From an uncultured Cohaesibacter sp. (GTDB taxonomy: Bacteria; Pseudomonadota; Alphaproteobacteria; Rhizobiales; Cohaesibacteraceae), in the NCBI RefSeq assembly GCF_963666525.1, contig NZ_OY762905.1, positions 1,966,001-2,030,000 of the forward strand: a DNA stretch of 64,000 nt, in the 5' to 3' direction. Both the position numbers and the translations under genes were made by a program. Positions within the stretch are counted from its first letter, which is position 1; each line of letters begins with the position of its first letter. Below are positions 1 through 64,000 of this stretch, in pieces. The notes beneath the pieces were generated by a model. The model was not told where the DNA came from, ran no database searches, and was given only the letters and a program-made list of their open reading frames with translations.

Positions 1-653
1 TCAGCCAGAAGCCCCTCGTCACGGAGGAACCGGATCCAGCTTTCCCAGTCCTCGCCGCCCATGACCTTGACCGTATCCTCGATTTCCCGATCACTGGCCG
101 GGTCCAGCCTTTGCTCTTCGAGGCAGTCCTTTTCCAGATTGACCGTATAGCCCCGCGCCGGAGCACCAATCGGCTTGATCGTCGAGCGGATCAGCTCGCC
201 CGTTTTTGGATCGGGCCGCGCACCGGTTGCCAGAGAATAAACCACCAGATCCAACGAACCGCCGAATTCATCGCGAATATAGTCGGCAATCGTTCGCCGC
301 ATGGCGGGTGAAAAGGCATCTCCCACAAAATTGCGGGCGATCAGCCCTTCCTTCTCGGCCAGATGGCTGAAATGAATGAGGTTGTACCAGCCCGCACTGC
401 CGACGCCCTTGTCTGAAGGTCCCCGCTCGAAGGCAACACCGATGGTGTCGGCACGGGAACTACCAAAGGCGAGCGCAATGCGCGAGGCAAGGCCAAAGCC
501 CGAGGACGCCCCGAGAACCAGAACCTTGCGCGGTCCCCGGGCAATCGGAGACGCCTTGCGGGCATAGGCGATCTGCTCGGCAACCGCTTCAGCGCAGCCG
601 ACGGGATGGCAGGATTTGGCCACCTGCCCTTTGATGATGGGTTGAATGATCAT
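1..653 (-). CDS. fabV: FabV-type trans-2-enoyl-ACP/CoA reductase, 5' part (gene runs off the window)
   Basis: Reading the minus strand from the ATG at 653 gives an open frame to the window edge, about 217 residues. It starts MIIQPIIKGQVAKSCHPVGC, the usual FabV N-terminus (IIxPxI-G plus THPxGC-like segment). A dinucleotide-binding stretch VLVLGASSGFGLASRIA follows, then a region rich in FabV signatures (AFERGPSDKGVGSAGWYN, VYSLATGARPDPKTG). FabV is a cytosolic NADH-dependent reductase of the last fatty-acid elongation step. Family members are near 400 residues, so about half is present and the Tyr/Lys active site (YxxxxxxxxK) lies outside. It follows hutC at 226 bases on the same strand and is probably transcribed separately. 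Confidence 0.85.
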   Translation of the reverse strand, partial: MIIQPIIKGQVAKSCHPVGCAEAVAEQIAYARKASPIARGPRKVLVLGASSGFGLASRIALAFGSSRADTIGVAFERGPSDKGVGSAGWYNLIHFSHLAEKEGLIARNFVGDAFSPAMRRTIADYIRDEFGGSLDLVVYSLATGARPDPKTGELIRSTIKPIGAPARGYTVNLEKDCLEEQRLDPASDREIEDTVKVMGGEDWESWIRFLRDEGLLA

Positions 654-878
654 GGTTGTCTTCGTGAACTGGCAAGAAAATCCGGGACCATCGGCATTGG
701 ACGAAGTGAGGCCAGGCAACCGCAGCGAAGACCTGCCCTGAGAGACGGGCGTTGTTTACCGTCCTTTTGCCAAACACCGATCCACCAGACATAGGATCCG
801 CCGCGACAAAAGACAACCACGATGGGTGCGCTGTAAAACACACCTATCCAAAAGACCTGCGATTGACGGAGTTGTCGC

Positions 879-1586
879 CTAGAAGCTGGTCCGCATGCGA
901 TAGCCGGGATGATAGATCAGCCGCACATGGGTGATCGGCCGCTCCGCAAACCAGGTGCTGCGTTCGGTCGCGAACAATGCCCCGCCGATCGGAATGTCGA
1001 ACGCTCTGGCAAGCCTTGAATCCGCAGAAACCGCAAAGAAGCTGGCGTCGCCACCGGTATAGGGCGCATTCTGTACCAGCCACTCGTTGGCGGTCAGGCG
1101 TTCCAGATCCACCGTCTCGAATTCGGGCACAGCCAGCAGGCTCGTATAGCGTTCTTCATAGATGAAGGGCTGGTTGTCGGAGAAATGCACCGTTTCGGTA
1201 TAGAGCAGCGGCGTGTCTTCGCTGACCCGGAAGGCCCCGCCCAGAAAGGCTGGCAGCGACCGGTTCTCGCGGATCAGCAGGGTCTGCCGATAGGTCGCAC
1301 CCTTGGCTTCCACCTCTTCCCGGATGATCGGAATGGTCAGCACCGCCTTGTGCGGCGGGTTGATCGCCACCCGTGTTCCTGCCTTGCGCTTGCGTGTCAC
1401 AATGCCACTGTTGGCCAGCTCTCTCAGCGCCCTGTTGACGGTCGTGCGGGCACAATGAAACTCTTCAGCCAGTTCGGATTCATTGGGGATGGTATCTCCG
1501 GGCTGCCAGATACGTTCATTGATTCGCCGAAGCACTTCTTCCTTGATCAGGGTCCAGCTGGTCCCCTCTTTGATGGTGTCGCTCAA
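879..1586 (-). CDS. hutC: Histidine-utilisation repressor HutC (GntR/HutC family)
   Basis: 235 residues. An N-terminal winged helix-turn-helix of GntR type (about residues 10-75; PNESELAEEFHCARTTVNRA is the recognition region) is followed by a UTRA effector domain (about 90-230), the hallmark of the HutC subfamily. In this family urocanate is the inducer that releases the repressor from hut operators. Its start overlaps the end of hutF by 4 bases (ATGA), so hutF and hutC are co-transcribed leftward and divergently from hutIHGU. Auto-regulation through the 2960-3099 intergenic region is likely but inferred. Position and sequence make the assignment firm. Confidence 0.93.
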   Translation of the reverse strand: MSDTIKEGTSWTLIKEEVLRRINERIWQPGDTIPNESELAEEFHCARTTVNRALRELANSGIVTRKRKAGTRVAINPPHKAVLTIPIIREEVEAKGATYRQTLLIRENRSLPAFLGGAFRVSEDTPLLYTETVHFSDNQPFIYEERYTSLLAVPEFETVDLERLTANEWLVQNAPYTGGDASFFAVSADSRLARAFDIPIGGALFATERSTWFAERPITHVRLIYHPGYRMRTSF

Positions 1587-2959
1587 AATTCCTGCCTCAG
1601 CCGTCTCATTACCTGAATATAGCGTGTCCGAATCTCTTCTCCCCGTACATGAGATCCATCTATAACCAAATGGCGGCCAGCAGACCAGACATCTGTTATC
1701 AGGCGATCATCGCCTGCAAAGATCCAGCTGTCCAGAATTTCATCGCCTTCACAGCCATCGAGCATCGGAGAAGACGCTTCAAGTGCCATCAGGTCGGCAT
1801 AGTGCCCGACAGCCAGAGCACCGCTCGACCGTCCGGCGGCCTGTGCGCCGCCGACAAGTGCGGCTTCAAACAGCACCCGGCCGGTTGACTGTTCAGGCGT
1901 CGCCACACTGGCCCGGCAGTGATCGCGCAGCCGTTGGGAATATTCCAGCGTGCGCAGCTCTTCGCTGAGCGCGATACGGATATTGGAATCCGACCCAAGC
2001 CCCAGCCTGCCCCCCTTGTCCAGATAGCGCACGCCATTGAAGATGCCGTCGCCAAGACTGGATTCGGTGATCGGGCAGAGCCCCGCAACCGCCCCCGTGG
2101 CGGCCAGTGCATCCGTTTCCGCGTCGGTCATCTGCGTGCAATGGATAAGGCACCAGTTCGGCTCGACCGCATGGTTGGCAAGCAGCCACTCGACCGGGCG
2201 TTGACCATAGGCCGCCTCGACCTCCTCGACTTCCTTGATCTGCTCGGCAAGATGCATGTGCAATGGCCGTTTGCCGGCAAGACTGGCGCAAGACGCCAAT
2301 GCATCCGGCGCAACCGCCCGCAGGGAATGGGGTGCAACGCCCGTGAGGCTGTCGGCAGAAAGCCGGGCAACCGCCAGGGAAGCCCCCTCATGCAAGCGGG
2401 CAAAGCGATCGAAATCATTGCCGAACCGGATCTGCCCGCCCCCCAGAGGCCGACCGTCACAGCCACCATATTGATAAAGGACCGGCAACAGGGTGAGACC
2501 GATGCCGGTCAACTCGGCAGCCGCAGCCACCCGCTCGGAAAGCTCGGCCAGATTGTCATAGGGGGTACCATCCGGCTGATGGTGCACATAATGGAACTCG
2601 GCATTGCAGATATAGCCCGCTTCCAGCATTTCCATCTGCACGAAGGCCGTGATAGCCTCGATATCGTCCGGCGACAGGATATCGAGAAAGCGATACATGA
2701 TCTGTCGCCAGGTCCAGAAGGTATCAAGCGCCTCCGGCCCGCGTTTCTCGCTCATCCCGGCCATGGCACGCTGGAAGGCATGACTATGCAGATTGACCGG
2801 CGCAGGCAGCAGGATCGCAACCCGCTTCCCGGCCTCTTTCGCCCGGGCGGCATCGACCTCACTATCGAGGGAGGCTATCGTGCCGTCGGCAGCCACCGTC
2901 ACCAGAACATCCTTTTGCCACCCGGCTGGCGTCAGTGCCTTTTCTGCATAAATTTTCAT
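1583..2959 (-). CDS. hutF: Formimidoylglutamate deiminase HutF
   Basis: About 458 residues, amidohydrolase superfamily. It converts N-formimino-L-glutamate to N-formyl-L-glutamate and ammonia, the step that defines the five-enzyme histidine pathway together with HutG. Visible metal-site elements are the HSHAF segment near the N-terminus (NLHSHAFQRAMAG), HMHLAEQ in the middle, CLIHCTQM and the late LGSDSNIRI with the metal Asp. The length fits the family (about 450). Start choice is uncertain: ATG 2959, GTG 2962 and TTG 2965 are consecutive and in frame behind GGAGAAAAA. I use the ATG. It is the first gene of the leftward hutF-hutC unit. Confidence 0.92.
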   Translation of the reverse strand: MKIYAEKALTPAGWQKDVLVTVAADGTIASLDSEVDAARAKEAGKRVAILLPAPVNLHSHAFQRAMAGMSEKRGPEALDTFWTWRQIMYRFLDILSPDDIEAITAFVQMEMLEAGYICNAEFHYVHHQPDGTPYDNLAELSERVAAAAELTGIGLTLLPVLYQYGGCDGRPLGGGQIRFGNDFDRFARLHEGASLAVARLSADSLTGVAPHSLRAVAPDALASCASLAGKRPLHMHLAEQIKEVEEVEAAYGQRPVEWLLANHAVEPNWCLIHCTQMTDAETDALAATGAVAGLCPITESSLGDGIFNGVRYLDKGGRLGLGSDSNIRIALSEELRTLEYSQRLRDHCRASVATPEQSTGRVLFEAALVGGAQAAGRSSGALAVGHYADLMALEASSPMLDGCEGDEILDSWIFAGDDRLITDVWSAGRHLVIDGSHVRGEEIRTRYIQVMRRLRQEF

Positions 2960-3028
2960 CACCAATTTTTCTCCAGCGCGAATGTGACTATTTTTGCCGC
3001 TAATGTCGGCATTAATTCGAGAGTCTCG

Positions 3029-3060
3029 TTGACAGTCTCATTATTATGTGCATGTATATT
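3029..3060 (+). promoter_or_regulatory. Putative promoter of hutIHGU with possible HutC half-site
   Basis: TTGACA at 3029-3034 is a perfect -35 box. The -10 is less clear: ATGTAT (3052-3057) at 17 bases or TATATT (3055-3060) at 20 bases. The hexamer AGTCTC occurs twice with 6 bases between (3023-3028, 3035-3040), straddling the -35. TGTATA at 3053 resembles the core of known HutC operators, but no full palindrome is visible. A start site near 3067 would favour the GTG start of hutI at 3100 over upstream ATGs. Confidence 0.45.
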
Positions 3061-3099
3061 CCCATAAATCGCAATATAATCAAGCACGGATTGCATTCA

Positions 3100-4302
3100 G
3101 TGACGCGACTTCTGATAAAAAACGCCAGATTGGCCACAATGGTAACAGGCGTGGAGCCCTATGGCCTGATTGATGATGGTGCACTCGCCATCGAGGATGG
3201 TGCAATCGCCTTTTGCGGTCCGTTTGCCGAGCTTCCCACAGACATCGCCAATTGGCCAGGCCACGATGCGGAAGGTGCATTGATTACGCCTGCCCTTGTA
3301 GACTGCCACACTCACATTGTCTTTGGTGGCAACCGGGCTCGCGAGTTTGAAATGCGCCTCGAAGGAGCAAGCTACGAGGACATCGCCCGCGCAGGCGGAG
3401 GCATCGTCTCCACCGTCACGGCAACCCGCGCCGCCAGCGAAGAAGAGCTTCTGGCCAGCGCCCTGCCCCGCGTCGACACATTGCTTGCAGAGGGCGTGAC
3501 CACTCTGGAAATCAAGTCAGGCTACGGCCTCGACATCGACAGCGAACTGAAGATGCTACGCGTTGCCAGGCGCATCGGCAGGGAACGCCCGGTCACCGTC
3601 CGCACCAGCTATCTGGGTGCCCATGCGGTGCCAGCCGAATACAAGGGCAACCCCGATCGCTACCTTGATGACGTCTGCCTGCCGGCCCTCAGCAAGGCCC
3701 ATGAAGAGGGCCTCGTGGACGCGGTTGACGGTTTCTGTGAAGGCATCGCCTTCTCGACGGACCAGATCGCCAGCGTGTTCGAAGCTGCCAAGGCCCTTGG
3801 CCTGCCAGTCAAGCTCCACGCCGAACAATTGTCCAATCTCGGCGGCGCAGCGCTGGCCGCCCGCTATGGCGCCCTGTCATCGGATCACCTTGAGCATCTC
3901 GACGAAGCGGGCGTCAAGGCCATGGCCGATGCAGGCACCGTTGCTGTCCTGCTGCCCGGCGCCTTCTATACCCTGCGCGAAACCCAGAGCCCGCCGGTCG
4001 ATCTGTTTCGCAAGCACGGCGTTGCGATGGCTATCTCCACCGACTGCAATCCGGGAACGTCGCCACTCACCTCTCTGCTGCTGACCATCAACATGGCCTG
4101 CACGCTATTCCGCCTCACCCCCGAAGAGGCGCTTGCCGGCGCCACCCGCAACGCCGCCAAGGCGCTCGGGCTGGCTGACCGCGGCATATTGAAGGCAGGC
4201 TATCGCGCCGACATAGCCATCTGGAATGCGGCCCATCCGGCGGAGCTTGCCTATCGCATCGGTTTCAACCCCCTTAAAGAACGCATCTGGGGAGGTGCAT
4301 AA
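3100..4302 (+). CDS. hutI: Imidazolonepropionase HutI
   Basis: About 400 residues from GTG 3100 (reading [14 protein letters not shown]). An in-frame ATG at 3046 would add 18 residues that do not look like the family and would lie on top of the promoter. Amidohydrolase superfamily; hydrolyses 4-imidazolone-5-propionate to N-formimino-L-glutamate in the cytosol. Metal motif [11 protein letters not shown] near residue 75, substrate region [19 protein letters not shown] in the middle and STDCNPG late, all standard for HutI. The stop TAA directly abuts the ATG of hutH, whose Shine-Dalgarno GGAGGT lies inside the hutI 3' end, so the two are translationally coupled. Confidence 0.93.
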
Positions 4303-5859
4303 ATGGCTACTGTTTCCCTTGTTCCCGGCGCAGTGTCGCTGAAAGATCTCGAAACCATCTATCGTCAGGGTCTGGCGGTCACCATTGACCGTAGCGCCAA
4401 ACCGGCCATTGAAGAAGCGGCCGACCGGGTACGCAAGGCCGCTCGAGGAGCAGAGGCCGTCTACGGCGTCAACACCGGCTTTGGCAAACTGGCCAGCGTC
4501 AAGATCGCTCCGGAAGACACGGCAACCTTGCAGCGCAACCTCATCCTCTCCCATTGCTGCGGCGTTGGCGAAGAGATGGAACCGGCAACCGTCCGTCTGG
4601 TGATGACCCTCAAGCTGCTGTCCTTGGCTCGTGGCGCATCCGGTGTCCGTTGGGAGATTCTCGAACTGATCGAGGCCTGCCTTGCAAAGGGCGTGACCCC
4701 GATCATCCCGAGTCAGGGCTCGGTTGGCGCCTCTGGCGACCTTGCCCCGCTGGCTCACATGACCGCCGTTCTGATCGGCGAAGGCGAAGCCACTTACGCC
4801 GGCGAGCGCCTGTCCGGCGCCGAAGCCCTTGCCAAGGCAGGCCTCACCCCGGTCACTCTCGGCCCGAAAGAGGGTCTCGGCCTCATCAATGGCACGCAAG
4901 TCTCCACGGCCTTTGCCCTTGTCGGCCTGTTCGGTGCCTTGCGCATGGCCGAAGCCTGCCTTGTCACAGCCTCCCTTTCCACCGACGCCATCATGGGCTC
5001 CACCGCGCCGCTGTTGCCGGAGATCCATGCCCTGCGCGGCCATCGCGGCCAGATCGAGGCAGCCCGCATCATGCGCAAGCTGATGTCCGGCTCGGAAATC
5101 CGCGAAAGCCATCGCGATGGCGACACCCGTGTTCAGGACCCCTATTGCATCCGCTGTCAACCACAGGTGGTTGGTGCCTGCCTTGATCTTCTGAGCATGG
5201 CAGCCCGCACCCTGCAGATCGAGGCCAATGCGGCCACCGACAACCCGCTTGTGCTGATCGAGGCTGACCGCATTGTCTCTGGCGGCAACTTCCACGCCGA
5301 GCCGGTAGCCTTTGCCGCCGACCAGATCGCCCTCGCCGTTGCCGAAATCGGCGCCATCGCCCAGCGTCGCATCGCCCTGATGGTCGATCCGGCCCTCTCC
5401 TGCGATCTGCCGCCCTTCCTTGCCAAGAATCCCGGCCTCAACTCCGGCCTGATGATTGCCGAGGTGACCACCGCCGCACTGATGAGCGAGAACAAGCATC
5501 TGGCCAATCCCTGCTCGACCGACAGCACCCCGACCAGCGCCAATCAGGAAGACCACGTCTCCATGGCCGCCCACGGGGCTCGTCGTCTCAAGCGGATGAC
5601 CGACAATCTTGCCAACATTCTCGGCGTCGAACTGCTCTGTGCCGCCATGGGCGTGGAACATCGCTTCCCGCTCGTCACCAGCCCGTGCCTGCAGAAGATC
5701 CTCGCCCGCCTGCGCGAGGACATTCCAACCCTGGAAACCGACCGTTACATGGCTCCAGACCTCAAGGCGGCCTGCGATCTTGTCGCCAACCGCACCCTTC
5801 TGGATGCTATTTCCCAAGACTATCTGATTTCTCTGGAGGCGCTCGATGCAGCCCTTTGA
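4303..5859 (+). CDS. hutH: Histidine ammonia-lyase HutH
   Basis: 518 residues (family about 510). Catalyses L-histidine to trans-urocanate and ammonia. The Ala-Ser-Gly triad that cyclises into the MIO electrophile is at residues 143-145 in [15 protein letters not shown]. The catalytic Tyr is in [10 protein letters not shown] (Tyr54). The NPL and QEDHVSM signatures are in the C-terminal half. Cytosolic homotetramer in the family. It overlaps hutG by 14 bases in another frame, as in a tightly packed operon. Confidence 0.96.
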
Positions 5860-6655
5860 CCTCACCGAGGGCTCGAGCCCGATCATTCTCGGCTTTCCCC
5901 ATGTCGGCACCCATCTGCCGGATGCCGTCAAGGCCAAACTCAATGACACCGGACTGCTGATTGCCGACACCGACTGGTTCGTCGACAAGCTCTATTCGGG
6001 CCTGCTGGAGGGCGTCACCATGGTGCGCGCCAATTTCCATCGCTATGTGATCGACGCCAACCGCGCACCGAGTGATGAATCCCTCTATCCGGGCCAGAAC
6101 ACTACCGGACTGTGCCCGACCACCGATTTTGATGGCCTGCCGATCTACAAGGACGGCATGGAACCGGACGCCGACGAAATCGAAGCCCGTCGCCTCGCCT
6201 GGCACAAGCCCTATCACGACGCATTGGCCGCCCAGATCGAACGGGTCAAGGCCATTCACGGCTTTGCCATCCTCTATGACTGCCATTCGATCCGTTCGAA
6301 CATTCCTTTCCTGTTCGAGGGCAAGCTGCCCGACTTCAACATCGGCACCAACGAAGGCACGACCTGTAGCAAATGCGTCGAGAAGACCGTGGTCTCCCAC
6401 GCGATGGGTGCGGAAGGCTACACCGCCGTACTCAACGGCCGCTTCAAGGGCGGCTGGACCACCCGCCACTATGGCGATCCGGACAACAATTTCCATGCCA
6501 TCCAGATGGAACTGGCACAGGACACCCATCTCGTCCGCGAAGGATCCCCGTTTGACTATGATGACAAGAAAGCCGAGGCGTTGCGTGTGCATCTGAAGGC
6601 GATCCTGACCGATCTCGCCGCACTCGCTCCCCACCTTTCCGGCAACAAGCAATAA
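5846..6655 (+). CDS. hutG: N-formylglutamate deformylase HutG
   Basis: 269 residues, N-formylglutamate amidohydrolase family. Splits N-formyl-L-glutamate into formate and glutamate, the last step of the pathway that uses HutF. Starts [23 protein letters not shown], where the early His-containing segment (PHVGTHLP) is a family signature. [15 protein letters not shown] carries the second metal-ligand region. ATG 5846 lies within the hutH 3' end, behind GGAGG at 5835. Its presence with hutF, and the absence of a formiminoglutamase here, fix the route as five-step. Confidence 0.93.
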
Positions 6656-6672
6656 GCCCTGAGGAGACAGCA

Positions 6673-8349
6673 ATGGTTGACAGCCGCCACAACGAACGTG
6701 ATGTTTTCCCGCCCACCGGACCGGAACTCAACGCCAAATCATGGCTCACCGAAGCGCCCATGCGCATGCTCATGAACAACCTGCACCCTGATGTGGCCGA
6801 ACGCCCGCATGAGCTGGTTGTCTATGGCGGCATCGGCCGCGCCGCCCGCACCTGGGCCGATTTCGACAAGATCGTCGCCACGCTCAAGACCCTCGAAGAC
6901 AACGAGACCCTGCTGGTGCAGTCTGGCAAGCCGGTCGGCGTCTTCCGCACCCACAAGGATGCCCCCCGCGTTCTCATCGCCAATTCCAACATCGTGCCCC
7001 ACTGGGCCAACTGGGACCATTTCAACGAGCTCGATAAAAAGGGCCTGATGATGTATGGCCAGATGACTGCTGGCTCGTGGATCTACATCGGCGCACAGGG
7101 CATCGTTCAGGGCACCTATGAAACATTTGCCGAGGCAGGCCGTCAGCATTACCAAGGCGACCTCAAGGGCAAATGGATCCTCACTGGTGGCCTTGGCGGC
7201 ATGGGCGGCGCCCAGCCTCTGGCCGCGGTCATGGCCGGAGCCTGCTGTCTGGCAGTGGAATGCGACGAGAGCCGCATCGATTTCCGCATGCGCACCCGCT
7301 ATGTCGACGAAAAGGCCCACAGCCTTGATGAAGCACTGGAGATGATCGGGAAATGGACCGCCGCTGGCGAAGCCAAATCCGTCGGTCTCTTGGGCAATGC
7401 CGCCGACATCTTCCCTGAACTGGTCAAGCGCGGCGTCAAGCCGGACATCGTGACCGACCAGACGTCGGCCCACGATCCGGTTCACGGCTACCTGCCTAAG
7501 GGCTGGAGCGTTGCCGAATGGCGCGCCAAACAGGAAACGGACCCCAAGGCGGTTGAAAAGGCGGCCCGCGCTTCCATGCGCGATCACGTCGAAGCCATGG
7601 TTGCCTTCTCCGACATGGGCATCCCGACCCTCGACTATGGCAACAACATCCGTCAGATGGCGCTGGAAGAAGGCCTTGAGAATGCTTTTGCCTTCCCCGG
7701 CTTTGTCCCGGCCTATATCCGGCCGCTGTTCTGCCGTGGTGTCGGCCCGTTCCGTTGGGCGGCCCTTTCCGGTAATCCGGAAGACATCTACAAGACCGAC
7801 GCCAAGGTCAAGGAACTCATCCCTGATGATCCGCACCTGCACAACTGGCTCGACATGGCCCGCGAACGCATCGCCTTTCAGGGTCTGCCGTCCCGCATCT
7901 GCTGGGTCGGCCTTGGCCAGCGCCACCGCCTCGGCCTTGCTTTCAACGAAATGGTCCGCAACGGCGAGCTGAAGGCCCCGATCGTCATTGGCCGCGACCA
8001 TCTCGACAGTGGCTCGGTTGCCTCGCCAAACCGCGAGACCGAATCGATGAAGGATGGCTCCGATGCCGTATCCGACTGGCCGCTGCTCAATGCCATGCTC
8101 AATGTCGCCTCAGGTGCCACCTGGGTATCGCTCCACCATGGTGGCGGTGTCGGCATGGGCTTCTCCCAACACGCCGGCATGGTGATTTGTTGTGATGGCA
8201 CAAAAGATGCAGATGAGCGCCTTGCGCGCGTTCTCTGGAACGATCCTGCCACAGGCGTCATGCGCCATGCAGATGCTGGCTATGAAATTGCGATCGAATG
8301 CGCTAAAGAAAATAAACTGAACCTTCCCGGCATTCTTTCGAACGAATAA
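6673..8349 (+). CDS. hutU: Urocanate hydratase HutU
   Basis: 558 residues, the normal length of the family. Converts urocanate to 4-imidazolone-5-propionate using tightly bound NAD+ as electrophile. The glycine-rich NAD region [16 protein letters not shown] lies near residues 170-185, followed by the conserved Cys region ([10 protein letters not shown]) and C-terminal [16 protein letters not shown]. It is 17 bases after hutG behind GAGGAG. The last codons and following 55 bases are more AT-rich before the transporter genes. Confidence 0.97.
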
Positions 8350-8404
8350 AAACAATTATATCAATCACCTTCAACCTTCCAAAATACTCAGGAGAACAGC
8401 TACA

Positions 8405-9223
8405 ATGAAAAAGACAATCCTCAGCTTTGTTGCTGCCGCAACCATCGGCTTGAGCCTTGCAGGCACCGCCCAGGCCGACCTTTTGTCCGACATCAAGGCC
8501 AAAGGCGAAATCGTTGCCGCAACCGAGATGCACTATGCCCCATTCGACCTTCTCAAGGATGGTGAATATGTAGGCATCGACCGCGATCTGTTTGACGAAA
8601 TTGCCAAAGATCTGGGCGTCACACCGAAATATATCGACCTGCCGTGGAACTCCATTCTGCCGGGTCTGGAAGCAGGCAAATTCGACTTCGTCATCGCCCC
8701 TGTGACCATCACCGCCGAACGCATGAAGCGCTACAGCTTCACCCTGCCAATCGGCAACGCAACCGTTGCTCTGGCCAAGAAGGCCGGCGACAGCTCGATC
8801 TCCAAGCCAGAAGACATTTCAGGTAAGGTTGTCGGCACCCAGAAGGGCACCGCTCAGTTCGAACAGCTCAAGGCCTTCTCCGAGTCGCTCGCAACACCCG
8901 CTGAAATCCGTGAATACACCAACATCGATGAAGCCCTTGCCGACATGGCAGCCGGCCGCATCTCCGGCGTAGCCAACTCGCTGCCGCTGATGGGCTATGC
9001 CGCGGTACAGCGCCCAGGCCTGTTCGAGCTCGTCATGCCTCCGTTCGGCGATCCGAAATTCTTCGGCTGGGTCGCTACCGGTGACGACAACAGCAAGACC
9101 CTCATCGAGGCAATCAACGCCAGCCTGCTGAAAATGCACGAAGATGGCCGCCTCAAGGCAATCAACGAGAAGTGGCTCGGCAGCAACCCTGACCTGCCAA
9201 CGACCATGCCGGACGTGAAATAA
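8405..9223 (+). CDS. Periplasmic amino-acid-binding protein of a polar amino-acid ABC transporter
   Basis: 272 residues, solute-binding protein family 3. Sec signal peptide with KK, a hydrophobic core and cleavage after AQA (residues about 1-24). The mature part has the family-3 ligand-binding pattern (PFDLLKDGEYVGIDRDLFDEI; FVIAPVTITAERMKRYSF). It lies 55 bases after hutU behind AGGAG, so the natural inference is histidine or urocanate uptake induced by the hut system; the ligand cannot be read from the sequence. A strong hairpin follows at 9231 and may lower expression of the permease genes relative to this gene. Confidence 0.88.
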   Translation: MKKTILSFVAAATIGLSLAGTAQADLLSDIKAKGEIVAATEMHYAPFDLLKDGEYVGIDRDLFDEIAKDLGVTPKYIDLPWNSILPGLEAGKFDFVIAPVTITAERMKRYSFTLPIGNATVALAKKAGDSSISKPEDISGKVVGTQKGTAQFEQLKAFSESLATPAEIREYTNIDEALADMAAGRISGVANSLPLMGYAAVQRPGLFELVMPPFGDPKFFGWVATGDDNSKTLIEAINASLLKMHEDGRLKAINEKWLGSNPDLPTTMPDVK

Positions 9224-9230
9224 TGAAAGC

Positions 9231-9267
9231 TGCGCCCGGCAGGTCACCTGGCCGGGCGCACGTTTTC
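9231..9267 (+). terminator. Strong hairpin between binding-protein and permease genes (attenuator)
   Basis: A perfect 10-base inverted repeat TGCGCCCGGC (9231-9240) / GCCGGGCGCA (9251-9260) sits 8 bases after the stop of the binding-protein gene, followed by CGTTTTCC. The T-run is short, so partial termination or 3'-end protection of the upstream message is more likely than a full stop. Such hairpins are usual where a binding protein is needed in excess over its permease. Confidence 0.6.
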
Positions 9268-9412
9268 CATCAGATTGCCAACACCGTGAAACGGGGCCTG
9301 CATTTTTGCCTCGCCTTTCCGTGCGACAATCCTATAAGTCTTCTCTACGACAGATCAGCCCGCCTCATGACACTTGACCGGGGAAGTGGCTATCGAGCGG
9401 AGATTGCGATCA

Positions 9413-10066
9413 ATGAATTTTTCCTTTGATACGATCTGGCACAACCTGCCCTATTTGCTGGCAGCGGCGCGCTGGACGGTCATCATTTCGGTCTGCGGCA
9501 TGGCCATCAGCCTTGTCTGGGGCACGGTTCTCTGCGCGACCCGGCTTTCTGCCAACCCGTTCATGCGCAGCGCTGCCACCCTCTATATCAGCTTCTTTCG
9601 CGGTGTGCCGCTGCTCGTCCAGTTGCTGCTGTTCTACTATGCCCTTCCTTATGTCGGGCTTGATCTTCCTGCCGTCGAGGCTGCGATCCTGGCAACCGGC
9701 ATGTGCTCGGCAGCCTACACTGCCGAGATCCTGCGCGGCGCCCTGCAGAGCATCCCACGCGGACAGACAGAGGCCGCCTATGCGCTGGGGATCCCGTCCT
9801 TCTCGCTCTGGCGCCGCATTCTGGTTCCGCAGGCCATCCGCATTGGCATGCCATCGCTGGTCAACGAGCTGATCCTGCTGGTCAAGGTCTCGTCGCTGGC
9901 GTCCGTTGTCGGTATCAGCGAACTGACCCGCATCGCCCAGAACATCACCGGAGAAACCTACCGGCCGCTGGAAATCTACATCACCGCCGCTGTCATCTAT
10001 TTTGCCATCAACTGGATCCTGTCGATCAGTGGTCGACTGATCGAAAAGAAACTGCAGATCGGATAG
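9413..10066 (+). CDS. Amino-acid ABC transporter permease (HisM/GlnP family), first subunit
   Basis: 217 residues from ATG 9413, preceded by GGAG at 9399; a TTG at 9374 would add 13 poor residues. Several hydrophobic segments (about residues 12-40, 50-75, 85-105, 150-175, 185-205) and the EAA loop (AYALGIPSFSLWRRILVPQAIR) that docks on the ATPase. Inner-membrane protein of the polar amino-acid uptake family. Co-directional with the second permease 9 bases downstream; together they form a heterodimeric channel. Confidence 0.87.
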   Translation: MNFSFDTIWHNLPYLLAAARWTVIISVCGMAISLVWGTVLCATRLSANPFMRSAATLYISFFRGVPLLVQLLLFYYALPYVGLDLPAVEAAILATGMCSAAYTAEILRGALQSIPRGQTEAAYALGIPSFSLWRRILVPQAIRIGMPSLVNELILLVKVSSLASVVGISELTRIAQNITGETYRPLEIYITAAVIYFAINWILSISGRLIEKKLQIG

Positions 10067-10075
10067 GAGCGCGAC

Positions 10076-10735
10076 ATGGAAACAGAACTCTTCGTCCGCT
10101 ACGGGCCCGCACTGCTCTACGGTTTCGGCATCACCATTCTGTGCTGGCTGGTTGGTTCCATAGGCGGCGTCATCGTCGGCTTTTTGCTGGCCTGCCTCAA
10201 CCGTTGGGGACCGCGCTTCATTGGCTGGGTGATTTATGCCTATGTGGAAATCATCCGCGGCACGCCCTTTATGATCCAGCTGTTCATCCTCTACTATGGC
10301 GGCCCCTACATCGGCCTGTTGCTGACCCCGGTGCAGGCCGGCATCATCAGCTTCATCATCTATGGCAGTCCCTATTTCGCCGAGATCTTCCGCTCCGGCT
10401 TCAATGCCATTCCGAAAGGCCAGATCGAGGCGGCCCGTTGCGTCGGGCTGCCCGAATCCCGCATCCTGTGGCGTATCATCCTGCCGCAGATGCTGGTGCC
10501 AATCACCGCACCGCTGACCAACTTCTTCATCATCCTGACCAAGGAAACCGCCATTCTTTCCGTTGTCACGGTGCCCGAACTGCTGTTCCAGACCCAGACC
10601 ATGGCGGCAGAGACCTTCACCTTCGTCGAGCCATTCCTCGTGCTGTCGCTGTTCTACTGGTTGATGGTCGTGGTAACCGGCTGGATCGGTGCCAGGGTGG
10701 AACAGCGCGTGACGCGCCACCTGAGACGGGCCTGA
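10076..10735 (+). CDS. Amino-acid ABC transporter permease (HisM/GlnP family), second subunit
   Basis: 219 residues with multiple membrane spans and the EAA loop ([22 protein letters not shown], residues about 120-141). Same family as the preceding gene but only moderately similar, so it is a paired subunit and not a recent duplicate. Located 9 bases after the first permease and 4 bases before the ATPase gene, completing the import complex. Confidence 0.87.
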
Positions 10736-10739
10736 CAAG

Positions 10740-11579
10740 ATGAACGCACAAGCAAGCGAGACCAAGATGTCGAATGAACCGATGACCACCAACGCTGACG
10801 ACGCGATCATCACTGTCCGCAATCTCAGCAAGTATTTTGACGATTTCGAAGCGCTGCGCGACATCACCCTCAATGTAAAACGCTCCGAAGTGCTCTGCCT
10901 CATCGGGCCATCAGGCTCAGGCAAGAGCACGCTGCTGCGCTGCCTCAATTTCCTTGAGCAGTATGACGGCGGCGAAGTGCATCTGGATGGAGAGCTGATC
11001 GGCTGGAAGGACATCAGCCACAACCCGCGCAAGCCCCTTTCCGGCGAAGCCCTGCGCAAGCAGCGCCAACACATCGGCATGGTGTTCCAGCATTTCCACC
11101 TCTGGCCGCACATGAGCGCACTGGACAATGTCGCCGAAGCGCTGATGAGCGTCCGCAAGCTGTCCAAGAAGGAAGCTCGCGAAAAGGCCATGGCGGCCCT
11201 CACCAAGGTGCATCTGGAAGACAAGGCGCAGAATTACCCGGCCAACCTGTCAGGCGGCCAGCAGCAGCGCGTTGCCATCGCCCGCGCCATCGCAATGGAA
11301 CCCCGTGTCATGCTGTTCGACGAGCCGACCTCGGCACTGGACCCGGAACTGGTGGGCGAAGTGCTTTCGGTTATGAAGGATCTGGCGGCCGAAGGCATGA
11401 CCATGGTGGTCGTCACCCACGAGATGGGTTTTGCCGCCCATGTCGCCGATCGCGTCGCCTTCCTTGACAGTGGCCGTCTGGTCACCTGCGTTCCGCCCCA
11501 GGAGATGTTCGGTCGGGAACCGGACGACGCCCGCGTCCGCTCCTTCCTGCAGACCTATCGCGAACGCAACGTGGTCTGA
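10740..11579 (+). CDS. ATP-binding subunit of the polar amino-acid ABC transporter
   Basis: 279 residues. Walker [11 protein letters not shown]-loop [11 protein letters not shown], signature [14 protein letters not shown], Walker [13 protein letters not shown] and the switch His in VVVTHEM are all intact. Closest to the HisP/GlnQ group. An N-terminal extension of about 20 residues before the domain ([20 protein letters not shown]) offers alternative starts at internal Met codons. Last gene of the hut/transport unit; a terminator hairpin follows. Confidence 0.9.
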
Positions 11580-11596
11580 GCGCACAAGCACCCGAC

Positions 11597-11630
11597 AGGC
11601 CGCACCTCGCTGGATGCGGCCTTCCTATTT
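11597..11630 (+). terminator. Rho-independent-type terminator at end of hut/transport operon
   Basis: Perfect 8-base stem AGGCCGCA (11597-11604) / TGCGGCCT (11615-11622), loop of 10, then TCCTATTT. It sits 18 bases after the ATPase stop and just before the convergent M15 peptidase gene, so it may serve both strands. Confidence 0.65.
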
Positions 11631-11639
11631 GCCAACCGG

Positions 11640-12515
11640 CTATGACTTCAGGCGGGCAAAGAGTATCAGCTCCGGACGGTATTCGAAGTGCATGCCGTCG
11701 AAGTGGTTCCACTTGCCACCCCAGATGAAGCCCCTTCGCTCCATGGCTCCGACCAGCTCTTTTGGGATTTCGTTGGCATAGTCACCCACCTGCCCTTCTC
11801 TGGCGCCAGTCCATTTCCAGTATTTGCCAAGATCGGTATTCACATCCACCGCCGAACCGAAGCTGTGACTGCTCAACCGGTTGGTACCCGCGATGACCCG
11901 CCAGCTGAACCCTCCGCCGGTCTTCTTGAAAAACCGGTCCATTTTCGCGCCGTAAGAGGCGATCTCAGATAGCGCCGCCTTCAACTGGGCATCGACGCAA
12001 TGCTTGCGCGTGACGACAAAGCTCGCAGTGACCGTTTTGCCCTTGTAGCTGATTTTGACCAGGCTCTTGCGAGCGTCGCCCTTGCTGTCAAAGAACAGGT
12101 GCCTGAAGAAGGGCTCGTTGCGCACCCGCCCCGGATCGAAAAACGGTGTCTTGCGTTCCTCAAATGAAAAGGCCAGCGGGTAGCGATAGACGAACTGGTC
12201 TCCTAACGTTGCGTCCTCCAGCAGCGCCTTGCCCGTTACTCTCCTTGCCGACACGAAGGGAAATGAAGCGCCCGCCTCGGTCGTCACCGCCCCCTTGTCA
12301 AGGTCAACCGCAAGACCGGGATAGGCAAGCTCCAGCGCTCGGGCGACAATCTGTGCTTCACCTGGCTGGCGCTCGCCGAGATCCATCGCAAGGAAGTCTC
12401 TCGCTACACCACACTCCTCCGACCGTGCTGTCTGCAATGTCAGACAACCGGCCAGCGCAACCAGCAGAACCGACAGAAGCCGCGGTCTGCACCGTGCATT
12501 TCGCTCATCCATCAT
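11640..12515 (-). CDS. Exported M15-family peptidase (D-Ala-D-Ala carboxypeptidase / endopeptidase-like)
   Basis: About 291 residues from ATG 12515, preceded by GGGGGG; longer readings upstream lack a signal sequence at the start. N-terminus MMDERNARCRPRLLSVLLVALAGC... has a basic region and a hydrophobic stretch ending near LTLQTARSEEC, so it is exported; the Cys in LAGC is a possible lipobox. The C-terminal half has the zinc-peptidase pattern: SSHSFGSAVDVN (His and Asp ligands) and HFDGMHFEYRPE (second His). Likely role: trimming peptide stems of murein in the periplasm. Convergent with the hut operon and functionally separate. Confidence 0.75.
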   Translation of the reverse strand: MMDERNARCRPRLLSVLLVALAGCLTLQTARSEECGVARDFLAMDLGERQPGEAQIVARALELAYPGLAVDLDKGAVTTEAGASFPFVSARRVTGKALLEDATLGDQFVYRYPLAFSFEERKTPFFDPGRVRNEPFFRHLFFDSKGDARKSLVKISYKGKTVTASFVVTRKHCVDAQLKAALSEIASYGAKMDRFFKKTGGGFSWRVIAGTNRLSSHSFGSAVDVNTDLGKYWKWTGAREGQVGDYANEIPKELVGAMERRGFIWGGKWNHFDGMHFEYRPELILFARLKS

Positions 12516-12822
12516 CGTATGACCCCCCAAGATCCCGGACGACCAGTCACCGACGCACGAAGAGGCCGTCCACGCGACAATCCTATCAGACTTGGCCTGT
12601 GCCGGCCTATTGACCATATCGTCCCGGAGACAGCCCCCCCTGTTCAGGCGGCATTCCGACAGCAACCGGGTTCGCGTGGTTGGTGAAAACTGTTTCTCGC
12701 CGCACCCTGATGCGGCTTCAGACTGGCAATCCGGGGGGCGAACTTCCATAGTGGAGACGAACCCCCGTCGGGCCCGCGCCTGACAAAGGAGTGACCACCC
12801 CTTTCAGGTCTCGGAGTGACCC

Positions 12823-14487
12823 ATGGCCCTTTCGCAACCGATATCCGCTTCCCCGTCGTCTGGTCCGCGCGCCGACATCATTCTCTTCAACGGCCCCATC
12901 TGGCGTGGCCTTGAGGAGGGCACGACGGAGGCTCTGGCGCTCTGGCAGGGGCGTGTGTTGGCAACCGGAAGTCTCGAAGAACTGGCACCGTTCAGGGATG
13001 ATGCCACCCGCATGATCGATCTGGACGGCAGGCTCGCCACGCCGGGCTTCACCGACGCCCATCTGCACCCCACCTATCTGGGTGTGGTTATGGACTGGGT
13101 CGACATTTCGCCCCAGAAGGCCCCGACCATTGAAGCCCTGCTGACCGCGGTCAAGGCGCGGGTGGAGCGGTCGCAGCCGGGGGAATGGGTCTTTGCCAGT
13201 GGCTATGACCAGACCAAGCTCGACGTCGGGCGCCATCCCACCATGGCGGAGCTCGACTTCATAGCGCCGAACAATCCGGTGATGCTGATCCGCACCTGCA
13301 CCCATGTCCAGATCGCCAACAGCCTCGCCATGCAGGCTGGCCGCATCACCGACAACACCCCCGACCCGGACGGCGGCAAGATCGGCAAGGTCAACGGCAG
13401 ACTGACCGGCTTCCTCGCCGAAAACGCATCGGCCCCCATCCTTGATGCCGTCCCGCCACTCAGCAGGGCCGCTGCCATCGACGCCATCGAGCGCGCTGGC
13501 ACCTATTGCCTTTCGGTCGGCATCACATCGGTAATGGACGCCGCGGTCGGCATGAAGGCAGGCTTTGAGGAAATCGCTGCCTACAACGAAGCCAAACGCA
13601 CCGGACGACTACCGGTGCGGACGTGGATGGCGCTTCAGGCAACCCCCGCCCATGACAATATCGTGCCACAGTGCCAGAATCTCGGCCTTGTTTCCGGCGC
13701 TGGCGACGACATGCTGATGGTCGGTGCGGTCAAGCTGTTCCTTGACGGCTCAGTCGGCGGCGCCACCGCCTGGATGACCGAAGGCTATCTCGCCGACAGA
13801 GACAACCACGGCCTGCAGATGATCCCCACCCAAGAACTCGAAGCGATGGTGTTGGATTATCATCTGAAAGGCTACCAGATCTGCGCCCATGCCATCGGCG
13901 ATGGCGCCATCGACCAGCTCATCACCGCCTACGAAAAGGCGCTCGACGCCCTTCCCGATTCGGACCGCCGCCATCGCATCGAACACAGTGGCTTCTTAGC
14001 TCCGGGCCAGAATGAACGCATGCAGAAGGCAGGCATCATTCCCTCGCCACAACAGGTCTTTCTGCATGACTTTGGGGATGCCTATGTCACCATGATCGGC
14101 ATGGACCGGGTCTACAGCGCCTATCCGCAAAAGACATGGACCCAAATGGGCCTCAAGCCGCCCGCAGGCAGCGACAGCCCGGTCTGCGACCCGGCACCAT
14201 GGGCCAATCTCCACGCCATGCTTACCCGCCGCACCGGCAAGGGCACCCAGCTTGATCCCGCCGAATGCCTCACCATCGAGGAGGCGCTGCAATCCTACAC
14301 CGAATACGGAGCCTATTCCCAGAAACAGGAACATGTGCGCGGAAAGCTGATGCCCGGCTATCTGGCGGACGTCGCCGTTTTTTCGCGCAATTTGCTGGAG
14401 GCAACGCCGGAGGAGATCCTCACGGATACGGTCTGTGACCTCACCATCCTTGGCGGCAGGGTGGTTTTCGAACGCGTAAGGGTCTGA
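12823..14487 (+). CDS. YtcJ-like amidohydrolase (amidohydrolase family 3)
   Basis: 554 residues. Starts behind GGAG at 12812. Metal motif TDAHLHPTYLG around residue 73, conserved FLDGSVGGATAWMTEGY segment, then CAHAIGDGAID and HRIEHSGFL carrying further His ligands. The family covers hydrolases of N-acyl, N-formyl and other amide substrates, mostly uncharacterised; the substrate here cannot be assigned. It lies alone on the plus strand with a convergent esterase-like gene 5 bases downstream of its stop. Confidence 0.8.
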   Translation: MALSQPISASPSSGPRADIILFNGPIWRGLEEGTTEALALWQGRVLATGSLEELAPFRDDATRMIDLDGRLATPGFTDAHLHPTYLGVVMDWVDISPQKAPTIEALLTAVKARVERSQPGEWVFASGYDQTKLDVGRHPTMAELDFIAPNNPVMLIRTCTHVQIANSLAMQAGRITDNTPDPDGGKIGKVNGRLTGFLAENASAPILDAVPPLSRAAAIDAIERAGTYCLSVGITSVMDAAVGMKAGFEEIAAYNEAKRTGRLPVRTWMALQATPAHDNIVPQCQNLGLVSGAGDDMLMVGAVKLFLDGSVGGATAWMTEGYLADRDNHGLQMIPTQELEAMVLDYHLKGYQICAHAIGDGAIDQLITAYEKALDALPDSDRRHRIEHSGFLAPGQNERMQKAGIIPSPQQVFLHDFGDAYVTMIGMDRVYSAYPQKTWTQMGLKPPAGSDSPVCDPAPWANLHAMLTRRTGKGTQLDPAECLTIEEALQSYTEYGAYSQKQEHVRGKLMPGYLADVAVFSRNLLEATPEEILTDTVCDLTILGGRVVFERVRV

Positions 14488-14492
14488 CGAGC

Positions 14493-15389
14493 TCAGCCCG
14501 TCAGCACACCGATGCGTTCGAGCCATGCTCGGGCAAGCTCAGGCCAGCGACCAACCGGCAGAGAGCCGGTCCGGGCGATGCCAAAACCATGCGCCCCCTC
14601 ACGAAACACGTGCATTTCGGTCCGCACCCCGGCCCGCCGCAGGGCCTGATAGAGCAGGATGGCATTCTCGGCAGGCACCGAGGCATCATCATCGGCCAGC
14701 ACCAAGAACACTTCCGGCGCGTCGCCGGTGATCCGGTTCTGGGCAGAATAACGAACAATGCTGTCCTCATCCGCATCCGGCCCCAGAAGGCAGGAACGGG
14801 AGTCCCTGTGGACAAACGGCTCTTCCAGCGTCACCACCGGATAGAGCAACAGGCCGAAATCGGGCCGGGCCGATTGACCATCCACCGCATCAAGCACAGG
14901 ATTGAGCAGCCGGTCCCCTTCCGACAACACCGAGGCGGCCATGTGCCCGGCAGCCGATGCCCCAACCAATCCGATACGATTCGGATCAAGACCCCAGCCC
15001 GACGCATTGGCGCGCACCAGACGCACCGCCCGCTGGGCATCCATCATCGGCACATTCCGCCCGTTGGCGTGGCCTTCCGACGGCAAGCGATAGGTCAGGA
15101 TGAAGGAGGTAATGCCGAAGCGGCCAAACCACTCGGCAATGTCGCGGCCTTCCACTTCCAGCGTGATGCGGGAGTAGCCTCCGCCCGGCGCGATGATCAT
15201 CGCAGCACCATTGGGCTTTTCCGGCCGGATGACGGTCAGCCGCGGGCGCGAAATATGGGACACGCCCCGGTGCGTGAAAAAGATGCTGTCCGAGGTATCA
15301 CGCACCTGTTGCGGCCCCATGACCTCCGGAGTTCCCGGCGGCGTTCCCGGCCAGAGTGCGATTTCCTGTCCTGTTGCGAGATCTGCCAT
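14493..15389 (-). CDS. Alpha/beta-hydrolase of the acetyl-esterase/BD-FAE type
   Basis: About 298 residues from ATG 15389 behind GGAGGGAC; an ATG nine codons earlier has no ribosome site. Oxyanion-hole motif IIAPGGGYSRI, nucleophile elbow GLVGASAAGH (Ser at the centre, GxSxxG), acid region VLADDDASVP and the catalytic His in FREGAHGFG. This is the pattern of acetylxylan-esterase-like and pectin-acetylesterase-like hydrolases. No signal peptide, so cytosolic. Substrate unknown. Convergent with the amidohydrolase gene. Confidence 0.78.
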   Translation of the reverse strand: MADLATGQEIALWPGTPPGTPEVMGPQQVRDTSDSIFFTHRGVSHISRPRLTVIRPEKPNGAAMIIAPGGGYSRITLEVEGRDIAEWFGRFGITSFILTYRLPSEGHANGRNVPMMDAQRAVRLVRANASGWGLDPNRIGLVGASAAGHMAASVLSEGDRLLNPVLDAVDGQSARPDFGLLLYPVVTLEEPFVHRDSRSCLLGPDADEDSIVRYSAQNRITGDAPEVFLVLADDDASVPAENAILLYQALRRAGVRTEMHVFREGAHGFGIARTGSLPVGRWPELARAWLERIGVLTG

Positions 15390-15533
15390 GCCTGTCCCTC
15401 CGTGCCTGTTGATCATGGCCAGCTTAAGCCATCAACGCCAGCAAGAAGCCGAAAACATGGAGCAACCCGAACGATATGAACAGGCATCTCGACCCCGCCC
15501 GATCAACAGCTTGCCGTGTAGCGCTCAGATACC

Positions 15534-15959
15534 CTAACGCACAATCAGCAGATTGCAGGGCGCCAGATGGGTCAGTTGGGCCGTAATCGGCCCGGCCATG
15601 CCCCCTGCAGCATCCGGCTGGCTGGCATTGATGACCAGATAGGAGGGGTCAAGCGAGGCGGCCAGCAACAGGATCTGCTGATGCACGCCCCCCTTGAGCA
15701 CATGGCGATAGATCAGCTCCTCCTTGAGGCCAGCTTCCTTGACAATCGCCACCAGTTCCATTTTCACATGGGCAATGCTGTCCTTGATCACCTCTTCGAC
15801 CAGAAACGGCTTCACATAGTCATAGAAGCCATAGGCCAGCACATAGCAGACGTGGATTTCGCCCTCGATGCATTGCGCCAACCGGGCTGCCTGCTGCAGC
15901 GCCTTGACCGAATTTTCACGATGCTCAATATCGATTGCAACAAGGATCTTCTCGGCCAT
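15534..15959 (-). CDS. Universal stress protein (UspA family) of the TRAP operon
   Basis: About 141 residues from ATG 15959 behind GGAG; an ATG six codons earlier is less likely. Single Usp domain: KILVAIDIEHRENS at the N-terminus and C-terminal LVINASQPDAAGGMAGPITAQLTHLAPCNLLIVR. The ATP-binding pattern G-2x-G-9x-G(S/T) is only loosely met (residues about 118-135). It follows the DctM gene by 68 bases on the same strand, as in TRAP operons of the teaABCD kind where the Usp protein binds the transporter and tunes it by ATP. That link is from family knowledge. Confidence 0.83.
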   Translation of the reverse strand: MAEKILVAIDIEHRENSVKALQQAARLAQCIEGEIHVCYVLAYGFYDYVKPFLVEEVIKDSIAHVKMELVAIVKEAGLKEELIYRHVLKGGVHQQILLLAASLDPSYLVINASQPDAAGGMAGPITAQLTHLAPCNLLIVR

Positions 15960-16027
15960 TTCGGGCTCCTGTCTCAAGGGGTCATGTCAATGGGCGCATT
16001 GAATTTGGGGTAACCGGGCAATCTCTC

Positions 16028-17323
16028 TCATTTCAACACACTGGGCAGCCACAGGGCCAGATCGGGAAAGGCCACCAACAGCCCCACGAAAAGGCACATC
16101 ACCAGGAAACTCGGCACCGAGGCCCTCGCGATGAAGCCGATATCGTGCCCCGTCATGCCTTGCAGCACGAACAGGTTGAAGCCGATCGGCGGTGTGATCT
16201 GGGCCATCTCGACCACGATCATCAGATAGACCCCGAACCAGAGCATATCGAACCCGGCTGCCCGAACCATCGGCTCGATGACCGCCATGGTCAGAACAAT
16301 GGACGAGATGCCATCGAGAAAACAACCCAGCAAGATGTAGAAGACTGTCAGTGTCAGGATCAGGACCATCGGCGAAGGGTCCCAGGCGGAAATCACCTCT
16401 GCCAGCGCTTTCGGAATACCGGTGAAGCCCATTGCCAGCGACAGGAAGCCCGAGCCCATCAGAATGAACATGACCATGGTTGTGGTCCGGACTGCGCCGA
16501 GCACGGATTCGACAAAGGTTTCGCGCGTCAGTGTCTTCTGGAAAGTGGCAAGAACGAACGAGCCCAGAACGCCGAGAGCGGCCGCTTCGGTAGCCGTGGC
16601 AATGCCGCCATAGATCGAGCCGATCACAGCGATGATCAGCGCCACGACCGGCAACAGGCCGAGAAAGGCCGACAGCTTCTCGCTCCAGCTGGTGGAAGGG
16701 TCCCGCTGCATCTCGTTGCCGTGCCGTGATCCCCAGAGGGCGAGATAGCCCATGAACAGCAGCGCCAGGGAAATGCCGGGGATCATCGCAGCCATGAACA
16801 GCTTGGCAATGCTCTCGTTGACGGTCACCCCGTAGATGATCATCGAAATGCTGGGCGGAATGAGCAGCCCCAGTGTACCGGCTCCGGCAAGCGATCCGAC
16901 GATCTGCTTTTCCGGATAGCCGCGTTTGCGCAGCTCTGGGATCGCCATCTTGCCAACGGTCGCAACCGTGGCAGCCGATGAGCCGGATATGGCGGCAAAG
17001 ATAGCTGATGCCCCCACATTCACATGCAGAAGACCGCCGGGCATCCGCCGCATGAAGGGCGCAATGCCGCGAAACAGCGTCTCGGACAGGTTGGTCCGGT
17101 ACAGGATCTCGCCCATCCAGATGAACAGCGGCAGCGCCGTCAGGGTCCATGATGACTGACTGCCCCAGATGGTCAGGGCCAGCGCATCACCGATCGGGGC
17201 GGAGGTGAACAGATACATCCCCAGCATCGCCGTGAGCAGCAGCGAGGCCCCCACCCAGACGCTGGTGCCCAACAGGAAGAACAGGGCAAACAGGAAGATT
17301 GCAATGGATAGGGCTTCGTTCAT
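16028..17323 (-). CDS. dctM: TRAP transporter large membrane subunit (DctM family)
   Basis: 431 residues from ATG 17323, which overlaps the TGA of dctQ by four bases (ATGA) with AGAGGT as ribosome site. About 12 hydrophobic spans, with family signatures MPIELRKRGY-like MAIPELRKRGYPEKQIVGSLAGAGTLGLLIPPS and the late PPIGFNLFVLQG. Sodium-driven import channel of the inner membrane. Works with the DctQ and DctP genes just upstream. Confidence 0.92.
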   Translation of the reverse strand: MNEALSIAIFLFALFFLLGTSVWVGASLLLTAMLGMYLFTSAPIGDALALTIWGSQSSWTLTALPLFIWMGEILYRTNLSETLFRGIAPFMRRMPGGLLHVNVGASAIFAAISGSSAATVATVGKMAIPELRKRGYPEKQIVGSLAGAGTLGLLIPPSISMIIYGVTVNESIAKLFMAAMIPGISLALLFMGYLALWGSRHGNEMQRDPSTSWSEKLSAFLGLLPVVALIIAVIGSIYGGIATATEAAALGVLGSFVLATFQKTLTRETFVESVLGAVRTTTMVMFILMGSGFLSLAMGFTGIPKALAEVISAWDPSPMVLILTLTVFYILLGCFLDGISSIVLTMAVIEPMVRAAGFDMLWFGVYLMIVVEMAQITPPIGFNLFVLQGMTGHDIGFIARASVPSFLVMCLFVGLLVAFPDLALWLPSVLK

Positions 17324-17847
17324 ACCTCTTGTGGCCCCCCGGCCTCGTTCAGCTCGGGATCGACAGACTTGTAATCCAGGAGGACGATCAGAAAAACATG
17401 GATGGTCGAGAGAGCAAACAGGCAGGCACCGAGCGCCACCGGCGTTTGCGGAATCCATAACAGCATGGCATCGGCGCCTTCGCTGCGCTCGCCATAGTCA
17501 TAGGAATCGATCGCCAGCCGGACCATGTAGAAAGCCAGAAAGCTTGCGACACCGGCGATGGTGAAATGGGCCCAGATTTCCAGCGCGCGTCTCCTGACCC
17601 CGTCAAGGCGCTGCGAAAGAATGGAAACCCGGATGTGCCCTTGCGAGCGAAATGTGTAAGCGAGCGCCATGAAGCTGCTGGTGGCCATGGCATAGCCTGC
17701 GACATCGGAAGCCCCCCCGGCGAACCAGCCCACAAGCCGCGCCACGATGCTGTAAAGCACCAGAAGGCAGAGCGTCACCAACAGGGCGCCTGCGAGCCAG
17801 GCGCCAACGAGATAGACCCGGTCTAGAAACCGACTGATATAAGACAT
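17320..17847 (-). CDS. dctQ: TRAP transporter small membrane subunit (DctQ family)
   Basis: 175 residues with four predicted membrane spans (about 14-38, 48-65, 88-110, 128-150) and the typical N-terminal RV...AG..L pattern. The DctQ subunit pairs with DctM in the inner membrane. Its stop overlaps the dctM start. The C-terminal tail SVDPELNEAGGPQEV is hydrophilic. Confidence 0.88.
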   Translation of the reverse strand: MSYISRFLDRVYLVGAWLAGALLVTLCLLVLYSIVARLVGWFAGGASDVAGYAMATSSFMALAYTFRSQGHIRVSILSQRLDGVRRRALEIWAHFTIAGVASFLAFYMVRLAIDSYDYGERSEGADAMLLWIPQTPVALGACLFALSTIHVFLIVLLDYKSVDPELNEAGGPQEV

Positions 17848-17926
17848 TCACGCGTCCCTGGAGAGACCCGACCTTTGGCCGGGGAAGGGTCTGGAGAGAC
17901 CATCAGCCTCTCCAGACGGATTGCAC

Positions 17927-18898
17927 TTACATGCCTTCATAGGCCTTGAGAACAGCAGCACCGGCTTCACCGGCACGCTCAAGCCATTCGTCACGCAGTT
18001 TGACGCCAGCTTCCTCGAAGGCCTTCTGCATTTCCGGTGATGCCGGAGCAACCTTCATGCCCTTTTCGGTGAACTGTTCGACGTACCAGCTGTCGAGCTC
18101 TTCGGACTTGGCCCAGCATTTGGCTTCGGCAGTGGCAGCGGCTTCCTTGACCACGGCCTTGACGCTGTCATCCAGACCATCCCAGGCCTTGGTGTTGACG
18201 ATCACCATGTTGCGCGGCAACCAGGCCTTGACGTCGTAATAATAGCCGACATGCTCCCACAGCTTGCGGTCATAGCCCGTCGAGCCGGAAGAGATCATGG
18301 ATTCGGCAACCCCGGTCGCGAAGGCCTGCGACAACTCGGCGGCCTCGATCTTGGTCGGGGCCATGCCAAGGAATTCTGCGATCTTGGAGGTAGTCGGGTT
18401 GTAGGCGCGGAATTTCAGGCCCTTCACATCGTCAGGAACATTGGCTTCCTTGATGGAATAGAAGCCCTGCGGCGGCCATGGGCAGGAATAGAGCAGCGTG
18501 GTACGCGCCGCCGCCAACGTCTTTTCAAGTGCCGGCTTGGAGGCCTTGTAGAGTTTCATCGCATCGGCATAGGAGGTCGCCAGAAACGGGATCGAATCGA
18601 TTTCATAAATCGGATCCTCGTTGCCAAGGGCGGAGATCAGGCGTTCTCCCATCGGCACCAGCCCCTTGCGCACAGCCCCGAAGATTTCGGCGCCACCAAA
18701 CAGCGACCCGGACGGGTGAGTGGTGATTTCAAGCGCACCATTGGTCTTCTCAGCCACTTCCTTAGCAAACTCGGCAGCCATCTCGGAGTGGAAGTTGGTT
18801 GCGGCATAGGCCAGGGCCATGTCCCATTTTTCCGCGTGGGACATCGATGTCATGGCCGCAAACGAGACGACCGAGGCAAGGAGAATTTTGATCTTCAT
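17927..18898 (-). CDS. dctP: TRAP transporter periplasmic binding protein (DctP family)
   Basis: 323 residues from ATG 18898 behind AGAGGAAG; longer readings run into non-coding DNA. Signal peptide MKIKILLASVVSFAAMTSMSHA (cleavage after SHA). The mature protein has DctP-family features: HPSGSLFGGAEIFGAVRKG, GLKFRAYNP with the conserved Arg expected to bind a carboxylate of the ligand, and ELSQAFATGVAESMISSGS. The ligand is a small carboxylate; which one is not readable. Order dctP-dctQ-dctM-usp forms one leftward operon. Confidence 0.9.
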   Translation of the reverse strand: MKIKILLASVVSFAAMTSMSHAEKWDMALAYAATNFHSEMAAEFAKEVAEKTNGALEITTHPSGSLFGGAEIFGAVRKGLVPMGERLISALGNEDPIYEIDSIPFLATSYADAMKLYKASKPALEKTLAAARTTLLYSCPWPPQGFYSIKEANVPDDVKGLKFRAYNPTTSKIAEFLGMAPTKIEAAELSQAFATGVAESMISSGSTGYDRKLWEHVGYYYDVKAWLPRNMVIVNTKAWDGLDDSVKAVVKEAAATAEAKCWAKSEELDSWYVEQFTEKGMKVAPASPEMQKAFEEAGVKLRDEWLERAGEAGAAVLKAYEGM

Positions 18899-19520
18899 TT
18901 GGACTTCCTCTGGGTGATGATGTGGTGTTGAGCTCTCAACCGGTCCGCTTTCAGTAAAATTGGCCCGGCAATCCTGTTCTGGTCCCGGCATTGGACGTGC
19001 CGGTGTATCGTTCTTTCGCGCCGGATCCATACTTGAAGCCAGACGCTGGTTGGATAAAAGTGTTGGAAATTTTGCGGAGCGTCAAGGCCCGGAGGTGATC
19101 ACCATCAAGAACCGGCACCAATGGCACACCGATAGCCCCTGTGCCATACACCAGAATTGCCTTGACCATGACGTTATCCATCCCACGCTTCGAAATGTGA
19201 GCCAAGGCCGCAAGCAGATCGCAGCTTGAGGAGCAGCAAAACCACAGATCCGGACAGGAAACGATCAGAACCCGGTGCAAGCCTTGCCACTTGGCTTTCT
19301 TTTGCTGCGGGCTTTGCAAAAAGCGTGCCCCTTCAACGTCTCTGGGACAATTGAGGAAACATGGCTGATATTTTTGACAAAATCCTGTATTGCAGACAGG
19401 AAAAGCCAAGCAATGGCAAATTCCCCGGGCAGATCATCCATGTCTTTTGCTCAGTCTCGACGTCAGAATACACAAGGATGATCATGCCCAGCACTTCTTC
19501 GATTGGTACAATTTTTGGCA
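18899..19520 (+). other. Intergenic stretch between divergent dctP and the racemase-family gene
   Basis: About 620 bases. Only short open frames with no recognisable family are present on either strand. It must hold the promoters of the leftward TRAP operon and the rightward racemase-family gene, but I see no convincing -35/-10 pair or long inverted repeat. Base composition is lower in GC than the genes beside it towards 19300-19500. Confidence 0.5.
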
Positions 19521-20246
19521 ATGACTGATCAAAATGATCCATTTATAGGCATCCTGATGCTCGACACCCGGTTTCCACGTCCCCTTGGTGACGCAGGAAA
19601 CCCCGAAAGCTTTGCCATGCCAGCCAGAATAGAGGTGATAAAGGGTGCTGGCAGCCTTGATGTCGTGCGCAACGGTCGCCCGGCTCCGGAGCTGGTGGAT
19701 GCCTTCATGTCGCGAGCCCGGAAGCTGCAACTGCAAGGCGCAGTTGCCATCACCTCCACCTGCGGCTTTCTGGCCACCATCCAGACCGAAATGCAGCAGT
19801 CTCTTGCCATTCCGGTGATGCTCTCGGCCCTCTGCCTCTATGGCGAGATCCGGCAGCGCCACCCGTTGGGCCGCATCGGCATCCTGACTGCGTCAGCCGC
19901 AAGCCTTGGCAGCGAAGTGCTGGCAGCCGTGGGAATCGATCGTGATTCGGTGGTGATTTCCGGCATGGAGGATTGTCCGGCCTTCGCCGACGCCATCCTC
20001 AGGGCCAAGTCTGAACAACTCGAAACCCTTGATCAGCAGGCCATTGAAGCCGATATCATCCACAAGGCAACAAGGATGCTCAGCGCCAACCCGGACATCG
20101 CGGCCTTCCTGCTCGAATGCGGCAATCTGCCTCCTTACCAGCAGGCGCTGACCGAGGCCACCGGCAAACCGGTCTATTCCATCCTCGATGGCGTCAATGG
20201 TCTGGTCCGGGCGAGCGCGAGCAGTCCGTACCGACAGGAGCGTTGA
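19521..20246 (+). CDS. Aspartate/glutamate (hydantoin) racemase superfamily protein
   Basis: About 241 residues from ATG 19521; a TTG at 19503 is possible and neither has a clear ribosome site. The two catalytic-type cysteines of the two-base racemase fold are visible: TSTCGFLAT (about residue 80) and LLECGNLPPY (about 200). N-terminal GILMLDTRFPRPLGDAGNP and C-terminal SILDGVNGLV fit the Asp/Glu/hydantoin racemase group. Next to a D-amino-acid degradation operon, a role in interconverting amino-acid enantiomers is attractive but inferred. Convergent with the GntR gene. Confidence 0.75.
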   Translation: MTDQNDPFIGILMLDTRFPRPLGDAGNPESFAMPARIEVIKGAGSLDVVRNGRPAPELVDAFMSRARKLQLQGAVAITSTCGFLATIQTEMQQSLAIPVMLSALCLYGEIRQRHPLGRIGILTASAASLGSEVLAAVGIDRDSVVISGMEDCPAFADAILRAKSEQLETLDQQAIEADIIHKATRMLSANPDIAAFLLECGNLPPYQQALTEATGKPVYSILDGVNGLVRASASSPYRQER

Positions 20247-20249
20247 TAC

Positions 20250-20276
20250 CGAAGGGACGGAGAGACCGCCCCTTCG
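20250..20276. terminator. Possible shared hairpin between convergent genes
   Basis: Inverted repeat CGAAGGG (20250-20256) / CCCTTCG (20270-20276) in the 32-base gap between two convergent genes. No T-run on either side, so this is a weak call. Confidence 0.3.
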
Positions 20277-20278
20277 CA

Positions 20279-20956
20279 TCAAAGCTCGATCACGTCCGCA
20301 GGCACTTCCTCAAGCGCAGCAAGATACTGGTCATAGGTGTTGCCCAGCGTGTAGATGTGTTTGCGCATCAGATTGGCGGCCTTTTCCTCGTCACCCTCAT
20401 CCATCGCGACCAGAATGTCCGCATGCTCCTGCATGGATTTCTCAAGACGCCCGATGACATCCAGCTGCTTGCGCCGGAAAGGCCTCAGGCGGCGATGCAT
20501 CCGGTGCGTCTCTTCTTCCAGCACGGCATTGCCGGAGGCCTGATAGATCATCCCGTGCAAACGGTTGTTGGCCTCGTAATAATCGTCGTTCTTGCCTTCT
20601 CTCAGCGCCTTTTCGCAATCATTCGCAGCCCGCTTGAGATAGAGCTGCTGGGCTGAGGTGAGGCGCCGCGTCGCCAGCTTGACGCACCAGGCTTCGAGCT
20701 CGGCCATGAATTCGAACATCTCCACAAGCCGGGTCATCGTCGGTCGTCGAACAAAGGCGCCGCGGTTGGGTATAAGCTCCACGAGCCCAATCCCCTCCAG
20801 GATCTGGAAGGCTTCCCTGAGCGGTGTCCGCGACACGTTGAACTCATCGGCGAGGTCCGCTTCGTTAAGCTTTTCGCCATCTTTATAGGCACCGGTTGCG
20901 ATTTTTTGCTCAATTTCCGAGCAAATGAGGGCTGATGCTTTGTATTTATTAGTCAT
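20279..20956 (-). CDS. GntR-family regulator with FCD ligand domain
   Basis: About 225 residues from ATG 20956 (MTNKYKASALICSEIEQ); longer readings have no family support. N-terminal winged HTH (LNEADLADEFNVSRTPLREAFQILEGIGLVELIPNRGAFV), then an all-helical FCD domain (about 85-215) with the acidic/His metal-type positions. FCD members respond to small acids or sugar acids. It is divergent from the peptide-uptake operon and separated by only 113 bases, so it most likely controls that operon and itself. Confidence 0.87.
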   Translation of the reverse strand: MTNKYKASALICSEIEQKIATGAYKDGEKLNEADLADEFNVSRTPLREAFQILEGIGLVELIPNRGAFVRRPTMTRLVEMFEFMAELEAWCVKLATRRLTSAQQLYLKRAANDCEKALREGKNDDYYEANNRLHGMIYQASGNAVLEEETHRMHRRLRPFRRKQLDVIGRLEKSMQEHADILVAMDEGDEEKAANLMRKHIYTLGNTYDQYLAALEEVPADVIEL

Positions 20957-20970
20957 GGGTCCAATATCGC

Positions 20971-21006
20971 TTGACAGTATACATTTCCCATAGATTATAT
21001 ACAATC
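20971..21006 (+). promoter_or_regulatory. Promoter and putative GntR/FCD operator of the peptide-uptake operon
   Basis: TTGACA (20971-20976) with TATATA (20996-21001) at 19 bases is the best promoter for the rightward operon. On the minus strand the motif TGTATA occurs twice: AATGTATACTGTC (20973-20985) and GATTGTATATAATC (20993-21006). The two sites overlap the promoter, the arrangement expected for repression by the neighbouring regulator. The operator role is inferred. Confidence 0.45.
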
Positions 21007-21069
21007 TCATAAAAATCAATACAAATAACCTTCCAAGCACACACCCGAGCCACAAACAGGGGAACCAAT

Positions 21070-22581
21070 ATGAAGATATCGAAACTGGTATTGAGCACTG
21101 CGGTCTACCTGGCCCTTTCAGCAACGTCCTACGCCGACAAGGCTAGCGACACGGTCAACATGGCATTTCTGAAAGAGCTGGAATCTGCGGACGTCTATTT
21201 CAACACCGCCCGTGAAGGCCTGCTGTTGAACCACTCTGTCTGGGACGGTCTGCTCTATCGCAATCCGGAGACCGGCGAGTATGAGGGCAACCTCGCCGAA
21301 TCCTGGACCTGGATCAACGACACCACCATCGAATTCAAGCTGCGTCAGGGCGTCAAGTTCCACAACGGCGAACCCTTCAACGCCGATGACGTGGTCTACA
21401 CCGTCAACTTCGTGGCCAACAAGGACAACGGCGTCAAGAGCCAGACCAACGTGAGCTGGATGGACCACGCCGAGAAGATCGACGACTACACGGTCCGCAT
21501 TGTGGCGGACGCGCCGTTCCCGGCTGCAGAAGAATTCCTCGCCGGCCCTGTTGCCATGTATCCAAACGAATATTACGCAGAAGTTGGCCCCAAGGGCATG
21601 GCAGCCCACCCGGTCGGCACCGGCCCGTTCAAGATTACCGAGCTGGAACCCGGCAAGCACTTTGTTCTTGAGAAGAACGACGACTATTTCGGCGGGCCGA
21701 AAGGCATGGCCAAGGTGTCCAAGATCGACATCCGCACCATTCCCGACATGAACACGCAGATCGCCGAATTCTTCAACGGCACCCTTGATTTCCTCTGGAA
21801 CATCCCTGCTGACCAGGCCGAAAAGCTTGGCGCCATGGGCAAGTTTGACGTCGTCAATGCCCCGGCCATCCGCGTTGGCTACATCACGATGGATGCTGCG
21901 GGACGCTTTGACAAGGAAGGCCCGATGACCAAGAAGAAGGTCCGTCAGGCCATCTACCATGCCATCGACCGCAAGGCCATCGTCGAGGCTCTGGTCAAGG
22001 GTTCCTCCACTGTGATCGACAGCGCCTGCTCACCGGTGCAGTTTGCCTGCGCCCAGGATCTGCCGACCTACGACTATGATCCGGCAAAAGCCAAGGCCCT
22101 GCTTGCCGAAGCTGGCTATCCGGATGGCTTCACCATCGACTTCTATGCCTATCGCGACCGGCCGTACGCAGAAGCCATGATGGGCTTCCTCAACGAAGTC
22201 GGCATCAAGACCAACTTCAGCTACCTGCAGTATGCAGCCCTGCGTGAAAAGCGCGCCAAGGGTGAAGTGCCGATTTCCTTCCAGACCTGGGGCTCCTACT
22301 CCATCGCCGACGCATCGGCCATCACCTCGGAATTCTTTACCGGCGGTGACTGGGATGATGCCCGCGATCCGGAAATCACCGAATGGCTGACCACGGCAGA
22401 CAAGTCCACAGACAAGGCCGCGCGCAAGGACCTCTACAAGAAGGCCCTTACGAAGATCGTCGACGAAGCCTATTGGGTTCCACTGTTCACCTATAACGTG
22501 AACTACGCCATGAGCAAGGAAATGGACTTCAAGGCAACTCCGGACGAACTGGTGCGCTTCTTCACCTTCGGCTGGAAATAA
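21070..22581 (+). CDS. Periplasmic peptide-binding protein (SBP family 5, DppA/OppA-like)
   Basis: 503 residues with a Sec signal peptide (MKISKLVLSTAVYLALSATSYA). Family-5 features: GLLLNHSVWDGLLYRNPETGEYEGNLAESWTW, the FHNGEPFNADDVVYTVNF motif, and LLAEAGYPDGF. Delivers oligopeptides or other large ligands to the permeases encoded next. First gene of the long operon that runs to 34559. Ribosome site AGGGG at 21058. Confidence 0.9.
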   Translation: MKISKLVLSTAVYLALSATSYADKASDTVNMAFLKELESADVYFNTAREGLLLNHSVWDGLLYRNPETGEYEGNLAESWTWINDTTIEFKLRQGVKFHNGEPFNADDVVYTVNFVANKDNGVKSQTNVSWMDHAEKIDDYTVRIVADAPFPAAEEFLAGPVAMYPNEYYAEVGPKGMAAHPVGTGPFKITELEPGKHFVLEKNDDYFGGPKGMAKVSKIDIRTIPDMNTQIAEFFNGTLDFLWNIPADQAEKLGAMGKFDVVNAPAIRVGYITMDAAGRFDKEGPMTKKKVRQAIYHAIDRKAIVEALVKGSSTVIDSACSPVQFACAQDLPTYDYDPAKAKALLAEAGYPDGFTIDFYAYRDRPYAEAMMGFLNEVGIKTNFSYLQYAALREKRAKGEVPISFQTWGSYSIADASAITSEFFTGGDWDDARDPEITEWLTTADKSTDKAARKDLYKKALTKIVDEAYWVPLFTYNVNYAMSKEMDFKATPDELVRFFTFGWK

Positions 22582-22648
22582 CTGGCAATCGGGGTCGGAA
22601 GAAGTCCGACCCCACCTCTTCCTGAAATAACAGAACTTCGAGGTCGGA

Positions 22649-23566
22649 ATGTATATGTATATTCTGAAAAGGCTCGGTCTTGCCCTTTTGGTGGCCTTCA
22701 CCGTATCGGCAATCAGCTTCAGCCTGCTCTTCATGGCCGGTGATCCTGCGATCGCGATCGCAGGGGAAAACGCCTCCGCCGAAGACATCCAGATGGTCAA
22801 CGACCGCTATGGATTTGATCGGCCCATCGTCATTCAGTATTTCGAATGGCTCGGCAAGGCTGCAACCGGAGACCTGGGCAACAGCTGGTATTTCGACCTG
22901 CCGGTTTCCGACCTCATTGCCGACCGTCTGGGCGTGACCATGCTGCTTGGCCTGCTGGGGATGAGTTTCGCCCTGCTGCTGGCCATACCCATGGGAGTTG
23001 CGGCCGCGGTCAAGCCCAACTCCCTCATCGACCGCGCCTCCCTCTTCATCTCGGTCGTCGGTCAGGCCATTCCGTCCTTCTGGTTCGGTCTGATCCTGAT
23101 CGTCGTCTTCTCGATCAAGCTGGGGCTTGTGCCCGCCTCGGGCTCGACCAGCTGGAAACATTTCATTCTGCCAACCATCGTTCTGGGCTACTACGCCACA
23201 CCGGCAATCATGCGCCTCACCCGCGCCGGCATGCTTGAGGTGTTGAGCGCGGACTATATCCGCACGGCCCGCGCCAAGGGCCTGAGTGCCCGCAAGATCA
23301 TGTTCAAGCACGCCCTGCGCAACGCCATCATTCCGGTGATCAGCCTTGCCGCAGTGCAGATGGGCTTCATGCTCGGCGGTTCCATTGTTGTCGAAAGCAT
23401 CTTCGCGCTGCACGGCGCCGGCTTCCTTGCCTGGGAATCCATTTCCCGCAACGATCTGCCGACCATGCAGGCGCTCATCCTCATCTTCTCGATGTTCTAC
23501 ATCTTCTTCACCTTCCTGGCGGACATCCTGAACGCCTGGATGGATCCACGCCTGCGCATCGCCTGA
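22649..23566 (+). CDS. Dipeptide/oligopeptide ABC transporter permease (DppB-like)
   Basis: 305 residues. Six hydrophobic spans; the first at residues 9-30. Typical DppB landmarks: FNDR-like NDRYGFDRPIVIQYFEWL after the first span, and the EAA loop YIRTARAKGLSARKIMFKHALRN at about 205-227. Ends MDPRLR. Start ATG 22649 behind GAGGT. Inner membrane, pairs with the DppC-like protein 18 bases downstream. Confidence 0.92.
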   Translation: MYMYILKRLGLALLVAFTVSAISFSLLFMAGDPAIAIAGENASAEDIQMVNDRYGFDRPIVIQYFEWLGKAATGDLGNSWYFDLPVSDLIADRLGVTMLLGLLGMSFALLLAIPMGVAAAVKPNSLIDRASLFISVVGQAIPSFWFGLILIVVFSIKLGLVPASGSTSWKHFILPTIVLGYYATPAIMRLTRAGMLEVLSADYIRTARAKGLSARKIMFKHALRNAIIPVISLAAVQMGFMLGGSIVVESIFALHGAGFLAWESISRNDLPTMQALILIFSMFYIFFTFLADILNAWMDPRLRIA

Positions 23567-23584
23567 TCGGGAACGGAGAAAATC

Positions 23585-24520
23585 ATGTCAGACACCTCCC
23601 TCGCCTCGGCCTCGGCCAAAAAACCGGACGCGGTCTCCAAGAAGGGGAAGACCCCGGCCCATCAGCTTTCTCCGCGCGCCAAGATGCTGCGCCGTGCCCT
23701 GCGCCACAAGGGGTTGCTGTTTGGCCTGTTCGTGATGTCCATCATCGTGATCGTCGCCGTTTTCGCGCCGCTGATCTCCACCCATGACCCCTATGCGCAG
23801 AGCCTTCTGGCCCGCATGAAACCACCAGCCTTCATGGGCGGCACATGGGAGCATCCGCTCGGCACGGACGCGCTTGGTCGCGACTATCTGGCCCGTCTGG
23901 TCTATGGCGCCCGCATCTCGCTGCTCATCGGCCTGATCGCCGCCACCATCTCGGCCTGCATCGGCACCTTCATGGGCGTCATGGCTGGCTATTTCGGTGG
24001 TCGGATCGACCTTCTCGTCACCTTCTTCATCAACGTGCGCCTCGCCATGCCGGTGGTGCTGGTCGCTCTGGCTGTGGTGGCCCTGTTCGGCGGCTCGCTC
24101 TATGTGGTGGTCTCGGTTCTGGGGCTGCTGCTCTGGGATCGCTTCGCCGTGGTCATGCGCGCTGCCACAATGCAGGTCCGCAAGCTCGAGTATGTCGCCG
24201 CAGCACAGGTGCTCGGCGCCTCCCTGCCACGGGTGCTGTTCAAGGACATCCTGCCCAACGTGATGAACCATCTCATCGTCATCTTCACGCTGGAGATGGC
24301 ACACGCCATCATTCTCGAGGCCGCCCTCAGCTTCCTTGGCCTCGGCGTGCAGCCACCAACCCCGTCCTGGGGCCTGATGATCTCCGAAGGCAAGGAAATG
24401 CTGCTGTTCGAAAGCTGGCTGATCACCATCCCCGGGGTTGCGCTGTTCTTCCTCGTCCTGTCCATCAACATGCTCGGCGACGGCATTCGCGACGTCACCG
24501 CACCGGAGGGCCGCAACTGA
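23585..24520 (+). CDS. Dipeptide/oligopeptide ABC transporter permease (DppC-like)
   Basis: 311 residues. Cytoplasmic N-terminal tail of about 45 residues rich in Ala/Lys, then a membrane span and the DppC pattern HPLGTDALGRDYLARLVYGARISL. EAA loop KLEYVAAAQVLGASLPRVLFKDILPN. Ends LGDGIRDVTAPEGRN, close to the canonical LGDGLRDALDP. TGA overlaps the ATG of the ATPase gene (ATGA). Confidence 0.92.
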   Translation: MSDTSLASASAKKPDAVSKKGKTPAHQLSPRAKMLRRALRHKGLLFGLFVMSIIVIVAVFAPLISTHDPYAQSLLARMKPPAFMGGTWEHPLGTDALGRDYLARLVYGARISLLIGLIAATISACIGTFMGVMAGYFGGRIDLLVTFFINVRLAMPVVLVALAVVALFGGSLYVVVSVLGLLLWDRFAVVMRAATMQVRKLEYVAAAQVLGASLPRVLFKDILPNVMNHLIVIFTLEMAHAIILEAALSFLGLGVQPPTPSWGLMISEGKEMLLFESWLITIPGVALFFLVLSINMLGDGIRDVTAPEGRN

Positions 24521-26190
24521 TGACCGACCCTATTCTGACCATCAGGAACCTCACCGTTGATCTGCCAGAAGGCGGCGATCGCCCCCACGCCGTCGAGAAT
24601 CTCTCGGTCGACATCGCCCCCAAGGAAATCGTCTGCATCGTCGGCGAATCCGGCTCAGGCAAGTCCATCACCTCCTTCACCACCATGGGCCTTCTGCCCA
24701 AGGCGTTGAAGCCCTCCTCCGGCGAAGTGATCTTCGAAGGCAGGGACGTGCTCAAGCTGTCAGCCAGGGAACACGCAAAGCTGCGCGGCAGCCGCATGGC
24801 GATGATCTTTCAGGAACCCATGAGCGCGCTCAACCCGTGCTACACCGTGGGAGACCAGATCGAGGAGATGTTCGAGCAGCACACCAGTCTTTCCAAGTCA
24901 GAGCGCAAGGCCCGGACCATCAGACTGCTCGACGAAGTACAGCTGCCGGAGCCGGAACGGATCTACTCCTCCTATCCGCATCAGCTCTCCGGTGGCCAGC
25001 GTCAGCGCATCGTCATCGCCATCGCTCTGGCGCTCGACCCGGCGCTGCTGATTGCCGATGAACCGACCACGGCGCTCGACCTCTCCACCCAGGCCCAGAT
25101 TCTCCACCTGTTCAAGGAATTGCGCGAGAAGCACTCGGCCGGCATCATGTTCGTGACCCACGATTTCGACGTCGTCGCCGAGATCGCCGACAAGGTTGTC
25201 GTCATGAAGCAGGGCGTCATTGTCGAACAGGGCACTGCGGAAGAAGTGCTCAACCGCCCGAAACATCCCTACACCCGCAAGCTGATCGACGCCGTGCCCC
25301 GCCGCACCGGCACCGTCAACGCCCACATGGTCGAAAAGCAAAAGGTGATGGAGGTTCTTGACCTCAACAAGACCTACCACTCCAAGGGCACCATGTTCAA
25401 ACCGGCCCGTACGGTGCATGCCTGCAAGGATGTCAATTTCATCGTCCATCGCGGCGAAACCCTCGGCATCGTCGGCGAATCCGGGTCGGGCAAGTCGACG
25501 CTTGTCAAATGCCTCATCCGTCTTGAGGATCCGGACAGTGGCTCCGTCATCATCGACGGCAGCGACATCGCCCAATTCACGCCCAAGCTGCTACACCCCT
25601 ATCGCAAGAGCATCCAGATCGTCTTTCAGGATCCCTATGGCTCGCTCAACCCGCGCCGCACCATCGGCGACCAGCTGGTGGAAGGTCCGTGCAACTTTGG
25701 TGAAAACCGCGCCCATGCCATGGAGCGGGCCAAAAAACTGATGAAGATCGTGCGTCTCGAAGAGGATGCACTCTATCGCTATCCGGCCCAGTTCTCCGGT
25801 GGCCAGCGCCAGCGCATCTGCATCGCCCGGGCCCTGATGGTCGAACCGGAAGTGCTCATCGCCGACGAAGCCGTCTCGGCGCTTGACGTGTCCGTGCAGA
25901 AGGAAGTGCTCAAGCTGCTCAACGAGATCCGCGATGAAATGGGGCTGACGGTGCTCTTCATCACCCATGACCTGCGCGTTGCAGCCCAGATCTGCGACAA
26001 TCTCGTGGTCATGCAGAATGGCGAGATCGTCGAGCGCGGCACCGTCGACGAAGTCTTCGGCGCTCCCAAACATGACTACACCAGAAAGCTGCTCTCCGCA
26101 CAGCCAGGTCAGGGCTGGGTGGTACCCGACATCGCAAAGCTGCCTCCGGTCGACCCGGCCCTGCTTGAGAGCCCGATGGGAGCCTTCTGA
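24520..26190 (+). CDS. Peptide ABC transporter ATPase with two fused nucleotide-binding domains (DppD-DppF fusion)
   Basis: 556 residues from ATG 24520; a much longer upstream reading in the same frame is only the shadow of dppC. Two complete ABC domains: Walker A GESGSGKSI (about 40-48) with signature LSGGQRQRI and Walker B LLIADEPTTALD; then a second Walker A GESGSGKST (about 322-330) with signature FSGGQRQRI and VLIADEAVSALD. The second Walker B has Ala in place of the usual Pro. Single-chain versions (GsiA, YejF) occur in peptide and glutathione importers. Stop overlaps the next gene by one base. Confidence 0.92.
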   Translation: MTDPILTIRNLTVDLPEGGDRPHAVENLSVDIAPKEIVCIVGESGSGKSITSFTTMGLLPKALKPSSGEVIFEGRDVLKLSAREHAKLRGSRMAMIFQEPMSALNPCYTVGDQIEEMFEQHTSLSKSERKARTIRLLDEVQLPEPERIYSSYPHQLSGGQRQRIVIAIALALDPALLIADEPTTALDLSTQAQILHLFKELREKHSAGIMFVTHDFDVVAEIADKVVVMKQGVIVEQGTAEEVLNRPKHPYTRKLIDAVPRRTGTVNAHMVEKQKVMEVLDLNKTYHSKGTMFKPARTVHACKDVNFIVHRGETLGIVGESGSGKSTLVKCLIRLEDPDSGSVIIDGSDIAQFTPKLLHPYRKSIQIVFQDPYGSLNPRRTIGDQLVEGPCNFGENRAHAMERAKKLMKIVRLEEDALYRYPAQFSGGQRQRICIARALMVEPEVLIADEAVSALDVSVQKEVLKLLNEIRDEMGLTVLFITHDLRVAAQICDNLVVMQNGEIVERGTVDEVFGAPKHDYTRKLLSAQPGQGWVVPDIAKLPPVDPALLESPMGAF

Positions 26191-27767
26191 TGAGTGGCAG
26201 TTTCTCTCGCTCGCAAACGACCCGCAAGCCGGGCGTGACAGCAACAAGTGGCGGCGTTGTCGCTGCACAGCATGCTCTGGCCGCCGAGGCCGGAGCCATG
26301 ATTCTGGCCGCCGGTGGCGACGCGGTGGACGCAGCCGTAGCCGTGAGTTTCGCCATCGGCGTGCTGGAGCCCTGGATGTCCGGTCCCATGGGGGGCGGCG
26401 CCATGATGCTCTGGCGAGCCGACGAGAACAAACCCTATGCCCTACACTATGGCATGCGGTCTTCAACCAGCCTTGATCCGTCCTACTATCCCCTCTCTGG
26501 AGCTGGCAAGGCATCGGACCTCTTCCCCTGGGAGGCCGTGGTTGAAGATCGCAATGTCACCGGCGCATCGTCCATTGCCGTGCCCGGCACGGTCGCCGGT
26601 GCCGCAGAAGCCCACCGGCGCTTTGGCAAACTGCCATGGCGCGAGCTGCTGCAACCTGCCATCGCCCACGCCAGGTCCGGCATGCAGGTGGACTGGTATG
26701 CAGCCCTTATCATCGCTTCGGCAGCCCGCGAACTGGCAAAGGACAAGGACGCCGCAGCGCTGTTCCTTGAAGACGGCCAATGGCCGAAGATCTTCGGCTG
26801 GACTGCCCTTGCGGACATCCGCCTCGACCAGTCTGCCCACGCAGCAACCCTTGAGCGTCTGGCAGACACTGGTGCGAAGGATTTCTACAGCGGCGAGATC
26901 GGTGCAGCCCTCGTCCGGGACGTGACCGACAAGGGCGGCTTCCTCACCATGGAGGACATGGCGGGTTACCGGCCCGAGTGGCAGACCCCGCTGCACATCC
27001 CCTACAACGGAGCCAGCATCTGGGCCGTACCAACATTGACCGCCGGGCCAACCCTTTCCCACGCCATGACCGGCTGGCAGAAGGCCATCACGCCAGCCGC
27101 TGCTCCGGGCGCGAAAGACTTTGCCGCCATGGCAGGAGCAATGCGGGACGCCTATGAAGACCGCCTCACCAACATGGGCGATCACGAAAGCGCCAAGGCA
27201 CCCGGCTGCACCACCCATTTTTCCATCGTCGACAAGCATGGCAACATGGTCGCAATGACCCAGACGCTGCTGTCGATCTTCGGTTCGAAGACCCTTTCCC
27301 CGTCCACCGGCCTGATGATGAACAACGGCATCATGTGGTTTGACCCCGAACCGGGCAAAGCCAACTCGATCGCGCCCGGCAAGCGCTGTCTGATGAATGT
27401 CTGCCCGGTCATCGGCGAGAAGGGCGAGAAGCGGTTTGCTCTGGGCGCATCGGGCGGCCGCAAGATCATGCCCGCAGTAGGGCAAATCGCCTCTTTCCTG
27501 CTTGACTACGGCATGTCGATGCAGGATGCCATAGAAGCTCCCCGCATCGACGTTTCCGGTGGCGACACGGTTGTTGCCGACGAACGCCTTTCAGCCGAGA
27601 TCATGCAAGCCCTGTCAGCCCGTTGGCCCCTGGCAACGGCCCAGCGCATACCCTTCCCCTACGCCTTTGCCTGCCCGGCGGGCGTATTGCGTGACGGAAC
27701 CACCAATTCCGGCACCACCGAAACCTTTTCGCCATGGGGTGACGGAGTGGCAGAACTCAGGGATTGA
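26190..27767 (+). CDS. Gamma-glutamyltransferase-family (Ntn) hydrolase
   Basis: 525 residues. The autocatalytic cleavage site and nucleophile are visible: GCTTHFSIVDKHGNMVAMTQ, with Thr341 as the new N-terminus of the small subunit. Upstream GGDAVDAAVAVSFAIGVLEPWMSGPMGGGAMML is the usual large-subunit segment. No signal peptide, so unlike classical Ggt it acts in the cytosol, consistent with peptides being imported first. The strict TTH/SG-rich C-terminal motif is partly kept (GASGGRKIMPAV). Starts one base inside the ATPase stop. Substrate may be gamma-glutamyl or other peptides or an acyl amide. Confidence 0.85.
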   Translation: MSGSFSRSQTTRKPGVTATSGGVVAAQHALAAEAGAMILAAGGDAVDAAVAVSFAIGVLEPWMSGPMGGGAMMLWRADENKPYALHYGMRSSTSLDPSYYPLSGAGKASDLFPWEAVVEDRNVTGASSIAVPGTVAGAAEAHRRFGKLPWRELLQPAIAHARSGMQVDWYAALIIASAARELAKDKDAAALFLEDGQWPKIFGWTALADIRLDQSAHAATLERLADTGAKDFYSGEIGAALVRDVTDKGGFLTMEDMAGYRPEWQTPLHIPYNGASIWAVPTLTAGPTLSHAMTGWQKAITPAAAPGAKDFAAMAGAMRDAYEDRLTNMGDHESAKAPGCTTHFSIVDKHGNMVAMTQTLLSIFGSKTLSPSTGLMMNNGIMWFDPEPGKANSIAPGKRCLMNVCPVIGEKGEKRFALGASGGRKIMPAVGQIASFLLDYGMSMQDAIEAPRIDVSGGDTVVADERLSAEIMQALSARWPLATAQRIPFPYAFACPAGVLRDGTTNSGTTETFSPWGDGVAELRD

Positions 27768-27827
27768 CCTGACGGCACGCCACACGATGCCCGCCCAGAC
27801 CGAAGACAAGAACAGAGAAGCAAACAG

Positions 27828-29228
27828 ATGAGTGATCGCACCAAGGCTCTGGCCATCAGCGCCAGCTATTTCGACGAGGGAGGCTTTCTCTCGGACATCA
27901 AGCGACTGGTCTCCCGCCCGACCGAGAGTCAGGACCCGCGCGGCAAGCCTCATCTCATGGCCTATCTCACCGACGAGATGCAGCCGATGCTGGAAGGGTT
28001 GGGCTTCACCTGCAGGATCTTCGACAACCCAGAGGAAAATGCACCGCCGATCATGGTGGCGGAACGGATCGAGGACCCGGCTCTGCCGACGGTTCTGAGC
28101 TATGGTCACGGCGATGTCATCCGGGCACAGGAAACCCAGTGGCGCGCAGGCCTCTCCCCCTTCGAGATGGTGGAAGAAGGCGATCGGCTCTACGGCCGCG
28201 GCGCTGCCGACAACAAGGCCCAGCATCTGATCAACATCAAGTCCATGGCCGCTGTCATCGAAGCTGAGGGCAAGCTCGGCTTCAACGCCAAGATCCTTCT
28301 GGAAATGGCCGAGGAATCCGGTTCTCCGGGGCTCAAGACCTTCTGTGAACAGAACAAGGACCTGCTTGCCGCCGACGTTTTGATCGCCTCCGACGGCCCG
28401 CGTCTGTCCTCTACTGCTCCGACCATCTTCACTGGCTCGCGCGGAGGCGAGCTGTTCGACATGGTGGTCGACCTCAGGGAAGGCGCCAACCACTCGGGCA
28501 ATTTCGGCGGCCTCATCGCCGACCCGGCGATCATTCTGGCGCACGCCATTGCCTCGATCACCGATGCACGCGGCCAGATCCAGATTCCGGAATGGCGCCC
28601 CACCAGCCTCACCCCGCGTATCCGGGAAGTGATTGCGGCGCTTCCCCCGATCGATACCGGCTCCATCGAGATCGATGAGAACTGGGGCGAAGAAAGCCTG
28701 ACACCACAGGAACGGGTGCTGGGATGGAACAGCTTTGCCGTACTGGCCATGAAATCGGGCGTGCCGGAAGCGCCGGTCAACGCCATCTCCGGCTATGCCA
28801 AGGCCACCTGCCAGCTACGTTTCGTCGTTGGCACCGACCCGGACGACATCATCCCGGCCCTGCGTCGTCACCTCGCCGCCAAGGGCTTTGACAAGGTCGA
28901 AGTCGTCAAGGCCGAACGCCACGCCTTCCCGGCAACCCGGCTTGATCCGGATCACCCGTGGGTGCGCTTTGCCGCCAGGTCCCTTGAAGCCTCGACAGGC
29001 ACCAAACCGCACATCCTGCCGAACCTCGGCGGATCGCTACCGAACGACTGCTTTGCCGATGTGCTCGGCCTGCCGACCATCTGGATTCCGCACAGCTATG
29101 CCGCCTGCAGCCAGCACGCCCCCAACGAGCACATCCTCAAGTCGCTCTCCCGTCAGGCTCTTCAGGGCATGACGGGTCTGTTCTGGGACATCGCGGCCAA
29201 GGGCGCGGTGCCCGCGGAAGGAGAATAA
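27828..29228 (+). CDS. M20-family metallopeptidase (ArgE/DapE-like)
   Basis: 466 residues. Metal-ligand motifs: SYGHGDVIRAQE (His and Asp-type ligands), GRGAADNKAQHL with bridging Asp, catalytic MAEESGSPG Glu-Glu pair, and late PHSYAACSQHAPNEH His. The dimerisation/lid domain lies between (about 190-310). Cytosolic amidohydrolase that would split peptides or N-acyl amino acids. 60 bases after the GGT-like gene. Confidence 0.88.
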   Translation: MSDRTKALAISASYFDEGGFLSDIKRLVSRPTESQDPRGKPHLMAYLTDEMQPMLEGLGFTCRIFDNPEENAPPIMVAERIEDPALPTVLSYGHGDVIRAQETQWRAGLSPFEMVEEGDRLYGRGAADNKAQHLINIKSMAAVIEAEGKLGFNAKILLEMAEESGSPGLKTFCEQNKDLLAADVLIASDGPRLSSTAPTIFTGSRGGELFDMVVDLREGANHSGNFGGLIADPAIILAHAIASITDARGQIQIPEWRPTSLTPRIREVIAALPPIDTGSIEIDENWGEESLTPQERVLGWNSFAVLAMKSGVPEAPVNAISGYAKATCQLRFVVGTDPDDIIPALRRHLAAKGFDKVEVVKAERHAFPATRLDPDHPWVRFAARSLEASTGTKPHILPNLGGSLPNDCFADVLGLPTIWIPHSYAACSQHAPNEHILKSLSRQALQGMTGLFWDIAAKGAVPAEGE

Positions 29229-29231
29229 TAC

Positions 29232-30047
29232 ATGGCAGCAACACTCACGCTTTTCGCCGTCATCGCCGGAGCCGGTGCCATCGCCGGGATTATTTCCGGT
29301 CTCCTCGGGGTCGGCGGCGGCATCATCCTCGTGCCAGCCTTCTACTATGCCTTCTCGACACTCGGCTACCAGCCGGACCAGCTCATGCAGATCTGCGTGG
29401 CAACCTCTACGGGCACCATCATATTCACCTCGATCCGATCGGTGATGGCACATAACAAGCGCGGCGCGGTCAGCTTCGATCTGATCCGGACATGGGGACC
29501 GTTCATCGCCGTGGGCTCGATCATCGGCGTGTTTGCCGCCGCATCGCTGCGCTCGCACGAACTGCAGTTGATCTTTGGCTGCATCGGCATCATGCTCGGC
29601 CTCTACATGCTGTTCGGCAAGAAGGACTGGCGCCTGTCCGACCATTTGCCCGGCCCGATCCTGAGCAAGATCTATCCGGTGATCATCGGCTTCTTCTCGG
29701 CCCTGATGGGCATTGGCGGCGGCTCCTTCACGGTACCACTGCTCACCGCCTATAACGTGCCGCCACACAAGGCCGTCGGCACCTCTCCCGGCTTTGGCTT
29801 GATGATCTCCATCCCCGGCTTCATCACCTTCCTGACGCAGGGCTGGGACATCACCGGCAAACCGCCCTTCACCGTCGGCTATGTCAACCTGCCCGCCGTC
29901 GTGGTCATTGTCATGACAACCATGTTGACGGTGCCGCTGGGTGTGCGCATGGCCCACTCCCTGTCGCCCAAGCAGCTGCGTATCGTCTTTGCTTTCACCA
30001 TCCTGATTCTCACCGGCAACATGCTGAGAAAGGCGTTGATGGCATGA
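29232..30047 (+). CDS. TSUP (TauE/SafE) family membrane exporter
   Basis: 271 residues with about eight hydrophobic spans and the two internal TSUP motifs: GLLGVGGGIILVPAFYYAF near the start and SALMGIGGGSFTVPLLTAYNVPPHKAVGTS in the middle, the duplicated half-repeat of the family. Members move sulfite, sulfonates or other small anions out of the cell. Inserted between the peptidase and the D-serine-dehydratase genes, with 3 bases before and a 4-base overlap after, so it is a true operon member. Confidence 0.9.
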   Translation: MAATLTLFAVIAGAGAIAGIISGLLGVGGGIILVPAFYYAFSTLGYQPDQLMQICVATSTGTIIFTSIRSVMAHNKRGAVSFDLIRTWGPFIAVGSIIGVFAAASLRSHELQLIFGCIGIMLGLYMLFGKKDWRLSDHLPGPILSKIYPVIIGFFSALMGIGGGSFTVPLLTAYNVPPHKAVGTSPGFGLMISIPGFITFLTQGWDITGKPPFTVGYVNLPAVVVIVMTTMLTVPLGVRMAHSLSPKQLRIVFAFTILILTGNMLRKALMA

Positions 30048-31387
30048 CGGGCACCCCACTCTCAGCAGCCGACCGTGTCATTCTGGACAACGTCAAGAAG
30101 GCCAGACCATCCCTCTGGTGCAATCCTGCCTACGCCCCGGCCCGCGACGATGACGCCCAGGCCGGGCTGCAGGAGGCGGTTGCCAACTGGCAGATGCTGG
30201 CGCCGCTGCTCAAGGCCCTGTTCCCCGAGCTTGAGGCCACCAACGGCACCATCGCCTCCGAGCTCATCGAGGTAGACGGTCTGCGCGCCCCGCTCGACTA
30301 TCAGGATCCGGCCTTCGGCCGACTGTTCGTCAAGGCCGACCACGCACTGCCCGTCGCCGGATCGGTCAAGGCGCGCGGCGGCATTTTCGAAGTGTTGATG
30401 ACCGCCGTGAACGAGGCCCGCGCCTCGGGCTTTCTTTCGCCCACCGATCCCATCACCGAACTGACCAGCGACGCCGCCCACGCCTTCTTCTCTGAACGCA
30501 CCATCGCCGTGGGGTCCACCGGCAACCTCGGGCTCAGCGTCGGCATCGCCGCCAGAACCCTTGGCTACAATGCCGTGGTCCATATGTCCTCGGACGCCAA
30601 GAAATGGAAGATCGACCGTTTGCGCCGCTTCGGCGTCAAGGTCAAGCAGCACCGCGGCGACTATAATCTGGCGGTTGCCGCCGCCCGTGATGCCGCCCGC
30701 AAGGACCCCATGGTCTATTTCGTCGATGACGAGGATTCAGAGCTGCTGTTCACCGGCTACAGCGCCAGCGCGCTGGAACTGGCCAGCCAGCTAATCGAGG
30801 CTGGCATCAACATCGGCCCTGATCGACCACTGTTCCTTTATCTTCCCTGCGGCATCGGCGGCGCACCGGGGGGCATTGCCTATGGTGCCAGAGGCGTCTT
30901 CGGAGCCAATGTCCATTGCTTCTTTGCCGAACCGGTCCAGTCGCCCTCGGCCCTGCTGCAGATGATGCACGGACCACAAAGCCCCCGCTCCGTGTATGAA
31001 TTCGACCTCACCAACAAGACCGAAGCCGACGGCATGGCTGTCGCCACCATGTCCCATCTCGTCGCCCGCCAGATGGCAGACCGACTGGCCGGCGTCTACA
31101 CCGTCGGCGACGATGACCTGATGCGCTTTGTTGCCCTTGCCTATGGCGAGGCCAATCTCAAGCTCGAACCGTCGGCCACCATCGGCTTTGCCGGCCCACA
31201 CTTCATGCTGGAAACCCGCGAAGGTCAGGCCTTCTGCGACCGGCATCTCTCGGCCAAGGCCATGGAAAACGCCATTCATGTCGTCTGGACAACCGGCGGC
31301 TCCTTCGTCCCGGAGCTGCAGTTCCAGACATTCGTGGACAAGGGCAATGCGTTGCCCCTCCCGTTGGATCTCAAGAAGGAACAATAA
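30044..31387 (+). CDS. dsdA: D-serine ammonia-lyase (D-serine dehydratase)
   Basis: 447 residues (E. coli DsdA 442). Fold-type II PLP enzyme: Lys109 in LPVAGSVKARGGIFEVL forms the Schiff base; the phosphate-binding Gly-rich loop is GSTGNLGLSVG near 164-174; YLPCGIGGAPGG is another DsdA signature. Converts D-serine (and D-threonine) to the 2-oxo acid and ammonia by beta-elimination. No dsdC or dsdX-like gene is adjacent; uptake would be by the peptide transporter. ATG overlaps the TSUP gene by 4 bases. Confidence 0.92.
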   Translation: MTGTPLSAADRVILDNVKKARPSLWCNPAYAPARDDDAQAGLQEAVANWQMLAPLLKALFPELEATNGTIASELIEVDGLRAPLDYQDPAFGRLFVKADHALPVAGSVKARGGIFEVLMTAVNEARASGFLSPTDPITELTSDAAHAFFSERTIAVGSTGNLGLSVGIAARTLGYNAVVHMSSDAKKWKIDRLRRFGVKVKQHRGDYNLAVAAARDAARKDPMVYFVDDEDSELLFTGYSASALELASQLIEAGINIGPDRPLFLYLPCGIGGAPGGIAYGARGVFGANVHCFFAEPVQSPSALLQMMHGPQSPRSVYEFDLTNKTEADGMAVATMSHLVARQMADRLAGVYTVGDDDLMRFVALAYGEANLKLEPSATIGFAGPHFMLETREGQAFCDRHLSAKAMENAIHVVWTTGGSFVPELQFQTFVDKGNALPLPLDLKKEQ

Positions 31388-31388
31388 G

Positions 31389-32897
31389 ATGGTCAAGCAA
31401 TCCGCAACGAATCCCGCCGATCTCGGCGCAATCGAAGCGCGCCAGCTGATCGCCCGCAAGGCCCTCTCTCCGGTCGAGCTTGCCAGCGCCTGCATCGAGC
31501 GGGTCGAAGCGGTTGACCATGCCGTCAATGCCCTCGTCGCCCGCCGCTTTGATGCGCTGCTTGATGAGGCCAAGGCCGCAGAACAGGCTGTCATGGATGG
31601 CGAGGCGCTCGGCCCGTTGCACGGCCTGCCTTTTGGCGTCAAGGACATGATCGACGTCAAGGGCCTGCCCACGACCTTCGGCTCAGAAGCGTTCAAGGAC
31701 AATATCGCCACCCGTGATGACGCCATTGTCGCGGCCATGCGCAAGGCTGGCGCCATGCCGATGGGCAAGACCAACAATCCCGAGTGGAGCGCCGGTGGCA
31801 ACACCCGCAACCGGGTCTATGGCGTCACCGCCAATCCCCATGACTTGACCCGCACCTGCGCCGGGTCTTCGGGTGGCTCGGCGGTCAGTCTGGCCTGTGG
31901 CTACGCGCCATTGGCGACCGGATCGGATACCGGCGGTTCCCTGCGCAACCCGGCGGCCTTTTGTGGCATTGTCGGCTATCGTCCGAGCCCGGGCGTTGTG
32001 CCGGGTGATACCCGCGCGGCCGCCCTTATACCGATGCCGACCTCTGGCCCGATGGGGCGCAGCGTGGCCGACACAGCACTCATGCTCTCTGTTCTGGCCC
32101 GTCCGGACCGCAAGGACCCCTACACCATCATCACCGATGGCAAGACACCCTGGGACCCGGCCTCCTTTGCCAATCTGCCAAGAGTGGACCTTTCCTCGCT
32201 GCGCATCGCAGTGACCGAGGACTACGACTTCGCCCCGACCGAAAGCATCATTCGCGACCATTTCCGCGCGATCATGCCGCAACTTGCCCCCTTCTTCGGG
32301 CGGGTCGATGAGAAGAGCCCCAAATGCACAGATGCCGATCGCATATTCTCTGTGCTGCGCGGTGTTCAGTTTTTAGGCATTCATGCGACTTTGGTAGACA
32401 CAAAGCCCCATCTGGTCGGGCCGAATGTCACCGAGAACGTCAAGGAAGGTCGCAGCTATTCCGCCGAAGATGTGGCGCAGGCGATGTTTGCCCAGAGCCG
32501 CTACTATCGTGACTGGCAGGCCTTCTTCGAGCATCACGACTATCTGATTTCGCCAGCGGTGACCATCAGCCCGCGTCCTTGGCGCGAACTGTTCCCGGCG
32601 GAAATCGACGGCAAACCGACCAAGAGCTATTACCATTGGCTGGCCATGGCCTATGCCTCCACCATCCCCGGCCATCCATCCATCACCATTCCCTGTGGCC
32701 GGGATGCCAACAACATGCCGTTCGGCCTGCAGATCGTCGGACGCCGCCATGATGACCTCGGCGTCCTTGCCGTGGCTGCAGAACTGGAGGCCATTATCGC
32801 TTCCATCGACGGCCTGGCGCCAACAGGCCCGGATCTTGCATTGCTCAAGGCGGCTGACCCGATCAGCCAGGCCGAAGGGTTCCTGAATTTCGAATGA
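31389..32897 (+). CDS. Amidase-signature family amidohydrolase
   Basis: 502 residues from ATG 31389; the upstream continuation of the frame is the shadow of dsdA. Complete Ser-cisSer-Lys triad: Lys85 in GVKDMIDVKG, cis-Ser in CAGSSGGSAVS (160/161), nucleophile Ser184 in GSDTGGSLRNPAAFCG. Hydrolyses carboxamides of unknown identity in the cytosol. One base separates it from dsdA; the Shine-Dalgarno AAGGA lies within the dsdA end. Confidence 0.9.
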   Translation: MVKQSATNPADLGAIEARQLIARKALSPVELASACIERVEAVDHAVNALVARRFDALLDEAKAAEQAVMDGEALGPLHGLPFGVKDMIDVKGLPTTFGSEAFKDNIATRDDAIVAAMRKAGAMPMGKTNNPEWSAGGNTRNRVYGVTANPHDLTRTCAGSSGGSAVSLACGYAPLATGSDTGGSLRNPAAFCGIVGYRPSPGVVPGDTRAAALIPMPTSGPMGRSVADTALMLSVLARPDRKDPYTIITDGKTPWDPASFANLPRVDLSSLRIAVTEDYDFAPTESIIRDHFRAIMPQLAPFFGRVDEKSPKCTDADRIFSVLRGVQFLGIHATLVDTKPHLVGPNVTENVKEGRSYSAEDVAQAMFAQSRYYRDWQAFFEHHDYLISPAVTISPRPWRELFPAEIDGKPTKSYYHWLAMAYASTIPGHPSITIPCGRDANNMPFGLQIVGRRHDDLGVLAVAAELEAIIASIDGLAPTGPDLALLKAADPISQAEGFLNFE

Positions 32898-32948
32898 TAC
32901 CGACTCCTCCCGAATCCTCCCAACTGAATAACCCTTCAAGGAACTAAG

Positions 32949-33284
32949 ATGGCAAACCTCCCATTTTCCAAAGTCCGCCGCTCCGGCTCCACCGTTTACC
33001 TCTCCGGTGAAATCGGCTTCAACGCAGACGGCACCGTGCCGGAAGGGATCGAAGCTCAGACCAAAAACTGTCTCGAGGGCATCAAGAAGACGCTGGAGGG
33101 CGAAGGCCTCTCCCTGTCCAATGTCATCTCCTGCACATGCTATCTGACAGACCCGGCAGACTTTGCTGCCTTCAACGCTGTCTATGCGAGCTATTTCTCC
33201 GATCCCCTGCCGGTCCGCACCACAATCGGCTGCACCTTGATGATCGACGCGAAAGTGGAAATTACAGTCATTGCCGAAGCCTGA
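32949..33284 (+). CDS. RidA/YjgF-family enamine/imine deaminase
   Basis: 111 residues, slightly shorter than the usual 125-130. Ends with a fair RidA pattern (SDPLPVRTTIGCTLMIDAKVEITVIAEA); the conserved catalytic-site Arg is present in PVRTTIG. RidA proteins hydrolyse reactive 2-aminoacrylate and imino acids released by PLP dehydratases and amino-acid oxidases. Placement between dsdA/amidase and a flavin amino-acid dehydrogenase fits that role exactly. Confidence 0.88.
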   Translation: MANLPFSKVRRSGSTVYLSGEIGFNADGTVPEGIEAQTKNCLEGIKKTLEGEGLSLSNVISCTCYLTDPADFAAFNAVYASYFSDPLPVRTTIGCTLMIDAKVEITVIAEA

Positions 33285-33311
33285 GGCTTCACACTTTGAA
33301 AGAACAAGAAA

Positions 33312-34559
33312 ATGTCTGAGATAATCGTTCTGGGCGCTGGTATGGTTGGCGTCAGTACGGCCCTCGCCCTGCAAGAGCGCGGACACGCAGTCACCCTTTT
33401 GGACCGTTCCAATCCGGGCCTTGAAACAAGCTATGGCAACGCAGGCCTCATCCAGCGTGAAGCCGCCGAACCATACCACATCCCCCACAATCTGGTGACG
33501 CTGTTCCTCTACGGGATCGGCCGCACCAACGACATCGTCTACCACTGGAAGGACATGCCGAACATCATGCCGTCCCTGTGGGCCTATTTCGTCAATTCAG
33601 GCGAAACCCAGCATCGTCGCATCTCCAAGATCTTCGAGCAGATGACGGTCAAATGCACGGATGACCACCAGCCCCTGATCGAGGCATCAGACTCCGAACG
33701 CCTCATCGAGCGCAAGGGCTTCTTCAAGCTATGCCGCAACAAGCGCTCCTTTGACGAACAGTCGAGCGAGGCCGAACGCATCGCCTCGATGTATGACGTA
33801 CCGCTGCGCATGGTGGACGGCAAGGAACTGCGCGCCCTCGAACCGGCCCTCAAGGTCGATGTATCCGGCGCCGTTCACTGGACCGACACCTGGGCCTGCT
33901 CCGATCCGGGAGCCCTTACCTCGGCCTATGCCGACCTGTTCGTCAAGCGCGGTGGCGCCTTCGTCAAGGGCGATGCCATGAGCCTCAAGCAGACCGCAAC
34001 CGGCTGGGAAGTGAAGGGCAACGATGGCGCGATTTCCGCAAATGAAGTCGTCGTGGCACTTGGCCCGTGGGCTCCTGATCTGCTCGCTCCGTTCGGCTAC
34101 AAGATCAAGATGGTCTACAAGCGCGGCTACCATGCTCATTTCAAGATGGACAAGCCGCTGACCCGCCCGATCCAGGACTATGCCAACGGCTGCGTCTTTG
34201 CCCCGATGGAAAAGGGCATGCGCATCGCCACGGGGGCCGAGCTGGTCAACCGCAAGGACCCGGCAAACCCGAAACAGCTCATGCACGGCCTCAAGAGCGC
34301 CCGCGAGCTGATGGATGTCGGCGAGATGGTCGAAGCCGAACCATGGTTCGGCAACCGCCCCTGCATGCCGGACATGCTGCCGGTCGTGGGCGCTGCCCAG
34401 AAGCACAAGGGGCTGTGGTTCCACTTCGGCCATGGTCATCAGGGATTCACCCAGGGCCCGACCACTGCCAAGCTTCTTCTTGATGTCATGGACGGCAAGA
34501 CCACCGCCCTTACCGACGCCCTGTCGCCAGACAAGCGCGCAGTGATATCGGTCGCCTAG
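33312..34559 (+). CDS. FAD-dependent amino-acid dehydrogenase (DadA/DAO family)
   Basis: 415 residues. N-terminal Rossmann FAD motif IIVLGAGMVGVSTALALQERGH, followed by LLDRSNPGLETSYGNAGLIQ typical of DadA (D-amino-acid dehydrogenase small subunit). C-terminal HFGHGHQGFTQGPTTAKLL is the second flavin contact. Oxidises a D-amino acid to the imino/2-oxo acid and passes electrons to the membrane chain in the DadA family. Last gene of the operon; a hairpin follows 20 bases later. Confidence 0.87.
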   Translation: MSEIIVLGAGMVGVSTALALQERGHAVTLLDRSNPGLETSYGNAGLIQREAAEPYHIPHNLVTLFLYGIGRTNDIVYHWKDMPNIMPSLWAYFVNSGETQHRRISKIFEQMTVKCTDDHQPLIEASDSERLIERKGFFKLCRNKRSFDEQSSEAERIASMYDVPLRMVDGKELRALEPALKVDVSGAVHWTDTWACSDPGALTSAYADLFVKRGGAFVKGDAMSLKQTATGWEVKGNDGAISANEVVVALGPWAPDLLAPFGYKIKMVYKRGYHAHFKMDKPLTRPIQDYANGCVFAPMEKGMRIATGAELVNRKDPANPKQLMHGLKSARELMDVGEMVEAEPWFGNRPCMPDMLPVVGAAQKHKGLWFHFGHGHQGFTQGPTTAKLLLDVMDGKTTALTDALSPDKRAVISVA

Positions 34560-34579
34560 AAAAGTCGATCCGAAGATTC

Positions 34580-34631
34580 TGGCAGGTGGAAAGAAAGGGA
34601 CTGAACACCCGCCCTCCTGCCAGCTTTTATA
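34580..34631 (+). terminator. Hairpin after the D-amino-acid/peptide operon
   Basis: Perfect 8-base stem CTGGCAGG (34580-34587) / CCTGCCAG (34617-34624) followed by CTTTTAT. The loop is long (29 bases), so strength is moderate. It separates the rightward operon from the 3' end of the leftward capsule locus. Confidence 0.5.
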
Positions 34632-34738
34632 ATGAGCCAAATCGAAAGCGGCTATACGCGACTCAACGGTCGAGTTGTACGAGAGAAATGCCGAATAAGC
34701 CTACAGGTCCCGGGCCAGCCTTTCAGTTCACAGTCCGG

Positions 34739-36142
34739 TTAAAAATCCAGAACAGGGTCTGCCTTGATATCATTGATGCTGCGGATATCTTCCGCTGTGC
34801 TATCCACTTCGATAGCGACTGGCAGCTGCGAATACAAAGGCCGCTCAAACGCACGAAGCGTCATGAGCCGTGGCGGCACTTCAACAAAAGCCCCAAGGCC
34901 GTTGACCCGTCTTTCGACAAGGTTCCTAGCAAAAGCCGGAACCCCGGCCTTGTTACCCTTTGCCGTAAAGAAATTGCCCTTGACCTGAATGGTCCCAGCC
35001 AGAGCCTTCACAAAGTCTTTGACGAACTCCGGGTCCGGCGATTGTGGCTGTGTCCAAAAACTATCAATAGTCCCTTGATGTGTCAGACCCTTGATATCGA
35101 ATATGGCATGCCCGAGAACCTTCACAGGACACCCGGAGCGCACTGAATGCAGCCCAACGGTACTATTGATCATGATGCAGCCCTTTGCGTGCTTCAGCAT
35201 GAACGTCAGGTTCCCCCCAATGACATAGTGTACTCGATCGGAGACACCCAGTTCTTTCGCTTTCTTGCGAATGAATCTGCCCCAATGCTCAAACCCATTG
35301 TCGAGAGGATGGGCTTTCAAAATCAGATTGGTGCGAGTTCCTGTATTGCGAGCAAAAGAAACCAACGTGCTTTCAATTGCCTTCTTTTGATGCGGAAAAG
35401 GCGAATTCGACCTCAACTGATAATCACTTTGCAGCTGCAGAGAAAAGACATAAAACGGTCTTTTTTCACGGCCAAGCTTGGTAACGAGCCTGCGGGCCGC
35501 CACACTGCGGCGCTTCTCCAGAAACAGCCCCGGAATGCCGGAAATATATTCTACCAGTGGATTGTAATAGCGATCCGCTTTGTAGAATGGATACAAGAAC
35601 CACAGAAAGTAGCTTAGAAGGTTATAACTGACCTCAAAGACAATCTCCCTGGGTTTCGTGTAAGGATATTTCTGCTTCAAATCCGGTTCGTCGCATCGGC
35701 TGGCGACGGCACGAATCGCGTGCGGATCCGTAGGGAAATGAGAAAAGCCGGACATCCCGCCCCGTTCTAGCGTGATCCAATCCGGGCGCAGGTAACCGAA
35801 CTCATAAGCGTATGTCGGAATACCGCAATCGTTAGCAACCTTTGCAGCAATCTGGTGATAGGGCTTACGGTCTGCATAATAGACGATGTCGGTAACACCG
35901 TGTTTGTCGACAAATTCTCTCAGATAGCCTTCCCAATGAGAAAAAGGCAACCGGTAGTTAAACGCCTTCCTGCCCCACCACAGGATCGCATCACCCAAAC
36001 AGAAGTTGATACGCAACACCTCGTTGCCATCTTTCTCAAGACGGTCAGCGACATTTCTGGCGAAAAATGAAGGGTGACCCTGAAGAAAAAGAAAAACTCT
36101 CTTTATATTCTTCTCAGCAGGACTATGCAGTTCCATTGTCAC
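34739..36142 (-). CDS. kpsS: Capsular polysaccharide Kdo-transferase/export protein KpsS-like
   Basis: 467 residues (465 if the second Met is used). The KpsS/LipB pattern is clear: FLFLQGHPSFFARNVADRLEKDGNEVLRINFCLGD at the N-terminus, FEFGYLRPDWITLERGGMSGFSHFP, and the C-terminal donor-site region KAHPLDNG...LMHAKGCIMINSTVGL-like stretch with HAIFDIKGLTHQG. KpsS and KpsC are cytosolic beta-Kdo transferases that build the Kdo linker on lipid before capsule export. About 75 residues longer at the C-terminus than E. coli KpsS. Last gene of the leftward capsule locus. Confidence 0.85.
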   Translation of the reverse strand: MTMELHSPAEKNIKRVFLFLQGHPSFFARNVADRLEKDGNEVLRINFCLGDAILWWGRKAFNYRLPFSHWEGYLREFVDKHGVTDIVYYADRKPYHQIAAKVANDCGIPTYAYEFGYLRPDWITLERGGMSGFSHFPTDPHAIRAVASRCDEPDLKQKYPYTKPREIVFEVSYNLLSYFLWFLYPFYKADRYYNPLVEYISGIPGLFLEKRRSVAARRLVTKLGREKRPFYVFSLQLQSDYQLRSNSPFPHQKKAIESTLVSFARNTGTRTNLILKAHPLDNGFEHWGRFIRKKAKELGVSDRVHYVIGGNLTFMLKHAKGCIMINSTVGLHSVRSGCPVKVLGHAIFDIKGLTHQGTIDSFWTQPQSPDPEFVKDFVKALAGTIQVKGNFFTAKGNKAGVPAFARNLVERRVNGLGAFVEVPPRLMTLRAFERPLYSQLPVAIEVDSTAEDIRSINDIKADPVLDF

Positions 36143-36190
36143 GTATCACCCATCTCTGCCATCCTGTTTTACGTCACCAGAACAGCCCTA

Positions 36191-37318
36191 TCAATCAGCC
36201 ATATAATTCGACGTCTGAGCAACGTTCTTCACTGATGACGTCGCCATATTGAACAATTGAAGTAGTTTGCCAATTTCCACACTCGCTGCATTGGATACAA
36301 AAACGGAATCCTTGTCTTGCAAACGGAAGGACTGCGCGTAGAAGTATGAGCGAGCATGCTTCATATTAATACGATAAATCGTAGGGACCTTGCCACGAAC
36401 CTGCCGCGTGTATTTGATATTCATAGATTCGAGCAGCTTCGGATCTTCATAGCGAAAAACAAAGACCCCCGTCGCATCTGCGCGAATGTCATTCAAACCG
36501 CCAGCCGCAGCGATAGCTTCCAGAACAGAAATGCTGGAAGCGTCAAACGTGTAAACAGAAGGCTTCTTGACCGCGCCAAGCACGGTATACCGCTGAGGGT
36601 CATGCGCCAGATAGATCCGGTCTCCGCGAGCAACAAAAATGTTTTCATCCGGCTGGTTGATGACCGTCTCCAACTGCTGAACACCTTGGCGACTACCTCG
36701 CATCAGCGTGATGTAGGTTTCTCGCGCTGGGTATTTGGTACCACCTGCCTGCGCGACAACATCAAGTAGGCGAACGCCTTGCGACGGCAAAGGGTATAGA
36801 CCTGGCTTGGTGACATCGCCGCTTAGCGTGACAATGTTGTTCTCGTTACGAACAACATTGACCATTGCTTGCGGCTGGATTGCTTTGCCTTCTAAACTTT
36901 CGACAACCAGTTCCTGAATTTGCAGAGGTGTCTTGCCCTTGACCTTGATTGAACCGGTGTATGGCAGAGAAATCTCACCTTTTTCATTCACGACCACATT
37001 CGGGAATTCCGCGCCTTTGCCACTTCCGCTAGAAAACAGCCCCCCCTGATCAGCCTCGAACACGGTCACGGAGAGTACATCCCCTGCCCCCACTGTGGCC
37101 ACCGGCAAATGACGAGCTGTCGTCTTGAACTGACTGTAGAGGCCCAAGGGCATGAAGCGAGACAACCCATCCACAATTTGCGAATCAACATCAACAACGA
37201 GATACTCGCTTTCTTCGCTCTGCGTTTCGATCTCTGAAGATAGTGGCCCTTCTCTGGGAGTGATCGCGCATCCAGTAAGAGAGGCCGAGATAATCAAAAC
37301 TATCAGCGTTCTAAGCAT
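36191..37318 (-). CDS. Outer-membrane polysaccharide export lipoprotein (Wza/KpsD-like)
   Basis: 375 residues. Lipoprotein signal peptide MLRTLIVLIISASLTGC with lipobox LTGC (Cys17). Then a polysaccharide biosynthesis/export domain (about 75-165; GAGDVLSVTVFEADQGG...) and SLBB beta-grasp repeats (about 167-245 and 250-340; SGDVTKPGLYPLPSQGVRLLDVVAQAGG, LGAVKKPSVYTFDASSISVLEAIAAAGG). In the Wza/BexD/KpsD family such proteins form the outer-membrane exit channel. Sits 48 bases upstream of kpsS. Confidence 0.9.
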   Translation of the reverse strand: MLRTLIVLIISASLTGCAITPREGPLSSEIETQSEESEYLVVDVDSQIVDGLSRFMPLGLYSQFKTTARHLPVATVGAGDVLSVTVFEADQGGLFSSGSGKGAEFPNVVVNEKGEISLPYTGSIKVKGKTPLQIQELVVESLEGKAIQPQAMVNVVRNENNIVTLSGDVTKPGLYPLPSQGVRLLDVVAQAGGTKYPARETYITLMRGSRQGVQQLETVINQPDENIFVARGDRIYLAHDPQRYTVLGAVKKPSVYTFDASSISVLEAIAAAGGLNDIRADATGVFVFRYEDPKLLESMNIKYTRQVRGKVPTIYRINMKHARSYFYAQSFRLQDKDSVFVSNAASVEIGKLLQLFNMATSSVKNVAQTSNYMAD

Positions 37319-37589
37319 GGGTATATAACTCGTTGGTACGAAACGGGTCAGATCTCAATTGAGGTCTGTGCGAAAGCCTAAAATGACGCTCCAAGCAAAC
37401 AGTAGAATAAACCGAGGGAGAAAACTCAAACAGTTAACCCGGGAACACCCCATTTTTGAACTGACAGTTGCACAAACACCACAATCGAAATTCATAACTT
37501 CTCATCAATGGCCTCTTAGATATCACTCATAAAGCAAAAATTCAACGCTATTGACGCCCTCATTGGGCAATGCTGTCATCAATTGATTT

Positions 37590-38693
37590 TTACAGTCCGA
37601 GACGAAAGGCAACCCTAGCCAAATAGAGCATAACCCTATCCCTACAAGATTCCCTTTTATTATTCCTTAATCGGAATAAACCGGAAATAGCATCCTCGGC
37701 CTCGCATCGTCGCAGGCTATCTAGCTCTACATACTGTGGATAGCAAATCATCGCCAAGAAAACGAGCTCATCCAAGGTGCGCAGCCGATTGCGGCGGGAG
37801 CAGCGCGTTCTGTCTTCACTTACGCCCCACCCGGCGTAAAAGGGCAGTCCATGAACGACCACCCGCTTGCCACGCAGCAATGCCTCAAAGCCCGAAAGTG
37901 AACTAATCGTCTCCACGACATCGCATTGCTCTATCAGTTGAATAATATCCGCATCGCTATTCACCGCATCGGCATAAATTCGCGTCTGCGCCTCAGTCAG
38001 ATTCCCCAGCCGCAATCCGTTGGACACGTCGGGATGTGGTTTGAAAATGATATAGGCATCAGGATTGGTCTGCCGAACCTGCTTTAACAATAGCAGGTTA
38101 GGATTTTCCCCTGATGCCAGATCAAGACTGTCACTGCGGCTCTTCCGGATGGAAGCGTCGTCGCTCACCTGTCCGGGAACCAGGATTTTCAAACGGTCAG
38201 TTTCAAAACCAATTGGTCTCGATTGCGCCCCAATATTGTATTTCGAGACACGTAATGCCACGACCTGCTCACGAAAAGCTTTGCCCCGTGCCCGCTCCTC
38301 GTCCGTGACTACGGCAGATTCCAGCATTAGTTCCAGATCGCTGGGCTGGGAGGGATCATAATAGATTCCGACTTCATCCATGATCAGAGAGGCTGCAGGA
38401 ACAAAAGCCGCTCCCAACCCGACCGAACGAATAAAGCCGTCCTCAACATTGATTATCGGAACACCCATCTCCTCACACGCGGAGCGCTGTTCATCACTCA
38501 ACCGTGACGTCCAAGCAAAGAGACTAGCTCCACTTGCCTTTGCCGCTTTAATCGCCCGGTGAAAGGACCAAAAAAACCGCGGCTTGCCCGGCAGATGCGC
38601 AAGCATTCCGCGGATCGAGCCACGGTTCCAGAAGCCAACGCCATAGATGACGGCTGGCCGGTCTTGCCAAAGTTTAATTTGCCCTGCCATCAA
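37590..38693 (-). CDS. Single-domain KpsC-like Kdo-transferase (RkpJ-like)
   Basis: 367 residues, about half of two-domain KpsC. The KpsC module signatures are present: VEDGFIRSVGLGAAFVPAASL, GIYYDPSQPSDLELML, VPGQVSDDASI, KPHPDVSNGLR, and GFEALLRGKRVVVHGLPFYAGWG. Expected role: a beta-Kdo transferase in the linker of a capsule glycolipid, in the cytosol at the inner membrane. Its ATG overlaps the stop of the SDR gene by 4 bases, tying it to the rkpA-G-H-like set. A second KpsC-like half is encoded at 48868. The 270-base gap before the KpsD-like gene is AT-rich and empty. Confidence 0.85.
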   Translation of the reverse strand: MMAGQIKLWQDRPAVIYGVGFWNRGSIRGMLAHLPGKPRFFWSFHRAIKAAKASGASLFAWTSRLSDEQRSACEEMGVPIINVEDGFIRSVGLGAAFVPAASLIMDEVGIYYDPSQPSDLELMLESAVVTDEERARGKAFREQVVALRVSKYNIGAQSRPIGFETDRLKILVPGQVSDDASIRKSRSDSLDLASGENPNLLLLKQVRQTNPDAYIIFKPHPDVSNGLRLGNLTEAQTRIYADAVNSDADIIQLIEQCDVVETISSLSGFEALLRGKRVVVHGLPFYAGWGVSEDRTRCSRRNRLRTLDELVFLAMICYPQYVELDSLRRCEAEDAISGLFRLRNNKRESCRDRVMLYLARVAFRLGL

Positions 38694-39496
38694 GATCTGT
38701 CCTCCCGGTCCGATGAATCCGGATAGGCGACATGATAGCGAAATGGCCGATTGACCCAGCGACGGAACCTGCCAGGCAATGCATTGCTGATAAGGATTAG
38801 CCCAAAGAGATAGCGGGGAAAAATGATTCGCTCCCGCCCTCGCTCCACACCGCGCAAAATGATCGAAGCCGCTTTACTGGCAGGGATGATCCCCGGCAGG
38901 GCTCCCATCTGGGCGGCGGTCTGCTGACTTTCGATATGGCCCGGATAGACCACACTGACCTTGACGCCATGCGTGGCGAGATCCTCTCCCAGCGCCCGCC
39001 CCCAGGCGGCAAGTCCAGCCTTGCTGGCACTATAGACCGGACTGTCCGGTTGCGGCTGAATGGCAGCAAGGGAACTGACAAGAACCAAATGGCCCCGCCG
39101 CCGTTCTTTCATCGCCTGGGCAAGACAATCCGTAAAGTGGATGGTTCCGGTAAGATTGACCGCCAGTTGCGCCCGCTGCTCTTTCCGGCTTTCAAGCAAA
39201 CCGTTCGGGCGACGCCCCGAAAAGACACCGGCGTTGCAAATCACCAGATCCGGCAGACCGGCCGTTTCGACAAAGGCCAATGCCTGCTCGATACTGTCCT
39301 CATCGGCAAGATCCAGCGGCAGGCAGGACACCTGCGCACCCGCCAATTCACAATGCCGTTTGACCGTCTCAAGAGCCGCCGTGCTGCGCGCTGTCAGGAT
39401 CAGCCGGATATCCTCAGCAGCACAGGCCATGGCCAGCGCAGCCCCCAGCCCCTTGCTGGCTCCGGTAATCAGAATGGAGCGCGGCACCTTGCCCAT
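38690..39496 (-). CDS. rkpH: Short-chain dehydrogenase/reductase (RkpH-like)
   Basis: 268 residues, classical SDR. NAD(P) motif TGASKGLGAAL (residues 11-21), NAG in VICNAGVFSGR, and catalytic Ser-Tyr-Lys in LVSSLAAIQPQPDSPVYSASKAG. A C-terminal hydrophobic segment (PRYLFGLILISNALPGRFRRWVN) suggests membrane contact. Placed directly after the alpha-oxoamine synthase gene (12 bases), it is well suited to reduce the 3-oxo-amine product to an amino alcohol; that step is inferred. Rhizobial rkpH has the same place and family. Confidence 0.82.
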   Translation of the reverse strand: MGKVPRSILITGASKGLGAALAMACAAEDIRLILTARSTAALETVKRHCELAGAQVSCLPLDLADEDSIEQALAFVETAGLPDLVICNAGVFSGRRPNGLLESRKEQRAQLAVNLTGTIHFTDCLAQAMKERRRGHLVLVSSLAAIQPQPDSPVYSASKAGLAAWGRALGEDLATHGVKVSVVYPGHIESQQTAAQMGALPGIIPASKAASIILRGVERGRERIIFPRYLFGLILISNALPGRFRRWVNRPFRYHVAYPDSSDREDRS

Positions 39497-39508
39497 CAGT
39501 CAAACCCG

Positions 39509-40873
39509 TCAGTCAGTAGTCAGATTGCCAAGTGATGTGGCAATGGAGAAATTTGCCTCTTCTAGCTTCCTCAGTTCCCGCGCCGTGATGTCAACCGCCT
39601 GTTGCAGTTGTTCTTCACTGTGCGTGGCACTGATGAAAAACCGCAGGCGCGCCGCATGCATTGGCACCGCAGGATAGGTGATCGGGAAGGCATAGATGCC
39701 ATTGTCCATCAGGTTGTTGCTCAGCTTGACGGCTCGCAAGCTGTCGCCAACGATCACCGGCACCACGCAGAATCCGGCGCTGTGCCCGGTATCAAGCCCT
39801 GCTGCCTTCGCCGCCTTCAGAAAGAACTGGCCATTGGACTGCAGCTTTTCCACCCGCCAGGGTTCGCGCTGCATGATTTCCAGTGACTTGGCCCCGGCAA
39901 CCGCAAGCGGGGCCGACAGGCCCACACTATACATGAAGCCAGATGCAAAGAATTTCAAAATGTCGATCAGCACCTGATTGCCGCAGATATAGCCACCACA
40001 ACCGCTCATGGTCTTGCTCATGGTGCCCATCCAGATATCAACCTTGGAGGGATCGACAGCCTTCTGCTCGAACAGGCCCTTGCCCGTTGCGCCCAGCACA
40101 CCCAGGGAATGGGCTTCGTCCACCATCAGCCAGACGCCGAACCGCTCCTTGATCTCAACCAGACGCGCCAGATCCGGCATGTCACCATCCATGGAATAGA
40201 GCCCCTCGACCACGATCATCACCCGATCATGAGCATTGCGGGTCTCTACCAAGATCCGTTCCAGATCGTCAAGGTCATTATGCTTGAAGGATCGCCGCGT
40301 CGCACCGGAAAGCTTGCAGCCCGTCGTCACCGAGTTGTGGCTATAGGCGTCAAACACCACCAGATCCGTCGGCCCGAGCAGCTCACCGATCGTCGAAACG
40401 TTGGTGGCATGGCCGGAAACGAAGACCAGTGCCGCTTCGCTTTGATAGAGCTCGGCCAGTTTCTTTTCCAGTGCACCATGAAACGGGCGTTCACCGGAGG
40501 TCGGACGTGAGCCGGAAACGGAGGTGCCAAAAGCGTCAATGGCATCCTTGGCCGCCTGATGCACCTCGTCTAGGCCATTCAGCCCCAGATAGTCATAGGA
40601 AGCAAAATTGATGAGCTCCTTGCCGTCGACGATTGTCGTCGCACCGGCACGGGTCTCATGCAGAACGAAATAGGGATCCCGTGTCTGTAGCCTTTCGGCC
40701 ATGTCGCGCTGGATAGCAATCTGTTGATAGAGATCCAGAGTCGCAAAGTCGGTCTTCGACAGGTCAACCTTGGCAGAAGCACCCCGTGTTGCAGCCGGCT
40801 TGGAAACGGCCCCCTTGGCCATGGAACGCGAGAGGTTGAGGATGGACTCCCGGTCAAATTGCTTCTTGGACAT
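39509..40873 (-). CDS. rkpG: Alpha-oxoamine synthase (RkpG-like; AONS/serine-palmitoyltransferase family)
   Basis: 454 residues, PLP fold-type I. SYDYLGLNG at the start of the core, FGTSVSGSRPTSGERPFHGALEKKLAEL, VFVSGHATNVSTIG, VDEAHSLGVLGATGKGL, and the Schiff-base Lys in GTMSKTMSGCGGY. The family joins an acyl thioester to an amino acid with loss of CO2. An N-terminal extension of about 60 residues precedes the core, as in RkpG proteins. Start ATG 40873 behind GGAG. It is next to a thioesterase-less PKS, so the acyl donor is probably the PKS-bound chain (inferred). Confidence 0.87.
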   Translation of the reverse strand: MSKKQFDRESILNLSRSMAKGAVSKPAATRGASAKVDLSKTDFATLDLYQQIAIQRDMAERLQTRDPYFVLHETRAGATTIVDGKELINFASYDYLGLNGLDEVHQAAKDAIDAFGTSVSGSRPTSGERPFHGALEKKLAELYQSEAALVFVSGHATNVSTIGELLGPTDLVVFDAYSHNSVTTGCKLSGATRRSFKHNDLDDLERILVETRNAHDRVMIVVEGLYSMDGDMPDLARLVEIKERFGVWLMVDEAHSLGVLGATGKGLFEQKAVDPSKVDIWMGTMSKTMSGCGGYICGNQVLIDILKFFASGFMYSVGLSAPLAVAGAKSLEIMQREPWRVEKLQSNGQFFLKAAKAAGLDTGHSAGFCVVPVIVGDSLRAVKLSNNLMDNGIYAFPITYPAVPMHAARLRFFISATHSEEQLQQAVDITARELRKLEEANFSIATSLGNLTTD

Positions 40874-41053
40874 TCATTGCTCCGTTCTCTTCTATCGGCG
40901 AAGAAGACCTTATTGCATCCACAGACCTTTCCAGCAAACTGCGGCACAGTCGTGTGGCAGCTCTCATGCATCAATGGGGACGATCCTTCGCCCGATCCTT
41001 TAAACCATGGCGAAACGGTATCGGCCAGCAGGAAACAGACGAAACAGACGAAA

Positions 41054-44000
41054 TCACATGCCGCTCTTACGCATTTCCAACAGCTTTTCAGCTGCCTTGG
41101 ATGCCTCGCTGTCACTGCCGATATGCTGATGCAACAGCGTTTCCTCGGTAAAGGACAATTTGCTGTCGGCATCGCCCCGGATTCGTTCCAGCACGCGGGC
41201 AGCAATATCTTCAATCGTCGTCCCGTCGGCGATTGCACCCATCGGGATCTCGATATCCAGTTTCTGCTGGGCTGCTGTCCGCAGCTCCATGCCCATCAGG
41301 CTGTCCATGCCCAGGTCGGTCAGCGACCGCTTGAGGTTGATCTCTTCCACTGGCATGCGGAAGATGACCGCCACCTCATGGGCCAGAATCTTGGCGATCT
41401 CGCCGCGAGCGGCAACATCATCAAGCCCGTCAATCAGGCTGGCAACATCGATCGACTGCTGATCGCGCCGTGAGGACTGCGCCGCTTCCTTGAGCAGCAG
41501 GCCGTAAGCAGGCGTCTTCATGATTGCCAGATTGTCGCGAGCATAGCCCCAGTTCATCGGTGCCAGCGTGAGCGTCGCCGGAGCCTCGCCAACAGGCATC
41601 TTGTCCAGCATCTCGACAAGACGATCCATCGCCTGCCGTGCCTTGAACTCGATACCGCCCGTCGTCTTGGCAAGAATTTCAGCCGTCTGCTTGTCTCTGG
41701 CCAGAATGCCGACATCGGTGATGGCACCCCAGCCAACCGCCAACGCAGGCAGGCCTTGCTGCTGCCGCTTGCGTGCCAGACCATCCATATAGCTGTTTGC
41801 AGCCACATAGTTCGCCTGTCCCGGGTTGCCCATCAGCACGGATACCGACGAGAACAGCCAGAAGTAATCCAGTTCATCGGAACGGGTCAGATGATCAAGA
41901 TTGTTGCTCCCGACCACCTTCGGCATCAGCACCTTGCCGATCTGCGCATCACTCATGTTGGCCAGCAGCACATCATCCAGCACCGCAGCCATATGCATTA
42001 CGCCCTTGATCGGGCGCTCCTTGCGCAACGCCACCAGCAGGGCATCAAGGGCCGCAGCGTCGGACACGTCACATGGCCGCACCTCAAGGGCACAGCCCCG
42101 GACTGCCAGTTTCTTCTGCAGTTTCAGCCCATCCTCGGACATCTTGCCCGAACGGCTCGTCAGCACGATAGAACGCACACCATGATCGGCAAGCCAGAGC
42201 GCAACCTCAAGGCCAAACCCGCCAAGACCGCCAACAAGCACATGGTGCCCCGCGCCATCAACGCGGAAGCCGCCTTCGCTGGCCGGAGAGGCCATCGGCT
42301 CGGGCGCACGCACGACGATCTTGCCGATATGGCCCGAGCGCTGCATGAGACGGAAGGCATCGACAATGTCGGCGCTTTCGAACAGACGGTAAGGCAGTTG
42401 GGTGAACTGCTCGTCGGCAATCAGCCCCGACAATTCCCGGAACAGGCGCTTGGCCCGAGCTGGCTGCTTGTTCAGCAACTGATCGGCATCGATACCGAAA
42501 TAGCTGATGTTGCGACGGAAGGGCCGCAAGCCGATCTGGGTGTTGCCATAGAAGTCGCGCTTGCCCAATTCGAGGAATCGCCCGAACGGCCGCACCAATT
42601 CCAGACTGCGCTCCATCGCCTCGCCGAACAGCGAGTTGAGCACCACATCAACCCCTTCCTGATCCGGTCCATCGGCATCGCGCGTGATCGCCCGCACCTG
42701 ATCGACAAAATCAAGCGAACGGGTGTCCAGCACATGGTCGGCCCCGAGCATCCGCAGGAAGTCGCGCTTCTCGTCATTACCCGCAGTGGCGATGATCCGT
42801 GCCCCGCGCCATTTGGCAATCTGCACGGCGGCCAGACCGACAGCACCGGCAGCACCATGGATGAGGACCCATTCGCCCTCTTCAAGCCGGGCCAGATAAT
42901 GCAGCGCATAATAGCTCGTCAGGAAGGCAACCGGCATGGTCGCAGCAGCAACCAGATCAACACTTTCGGGCAGCTTCGAAACAGCGCTGTCCATCACCGT
43001 GACATGGGAGGCAAAGCTCGCCGGAGCCAGCGTCATCACCGGATCTCCGATCTTGAGATCGCGCACACCCTTGCCAACAGCAACAATCCGCCCCGAACAT
43101 TCAAAGCCGAGGGTCGGGCCGGCAAAGCCGTCTTCCAGCGCTTCCTCAGGCAACAACCCCTGCGCCCACATCACATCGCGGAAGTTCAGCCCGGCAGCAG
43201 CAACCTCGATCTCGATCTCTCCCTCAGCCGGAGCCTTGCGCCGGGTCGGGATCCACTGCAACCGGTCAAAGGATCCGGTACGCGGATGGTAGAGCTGACA
43301 GGCAGCGTCGGGGTCAGCAGTCCCCTGCCCCGAAACCGGCTTCGGCCAGCCACGGCGAATGCGAACAACGGTCTGCGAGGCCTCACCCAGCAGGACTTCG
43401 CGTTCTTCCCCCGGCACGTCGATCAGCGCACCAAGGCGGGCAACCTGATCCTCAAGCGAGAGACCGGCAGCAAAGTCCACCATGCGCACATCGTGATTTT
43501 CATATTCGTTGCTGACGGTGCGGCCAAACGACCAGACAGAGCTCTGGACCGGATTGACCGGCGCCTCGCCCGGCACCGGATAGCCGCCCGGAGCGACCAC
43601 CCACAGCCGCATGGCAACATCGGATGTCAGGCGCACCAGTTCGGCCAGCATGTGCAACCGCGGCGCAAGGCAATCTATTGCCTCCTTGCAATCGGCAAAG
43701 GCACCAGACACGCAAACCACGTCCAGATGACCATCCCGAGCAGCAGCCCGGATCGCGTCTGCCGCATCAGCAAGCCCCTTGCCAGCCTTGAGATCGACGC
43801 GAGCAACAGCCGTTGCCCCGACTGCCTTTTCCAGAGCTGCCGCGAAGGCCTTTTCGCTCTTGTCCTTGCTTTCCAGCAACAGAATGCAGCTTCTGTGCTC
43901 GCCATCAAGCGCGGGAACCTCAGCCGCGCCCGCCTCTCCAGCATCAGCGACAACAGACGCAGCCTTGGCCGCAGTCAGCAGATAGGCGCCGGACAGGTCG

Positions 44001-47000
44001 GTCTCGCCATCAGCATCAGCGAAAGGCACAAATGTGACAGGACCAAGCCCGGTAGCCTCGATCCAGCCGCGCCAGTCTTCCGCCATGCCATAGCTTGAAA
44101 CAGGGAAGGATGGATCGACAGAACCATCAAACCAGTGCTCGGCAGGGCCGAACACCACATCCTGAAACACATTCGCATCCGACAGGCTCATCAGAATCAG
44201 ACTGTCATCTGCCATAAGAGCAGGCAACGCATCCAGCATGGTCCCGGCCTGATCCACCATCTGCAGCCCATTGGCCGAGACCACCAGATCGAACGGCGCA
44301 AATGCCTCCAGAGCCTCAAGATCGGACTTGAGGGCAACCGCCTCGAAATTGATCGAGTTGGCAAACAGGATACCAAGACGGTCCATCAGCAATTTGTTGG
44401 AATCGGCAGCAACCAGAAGCCCCTTCTTGGCCTCGATCAGCGGCAGCAGTACCTTGGTGAGACGTGCCCCGGCAACACCGAACTCCAGCACGCGCAGCGG
44501 ACGGCCCTCCGGCCATGCAGCCAGAACCCGCTCAAGCGCTGCCATCACCTGATCCACATGGGCTTCAGCCAGAGGGGCTGAACTCAAATGCTGTTCAAAC
44601 AGGTCGTGGGAATAGAGATCCCGCACCAGCGGCTCGCCGCCAAAGCTAGTGTCCATCGTCTTCAGCAGATCCGGCAGACGCATCAGGGCGTGATTGAGCA
44701 TCACGCAATCGGCAGACCAGCGCGGATTTTCGCCAAGCAGTATCTGCAGAACCTGCGCCACCTCCGGCAGCCCACTTTCCCCGGCCAGCACCCAGCCGTC
44801 ATCGGTCGGCGTGGCAAGGCCTGACTGTTCACAGGTCGCGATCAGGGCACCAAAAATCGCTTTGCGATGGGTTGACCGGACCCGGATGTCCTCATCCGCC
44901 TCATCGCCGGAAAGACCCTCCCGCTCGGCAAGCCTTGGCAGGCTGGACTGGCTCAGGGCGAGATCGGCATCCGCAAACTGGCACAGGACGTCATAGGCCC
45001 CCCGCCGACTGGCGGCATGCAGCAGCAACTGGCCGTCTTCCGTCGCCTGACGATCAGCACCAACGGTCTGGCTGACGGATTGCAGGATCGCCGCCATGTC
45101 AGGCCGCGCACTGGAAGCCACCCCCTCCGGCAGGGCCACCGTCAGGGAATCATAATAGTAGGCCAGCCGTTCCAGCCCCTGCCGCTGCACCAGCGCCGAG
45201 GCGCGGAAGCGCCCGTCCCTGAGGGTCGCGACCAGAGACCCATCCTCGCCAAACATGTTGATGTCAGCCTTGATGCCGCGCGAATTGGACCGAAGTACAT
45301 GAATACGGGCCGAGCGAACCGCAACGCCGGAGCGCAGAATGCGCAATCGGCCGAACCGCACCGGAATGAAGGCCATCTTCTCGGAACCCTTCTCAAGGCT
45401 CTCGTAAAGGGTATTCAGACCATGGAAACAGGCGTCGAAATCCAGCGGATGCAATGCGTAGGGCGCAGCCAGTTCTTCCCGTTTGCTCGAAAAGCCATCG
45501 CGCTCGCCAATGACAATTTCAATGAAATCGTCACCGTGGCGCTGACAGTAAGTCATGCGCTGGAAGGCCGGGCCGAAATCCAGCCCGAACTGGCGGGAAA
45601 TGGCATAGATCGCCTCGATTTCCTCTGGCGGGGTGGTCAGAGACAGCGAAGGCGCACAAAGATCATGGTCCGCATATGCGTCCCCTATGTCACCGGGAAT
45701 CTTGGCGACACGACATCTGGCGTGCAATTGCCATTCATCATCGACAAGGCGCGCACGGCTCGAAATCTCGACAACGCCGGATGTCATGTCGAGACGGGTC
45801 AGGATCGAGGTCGACTGATCCGCATTGAGCGGCAGGGCCTGCAACAGGTCCATGTCGCGCAGCTCGACCCGATCCGACTTGAAGCCGACCTGGGCTGCGG
45901 CAAGCGCCATTTCCGCAAAGGCGGCACCGGGCAGAATGACCTTGCCGTCAACCTTGTGATGTTCCAGATAGGGGATCAGAGCCGTATCAAGCTCGGTTGA
46001 CCAGACATGTTCTTCATCGCGGATCTGCGGGCCGAGCAGGGCGTGCGCCGTGACCGCATCATTGAAGATATCGAAGGCCTCGCTGCTCGGGCGAATCTTG
46101 AACGGCTTGAGCTGCCATGGATAGGCAGGCAACGGGGCCAGCAGAGCCTGCTTCTTGCCGAACACCACATCCCGATCAAACGGCAAGCCATTGGCGATGG
46201 CCCGTCCGACCGACAGCAGAACCGGATCGATGGCCTTGTCTTCCTTCTGCAACAGGCTCTCGATGGCAACAACCGTCTGGGCGCGATCGCGCGCGATCTC
46301 GGCTATGTAGCTCTTGAGGATGGGGCGTGGCCCGATTTCGATGAACTGGGTCTGGCCGTCAGCAAACGCAGCCTCGACAGCACCGAGGAAATGCACCGGC
46401 TGCCGCACGTTGTTCCACCAGTATCCCCCCCCCATTTCGCCGCCATCAAGGCGAGTGCCGGTCACGGCAGAATAGAAGGGAATGGTCGCCTTGGTCGGCT
46501 TGATATGTACCAGATCACCCAGCAACCCGTCCCGGATCGGCTCGACCACCGTGGAATGGAAAGGATAGTTGATATCCAGCATCTTGGCCGCAAGGCGTTT
46601 CTTGCGTGCGAACTTGAGGAAGGCTTCCAGCTCTTGCGTCCGCCCGGAGAGGGTAAGGGACTTGTCCGTATTGGTCGCCGAGATCTCGACCCCGTCAAAG
46701 CCTTCCGATGCCAGCAAGGCCTCGGTGTCGGCAACCGAGAGTTTGATGACGGCCATCCTGCCTTCACCGGCAACGGCTTCCTGATGATGCGAGCGCCAGT
46801 AGATGACCTCGACAGCCTGCTTGAGGGTCAGGGCGCCACAGGCCCATCCGGCAGCAACCTCGCCAACCGAATGCCCCATCACCCCGCCAACAGCAAGCCC
46901 GGCAGCCTTGAGAGACTGTGTCAGGGCAACCTGCACCGCAAACAGCAGCGGCTGCGCCACTGACGTCAGCTTGAGATCGTCCTTGAGGGTCTCCTCGAAC

Positions 47001-48760
47001 AGCTTGGCCTTCAGCGACCAGCCCGCAAGCGGCTGGAACAAGGCGTCAACTTCATCAAGTGCAGCTGCAAAAACCGCATTCTGCCGATAAGCGATCTGCC
47101 CCATCCCCGCGAACTGCGAGCCGTTGCCCGAATAGACGAAGACCGGATTGCCGCTTGCCCGCGCGGCGGTCGACTGCACGGTAGCCACGCTCTTTTCGCC
47201 ACGGGCGAACTGGCCAAGGCTGTCGGCAAGAGCCTCCTTGCTGTCACAAACGATGGCCAGACGCTCGTCCAGCAGGGAACGGCGCCAGCCAAAACCATTG
47301 CGCCACCCATCAAGAGACGCAATGCTGGTCACTATGGCCTCTGCCGTCCTTGCAGCCAGAGCTTGCAGGGCATTTTCGGATTTTGCACTCAGCACAAACA
47401 GCCACTGAGCGGTCCCACCATCATTGGCCGCAACGAGCGGCGCAGAAACAGCTCCACCTGCGCCTTTGACCGGACGATGCTCCGAGTCAGAAACCAGCAC
47501 ATGGGCATTGGTGCCGCCAAACCCGAAGTTGTTGATGCCCGCATAACGGATCTTGTCACCGCGTTCGAGAGCGGAATTGTCGCGATTGAGCGCCAGATTG
47601 AGCTCACCGAACGGAATATCCGGGTTCGGGGTCTCGATCCCGAGGCTGGCCGGCAACAGATCATGCTCCAGCGACAGCAGAGACTTCAGCACGCTGACAA
47701 GACCAGAGGCGGGCTCCATATGCCCCAGATTGGATTTGACCGACCCGATCGGCAACGGCTTGTCGCGCTTCTGGCCCAGCACCTGACCAAGCGCAAAGGC
47801 TTCAGCCGGATCTCCCACCCGCGTTCCGGTGCCATGCGCCTCGATGAAGGCCAGAGCATTCGGATCGAGCTTCATGCCCGAATAGATCTGATCCAAAAGG
47901 ACAGACTGATATTCCATGGATGGCAGCGCCACACCGGAGGTGCGGCCATCCGAGTTGATCCCCGAAGCCACAATGCGGCCGTAGCTCTTCTGCACAGCCG
48001 GATCAAAGACATCGCTGCGCTGAAGCACCAACACAACACCGCCTTCGGCCCGCACATAGCCATTGGCATTCTCATCAAAAGGCCGACACAGGCCTTGCGG
48101 CGACAGCATCGAGGCCGCAGAGAAGCCAACGAACGGAAAAGGCGACAGCAGGAGGTTGACCCCAGCGACGATGGCCGTATCGATCTCGCCGGACTGCAGC
48201 CGCTTCATGGCCAGATCCAGCGCCACAAGCGACGACGAACAGGCCGTATCCACGGTGAAGCTCGGGCCGTGCAGATCATAGACATAGGAAATACGGTTGG
48301 AAACCAGCGACAGGGTATTACCGGTCATCATGAAACTGTCAGAACTCGCCGGATCGAAGAAAAAGCGATTCGAGTGATCGCTACCGGAGTTACCGACAAA
48401 TACGCCGATATTCGACCCGGCCACTTCCGATACCGGCAAACCAGCTTCTTCCAGCGCCTCCCAGACCAGCATCAGCAGCAGCCGCTGCTGCGGATCCATC
48501 TGGGTCGCTTCACGTGGAGACAAGGAAAAGACGGCAGGATCAAAGCCCCATACGTCGTCCAGCAGACCAGCACGGAACGTGTAGCTCTTGCCTACCTGGC
48601 CAGATTTGGGATGCAGATAGCGGAAGGTAGAAAAGCGGTCAGACCCCATTTCTCCGATGCTGCATGTTTTCGAGACAAGCAAATCCCAGAACTCAGATAC
48701 ATTGTTCGCCCCGGGAAGACGGCAAGCCCGCCCAATAACTTCTACCCTGTTGTCACTCAT
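41054..48760 (-). CDS. rkpA: Highly reducing type I polyketide/fatty-acid synthase (RkpA-like), KS-AT-DH-(MT)-ER-KR-ACP
   Basis: 2568 residues in one frame. Ketosynthase 1-425 (Cys174 in DTACSSS, His309 in EAHGTGT, His347 in KSNLGH). Acyltransferase about 540-840 (Ser631 in GHSVGE; NYPFHS at 731-736, of malonyl type). Dehydratase about 905-1190 (His935 in HKVDGKVILP; LDFDACFHG). Degenerate methyltransferase-like region about 1400-1600 (VLEFGVAGA). KR structural half about 1620-1800. Enoylreductase about 1825-2150 (HGAAGAVGLAA). KR about 2170-2400 (GGLGGFG, Tyr2318 in GNPGQANYVA). ACP 2455-2530 (Ser2487 in GMDSL). No thioesterase or release domain. Domain order equals RkpA of rhizobial K-antigen loci, thought to make the lipid part of the capsule. 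Confidence 0.93.
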   Translation of the reverse strand: MSDNRVEVIGRACRLPGANNVSEFWDLLVSKTCSIGEMGSDRFSTFRYLHPKSGQVGKSYTFRAGLLDDVWGFDPAVFSLSPREATQMDPQQRLLLMLVWEALEEAGLPVSEVAGSNIGVFVGNSGSDHSNRFFFDPASSDSFMMTGNTLSLVSNRISYVYDLHGPSFTVDTACSSSLVALDLAMKRLQSGEIDTAIVAGVNLLLSPFPFVGFSAASMLSPQGLCRPFDENANGYVRAEGGVVLVLQRSDVFDPAVQKSYGRIVASGINSDGRTSGVALPSMEYQSVLLDQIYSGMKLDPNALAFIEAHGTGTRVGDPAEAFALGQVLGQKRDKPLPIGSVKSNLGHMEPASGLVSVLKSLLSLEHDLLPASLGIETPNPDIPFGELNLALNRDNSALERGDKIRYAGINNFGFGGTNAHVLVSDSEHRPVKGAGGAVSAPLVAANDGGTAQWLFVLSAKSENALQALAARTAEAIVTSIASLDGWRNGFGWRRSLLDERLAIVCDSKEALADSLGQFARGEKSVATVQSTAARASGNPVFVYSGNGSQFAGMGQIAYRQNAVFAAALDEVDALFQPLAGWSLKAKLFEETLKDDLKLTSVAQPLLFAVQVALTQSLKAAGLAVGGVMGHSVGEVAAGWACGALTLKQAVEVIYWRSHHQEAVAGEGRMAVIKLSVADTEALLASEGFDGVEISATNTDKSLTLSGRTQELEAFLKFARKKRLAAKMLDINYPFHSTVVEPIRDGLLGDLVHIKPTKATIPFYSAVTGTRLDGGEMGGGYWWNNVRQPVHFLGAVEAAFADGQTQFIEIGPRPILKSYIAEIARDRAQTVVAIESLLQKEDKAIDPVLLSVGRAIANGLPFDRDVVFGKKQALLAPLPAYPWQLKPFKIRPSSEAFDIFNDAVTAHALLGPQIRDEEHVWSTELDTALIPYLEHHKVDGKVILPGAAFAEMALAAAQVGFKSDRVELRDMDLLQALPLNADQSTSILTRLDMTSGVVEISSRARLVDDEWQLHARCRVAKIPGDIGDAYADHDLCAPSLSLTTPPEEIEAIYAISRQFGLDFGPAFQRMTYCQRHGDDFIEIVIGERDGFSSKREELAAPYALHPLDFDACFHGLNTLYESLEKGSEKMAFIPVRFGRLRILRSGVAVRSARIHVLRSNSRGIKADINMFGEDGSLVATLRDGRFRASALVQRQGLERLAYYYDSLTVALPEGVASSARPDMAAILQSVSQTVGADRQATEDGQLLLHAASRRGAYDVLCQFADADLALSQSSLPRLAEREGLSGDEADEDIRVRSTHRKAIFGALIATCEQSGLATPTDDGWVLAGESGLPEVAQVLQILLGENPRWSADCVMLNHALMRLPDLLKTMDTSFGGEPLVRDLYSHDLFEQHLSSAPLAEAHVDQVMAALERVLAAWPEGRPLRVLEFGVAGARLTKVLLPLIEAKKGLLVAADSNKLLMDRLGILFANSINFEAVALKSDLEALEAFAPFDLVVSANGLQMVDQAGTMLDALPALMADDSLILMSLSDANVFQDVVFGPAEHWFDGSVDPSFPVSSYGMAEDWRGWIEATGLGPVTFVPFADADGETDLSGAYLLTAAKAASVVADAGEAGAAEVPALDGEHRSCILLLESKDKSEKAFAAALEKAVGATAVARVDLKAGKGLADAADAIRAAARDGHLDVVCVSGAFADCKEAIDCLAPRLHMLAELVRLTSDVAMRLWVVAPGGYPVPGEAPVNPVQSSVWSFGRTVSNEYENHDVRMVDFAAGLSLEDQVARLGALIDVPGEEREVLLGEASQTVVRIRRGWPKPVSGQGTADPDAACQLYHPRTGSFDRLQWIPTRRKAPAEGEIEIEVAAAGLNFRDVMWAQGLLPEEALEDGFAGPTLGFECSGRIVAVGKGVRDLKIGDPVMTLAPASFASHVTVMDSAVSKLPESVDLVAAATMPVAFLTSYYALHYLARLEEGEWVLIHGAAGAVGLAAVQIAKWRGARIIATAGNDEKRDFLRMLGADHVLDTRSLDFVDQVRAITRDADGPDQEGVDVVLNSLFGEAMERSLELVRPFGRFLELGKRDFYGNTQIGLRPFRRNISYFGIDADQLLNKQPARAKRLFRELSGLIADEQFTQLPYRLFESADIVDAFRLMQRSGHIGKIVVRAPEPMASPASEGGFRVDGAGHHVLVGGLGGFGLEVALWLADHGVRSIVLTSRSGKMSEDGLKLQKKLAVRGCALEVRPCDVSDAAALDALLVALRKERPIKGVMHMAAVLDDVLLANMSDAQIGKVLMPKVVGSNNLDHLTRSDELDYFWLFSSVSVLMGNPGQANYVAANSYMDGLARKRQQQGLPALAVGWGAITDVGILARDKQTAEILAKTTGGIEFKARQAMDRLVEMLDKMPVGEAPATLTLAPMNWGYARDNLAIMKTPAYGLLLKEAAQSSRRDQQSIDVASLIDGLDDVAARGEIAKILAHEVAVIFRMPVEEINLKRSLTDLGMDSLMGMELRTAAQQKLDIEIPMGAIADGTTIEDIAARVLERIRGDADSKLSFTEETLLHQHIGSDSEASKAAEKLLEMRKSGM

Positions 48761-48809
48761 TGTTATTTCAATTATCTTTCACTGTCATTGTGGCCGCACT
48801 CCATAAGAT

Positions 48810-48830
48810 CAGCGAGAAACGAGCTCGCTG
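48810..48830 (-). promoter_or_regulatory. Small hairpin in the leader of the PKS gene
   Basis: Inverted repeat CAGCGAG / CTCGCTG with a 7-base loop lies about 50 bases upstream of the PKS start, in the 107-base gap after the KpsC-like gene. No T-run follows in the direction of transcription. It could be an attenuator or message-stability element; weak call. Confidence 0.25.
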
Positions 48831-48867
48831 CATAGACGCACGTTACAAAAAAACAAATTCTCCGATA

Positions 48868-49875
48868 CTAAAACTTAATTAGTGTTTTTTGCTTAAGTTC
48901 CGTAATATAGTCAATAGCTCTTTCAATCTCACAAATTTTGCCTGTTTCCAAATCGATGTATCGTGGATAAAGAATCAGAGTTGCCATCGCCAATTGTAAA
49001 AACGGAATAGTCTGGCGACGTATTGGCGCAGCGAGAAAATCATCTGTAAGACCCCACCCTGCATAAAAGGGCATGCCGAAACAACTAACGGGCTTGCCCC
49101 ATATAAGAGCCTCAAACCCCATCTGCGATGTCACCGTATATACCCTAGTCGCATTTTCGATAAGGCGAGAAGGCAAACATCCCTCGGCTATCACATGAAC
49201 ATTTGGCATCTGCTGCAACTGCTCAACGTCGAAATGCCCCGATTTGGAGCGAGTAAACACGTCCGGATGCATCTTGACCACAATGTCCATGCCCGGGTTT
49301 TGTGCGCACGCAGCCGCAAACATTTTCTCAAACGATGATCCGTCCGCCATACCATATGCAATGGAGGCATCATTCTTGACCTGATCGATGACCAGCACAT
49401 AATCGTCAGGCAATGATCCGGAAAACTCACCCCCTTCGTTATATTTGGAGAGCCGTGAAAGGCGCCAGCGCTCGAGCACAGCACCAATACGGGCCTCACC
49501 CACATCGCAAAGGGGTTTTTGTGCCAGTTCTTCCAAAAGAGAGGGACCATGGGCATCATAATAGATACCCAGAGTATCCAAAACCACCGACACCGTTGGG
49601 TCACCGCGCCTAAAGGAACGCATGAAGCCGTCTTCCAGCAAAAGCACCGGCTTTCGACTACCTTTCGCCATCCGCGCGGCAAGCCACCCTGAACGCCGTC
49701 CCCAGCCCACAAAAGCTCCGCACTTCACGTTCATTAACGGCAAACAAAAAGCAGGCCTTGAGCCAAGAATGACGGATACAGACTGATCCCGACACAATTG
49801 CAACGAGGGCGAGGCATATGCTACTTCCCGCCCAATCACCCTATAATACAGGCTTTTCAAAACTGAAGATATCAT
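48868..49875 (-). CDS. Second single-domain KpsC-like Kdo-transferase
   Basis: 335 residues. Same module as the protein encoded at 37590: LLEDGFMRSFRRGDPTVSVVLDTLGIYYDAHGPSLLEELA, YVLVIDQVKNDASIAYG, VKMHPDVFTRSKSG, and MGFEALIWGKPVSCFGMPFYAGWGLTDD. The two differ at GLGA (here RRGD) and share only the family core, so they are likely the separated counterparts of the two modules of KpsC and not a recent duplication. Lower GC than the PKS gene that follows. Starts after a 393-base AT-rich gap. Confidence 0.85.
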   Translation of the reverse strand: MISSVLKSLYYRVIGREVAYASPSLQLCRDQSVSVILGSRPAFCLPLMNVKCGAFVGWGRRSGWLAARMAKGSRKPVLLLEDGFMRSFRRGDPTVSVVLDTLGIYYDAHGPSLLEELAQKPLCDVGEARIGAVLERWRLSRLSKYNEGGEFSGSLPDDYVLVIDQVKNDASIAYGMADGSSFEKMFAAACAQNPGMDIVVKMHPDVFTRSKSGHFDVEQLQQMPNVHVIAEGCLPSRLIENATRVYTVTSQMGFEALIWGKPVSCFGMPFYAGWGLTDDFLAAPIRRQTIPFLQLAMATLILYPRYIDLETGKICEIERAIDYITELKQKTLIKF

Positions 49876-50268
49876 GGATTAGGGGAACTCCTACGACAAG
49901 TCTGTCACCAGCTCTAACGCATACACCCTTCTCCATACCTCTACTTTAAAATTCCCACCAAACAAACGAATTGATATTTCCGCATCTGTTACTCAAACAC
50001 AGGTTCTTTTCGTCAAGGCAATGAACACTAACCTAAACGCGTTATTTCTAGCTAGGATTTTGAAGTGATGCATAGATAGCACATGGTCATAACGTGACCC
50101 AAAATCATATTGATCAGCATAACCAGAGATTTAAAATTGCCGCCCAAGCCATAAAACTTCCATTGTCAATAGACCTGATTTGACTATCTATCTCAATCAC
50201 CGATCAATCCCACGCGCAACAAAGGCGACAACACTCTCTAGATCAAAAAAACTTTAGCTCAGAGCGCA
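49876..50268 (-). other. AT-rich intergenic region upstream of the KpsC-like/PKS genes
   Basis: About 390 bases without a credible open frame. On the minus strand a TTGACA (complement near 50165) occurs but no good -10 at the right distance, so the promoter is not fixed. This is the only large gap in the leftward capsule locus between the export block (KpsE-T-M) and the KpsC/PKS block, and marks a likely independent transcription start. Confidence 0.4.
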
Positions 50269-51384
50269 TCATGTTGCGTGATCTCTAACTGAATAAAATA
50301 CCAAGATACCGATAGCCCAAGCCAAAGCAGATACTAAGAAAGTGACAAGTATATTCATCAATCTTTTGGGATAGAGAGAAATCTCAGGCATTAAAGGCTC
50401 AACAAATGTAACCAGATATCGCTGCCGGCTGCTTGCTTCTAGTCGAGCCTTTTCGACCGCCACCATTGCACTAGTAACAGCTTTTTCTGCAAATTCTTGA
50501 TCCATTAACAGATCCCTATAAGTTTGAATCAGCTGAGAAATTGACTGTTGATCGCCGCCACCTTCTTCACTGATTTTCGAACGTTCCTGAGTAATCTGGC
50601 TTCGCATAGAAGCTATTCTAGTTCTTAGCATTTGAAGTGATGGAGCGGTTTCATCAAGGTATTTGCTTTTTGCCCTCAACTCCGCTTCTGCTTTAGCTAT
50701 CTCCTGCTCCAACCCTGACAGAGTCTCGATTTGCGATTCTGCCGTTTTGGAAGGATCAATTATTTTTTCTCTATCACGAAAATCTCTAACTTGTCGACGG
50801 ATTTCCTTCAACTCAGCTTGCTTAAGAATGAGCTCCGCGTTCGACTGCCTCAATGCGTCAACGCGCTCCTGCTCAGACAAATTGTTAACCAACTCCTCAC
50901 TCAAACTGAGCACTTTCTTCGCAACCAAAACTGCGTTTTCTGGAGTAAAGGCCTTAACTTCGATAACAATTATCTGCGAGGTTGTATCGTAGCTAATTGA
51001 GATCATTTTTTTCCAATACTCCACAACGTCTTCCATAGGAGCGTCTCTATGGAGCGCTGCAACAAAATCCGCGTGTTCTCCCCCATAGACTTCAAACAAA
51101 TCTATCTGGCTTTCGAGCTTTTCTAGCATTGGTCGACTAACCAAATAATCCATCAGAATATATGAATCGGCAGTAGTTGAGCCACTACCGGTTGTTCCCG
51201 TTACCAATCCGAGGATATCAGAAGACACTACATTATTGGCCCCTCTCACCGAAAAACGCGTCTCCACAGCATAGAGGTTAGAAGCAATGAGCATGAAGTA
51301 AGTAGCCGCGACAATTGTGGGCAATATTATGACAATTAAAGCAGACAGCTTCGTGAAAATTCTTCTTTTTTCTTGCGGTCTCAT
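50269..51384 (-). CDS. kpsE: Capsule export inner-membrane/periplasmic protein (KpsE-like, PCP-3 family)
   Basis: 371 residues. Topology of the polysaccharide co-polymerase family: membrane span at about 14-34 (LIVIILPTIVAATYFMLIA), large periplasmic part with long coiled coil (about 165-320, rich in E/K/Q/R and Leu), and a second span near the C-terminus (NILVTFLVSALAWAIGILVFY), after the conserved PxxPxxP-like segment PLMPEISLYPKR. KpsE-type proteins bridge the ABC transporter to the outer-membrane channel. Strongly AT-rich DNA. Confidence 0.87.
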   Translation of the reverse strand: MRPQEKRRIFTKLSALIVIILPTIVAATYFMLIASNLYAVETRFSVRGANNVVSSDILGLVTGTTGSGSTTADSYILMDYLVSRPMLEKLESQIDLFEVYGGEHADFVAALHRDAPMEDVVEYWKKMISISYDTTSQIIVIEVKAFTPENAVLVAKKVLSLSEELVNNLSEQERVDALRQSNAELILKQAELKEIRRQVRDFRDREKIIDPSKTAESQIETLSGLEQEIAKAEAELRAKSKYLDETAPSLQMLRTRIASMRSQITQERSKISEEGGGDQQSISQLIQTYRDLLMDQEFAEKAVTSAMVAVEKARLEASSRQRYLVTFVEPLMPEISLYPKRLMNILVTFLVSALAWAIGILVFYSVRDHAT

Positions 51385-51479
51385 TTTTTCACTTTACTGT
51401 TAAATATAATAATATCTAATTTGATTACACAGATCTTTAGCAATCAATTTTTACAAAATACGATTTAAATTGTCGAAAA

Positions 51480-52136
51480 TTATGTTTTCATATACTGTTC
51501 ATGGTTCTTTATAGCCTCATCCAAATCTTCAAATACGTTAATTTTTCCATTTCGCATTATGATGCCCATATCGCAATAATCCCTCAACGTGTTATTTGAA
51601 TGAGAAACCATTATAATTTTTGCAGTTTCGAGCTTCTCCATAAATGCCTTTTTAGATTTTTCTTTAAATCTTGAATCTCCAACTGCGGTAATTTCGTCAA
51701 CTAAATAGCATTCGAAATCTATAGCTAGCGACACCCCAAAGGATAATCTTGCTTTCATTCCCGAAGAGTATGTCCGAACCGGCGCGTAAAAATGGCGACC
51801 CAATTCCGCAAATTTCTCGACGTATTCGATAACTTGCTCCGTATCTTTCCCATAAATTCGGGCAACGAAACGCGTATTTTCTATACCTGTAAGAGACCCG
51901 TTAAAACTACCTGCAAATCCTAAAGGGAAAGAAACTTCTAAATTGCGTCTAACGTGCCCAGTATCTGGCAATTCAGCTCCGGAGATCATTCTTAAGACGG
52001 TAGACTTACCCGCACCATTTTCGCCGATCAAACCAATATTTCTCTTAGGAAAGGTAAAATCGAGCGTTTCAAGAATAGTTTTATAACTGCCGCCAGGCAA
52101 GCTGTATCTCTTTGACACATTATCGAAGGTAATCAT
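51480..52136 (-). CDS. kpsT: Capsule ABC exporter ATPase KpsT
   Basis: 218 residues, short as is typical of KpsT/Wzt-type ATPases of group 2 capsules. Walker A GENGAGKST (about 38-46), signature YSSGMKARL, Walker B CYLVDEITAVGD (the polysaccharide-exporter form with E-I-T), switch His in MVSHS. Drives export of the finished glycolipid across the inner membrane with KpsM. Only 1 base separates it from kpsM. Confidence 0.92.
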   Translation of the reverse strand: MITFDNVSKRYSLPGGSYKTILETLDFTFPKRNIGLIGENGAGKSTVLRMISGAELPDTGHVRRNLEVSFPLGFAGSFNGSLTGIENTRFVARIYGKDTEQVIEYVEKFAELGRHFYAPVRTYSSGMKARLSFGVSLAIDFECYLVDEITAVGDSRFKEKSKKAFMEKLETAKIIMVSHSNNTLRDYCDMGIIMRNGKINVFEDLDEAIKNHEQYMKT

Positions 52137-52137
52137 G

Positions 52138-52935
52138 TCACCTCAACCTAATTACTCGTTCAGCTGCAAGGCCAACGAATGTCAATATTATCCCACATGC
52201 GAATAAGTACGCAATACTAACATGTGTATCACGATAATGCTGAAAATACCCCAAACGAACGTATTCAACCCCATGAATAATAGGATTCCAAACAAGAATA
52301 TCTCTAAAAACAGGAGGAATAGATTCCAGAGAATAAAAAATACCAGAGATCCACATCAGAGGAGTTGCTAATATCTTATAAAAATTCATCCAAGAGGATA
52401 TTTTTATTGAAACAACAGCGTTTATGGTACCAACCCCAAAACCCAAAAGAGAAATACCTGCCAACCCCTCACCAATAACCAACAGATTACTGGGCAAAGG
52501 CGCACCCGTAAAAACGATCATGCCCGCTGTTATTATGAACAAAATCAATATGAAAGTAGCCGCTTCTAAAATTGCTCTAGCAATAATTGAGTCTAGCTCT
52601 TTTACAATAGGAAAATTCAGCAACGCTTGATTGGCATCTATCGCATTTCCACATTGACTTGCAATTTCTCCATACAGTCTGAAAGGCACTACTCCCAGAG
52701 CGACAAACAGCCCCATATTATTCCCATATGGTGCTGCAGCCCCCCGTAAACTGAACAACATCGAAATTACAACAATCCAAGCGATCGGGTTTGCCAAAGC
52801 CCACAGATATCCAAGCTGAGATCGACCGAAACGAACCCTCGTCTCTCGCAAGATCAATGCACCAATAACCCGAGCCTGAACTAGGGCAGCCTCTCTCAAC
52901 ATTGACTTAATGCTCCAATTCAGCTTTCCCCCCAA
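52138..52935 (-). CDS. kpsM: Capsule ABC exporter permease KpsM
   Basis: 265 residues, ABC-2 type permease. Six hydrophobic segments; N-terminal amphipathic region VIGALILRETRVRFGRSQLGYLWALANP is the KpsM/BexB signature. NPIIHGVEYVRLGYF near residue 218 is the other conserved site. Forms the homodimeric channel for the capsule polymer. Upstream gap of 99 bases to the NeuA-HAD gene. Confidence 0.92.
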   Translation of the reverse strand: MGGKLNWSIKSMLREAALVQARVIGALILRETRVRFGRSQLGYLWALANPIAWIVVISMLFSLRGAAAPYGNNMGLFVALGVVPFRLYGEIASQCGNAIDANQALLNFPIVKELDSIIARAILEAATFILILFIITAGMIVFTGAPLPSNLLVIGEGLAGISLLGFGVGTINAVVSIKISSWMNFYKILATPLMWISGIFYSLESIPPVFRDILVWNPIIHGVEYVRLGYFQHYRDTHVSIAYLFACGIILTFVGLAAERVIRLR

Positions 52936-53034
52936 AGAAGCTCACATGATCGCAAACGTTCCGGGGCGCCATATCCCATGACTAACAAAGAAGAACAATA
53001 CGTTATGAGATCAACAGCATTCGACACGGAGCAA

Positions 53035-54207
53035 TTAATGCCCGCTCCCATCGCTCAAAATAAGATCGGATAGCCCCCTGAGAGCCCCTTTACCGCCTTT
53101 TTCTGGCAGAATAATGTCAGCGATTTGAAGAACCGAAGAAACGGCATCTGAAGGACAGAGCCCCAGTGCTGCATTTTTCATGCAGGCAATGTCATTGATA
53201 TCGTTTCCGACATAAGCAATCTCGGACCAGTCCAGACCGTTTGCCCTCAGCCAATCCGTCAGGACAGCCTCTTTCTGATCGACGCCATGGATGACTTCCA
53301 CCTGAAGTTTTTCGCCCCTTTTCTGGACGACAACATTCTTCTCTTTGGAGAGGATTATTACGCGATAGCCAGCCTCGCGCAACAGCTCAAGCCCCATTCC
53401 ATCCCTCCGGCTGCAAACAACAGATTCCTGCCCCAGCTCATTGACTGTCACGAGGTCATCTGTGTGCACTCCGTCAAAGTCGGTAACAATAACTTTGACG
53501 TTTCGCAGAGCCTCAGCCTTGCTGGATTGTCGATCCAGACTCCCGCACAGGGATACCGCGATGTCCCAATCCTGCAAACTATCGATCTCAAAGACCAGCG
53601 TATCGATGGGGACAGGCACAAGAGATCCGCAGAACCGGTGCCCGGCCTTTCGAAACGCATCAACATTCATCACGTAGATTGCGCCCGTTTCCAGAAACTG
53701 GGGCTTCAGATCCTGCCGCCGCAAGCGCTGACGCGAGTGATCATGATTGACACCGAGACCATACCCATTCTCATCGAGAGACCACAGGAAGCCATGATTG
53801 TCAGAAACGGAGAAAGCACTGTCCGCCTCCTTATCCTCAAATGCTGCGACGACGGCATCAATATCTTCAGACGTCGTAAAAGGGGAGGTGCATTGTAGAA
53901 AGACAAGCGTCTGCACCTCTTCCCCCCGTCGCTTTATCTCATCCAGAACATGGAACAAGGCGCTCTCTGATGTAGCAGAGTCATTTGCCAGAGCGTCCGG
54001 GCGCTTGATAGGAATCGCGCCCCATTCTGTTGCGATTTCCAAGATCTCGTCATCATCACTCGACACAAAAACCGCATCAACACTCTTCGCCCCCAATGCA
54101 GCACGGATAGACCGTGCCACTAGAGGTATCCCGCCAAGCAGGCGTTTATTCTTTCTAGGAACGCCTTTGGATCCACCCCGAGCGGGGATAACGGCAATAT
54201 TTGTCAT
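53035..54207 (-). CDS. neuA: CMP-nonulosonate cytidylyltransferase fused to a HAD phosphatase domain (NeuA-HAD)
   Basis: 390 residues in two parts. Residues 1-225: cytidylyltransferase (AVIPARGGSKGVPRKN nucleotide motif, LVFLQCTSPFTTSEDID, GAIYVMN). Residues 230-390: HAD phosphatase of the KdsC/YrbI type (VTDFDGVHTDD motif I, VIILSKEKN motif II region, YVGNDINDIACM motif IV). The fusion resembles animal CMP-sialate synthases and some bacterial KDN enzymes in which the phosphatase removes a 9-phosphate. It activates a nonulosonic acid to its CMP form, or activates and dephosphorylates it. Placed 42 bases after the NeuB gene. Low GC. Confidence 0.88.
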   Translation of the reverse strand: MTNIAVIPARGGSKGVPRKNKRLLGGIPLVARSIRAALGAKSVDAVFVSSDDDEILEIATEWGAIPIKRPDALANDSATSESALFHVLDEIKRRGEEVQTLVFLQCTSPFTTSEDIDAVVAAFEDKEADSAFSVSDNHGFLWSLDENGYGLGVNHDHSRQRLRRQDLKPQFLETGAIYVMNVDAFRKAGHRFCGSLVPVPIDTLVFEIDSLQDWDIAVSLCGSLDRQSSKAEALRNVKVIVTDFDGVHTDDLVTVNELGQESVVCSRRDGMGLELLREAGYRVIILSKEKNVVVQKRGEKLQVEVIHGVDQKEAVLTDWLRANGLDWSEIAYVGNDINDIACMKNAALGLCPSDAVSSVLQIADIILPEKGGKGALRGLSDLILSDGSGH

Positions 54208-54249
54208 AACTACTCTATCCCGATAGTACTCGCTTAAGTCAGCAGAAAT

Positions 54250-55182
54250 TCAACGAGAAACTTGCGACCCGTGTCTTTCTTCGTTCCATTTGAGCTTGTC
54301 GCGCTGAACCTGCTCAACAGGAAGAATTTCTGTGCTCTTGTAGGTAAGAGCCTTTTCGACATTCGCGACATCGCGGCAGAGGCGACGCAGTCCATCCGGC
54401 TCCAGGCTGGCAGCATGGTCCGTACCCTTGAACGTCCGGTCCAGAGTGAAGTGGCGTTCGATGTAACCAAAGGTGCCTTTGCCGTAGACTTTCTCACCCA
54501 GCTTGCCTGCAGAAAGTGCAGCCACGTCAGCAGCGATACCGAGGTGATGGCCGGAGAAACCGATGAACTTTACCTTGTCACCATAGAGCTCCTGCAAGCG
54601 ATTGATTTCAAAGATGCAGATCTCTTCAAACGCTACCGGGTAGCCTGATGTACAGGCATAAAGAACGAGATCCTTGGAGCGGCCACGGTCTTCATAGAAC
54701 TTGACCAGATTGGCGATTTCGTCGTGCGTGGTCATGCCGGTAGAGACATGAATTTCACCATCGTAGTGCTTGCAGAGATAATCCTGCAACTCATAATGCT
54801 GGTTGGTCGCAGACGGCAGCTTGATGAGCGACGGCTTCAGAGAAGCGATTTCTTTTGCCGAGGTCAAGTCCCACACGGAGGTGCTGTATTCGATGCCAGC
54901 CATCTGGCACTCTTCCATCAATTCCCGATGCTGCTCAACCGTAAACTCAAGAAACTCGCGATGAGCGCCATAAGTGGCACCGTAGGAGTTTTCCGGCACC
55001 GGATGCGGCGTGTCATACTCTTTTGGTGTCAGCAATTCGCGATTGTTGCGCTTCTGAAACTTGGCGACATGGGCATGGCAAACTCGTGCAGCAACTTGAA
55101 TAAGTTCCTTAGCAAGATCCATCCTGCCCATATGGTTACAACCAATTTCAGCAATAATTTTTACATCACTACAACATTTCAT
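54250..55182 (-). CDS. neuB: NeuB-family nonulosonic acid synthase lacking the SAF domain
   Basis: 310 residues from ATG 55182 behind GAGG; an upstream start at 55212 has none. TIM-barrel synthase with IIAEIGCNHMGRMDLAKELI, KFQKRN, YSTSVWDLTSA, IKLPSATNQHYEL, STGMTTHDEI and the late ERHFTLDRTFKGTDHAASLEP motif. It condenses PEP with a hexose or N-acetylhexosamine to a nine-carbon 2-keto acid. The C-terminal antifreeze-like (SAF) domain of ordinary NeuB (about 60 residues) is missing; the protein ends about 30 residues after VEKAL. No neuC-like epimerase lies in the window. Confidence 0.87.
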   Translation of the reverse strand: MKCCSDVKIIAEIGCNHMGRMDLAKELIQVAARVCHAHVAKFQKRNNRELLTPKEYDTPHPVPENSYGATYGAHREFLEFTVEQHRELMEECQMAGIEYSTSVWDLTSAKEIASLKPSLIKLPSATNQHYELQDYLCKHYDGEIHVSTGMTTHDEIANLVKFYEDRGRSKDLVLYACTSGYPVAFEEICIFEINRLQELYGDKVKFIGFSGHHLGIAADVAALSAGKLGEKVYGKGTFGYIERHFTLDRTFKGTDHAASLEPDGLRRLCRDVANVEKALTYKSTEILPVEQVQRDKLKWNEERHGSQVSR

Positions 55183-55411
55183 TTGTACTTTCCTCAATTC
55201 CAATTCAAGCATGGAGTTTTAGTTACTAGCTTTTAAGCTGCCCCTCAACTAAAAACTGAACTGGCCTTAGAAAATCAGTAACGTAAGCGTTTAGGTGATG
55301 ACGTCATGCCAACGAGCAGAATTCAGAACCGATGCGCCCATTCTCGTAACTTGAATGGTAATCCGGTGGATTGGTAATCCCCCCATTTTTAATGGGGTTC
55401 AGCCGTAGAAT

Positions 55412-55501
55412 TTACGCTGATGCTTTTTGTTTCATGGCAGGGGTAACCCCGCCGAGGGCCATATTGGGCCGGTCGTTGTTATGTAAGCGGTGTTTAAAGC
55501 C
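55412..55501 (-). pseudogene. IS3-family OrfB 3' remnant
   Basis: On the minus strand this reads GFKHRLHNNDRPNMALGG VTPAMKQKASA then stop, the last 29 residues of an IS3-type integrase-like transposase. Homology ends abruptly near 55501. The stretch 55380-55411 (AATGGGG inverted at the end) resembles an IS3 terminus. Remnant only. Confidence 0.7.
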
Positions 55502-55575
55502 CACGGGATTTCAGTTTGAATTGCCCCTAGAATTGTAGACACCTTGTCCCCTAAAAATGAGGCAAGGAGACTACA

Positions 55576-55830
55576 ATGCCCAATTCCCATTTCACAGAAG
55601 AATTCAAGATTGAAGCAGTCAAGCAGATCACCGAGCGAGGGTACTCCGTTGCAGAGGTATCGGAGCGGATTGGTGTCAGCAGCCATTCGCTTTATGCGTG
55701 GAAGAAGCGATATGGCAAGCCCAACACAGAGATCAAAGCGACCGATGCGCAAGCTGCCGAGATTAGACGCCTAAAGCAGGAACTGGCTCGGGTTACCGAG
55801 GAGCGCGACATCTTAAAAAACCGTCCCGGC
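55576..55830 (+). pseudogene. IS3-family OrfA, 3'-truncated by an IS110 element
   Basis: MPNSHFTEEFKIEAVKQITE... is an HTH OrfA of the IS3/IS911 type, with leucine-zipper-like LKQELARVTEERDILK. After DILK the normal family continuation is lost and the frame runs 10 residues into foreign DNA. The break near 55830 is where the IS110 element begins. AAGGAG lies before the ATG, and the IS left end is near 55533. Confidence 0.8.
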
Positions 55831-56052
55831 CTGCAGGCCGCCTGTGTGCGATAGAAACCGGCTGTGATACTCTCCTCGTGAAGGGCTGTTGCCGATAGCT
55901 TATTGGTGGGTCAGGTTAAGCACCCCGTTAAAAAACGTGGCACATGGGCAGATGCGTACTTGAGAATGGTGACGTCGCCACCCGCGATATCCCGGTTAGG
56001 AAGATGACGAACTTGCATGGCCCATCCCTTCGCACAATACGGAGGAGTTTAT
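55831..56052 (+). ncRNA. Candidate bridge-RNA region of the IS110 element
   Basis: The 220 bases between the OrfA break and the IS110 transposase start contain no gene. In the IS110 group this 5' non-coding end encodes the bridge RNA that pairs with target and donor DNA. Length and place fit; I have not resolved the two loops. The GGAGGAG ribosome site for the transposase lies at 56041. Confidence 0.4.
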
Positions 56053-56686
56053 ATGACCACGACGACCAAGTCCGCAGTCCACGCTGACATTCAGATGGTC
56101 AATCCAGCTGCAGCTGCAATTGACATTGGCTCGACCATGCACATGGCGGCAGTCAATCCTGATGTTGATGATAAACCCGTGCGCGCGTTTGGCACATTTA
56201 CACAAGACTTGCATGCTCTGGCGGATTGGTTCAAGGCGTGTGGCGTTACTAGTGTAGCTATGGAATCCACGGGTGTTTACTGGATTCCAGCTTTTGAGAT
56301 CCTCGAAGCGCGCGGCTTCGACGTTATTCTTGTAAATGCCCGCTATGCCAAGAATGTTCCCGGTCGTAAAACCGATGTAAGTGACGCCGGTTGGTTGCGA
56401 CAACTGCATTCTTACGGTTTGCTCCGTGGGAGCTTCCGCCCGAAAGCTGAGATCGCAACTTTGCGCGCTTACATGCGCCAGCGCGAACGCTTGACGGAGT
56501 ATGCTGCCGCACATATCCAGCACATGCAAAAGGCATTGATGGAGATGAATTTACAGCTTCATCATGTCGTCTCGGACATTACAGGCGCGACCGGTATGCG
56601 TATCATTCGTGCCATCGTTGATGGGGAACGCGACCCTGATGTATTGGCCTCATATCGCGACATTCGATGCAAATCGTCGATAGATA
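56053..56686 (+). pseudogene. IS110-family transposase, 5' part, interrupted by IS66
   Basis: ATG 56053 behind GGAGGAG. The frame gives about 211 residues of the RuvC-like DEDD domain: AAIDIGSTMHMAAV (first Asp), AMESTGVYWIP (Glu), NARYAKNVPGRKTDVSDAGWL (D-x-x-D). The transposase_20 half is missing. At 56687 the sequence switches to the IS66 terminus. The usual family length is about 350-450 residues. Confidence 0.85.
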
Positions 56687-56720
56687 GTAACCACCCGGTT
56701 GCTACCGCGGCTGCTTTGGC
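56687..56720 (+). repeat. IS66 terminal inverted repeat, left
   Basis: GTAACCACCCGGTTGCTACC... matches the complement of 59473-59506 at most of the first 20 positions. The last codons of the small IS66 gene lie inside it. A second copy of this end occurs at 63636. Confidence 0.75.
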
Positions 56721-57004
56721 TTGACGCGAGCGATGATTTCGGGGTCAGCCACAAGGTCTGCAAGGAAGAGGTTCCACTCTTGCTGTGATGATCGCGCACC
56801 TGCAAGCATCAGCCCGAGTTCCTCTACACCATCAGCGGTCAGCGCTGTGATGCTGTCGTTGCCTGCAGCCATCTCAACATAAACGATGCTGCCGAAGGAC
56901 AGATTGTCGTCATTGGCAACGATCGTCTCGATGATTTCGAGATCTTCATCCAGAATTTCGGCAATACGTTCGAGTGTCAGGACATATCCCGTCTGGGCCA
57001 TCAG
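56702..57004 (-). CDS. Small IS66-associated protein (unknown function)
   Basis: About 100 residues from ATG 57004 ([20 protein letters not shown]), whose start overlaps the tnpC stop by 4 bases. Acidic and helical, with no known catalytic motif. Ends ARVKPKQPR inside the terminal repeat. Proteins of this kind accompany IS66 elements in Hyphomicrobiales; a role in transposition is assumed only from position. Confidence 0.6.
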
Positions 57005-58623
57005 GCCACATCCGACTGGGTGGCCGCAATTGGCGTCCAGTTCCATGGCAGGAGTTCATCCAGCCGGTTGATCTTGTGATCATTGATGCGATCAAGGATA
57101 TCCGCCAAATAGGCTTGCGGATCGAGGCCATTCATCTTGGCTGTTTCGATGATGGTCATGGCACGAGCCAAGGTCTCGGCGCCAGTGTCTGCTCCCGCGA
57201 AGAGCCAATTCTTTCTTCCAATCCCAATTGGTCTGAGCGCGCGCTCGGCAGCGTTGTTGTCGATAGCAATGCGGCCGTCATCAAGGAACAGGCAGAAGGA
57301 GGCTTGCCTGCTCTGGCAATAGCGGAAGGCTTTGGCCAAATCACTTTTGCCCGGAATGCGAGCCCTTTGCTGCTCGGCCCAAAGAAAGAAGGCCTCAGCT
57401 TTTGGTTTGCTGAGTTTTTGACGGGCTGCCAGGCGAACTTCTGCGGACTGGCCGGCAATATCTCGTTCGACGTCATAAAGTGCCCCAATCCGGTCAAGCG
57501 CCTCCTTGGCGATTTCGGATTTGGTCGATGTCCAGATGTCGTGGAAGTCACGCCTGAGGTGTGCCCAGCACGCCGCCTCCTGGAAACGCGGGATACCATC
57601 CGCTCCTGGTTCATAGAGTTTGGCATAGCCCTTGTAGGCATCAGCCTGCAGGATGCCGCTCGTTTGCCCAAGATGGCGCTGAACATGTTCGGCTTTCCAG
57701 TCAGGGGCGAAGTAGTAGACTGCACCGGGTGGTGCCGTTCCCGCCCATGGCCGTTGATCCCGAACATAGGTCCATATTCGACCCTTCTTCACTCCCTTGC
57801 CTAGCCCCTTGCTCCGCAAGGAACGATCCAATACTCGGATCGGAGTATCATCGGCATGCAGCAGATCGCTTCCCATGACCTCGACCTCGATCCGTTCAAT
57901 CAACGGCTTCAGCACCTTCATTGCGCGACCACACCAGTCCACCAGCGTGGTGTCGGGGATATAGGCCCCCATACGAGCGAAGATTTCATTCAGGCGATAC
58001 AGCGGTAAGTGATCATCGAACTTCGAGACCAGGATATAGGCCAACATGCCCGCACCGGCCATGCTGCCCGGGATTGGACGGCTGGGTGCCGGCACCTGCA
58101 CCATCTTCTCGCAGCATCGGCAAGATTTCTTGAGCCGAGCGATCTCGATGACCTTTAACTGAGCGAAGATCATATCAATCATCTCGCTGACATCTTCGCC
58201 GACTGTCCGCAGCTCTCCACCACATTCGGGGCAGGTCGTTCCTGGATCAAGCTCTTGGCGTTCGCGAGGGGTATTGTCTGAGACGCGAGGACGGCGACGA
58301 CAAGGTTTTTGCTGCTCATCATTGGAAGCAGGATCGGGAACGTCCTCATCGTCTTCATTGATTGCTGCCGACGTGGTCTCAGCCGCTGCGATCAGAAGAT
58401 CTTCCAGCGCCAATTCCAGCTGCTCAATCTCGCGTTCGATCTTTTCCGAGGATTTGCCAAAGACCTGCTTCTTCAGCTTGGCGATGCGAAGACGCAATCC
58501 CTGGATCAACTGGTCATGCACACGCAATGTCGCGGACAATTGCGCATTCTCTGCCTGCAAAGCAGCAATCATCGCCTTCAAAATAGCGGGATCATCAGAA
58601 AGAGTTTCGGCAGAGTTTTTCAT
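57001..58623 (-). CDS. tnpC: IS66 transposase TnpC
   Basis: 540 residues. N-terminal coiled coil (about 20-65; [19 protein letters not shown]), the zinc-ribbon-like segment CPECGG...CRCCEKM, and the IS66 DDE core ([64 protein letters not shown]). Complete. Makes the strand cuts at the IS ends with help of TnpA and TnpB. Confidence 0.93.
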
Positions 58624-58686
58624 GCATGCTGATTAGCATAAATCAGAGAAAAACACCATAAAAACAAACAATTTCAGTAAGATAAT

Positions 58687-59034
58687 TCAACCAACACGAG
58701 CCGGAGGAGAGCCCCAACTCGGACGCCGCCAGTCAATCCCTTCCCACAGCATCGCAAGCTGCGCAGACGTCAAGCGGGCAACCCCATCACCGACTGACGG
58801 CCAGGGGAAACGACCTCGTTCCAGAACCTTGTAGTAAAGGCAAAATCCCTGTCCATCCCAAAACAGGATCTTCAGCCGATCTCCACGGCGGCCTCGGAAG
58901 GCAAACACTGCGCCGCTCGTCGGGTTCTGGCGTAGAACATCTTGCGCCAGAACCGCCAAGCCCGAGATTCCTTTGCGCATATCCGTAACCCCACCCGCAA
59001 GATAGACACGAACACCTGTACCCGGACCAATCAT
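58687..59034 (-). CDS. tnpB: IS66 accessory protein TnpB
   Basis: 115 residues: MIGPGTGVRVYLAGGVTDMR start, VFAFRGRRGDRLKILFWDGQGFCLYYKVLERGRFPWP core and LWEGIDWRRP end, the pattern of IS66 Orf2 proteins. Overlaps tnpA by 4 bases; 63 bases precede tnpC. Unrelated to the RNA-guided TnpB nucleases. Confidence 0.92.
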   Translation of the reverse strand: MIGPGTGVRVYLAGGVTDMRKGISGLAVLAQDVLRQNPTSGAVFAFRGRRGDRLKILFWDGQGFCLYYKVLERGRFPWPSVGDGVARLTSAQLAMLWEGIDWRRPSWGSPPARVG

Positions 59035-59408
59035 GCTGCCTCCACCGCCCGAATGAGACGGGTGAGAAGTGGGCCATCTATCTGACCATCAAAATGTAGA
59101 CGGCGTCCGCAGCGCAAGACCAATTCGACAGAAGCCTGTTCCGGCGTCCGTTCGTCGGCACGATCAAGACCTTCAGCCAGCAAAGCGGGTAATTCAACAG
59201 GAACAAAACAAGTTTGTTCTGAAACGCCAAACAAACCCTTTTGCTTAAGTTCGCGGCGCCATCCATAAATCTGCTGACGTGTCACATCATGTCGCTGGGC
59301 AATCTGCGTAACCGTGGCACCATCAATACCAACTGACGTCACAATCGAAAGCTTTTCTTCCGTGCTCCAACGCCGCCGCCGTTCCGCACCCAAAATCTCG
59401 CCGCGCAT
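59031..59408 (-). CDS. tnpA: IS66 TnpA (HTH protein)
   Basis: About 125 residues from ATG 59408 (MRGEILGAERRRRWSTEEKL); an ATG nine codons earlier is possible. N-terminal helix-turn-helix (IVTSVGIDGATVTQIAQRHDVTRQQIYGWRREL). Binds DNA in IS66 elements and is needed for transposition. Confidence 0.9.
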   Translation of the reverse strand: MRGEILGAERRRRWSTEEKLSIVTSVGIDGATVTQIAQRHDVTRQQIYGWRRELKQKGLFGVSEQTCFVPVELPALLAEGLDRADERTPEQASVELVLRCGRRLHFDGQIDGPLLTRLIRAVEAA

Positions 59409-59472
59409 CAAACACCCCATTAAGACACGTCGCAAACGACGTCGTTAATGACGTGTCTTAAACCATCGCGGC

Positions 59473-59506
59473 CAACTCAAAAAGGCGGTCTCAATCGGGT
59501 GGTTAC
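59473..59506 (-). repeat. IS66 terminal inverted repeat, right
   Basis: Read on the minus strand: GTAACCACCCGATTGAGACC... , pairing with the left end at 56687 with scattered mismatches after the first 11 bases. Confidence 0.75.
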
Positions 59507-60243
59507 GTTGCGTCGTGAAGGTTGGTTGGTCAACATGAAGAAAACGCGTCGCATCTACAAAGAGTTAGGACTGCAGCTCAGAAACAAAACACCGAAGAGG
59601 CGGGTCAAGGCTAAGCTGCGGGAAGATCGGCAGGAGGCCGTTGGTCCCAATGATATTTGGGCGATGGACTTTGTTCATGATCAGTTGGCTACAGGAAAGA
59701 AACTCAGGATTCTGACAATCGTTGATATCCATTCACGCTATAGCCCTGCTTGTGATCCACGTTTCAGCTATCGTGGCGAGGATGTCGTTCAGACGTTGGA
59801 GAGGATCTGTTCTGTCAGCGGCTATCCATCAACAATCCGGGTCGACAACGGCAGTGAGTTCATCTCCCGCGATCTCGACCTATGGGCCTATGTAAACGGG
59901 GTGATCCTGGACTTCTCAAGACCAGGGAAACCGACGGACAATGGCTTCATTGAGGCATTCAACAGCAAGCTTCGCTCGGAATGTCTGAATGCAAATTGGT
60001 TCATGACCCTTGCGGATGCGCGCGAAAAGTTGGAGACTTGGCTCAAACACTACAATGAGGATCGGCCTCATTCGGCAATCGGATACAACGTCCCGATTGC
60101 TTTGCATAATCCCGGTGGCGTAACCAGCCCGTCACTGTGATGAAAGCCGGAAAATCTAATTCCCGGCGGTCCAAACTTGGGGCTCACGGCATTAAACCCA
60201 TGGACTCTCCCTAAAGCTGGTAGAGACTTGGGGCGCAGGTCAA
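59507..60243 (+). pseudogene. IS3-family (IS407-like) OrfB, 5'-truncated by IS66, with right IS end
   Basis: Frame to 60140 gives about 210 residues of an IS3 integrase: NDIWAMDFVHDQ (first Asp), IRVDNGSEF (second Asp), PTDNGFIEAFNSKLRSECLN (Glu), HYNEDRPHSAIGY. The DDE triad is intact but the N-terminal part is lost at the IS66 end (59506). The segment GGACTCTCCCTAAAGCTGGT near 60199-60218 begins the typical right terminus of this IS group, ending about 60243. The matching OrfA is not in the window. Confidence 0.8.
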
Positions 60244-60299
60244 CTTCTTATTCAGGCTAAAATTTGGTCGAAAATGCAGGACCTCCTCTCTAACACGAG

Positions 60300-60467
60300 G
60301 TAACCGGGGCCATAAACTGGCGCCTCCAATCCCAGATCCAAGTATTTGCGTACGGTTTTGCGGTCACAGCCAACCTAGCGAGCAATGGTACTCACGCTCA
60401 GGCCTTGGCGCTTCAAATCCTGTATCAAAACAATTTCCCTCAATCGGATCATCCCCATATCCCCCAT
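60300..60467 (-). pseudogene. IS21-family istA 5' remnant with in-frame stop
   Basis: From ATG 60467 the minus strand reads MGDMGMIRLREIVLIQDLKR..., then GLSVSTIAR, a TAG stop, VGCDRKTVRKYLDLGLEAPVYGP: the HTH start of IstA split by a nonsense codon. Homology fades near 60300. No istB and no remaining catalytic core. The upstream 60540-60600 contains short GGGGA-type repeats typical of IS21 ends. Confidence 0.7.
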
Positions 60468-60502
60468 CGCAATGAAGGTATTCCGGATGAAAAATACGCG
60501 AT

Positions 60503-60538
60503 TGCCAACTGTGAGGGGCATGCCCCTCACAGTTGGCA
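60503..60538. repeat. 36-base perfect palindrome upstream of the istA remnant
   Basis: TGCCAACTGTGAGGGGCA (60503-60520) is followed at once by its exact complement in reverse (60521-60538), with no loop. It lies 36 bases upstream of the istA start on the minus strand, inside the IS21 end region. Confidence 0.9.
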
Positions 60539-60678
60539 GCGATGCGCCAAACTGGGGAATTTTAAGTTGCCCGTTTTGGGGAGATTAAACCTGCCACTAA
60601 TATACCTATAGCATGAGCAGATTTTCAATGGGTCAATACATACCTACACATTATCGAATTTGAAATTCAGGCGATCAT

Positions 60679-60798
60679 ATGCTAGGGGGAGACGGTGATT
60701 TAATCACACGCATGCCCACTGAGTACTTCGTTGAAAATGCGGTAGAAGCGGCTCGATTTGAACCTTTAGATGACATGGCAGATTCCCATGAAACTTGA
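60679..60798 (+). CDS. Short open frame before the GT8 gene (doubtful)
   Basis: ATG 60679 opens 39 codons (MLGGDGDLITRMPTEYFV...) ending TGA 60798, with GGCG but no good ribosome site upstream. It overlaps the start of the GT8 gene in another frame. It may be the tail of a gene cut off by the IS insertion or a leader peptide. No family is recognised. Confidence 0.25.
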   Translation: MLGGDGDLITRMPTEYFVENAVEAARFEPLDDMADSHET

Positions 60799-61711
60799 CG
60801 CTAACTCTTGCAAAAATCAAGAAATTTCAATTGTTGTTAGTTTCGATGAAAACTACTCCCCGATTGGGACTGTTTTCTTGAAATCTTTATTGAGATCAAG
60901 AACTTCAACAAGTAAATATTCCATTTACGTACTTTCAGACGGAATTTCCGGCGAGTCAAAAAGGACCATAGAGGCTACAGTCTCCGAATACAGCCAATCC
61001 GCCGTTCATTTTATCGAACTCAGAGGGGGAGAGTTTGTGGCAAATATCAGTGGAAATCGCCACATTACCGCATCGACATTTTTCAGATTAAAGTTACCCA
61101 GTTTATTTCCACACTTAGACAAAATAGTCTATTTGGATGTCGATATGATTTGTAAAGCTGACCTTACTGAGCTAATGCAAATAGATCTGTCGAACAAGTA
61201 TTATGCCGGCTGCTTAGATGTGAACCACTTAGCAGGTCTTCACACAGGGTCTTGGCAGGAAAACTATTATGGTAATGAACTAGGTTGGAGTAAGGATCAC
61301 ATTTGGCACTACAAACAGGCCGGCGTTCTCGTATTCAACCTAGAGACATTGCGACGGGACGGATTAGAAAATAGGTTCCAAGAACACATCGGTAAAGGCT
61401 ACTGGATGATGGACCAAGATATTCTGAATATTTGTGCGCCTGTAAACAAAGTTCATGAATTACCGCTCAAATGGAACGTCCTAACTGCCATGGGAACGAT
61501 GAGAAACAAGAGGAAACAATTGCCTCCGTCTCTTTTCAATGACTATGTCGAGGCGTTCAACGCTCCTTCTATCATTCACTACGGAGGGGCGGTCAAACCT
61601 TGGAACTACGCAGGCCCGCCCAACTCTCTCCACCACCACTTTTGGGAAGTCGCTAAAGATACAATTTACTATTCGTATTTAATTTTACAGTGTGCAAAAC
61701 ATTCGAAATAA
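60770..61711 (+). CDS. Glycosyltransferase family 8 protein
   Basis: 313 residues (307 if Met7 at 60788 is used; neither has a strong ribosome site). GT8 features: N-terminal VVSFDENYSPIGTVFLKSLL, the metal-binding DxD in IVYLDVDMICKADL (about 117-130), AGVLVFNLETLR, WMMDQDILN and the C-terminal IIHYGGAVKPW (HxxGxxKPW). Retaining galactosyl- or glucosyl-transferase type, likely capsule or LPS side-chain assembly. AT-rich, unlike the metabolic genes. Ends inside the start region of the GT42 gene. Confidence 0.87.
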   Translation: MTWQIPMKLDANSCKNQEISIVVSFDENYSPIGTVFLKSLLRSRTSTSKYSIYVLSDGISGESKRTIEATVSEYSQSAVHFIELRGGEFVANISGNRHITASTFFRLKLPSLFPHLDKIVYLDVDMICKADLTELMQIDLSNKYYAGCLDVNHLAGLHTGSWQENYYGNELGWSKDHIWHYKQAGVLVFNLETLRRDGLENRFQEHIGKGYWMMDQDILNICAPVNKVHELPLKWNVLTAMGTMRNKRKQLPPSLFNDYVEAFNAPSIIHYGGAVKPWNYAGPPNSLHHHFWEVAKDTIYYSYLILQCAKHSK

Positions 61712-61718
61712 TTTCTGC

Positions 61719-61738
61719 GAAAGAAAGAAAGAAAGAAA
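61719..61738 (+). repeat. Five tandem GAAA tetranucleotides at the start of the GT42 gene
   Basis: Five perfect copies of GAAA run directly into ATGATG. They occupy the ribosome-binding position of the ATG at 61738 and lie inside the frame if translation begins at GTG 61690. Confidence 0.85.
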
Positions 61739-62796
61739 TGATGTCATTAGAACGACCAGTAGACCACATCGCGAATCGATGGGCTAATGAAATTTTGAGC
61801 CTTAACCAGAAGCCGATCGTAATTGCAGGAAATGGACCCTCCCTCTCAACAACTGATACATCAAGAATTCCCGATGATGCCCTCGTCGTTCGAATAAACA
61901 ACTTTTTCTTCGAAGAAAGATACTTCCTTGGAAGAAATGTCGACTTACTATACGTAGCCGGTATTCGCGATATAATTCCAACCTATGTCAGAACAATGCT
62001 CTCCGTTCAGATGCGAGAAGAGTATCACATACATCGATATTGCGGAAGAACTGACAACCTTTTAAATATTAATAAGCACTATTTTCCAATCTTCGATGTC
62101 AGGAAGTTTCTAGCTCAAAATAAGAAAATTGCAACTTTTTTGCATTACCATCACTTATATCCAGGTACGCTTCCTACGAGTGGGATGATGGCTATTTTTA
62201 CTGCCATCGGCATGGGTTTTGAGAATATTTACATTACGGGGATGGATTTTTATACAACTTCAAAAACCTACTCCCACCAGATCGGTGCCAATCACGCACA
62301 CCTTGTTGGAATTGAGCCTGGTTCTCAAGGGTACTCTAACAGTTATCACACTTATGACGTCGATATGGCAGCTTTTATGCTTGCAAACAGTATCGATGGC
62401 GTAACTATAAAGTCGCTAACTCCAGATTGTTACGTCAACAAACTCATAGAGCTTGCCCCGGTGGTATCTGAATCGAAAGAGCAAGAGGAAAAGCCATCGG
62501 GCTACATTAAAGATTTTATTTACGTTCCGCAAGATTTTTCATCCGTAAAAAGCAACGACATTCCGTCAAAAAATGATATCGCGCCAAAAGATAAGATTAG
62601 AGAAGTAATTTCTCTAAAAGAATACTCAAAGGCCATAGCTCTATGCGAAGCAGCTGTTAAACGATATCCAAATAGCCTTCAGTATAGAAGCCTTCTTAGA
62701 AAATCATACTTAGGAAATAAAGAGTATTTTAAAGCCATCAATATATCCGTACAAATGGCACAAGAACATGCCCGGCGATTTTTTTCCAAAACTTAA
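61738..62796 (+). CDS. GT42-family (CstI/CstII-like) sialyltransferase with helical C-terminal extension
   Basis: About 352 residues from ATG 61738 (GTG 61690 adds 16). The N-terminal 260 residues follow the Campylobacter Cst pattern: PIVIAGNGPSLS (CMP-sialate site), VVRINNFFFEERYFLG, FLHYHHLYPGTLPTSGMMAIFTAIGMGFENIYITGMDFY, SNSYHTYDVDM (His at the catalytic-base position) and CYVNKLIELAPVV, then YIKDFIYVP. Transfers sialic acid or a relative from the CMP-sugar. Residues about 295-350 form TPR-like helices (EYSKAIALCEAAVKRYPNSL). Fits with neuB and neuA across the IS block. Low GC suggests transfer. Confidence 0.85.
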   Translation: MMSLERPVDHIANRWANEILSLNQKPIVIAGNGPSLSTTDTSRIPDDALVVRINNFFFEERYFLGRNVDLLYVAGIRDIIPTYVRTMLSVQMREEYHIHRYCGRTDNLLNINKHYFPIFDVRKFLAQNKKIATFLHYHHLYPGTLPTSGMMAIFTAIGMGFENIYITGMDFYTTSKTYSHQIGANHAHLVGIEPGSQGYSNSYHTYDVDMAAFMLANSIDGVTIKSLTPDCYVNKLIELAPVVSESKEQEEKPSGYIKDFIYVPQDFSSVKSNDIPSKNDIAPKDKIREVISLKEYSKAIALCEAAVKRYPNSLQYRSLLRKSYLGNKEYFKAINISVQMAQEHARRFFSKT

Positions 62797-62903
62797 AGAA
62801 ATTCGTAATTCTTAGAGCCCGATTCAAAAGTTTATTCAGAGCTGGTCCCGGAAATTCGGACCATGTGGTAAGGTGGATCGCCTGAACAGAAAGACGATCC
62901 GCA

Positions 62904-63212
62904 ATGACGAAGAGAAAACGCTACTCTGCCGACTTCAAGGCCAAGGTTGCGCTTGAAGCAATCCGTGAAGAATTGACGCTTTCAGAGCTGTCGAAGAAGT
63001 ATGATATCCATCCCAACATGATCAGCGCCTGGAAGCGAGTAGCGATCGAGAATATGGCTTCAGGCTTTGCCAAGGGCAAGGAAAGCGAGCAAAAGAGCAA
63101 CGATGCCGAGATTGCGCGGCTGCATGCCAAGATCGGCCAGTTGGTCGTGGAACGCGATTTTTTATCGGAAGCCTCTGTTCTACTGGGCGTGAATGGAGGC
63201 AAAAAGCGGTGA
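62904..63212 (+). CDS. IS3-family transposase OrfA
   Basis: 102 residues: MTKRKRYSADFKAKVALEAI with an HTH (LTLSELSKKYDIHPNMISAWKR) and a C-terminal leucine-zipper-like helix (EIARLHAKIGQLVVERDFL). Complete. Overlaps orfB by 4 bases, where the family usually makes OrfAB by frameshifting. Confidence 0.9.
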   Translation: MTKRKRYSADFKAKVALEAIREELTLSELSKKYDIHPNMISAWKRVAIENMASGFAKGKESEQKSNDAEIARLHAKIGQLVVERDFLSEASVLLGVNGGKKR

Positions 63213-63635
63213 AGCGTGATCATCCCAAGCTCAGCATCCGTCGGCAGTGCAGACTTTTGTCTCTGACACGCTCAAGCCTTTACTACCATCCGGTCGGAGA
63301 AAGTGCCGAGAATCTGCGCTTCATGGAAATCATACACTGCCTGGCAGGCGATGCTTGCATCGCCGAGAAGGGACAAACAGTTTCTGGAAACGCCCTGGTA
63401 TGGCTCGCGACAGATGGCCCGTCATATGAAGCGTCATGGACACCCATGCGGACGACATCGGGTGCGTCGCCTGATGCGCTTGATGAGGCTGGTCCCAATC
63501 TATCAGGAGCCCAATACCAGCAAGAAGAACCCGGCGCACAAGATCTGGCCGTATCTGCTGAAGGATCTGTCGATTGAGCGGCCCAATCAGGTGTGGTGTG
63601 TCGATATCACCTACGTTCCGATGCAGCGCGGCTTC
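63209..63635 (+). pseudogene. IS3-family OrfB, frameshifted and 3'-truncated
   Basis: Begins MKRDHPKLSIRRQCRLLSLT... and reads to LRFMEII; the expected continuation DKQFLETPWYGSRQMARHM appears one frame on, from 63372. The two are separated by 37 extra bases (63335-63371). The integrase core then reads NQVWCVDITYVPMQRGF and is cut at 63635 by an IS66 end. Only the first DDE Asp is left. Confidence 0.85.
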
Positions 63636-63701
63636 GTAACCACCCGGTTGCTACCGCGGCTGCTTTGGCTTGACGCGAGCGATGATTTCGGGGTCAGCCA
63701 C
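63636..63701 (+). repeat. Isolated 66-base copy of the IS66 left end
   Basis: Identical as read to 56687-56752 (GTAACCACCCGG ... GTCAGCCAC), then unrelated sequence. No other IS66 sequence follows. Confidence 0.85.
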
Positions 63702-64000
63702 CTGTAAAATGCTCCAAGCGCTGTATCGCTTCGGCCAACGGTCGTTGCAGCCAGTCTGAGCAATGCTGCGGCACGGCTGGACGATCGTCGTGTGCGCGAC
63801 GAGAGGAGCTTTCCGCCGGAGATTTTATTGCCAGGCGCAAGACACAACCAGGATGTAAAGTGTTTTGCGCTCTTCCATGCAGTCAAATCAGTGCCACACT
63901 CTGCGACAAGCTTCAGAGCCAAGGATGGACCAAGGCCATGGATTTGCGTCAAGTCAGTCCCTAACACACCATACAATGCGGCCCGAATATCGAATGCTGG
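63702..64000 (-). pseudogene. IS110-family transposase C-terminal fragment (runs off the window)
   Basis: Minus-strand frame open from the window edge: PAFDIRAALYGVLGTDLTQ, then IHGLGPSLALKLVAECG, WLCLAPGNKISGGK and ALGAFYR, the transposase_20 domain with the conserved catalytic Ser region. At 63701 it passes into the IS66 end and loses about 30 final residues. It has the opposite orientation to the 5' IS110 part at 56053. Confidence 0.75.

Follow-up and report, generated by a model that had tools for sequence, protein, structure and literature searches.

A capsule locus of the rkp/wcb type in an uncultured Cohaesibacter, and the coupling of its KpsS lineage to lipid-making genes

The window analysed here is a stretch of 64,000 nucleotides from an uncultured Cohaesibacter sp. 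ORF and profile analysis finds in it a block of 12 intact ORFs, all on the minus strand, at 34739-55212. A sequence-only reading had placed the block at 34739..55182; the first of these bounds holds, and the block in fact starts at 55212. Every gene which that reading named (KpsS, two KpsC-like, KpsD-like, KpsE, KpsT, KpsM, a PKS, an alpha-oxoamine synthase or AONS, and an SDR) is intact and on the minus strand. Its count of twelve was also right, but two genes had been left unnamed, one for NeuB and one in which a CMP-nonulosonate synthetase is fused to a phosphatase. The short gaps and overlaps that it described are there: the SDR gene overlaps the downstream KpsC-like gene by 4 bases, and the widest gap in the block is 393 bases. 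The genes, with the functions predicted from their families, are as follows.

34739..36142, minus strand: KpsS, initiating beta-Kdo transferase (PF05159, 5.8e-73; NF050054, 233 bits against a cut-off of 600)
36191..37318, minus strand: KpsD/Wza-like outer-membrane polysaccharide export protein (PF02563 and SLBB domains)
37590..38693, minus strand: KpsC C-domain homologue, a single-domain protein (PF05159, about 1e-39)
38690..39496, minus strand: SDR of the RkpH type, probable 3-keto reductase (PF00106, 2e-41; motifs TGASKGLG and YSASK)
39509..40873, minus strand: AONS of the RkpG type (PF00155, 4.4e-52)
41054..48760, minus strand: PKS of the RkpA/WcbR type, 2568 aa (Pfam domains KS-AT-DH-(weak MT-like)-ER-KR-ACP)
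48868..49875, minus strand: KpsC N-domain homologue, a single-domain protein (PF05159, about 1e-39; best PDB matches 6mgc/6mgb)
50269..51384, minus strand: KpsE, inner-membrane polysaccharide co-polymerase (TIGR01010, 3.3e-71, 240 bits against a cut-off of 437.5)
51480..52136, minus strand: KpsT, capsule ABC transporter ATPase (PF00005, 9.9e-14; 46% to the KpsT encoded in an E. coli kps locus)
52138..52935, minus strand: KpsM, capsule ABC transporter permease (PF01061, 3.7e-15; NF050053, 127 bits against a cut-off of 300)
53035..54207, minus strand: fusion of a CMP-nonulosonate synthetase with a HAD phosphatase of the KdsC/Kdn-9-phosphate type (PF02348, 2.3e-20)
54250..55212, minus strand: NeuB-family nonulosonate synthase, 320 aa (PF03102, 1.3e-57; TIGR03569, 162 bits, below cut-off)
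60770..62796, plus strand, outside the block: GT8 glycosyltransferase and CST-I-type sialyltransferase-like gene (PF01501, 5e-37; PF06002, 2.5e-28)

Since KpsS, KpsE and KpsM score under the curated equivalog cut-offs of NCBIfam, they count as divergent homologues. Across all 5.18 Mb of the genome, matches to PF05159 (E up to 0.001) are confined to KpsS and the two KpsC-like proteins. The latter were considered as extra KpsS or as a duplicated KpsC, and both options were dropped because the two separate into an N-type and a C-type. The protein at 48868..49875 has 41% identity to the N-domain of E. coli KpsC (185 bits, versus 154 for the C-domain; 311 versus 213 with N and C models), while that at 37590..38693 has 43% identity to the C-domain (236 bits versus 114). 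Judged by homology they correspond to the two domains of KpsC, N and C, encoded as separate proteins, of which the first would be expected to add beta-(2-4) Kdo and the second beta-(2-7) Kdo.

The PKS carries KS, AT, DH and ACP motifs; its MT-like region reaches 19.7 bits, below the cut-off, and a domain search of the protein found no thioesterase. The AONS retains its PLP lysine (K287). Its best-scoring relatives of solved structure are serine palmitoyltransferases (PDB 8guh/3a2b, 214 bits, with AONS/KBL entries reaching 204), and in NCBIfam BioF ranks first, with all matches below cut-off. Among the 80 best-scoring related loci, a PKS match adjoins the AONS in 78 and an SDR homologue of at least 80 bits is present in 40. 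An RkpI homologue lies within the examined stretch in 27 of these 80; it is not universal and hence not defining. With a Shinella homologue of the unannotated (RkpI) ORF of S. meliloti as query, no RkpI-type sulfatase-superfamily protein was matched in the window or, in a search run without a positive control, in the genome, which makes a mechanism based on RkpI a weak one here. P450 homologues (6 of the 80) and LpxL-like genes (2) are too rare to be general partners of the locus. As for the nonulosonate genes, the NeuB domain is the sole Pfam domain of its protein, and the fusion protein matches NeuA and HAD structures in the PDB as well as PseF (TIGR03584, 137 bits) and Kdn-9-P phosphatase (NF058599, 95 bits), the last two below cut-off.

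The block has a mono-modular reducing type I PKS of the RkpA/WcbR kind adjoining an AONS, with an SDR and a KpsS-like gene in the same locus, as expected of rkp and wcb clusters. It also has KpsM, KpsT, KpsE and a KpsD-like exporter, together with KpsS and, by homology, both KpsC transferase modules, as expected of group 2-like capsules. We are nearly certain that it is a capsule locus of the rkp/wcb type that depends on an ABC transporter. The KpsS comparison agrees with a host in the Hyphomicrobiales, since G482, a genome of the same order, matches Stappia sediminis in the place and score of its KpsS. The sequence-only reading saw in it a hybrid of group-2 Kps export and a Rhizobium-type lipid pathway which, if right, would define a distinct class of capsule anchor. 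Comparison with known loci supports neither a mix of two systems that are separate elsewhere nor a new class of locus: the same mix of genes is found in S. meliloti Ak57, Shinella, wcb clusters and Halomonas, and the known rkp clusters of Sinorhizobium and wcb clusters of Burkholderia already consist of genes of these kinds. On pSymB of S. meliloti Ak57 one stretch encodes KpsF, KpsS, an unannotated ORF, SDR, AONS, PKS and a KpsD-like protein. A Shinella plasmid has KpsS, PKS, AONS, SDR, two KpsE, KpsT and KpsM in one block. The homology of both sets to the window proteins was confirmed. In passages of PMC3908369, wcb/rkp clusters combine a PKS with genes for making and exporting the capsule, and a part of PMC10752968 lists KpsC, KpsD, KpsS, WcbR and WcbQ for a single Halomonas genome. 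A PKS of the sponge swf type can be set aside, since capsule genes surround the PKS here and, in the same passages of PMC3908369, the companions found in wcb clusters are absent from swf.

The S. meliloti rkp loci (rkp-1, rkp-3; the names rkpA, G, H, I and J were assigned from gene order) share with the window PKS-AONS-SDR, KpsS and a KpsD-like gene. There, one unannotated ORF separates PKS-AONS-SDR from the KpsS that follows, the KpsD-like gene is beside the PKS, and KpsF is nearby. Identities to the window are 44.5% for KpsS, 50% for AONS and 39% for the PKS (over 2588 columns), and 33% for the export protein encoded beside the S. meliloti PKS. Unlike S. meliloti rkp, the window block includes the export genes and both KpsC domains, and also NeuB and the CMP-nonulosonate synthetase fusion. 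The Stappiaceae (Roseibium, Stappia, Hongsoonwoonella) are among the closest kin of the window KpsS and of its KpsC C-domain protein. Three Roseibium loci have the order SDR-KpsC_C-KpsS-KpsS-KpsD beside PKS-AONS. In Stappiaceae loci, the PKS-AONS pair and the remaining genes are convergent and there are two copies of KpsS, whereas the window has one KpsS and all its genes run in one direction. In Burkholderia wcb clusters, too, genes for making and exporting the capsule accompany a WcbR-type PKS (PMC3908369). In Burkholderia lata and Ralstonia pickettii, KpsS is about 11-12 kb from PKS-AONS on the same contig. Unlike the window, the three Burkholderia/Ralstonia genomes examined encode KpsC as a single ORF with both parts (the N-part partial in two) and have no NeuB match near the AONS. 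The E. coli kps genes, whose KpsS and KpsC act on phosphatidylglycerol, share with the window KpsM/T/E, an exporter of the KpsD type, KpsS and the two activities of KpsC, but the E. coli plasmid kps stretch has no PKS, AONS or SDR.

How regularly do the lipid-making genes keep company with KpsS? The sequence-only reading would have been contradicted had PKS and AONS gone with some other pathway in place of kps. This is not what we find: 65 of 80 AONS-positive genomes (46/48 in one set and 19/32 in another), taken as the best-scoring of a larger set and not at random, have a KpsS-type protein, while in a class sample it was found in 12 of 190 genomes, one of the 12 being partial. In a phylum sample KpsS is present in 14/16 AONS-positive genomes versus 43/382 others. 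Lipid-gene positive here means an AONS score of at least 400 bits; G526 was counted as positive despite one stop in frame, and genomes with AONS scores of 300-390 bits (G412, G561, G270, G539, G408, G022, G380, G391) were counted as negative, G022 alone among them having KpsS. Four lipid-gene-negative genomes of family f24 carry a distant PKS (305-326 bits), and related genomes are counted separately in all counts.

There are also loci without KpsS. Three AONS-positive genomes not titled as MAGs, G196 (Azorhizobium), G232 (Bosea) and G189, have no PF05159 match at all, so that the lipid can serve some purpose where KpsS is absent. It may be suggested that the PKS lipid is a Kdo-independent anchor of its own, used in some loci without KpsS and KpsC, and that loci of the window type combine or inherit both. 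In L061, L094 and G189a the PKS-AONS pair indeed stands beside KpsE/M/T, and the genomes of these loci (G196, G626 and G189) have no PF05159 match; moreover, passages of a 2025 review give a precedent in Vi antigen, which is anchored by a diacyl-HexNAc of its own. However, the 65 genomes with KpsS speak against it, and the 13 KpsS-lacking genomes of the 32-genome set, G626 included, are all MAG-titled and may be incomplete. We regard this suggestion as improbable.

In a KpsS tree of 46 genomes, the lipid-gene label requires 2 changes against a mean of 14.9 in shuffled labels, and a single lipid-gene clade is not rejected (p-AU 0.179). For the KpsC C-domain of the same 46 genomes the label requires 9 changes (shuffled, about 15) and a single clade is rejected (p-AU 8e-6); the KpsC tree leaves out G198, which has the N-type alone, and G233, where no KpsC was found. 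For KpsE, in a tree of 54 rows that includes second copies as well as two genomes lacking KpsS, it requires 13 changes (shuffled, 18.0), compared with 3 for KpsS of nearly the same genomes. Where a genome has two KpsS, only the best-scoring copy entered the 44- and 46-row trees. Shuffles as low as the observed value numbered 0-1/500 for KpsC and 5-9/500 for KpsE; both thus also beat nearly all shuffles, and the advantage of KpsS is one of degree. Still, the KpsS lineage tracks the lipid genes better than KpsC or KpsE does. Taxonomy does not account for its clade, as beta- and gammaproteobacteria are inside it together with alphaproteobacteria, and alphaproteobacterial KpsS from genomes lacking the lipid genes are outside, as is E. 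coli KpsS. G534, G521 and G544 have no lipid genes, and yet their KpsS is inside the clade or at its base. In E. coli, KpsS is the first enzyme to act on the lipid. The coupling observed in these trees suggests that KpsS evolved together with the lipid-making enzymes.

A cluster inherited as a unit could give the same picture as functional coupling, with KpsS and the lipid genes travelling jointly and sharing no chemistry. KpsS and AONS do lie within 15 kb on one contig in 11 of the 17 genomes compared. In the other six, mostly drafts, they are on separate contigs, and all six KpsS are nevertheless in the same clade. In one of the genomes, G319, the KpsS gene is more than 320 kb from both ends of its own contig and the AONS is on another; linkage alone is therefore insufficient to explain the coupling. 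KpsC C-domain genes adjoin SDR or KpsS in several loci, yet they track the label less well. We give co-inheritance as the whole explanation only a very small chance.

One residue marks the lineage. Y199 is a tyrosine in a segment of KpsS with no counterpart in KpsC; it is present in the window KpsS and absent from that of E. coli. It occurs in 71/71 lipid-gene-positive sequences and in 0/22 others (0/19 negatives and 0/3 phylogenetic exceptions). Because it had been picked by a scan of all alignment columns, it was checked on held-out sequences, where 23/25 positives have it, 2/25 do not, and 0/18 negatives do. The held-out set comprised all 21 unused positive genomes with KpsS and 18/24 unused negatives of the phylum sample; many of its rows are close kin of training rows, and 16/18 negatives come from one family. 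Y199 may be a mere clade marker.

A pathway can be proposed with each enzymatic step taken from the family of the enzyme, on a gene set, domain order and set of motifs that are directly observed. The PKS would assemble a long, reduced acyl chain tethered to its own ACP. In a decarboxylative condensation the AONS would join this chain to an amino acid and thereby release it, and the SDR would reduce the ketone to a sphingoid-like amino alcohol. KpsS would then transfer the first Kdo to this lipid or a derivative, the two single-domain KpsC proteins would lengthen the linker of beta-2,7/beta-2,4 Kdo, a polymer containing nonulosonate would be added, and KpsM/T/E/D would export the product.

That the PKS-derived lipid is the Kdo acceptor, as the sequence-only reading proposed, gains from the co-occurrence and tracking described above and loses from a reported phospholipid anchor in S. 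meliloti 1021; we rate its chances as about even. In that strain rkpA affects the capsular polysaccharide (KPS), which a passage of PMC7902896 describes as a polymer of Kdo with a phospholipid as its anchor; the anchor also appears in a title cited by PMC5539429. In passages of the 2025 review, phosphatidylglycerol is treated as the conserved KpsS acceptor and the general anchor of ABC-dependent capsules. KpsS might then still act on phosphatidylglycerol in all these loci, the PKS-AONS-SDR lipid being a separate accessory (a second anchor, an export lipid or an aid to surface retention). The S. meliloti reports fit such an arrangement, and so do the 18 KpsS positions common to both lineages, among them D240 and H278, which are invariant or nearly so among KpsS. 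What it does not predict is that KpsS should track the lipid genes more than KpsE or KpsC. We consider it unlikely, if worth keeping in mind. A phosphorylated derivative of the amino alcohol could have been read as "phospholipid" in S. meliloti. With some hesitation, and at somewhat less than even chances, we put forward two acceptor classes of KpsS. One would use phosphatidylglycerol; the other, marked by Y199 and found in alpha-, beta- and gammaproteobacteria, would use a PKS-made, AONS/SDR-processed sphingoid-like amino alcohol or its phosphorylated derivative, so that rkp/wcb capsules would have a dedicated anchor lipid.

Work of the 1990s linked a cluster resembling fatty acid synthases with the K-antigen of rhizobia (titles cited in PMC3557214), and the available portions of the literature on rkp capsules contain no identification of its product. 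The idea that the product of rkpA and rkpGHIJ (rkp-1) is a possible "lipid carrier or anchor" is already in print, as a passage of PMC3557214 attests; what is new here is the coupling of KpsS with the lipid genes across genomes. It makes the lipid-anchor question testable for rkp/wcb capsules. With the comparison, it comes down to a single enzyme (KpsS), a single clade and a single residue, which shows where to seek a second kind of capsule anchor.

The GT8 and sialyltransferase-like genes stand past an IS cluster from the capsule block. They may belong to the same capsule.

The capsule block is made up of twelve ORFs, all intact and all on the minus strand, running in the window from 55212 to 34739. 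In order of transcription they encode NeuB, a CMP-nonulosonate synthetase/HAD phosphatase fusion, KpsM, KpsT, KpsE, a KpsC N-domain protein, a 2568-aa PKS (RkpA/WcbR type), an alpha-oxoamine synthase (AONS, RkpG type), an SDR (RkpH type), a KpsC C-domain protein, a KpsD/Wza-like protein and KpsS. Spacing ranges from a 4-base overlap (SDR/KpsC C-domain gene) to a 393-base gap. The sequence-only reading had described these genes correctly; its extent needs a correction at the right-hand start, which is 55212 and not 55182. The capsule locus is real and complete, and belongs to the rkp/wcb kind. To its right lie flanking IS and transposase ORFs and, beyond an IS cluster, two glycosyltransferase-type genes:

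55432-60140 and 62904-63976: an IS110-type transposase piece, an IS66 transposase with small adjoining ORFs, an IS3-type integrase piece and more transposase-like ORFs
60770-62796, plus strand: a GT8 glycosyltransferase and a CST-I-type sialyltransferase-like gene, across the IS cluster from the NeuB/CMP-nonulosonate genes

The GT8 and CST-I-type genes may belong to the capsule island too. NeuB, together with the CMP-synthetase/phosphatase fusion, suggests a nonulosonate made via its 9-phosphate. Taken with the CST-I-like transferase and GT8, these genes suggest that the capsule polymer probably contains nonulosonate.

A motif scan found the KS, AT, DH and ACP motifs of the PKS, the YSASK motif of the SDR and the lysine of the AONS. 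Simple patterns gave no match for the ER and KR of the PKS, yet Pfam detects both domains; DH and ER are separated by a region weakly resembling a methyltransferase. A thioesterase domain was looked for in the PKS and none was found; chain release therefore probably falls to the AONS, by condensation with an amino acid, after which the SDR would reduce the ketone. Among solved structures, serine palmitoyltransferases give the AONS its highest score, only slightly above other AONS enzymes. The product is likely a sphingoid-like amino alcohol, and we see about an even chance that such a lipid, or a phosphorylated form of it, is the acceptor for KpsS. Near PKS-AONS in three loci (L094 12020-14408, L242 34441-36845, L104 12565-13485) there are a cytochrome P450 and an LpxL-like acyltransferase, hinting at more lipid tailoring.

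That a PKS-derived lipid is the carrier or anchor of a capsule is a hypothesis already published. Two sources describe the KPS of S. meliloti 1021 as Kdo anchored by a lipid or phospholipid (PMC7902896; PMC5539429), the second counts rkpA among the genes affecting it, and another lists KpsC, KpsD, KpsS, WcbR and WcbQ together in a Halomonas genome (PMC10752968). On pSymB of S. meliloti Ak57, one stretch holds KpsF, KpsS, an unannotated ORF, SDR, AONS, PKS and a polysaccharide export gene; its KpsS, SDR, AONS, PKS and export protein are homologues of the window's proteins. A Shinella plasmid carries the lipid genes in one block with KpsS, two KpsE, KpsT, KpsM and glycosyltransferases. The unannotated Ak57 ORF, RkpI by position, shows homology to a Shinella protein that carries the sulfatase domain PF00884. 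Such proteins, with a long N-terminal part (L241 9243-10963, L242 30401-31996), presumably resemble phosphoglycerol or phosphoethanolamine transferases. Weaker homologues adjoin the lipid genes in Burkholderia, Ralstonia and Halomonas, and adjoin KpsS in G534 and G544, two genomes lacking the lipid genes.

A profile built from six AONS proteins matched named loci of alpha-, beta- and gammaproteobacteria, of which the best 80 were kept. Among these 80, a PKS match adjoins AONS in 78; SDR homologues are present in 40, RkpI-type homologues in 27 and kps genes in 45. Where a locus covers 20 kb or more (57 loci), 38 carry a kps gene and 19 show none within their stretch. None of the 80 stretches matched the window's NeuB or CMP-synthetase. 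At whole-genome scale, 65/80 AONS-positive genomes encode a PF05159 protein of KpsS type (46/48 in a first batch; 19/32 in a second, mostly MAGs). An even class sample had KpsS in 12/190 genomes, one of the 12 partial. In a phylum sample it was present in 14/16 AONS-positive genomes vs 43/382 others, related genomes among these not being independent. PF05159 had no match in the AONS-positive genomes G196 (Azorhizobium), G232 (Bosea) and G189; G541 has a single weak match, and the other 13 AONS-positive genomes lacking KpsS, all of the second batch, are every one titled MAG. PKS-AONS adjoin KpsE/M/T in G196 (stretch L061) and G189 (stretch G189a, L040-L041), and likewise in stretch L094 of G626. 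None of these three genomes, one of them a MAG, gave a PF05159 match, and the stretches are apparently lipid-gene capsule loci without beta-Kdo transferases of that family.

In E. coli the first Kdo is attached to the lipid by KpsS; if the lipid acceptor changed, the KpsS lineage should therefore be the place to see it. On a KpsS tree of 93 rows (71 with the lipid genes, 22 without) the label changes 3 times, vs 19.8 for shuffled labels. On a careful tree of 46 genomes, all 27 positives form one clade (97/93) with three negatives, G534, G521 and G544, in which RkpG-grade AONS and RkpA-grade PKS are both absent; the remaining 16 negatives fall on the opposite side. A topology that unites the positives in one clade is not rejected (p-AU 0.179). 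The KpsC C-domain of the same genomes requires 9 changes, and there the one-clade topology is rejected (p-AU 8e-6); KpsE has 13 changes against 3 for KpsS on nearly the same genomes. Shuffled labels almost never do as well on either control tree, so KpsS differs from the controls in degree. Physical linkage could partly account for the coupling: AONS and KpsS lie at most 15 kb apart in 11/17 genomes. They are, however, on separate contigs in the other six, and in one of these, G319, KpsS is >320 kb from both ends of its contig. The proposal that the PKS lipid accepts the Kdo linker thus gains support from genome comparison, although it is neither new nor proved. We found no such comparison-based support in print, nor, in the open-access literature (most subscription journals lie outside it), any paper linking a KpsS lineage to PKS/AONS genes. 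The inference is now directly testable.

Scanning the 93-row KpsS alignment for columns separating the two groups gave two, at window KpsS residues 25 and 199. Residue 199, in a segment without counterpart in KpsC, is Tyr in 71/71 positive rows, 0/19 negatives and 0/3 exceptions. Among 43 KpsS fetched later it is Tyr in 23/25 positives (Thr in G641, Phe in G611) vs 0/18 negatives, 16 of the latter coming from one family. Tyr199 may be an acceptor contact, or may only mark a clade.

KpsC itself is in two pieces in the window. By structure-database comparison the 48868-49875 protein is nearest to the KpsC N-modules 6mgc and 6mgb, and the 37590-38693 protein to 6mgd. Aligned to E. coli KpsC, with the aspartate position counted from a published peptide, all three Kdo transferases of the window keep the catalytic aspartate and histidine. 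Between them, KpsS and the two KpsC domains thus cover, by homology, the three activities that build the Kdo linker in E. coli. The KpsC-type enzyme of '... dismutans' means that a single-domain KpsC enzyme is already known. Counted by stretch and not by whole genome (some genomes have single-domain PF05159 proteins elsewhere), 17/19 lipid-gene-negative loci have a two-domain KpsC, one a partial N-part and one (G534) the C-domain only. Among 28 positive loci, a single ORF carries both parts in ten (the N-part being partial in three); 16 have the C-type only, one the N-type only, and the window two separate genes. A C-type-only (beta-2,7) KpsC would agree with the reported beta-2,7-linked homopolymer of Kdo in S. 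meliloti 1021. The C-type-only stretches include L331-L334, L338, L339, L345 and L346.
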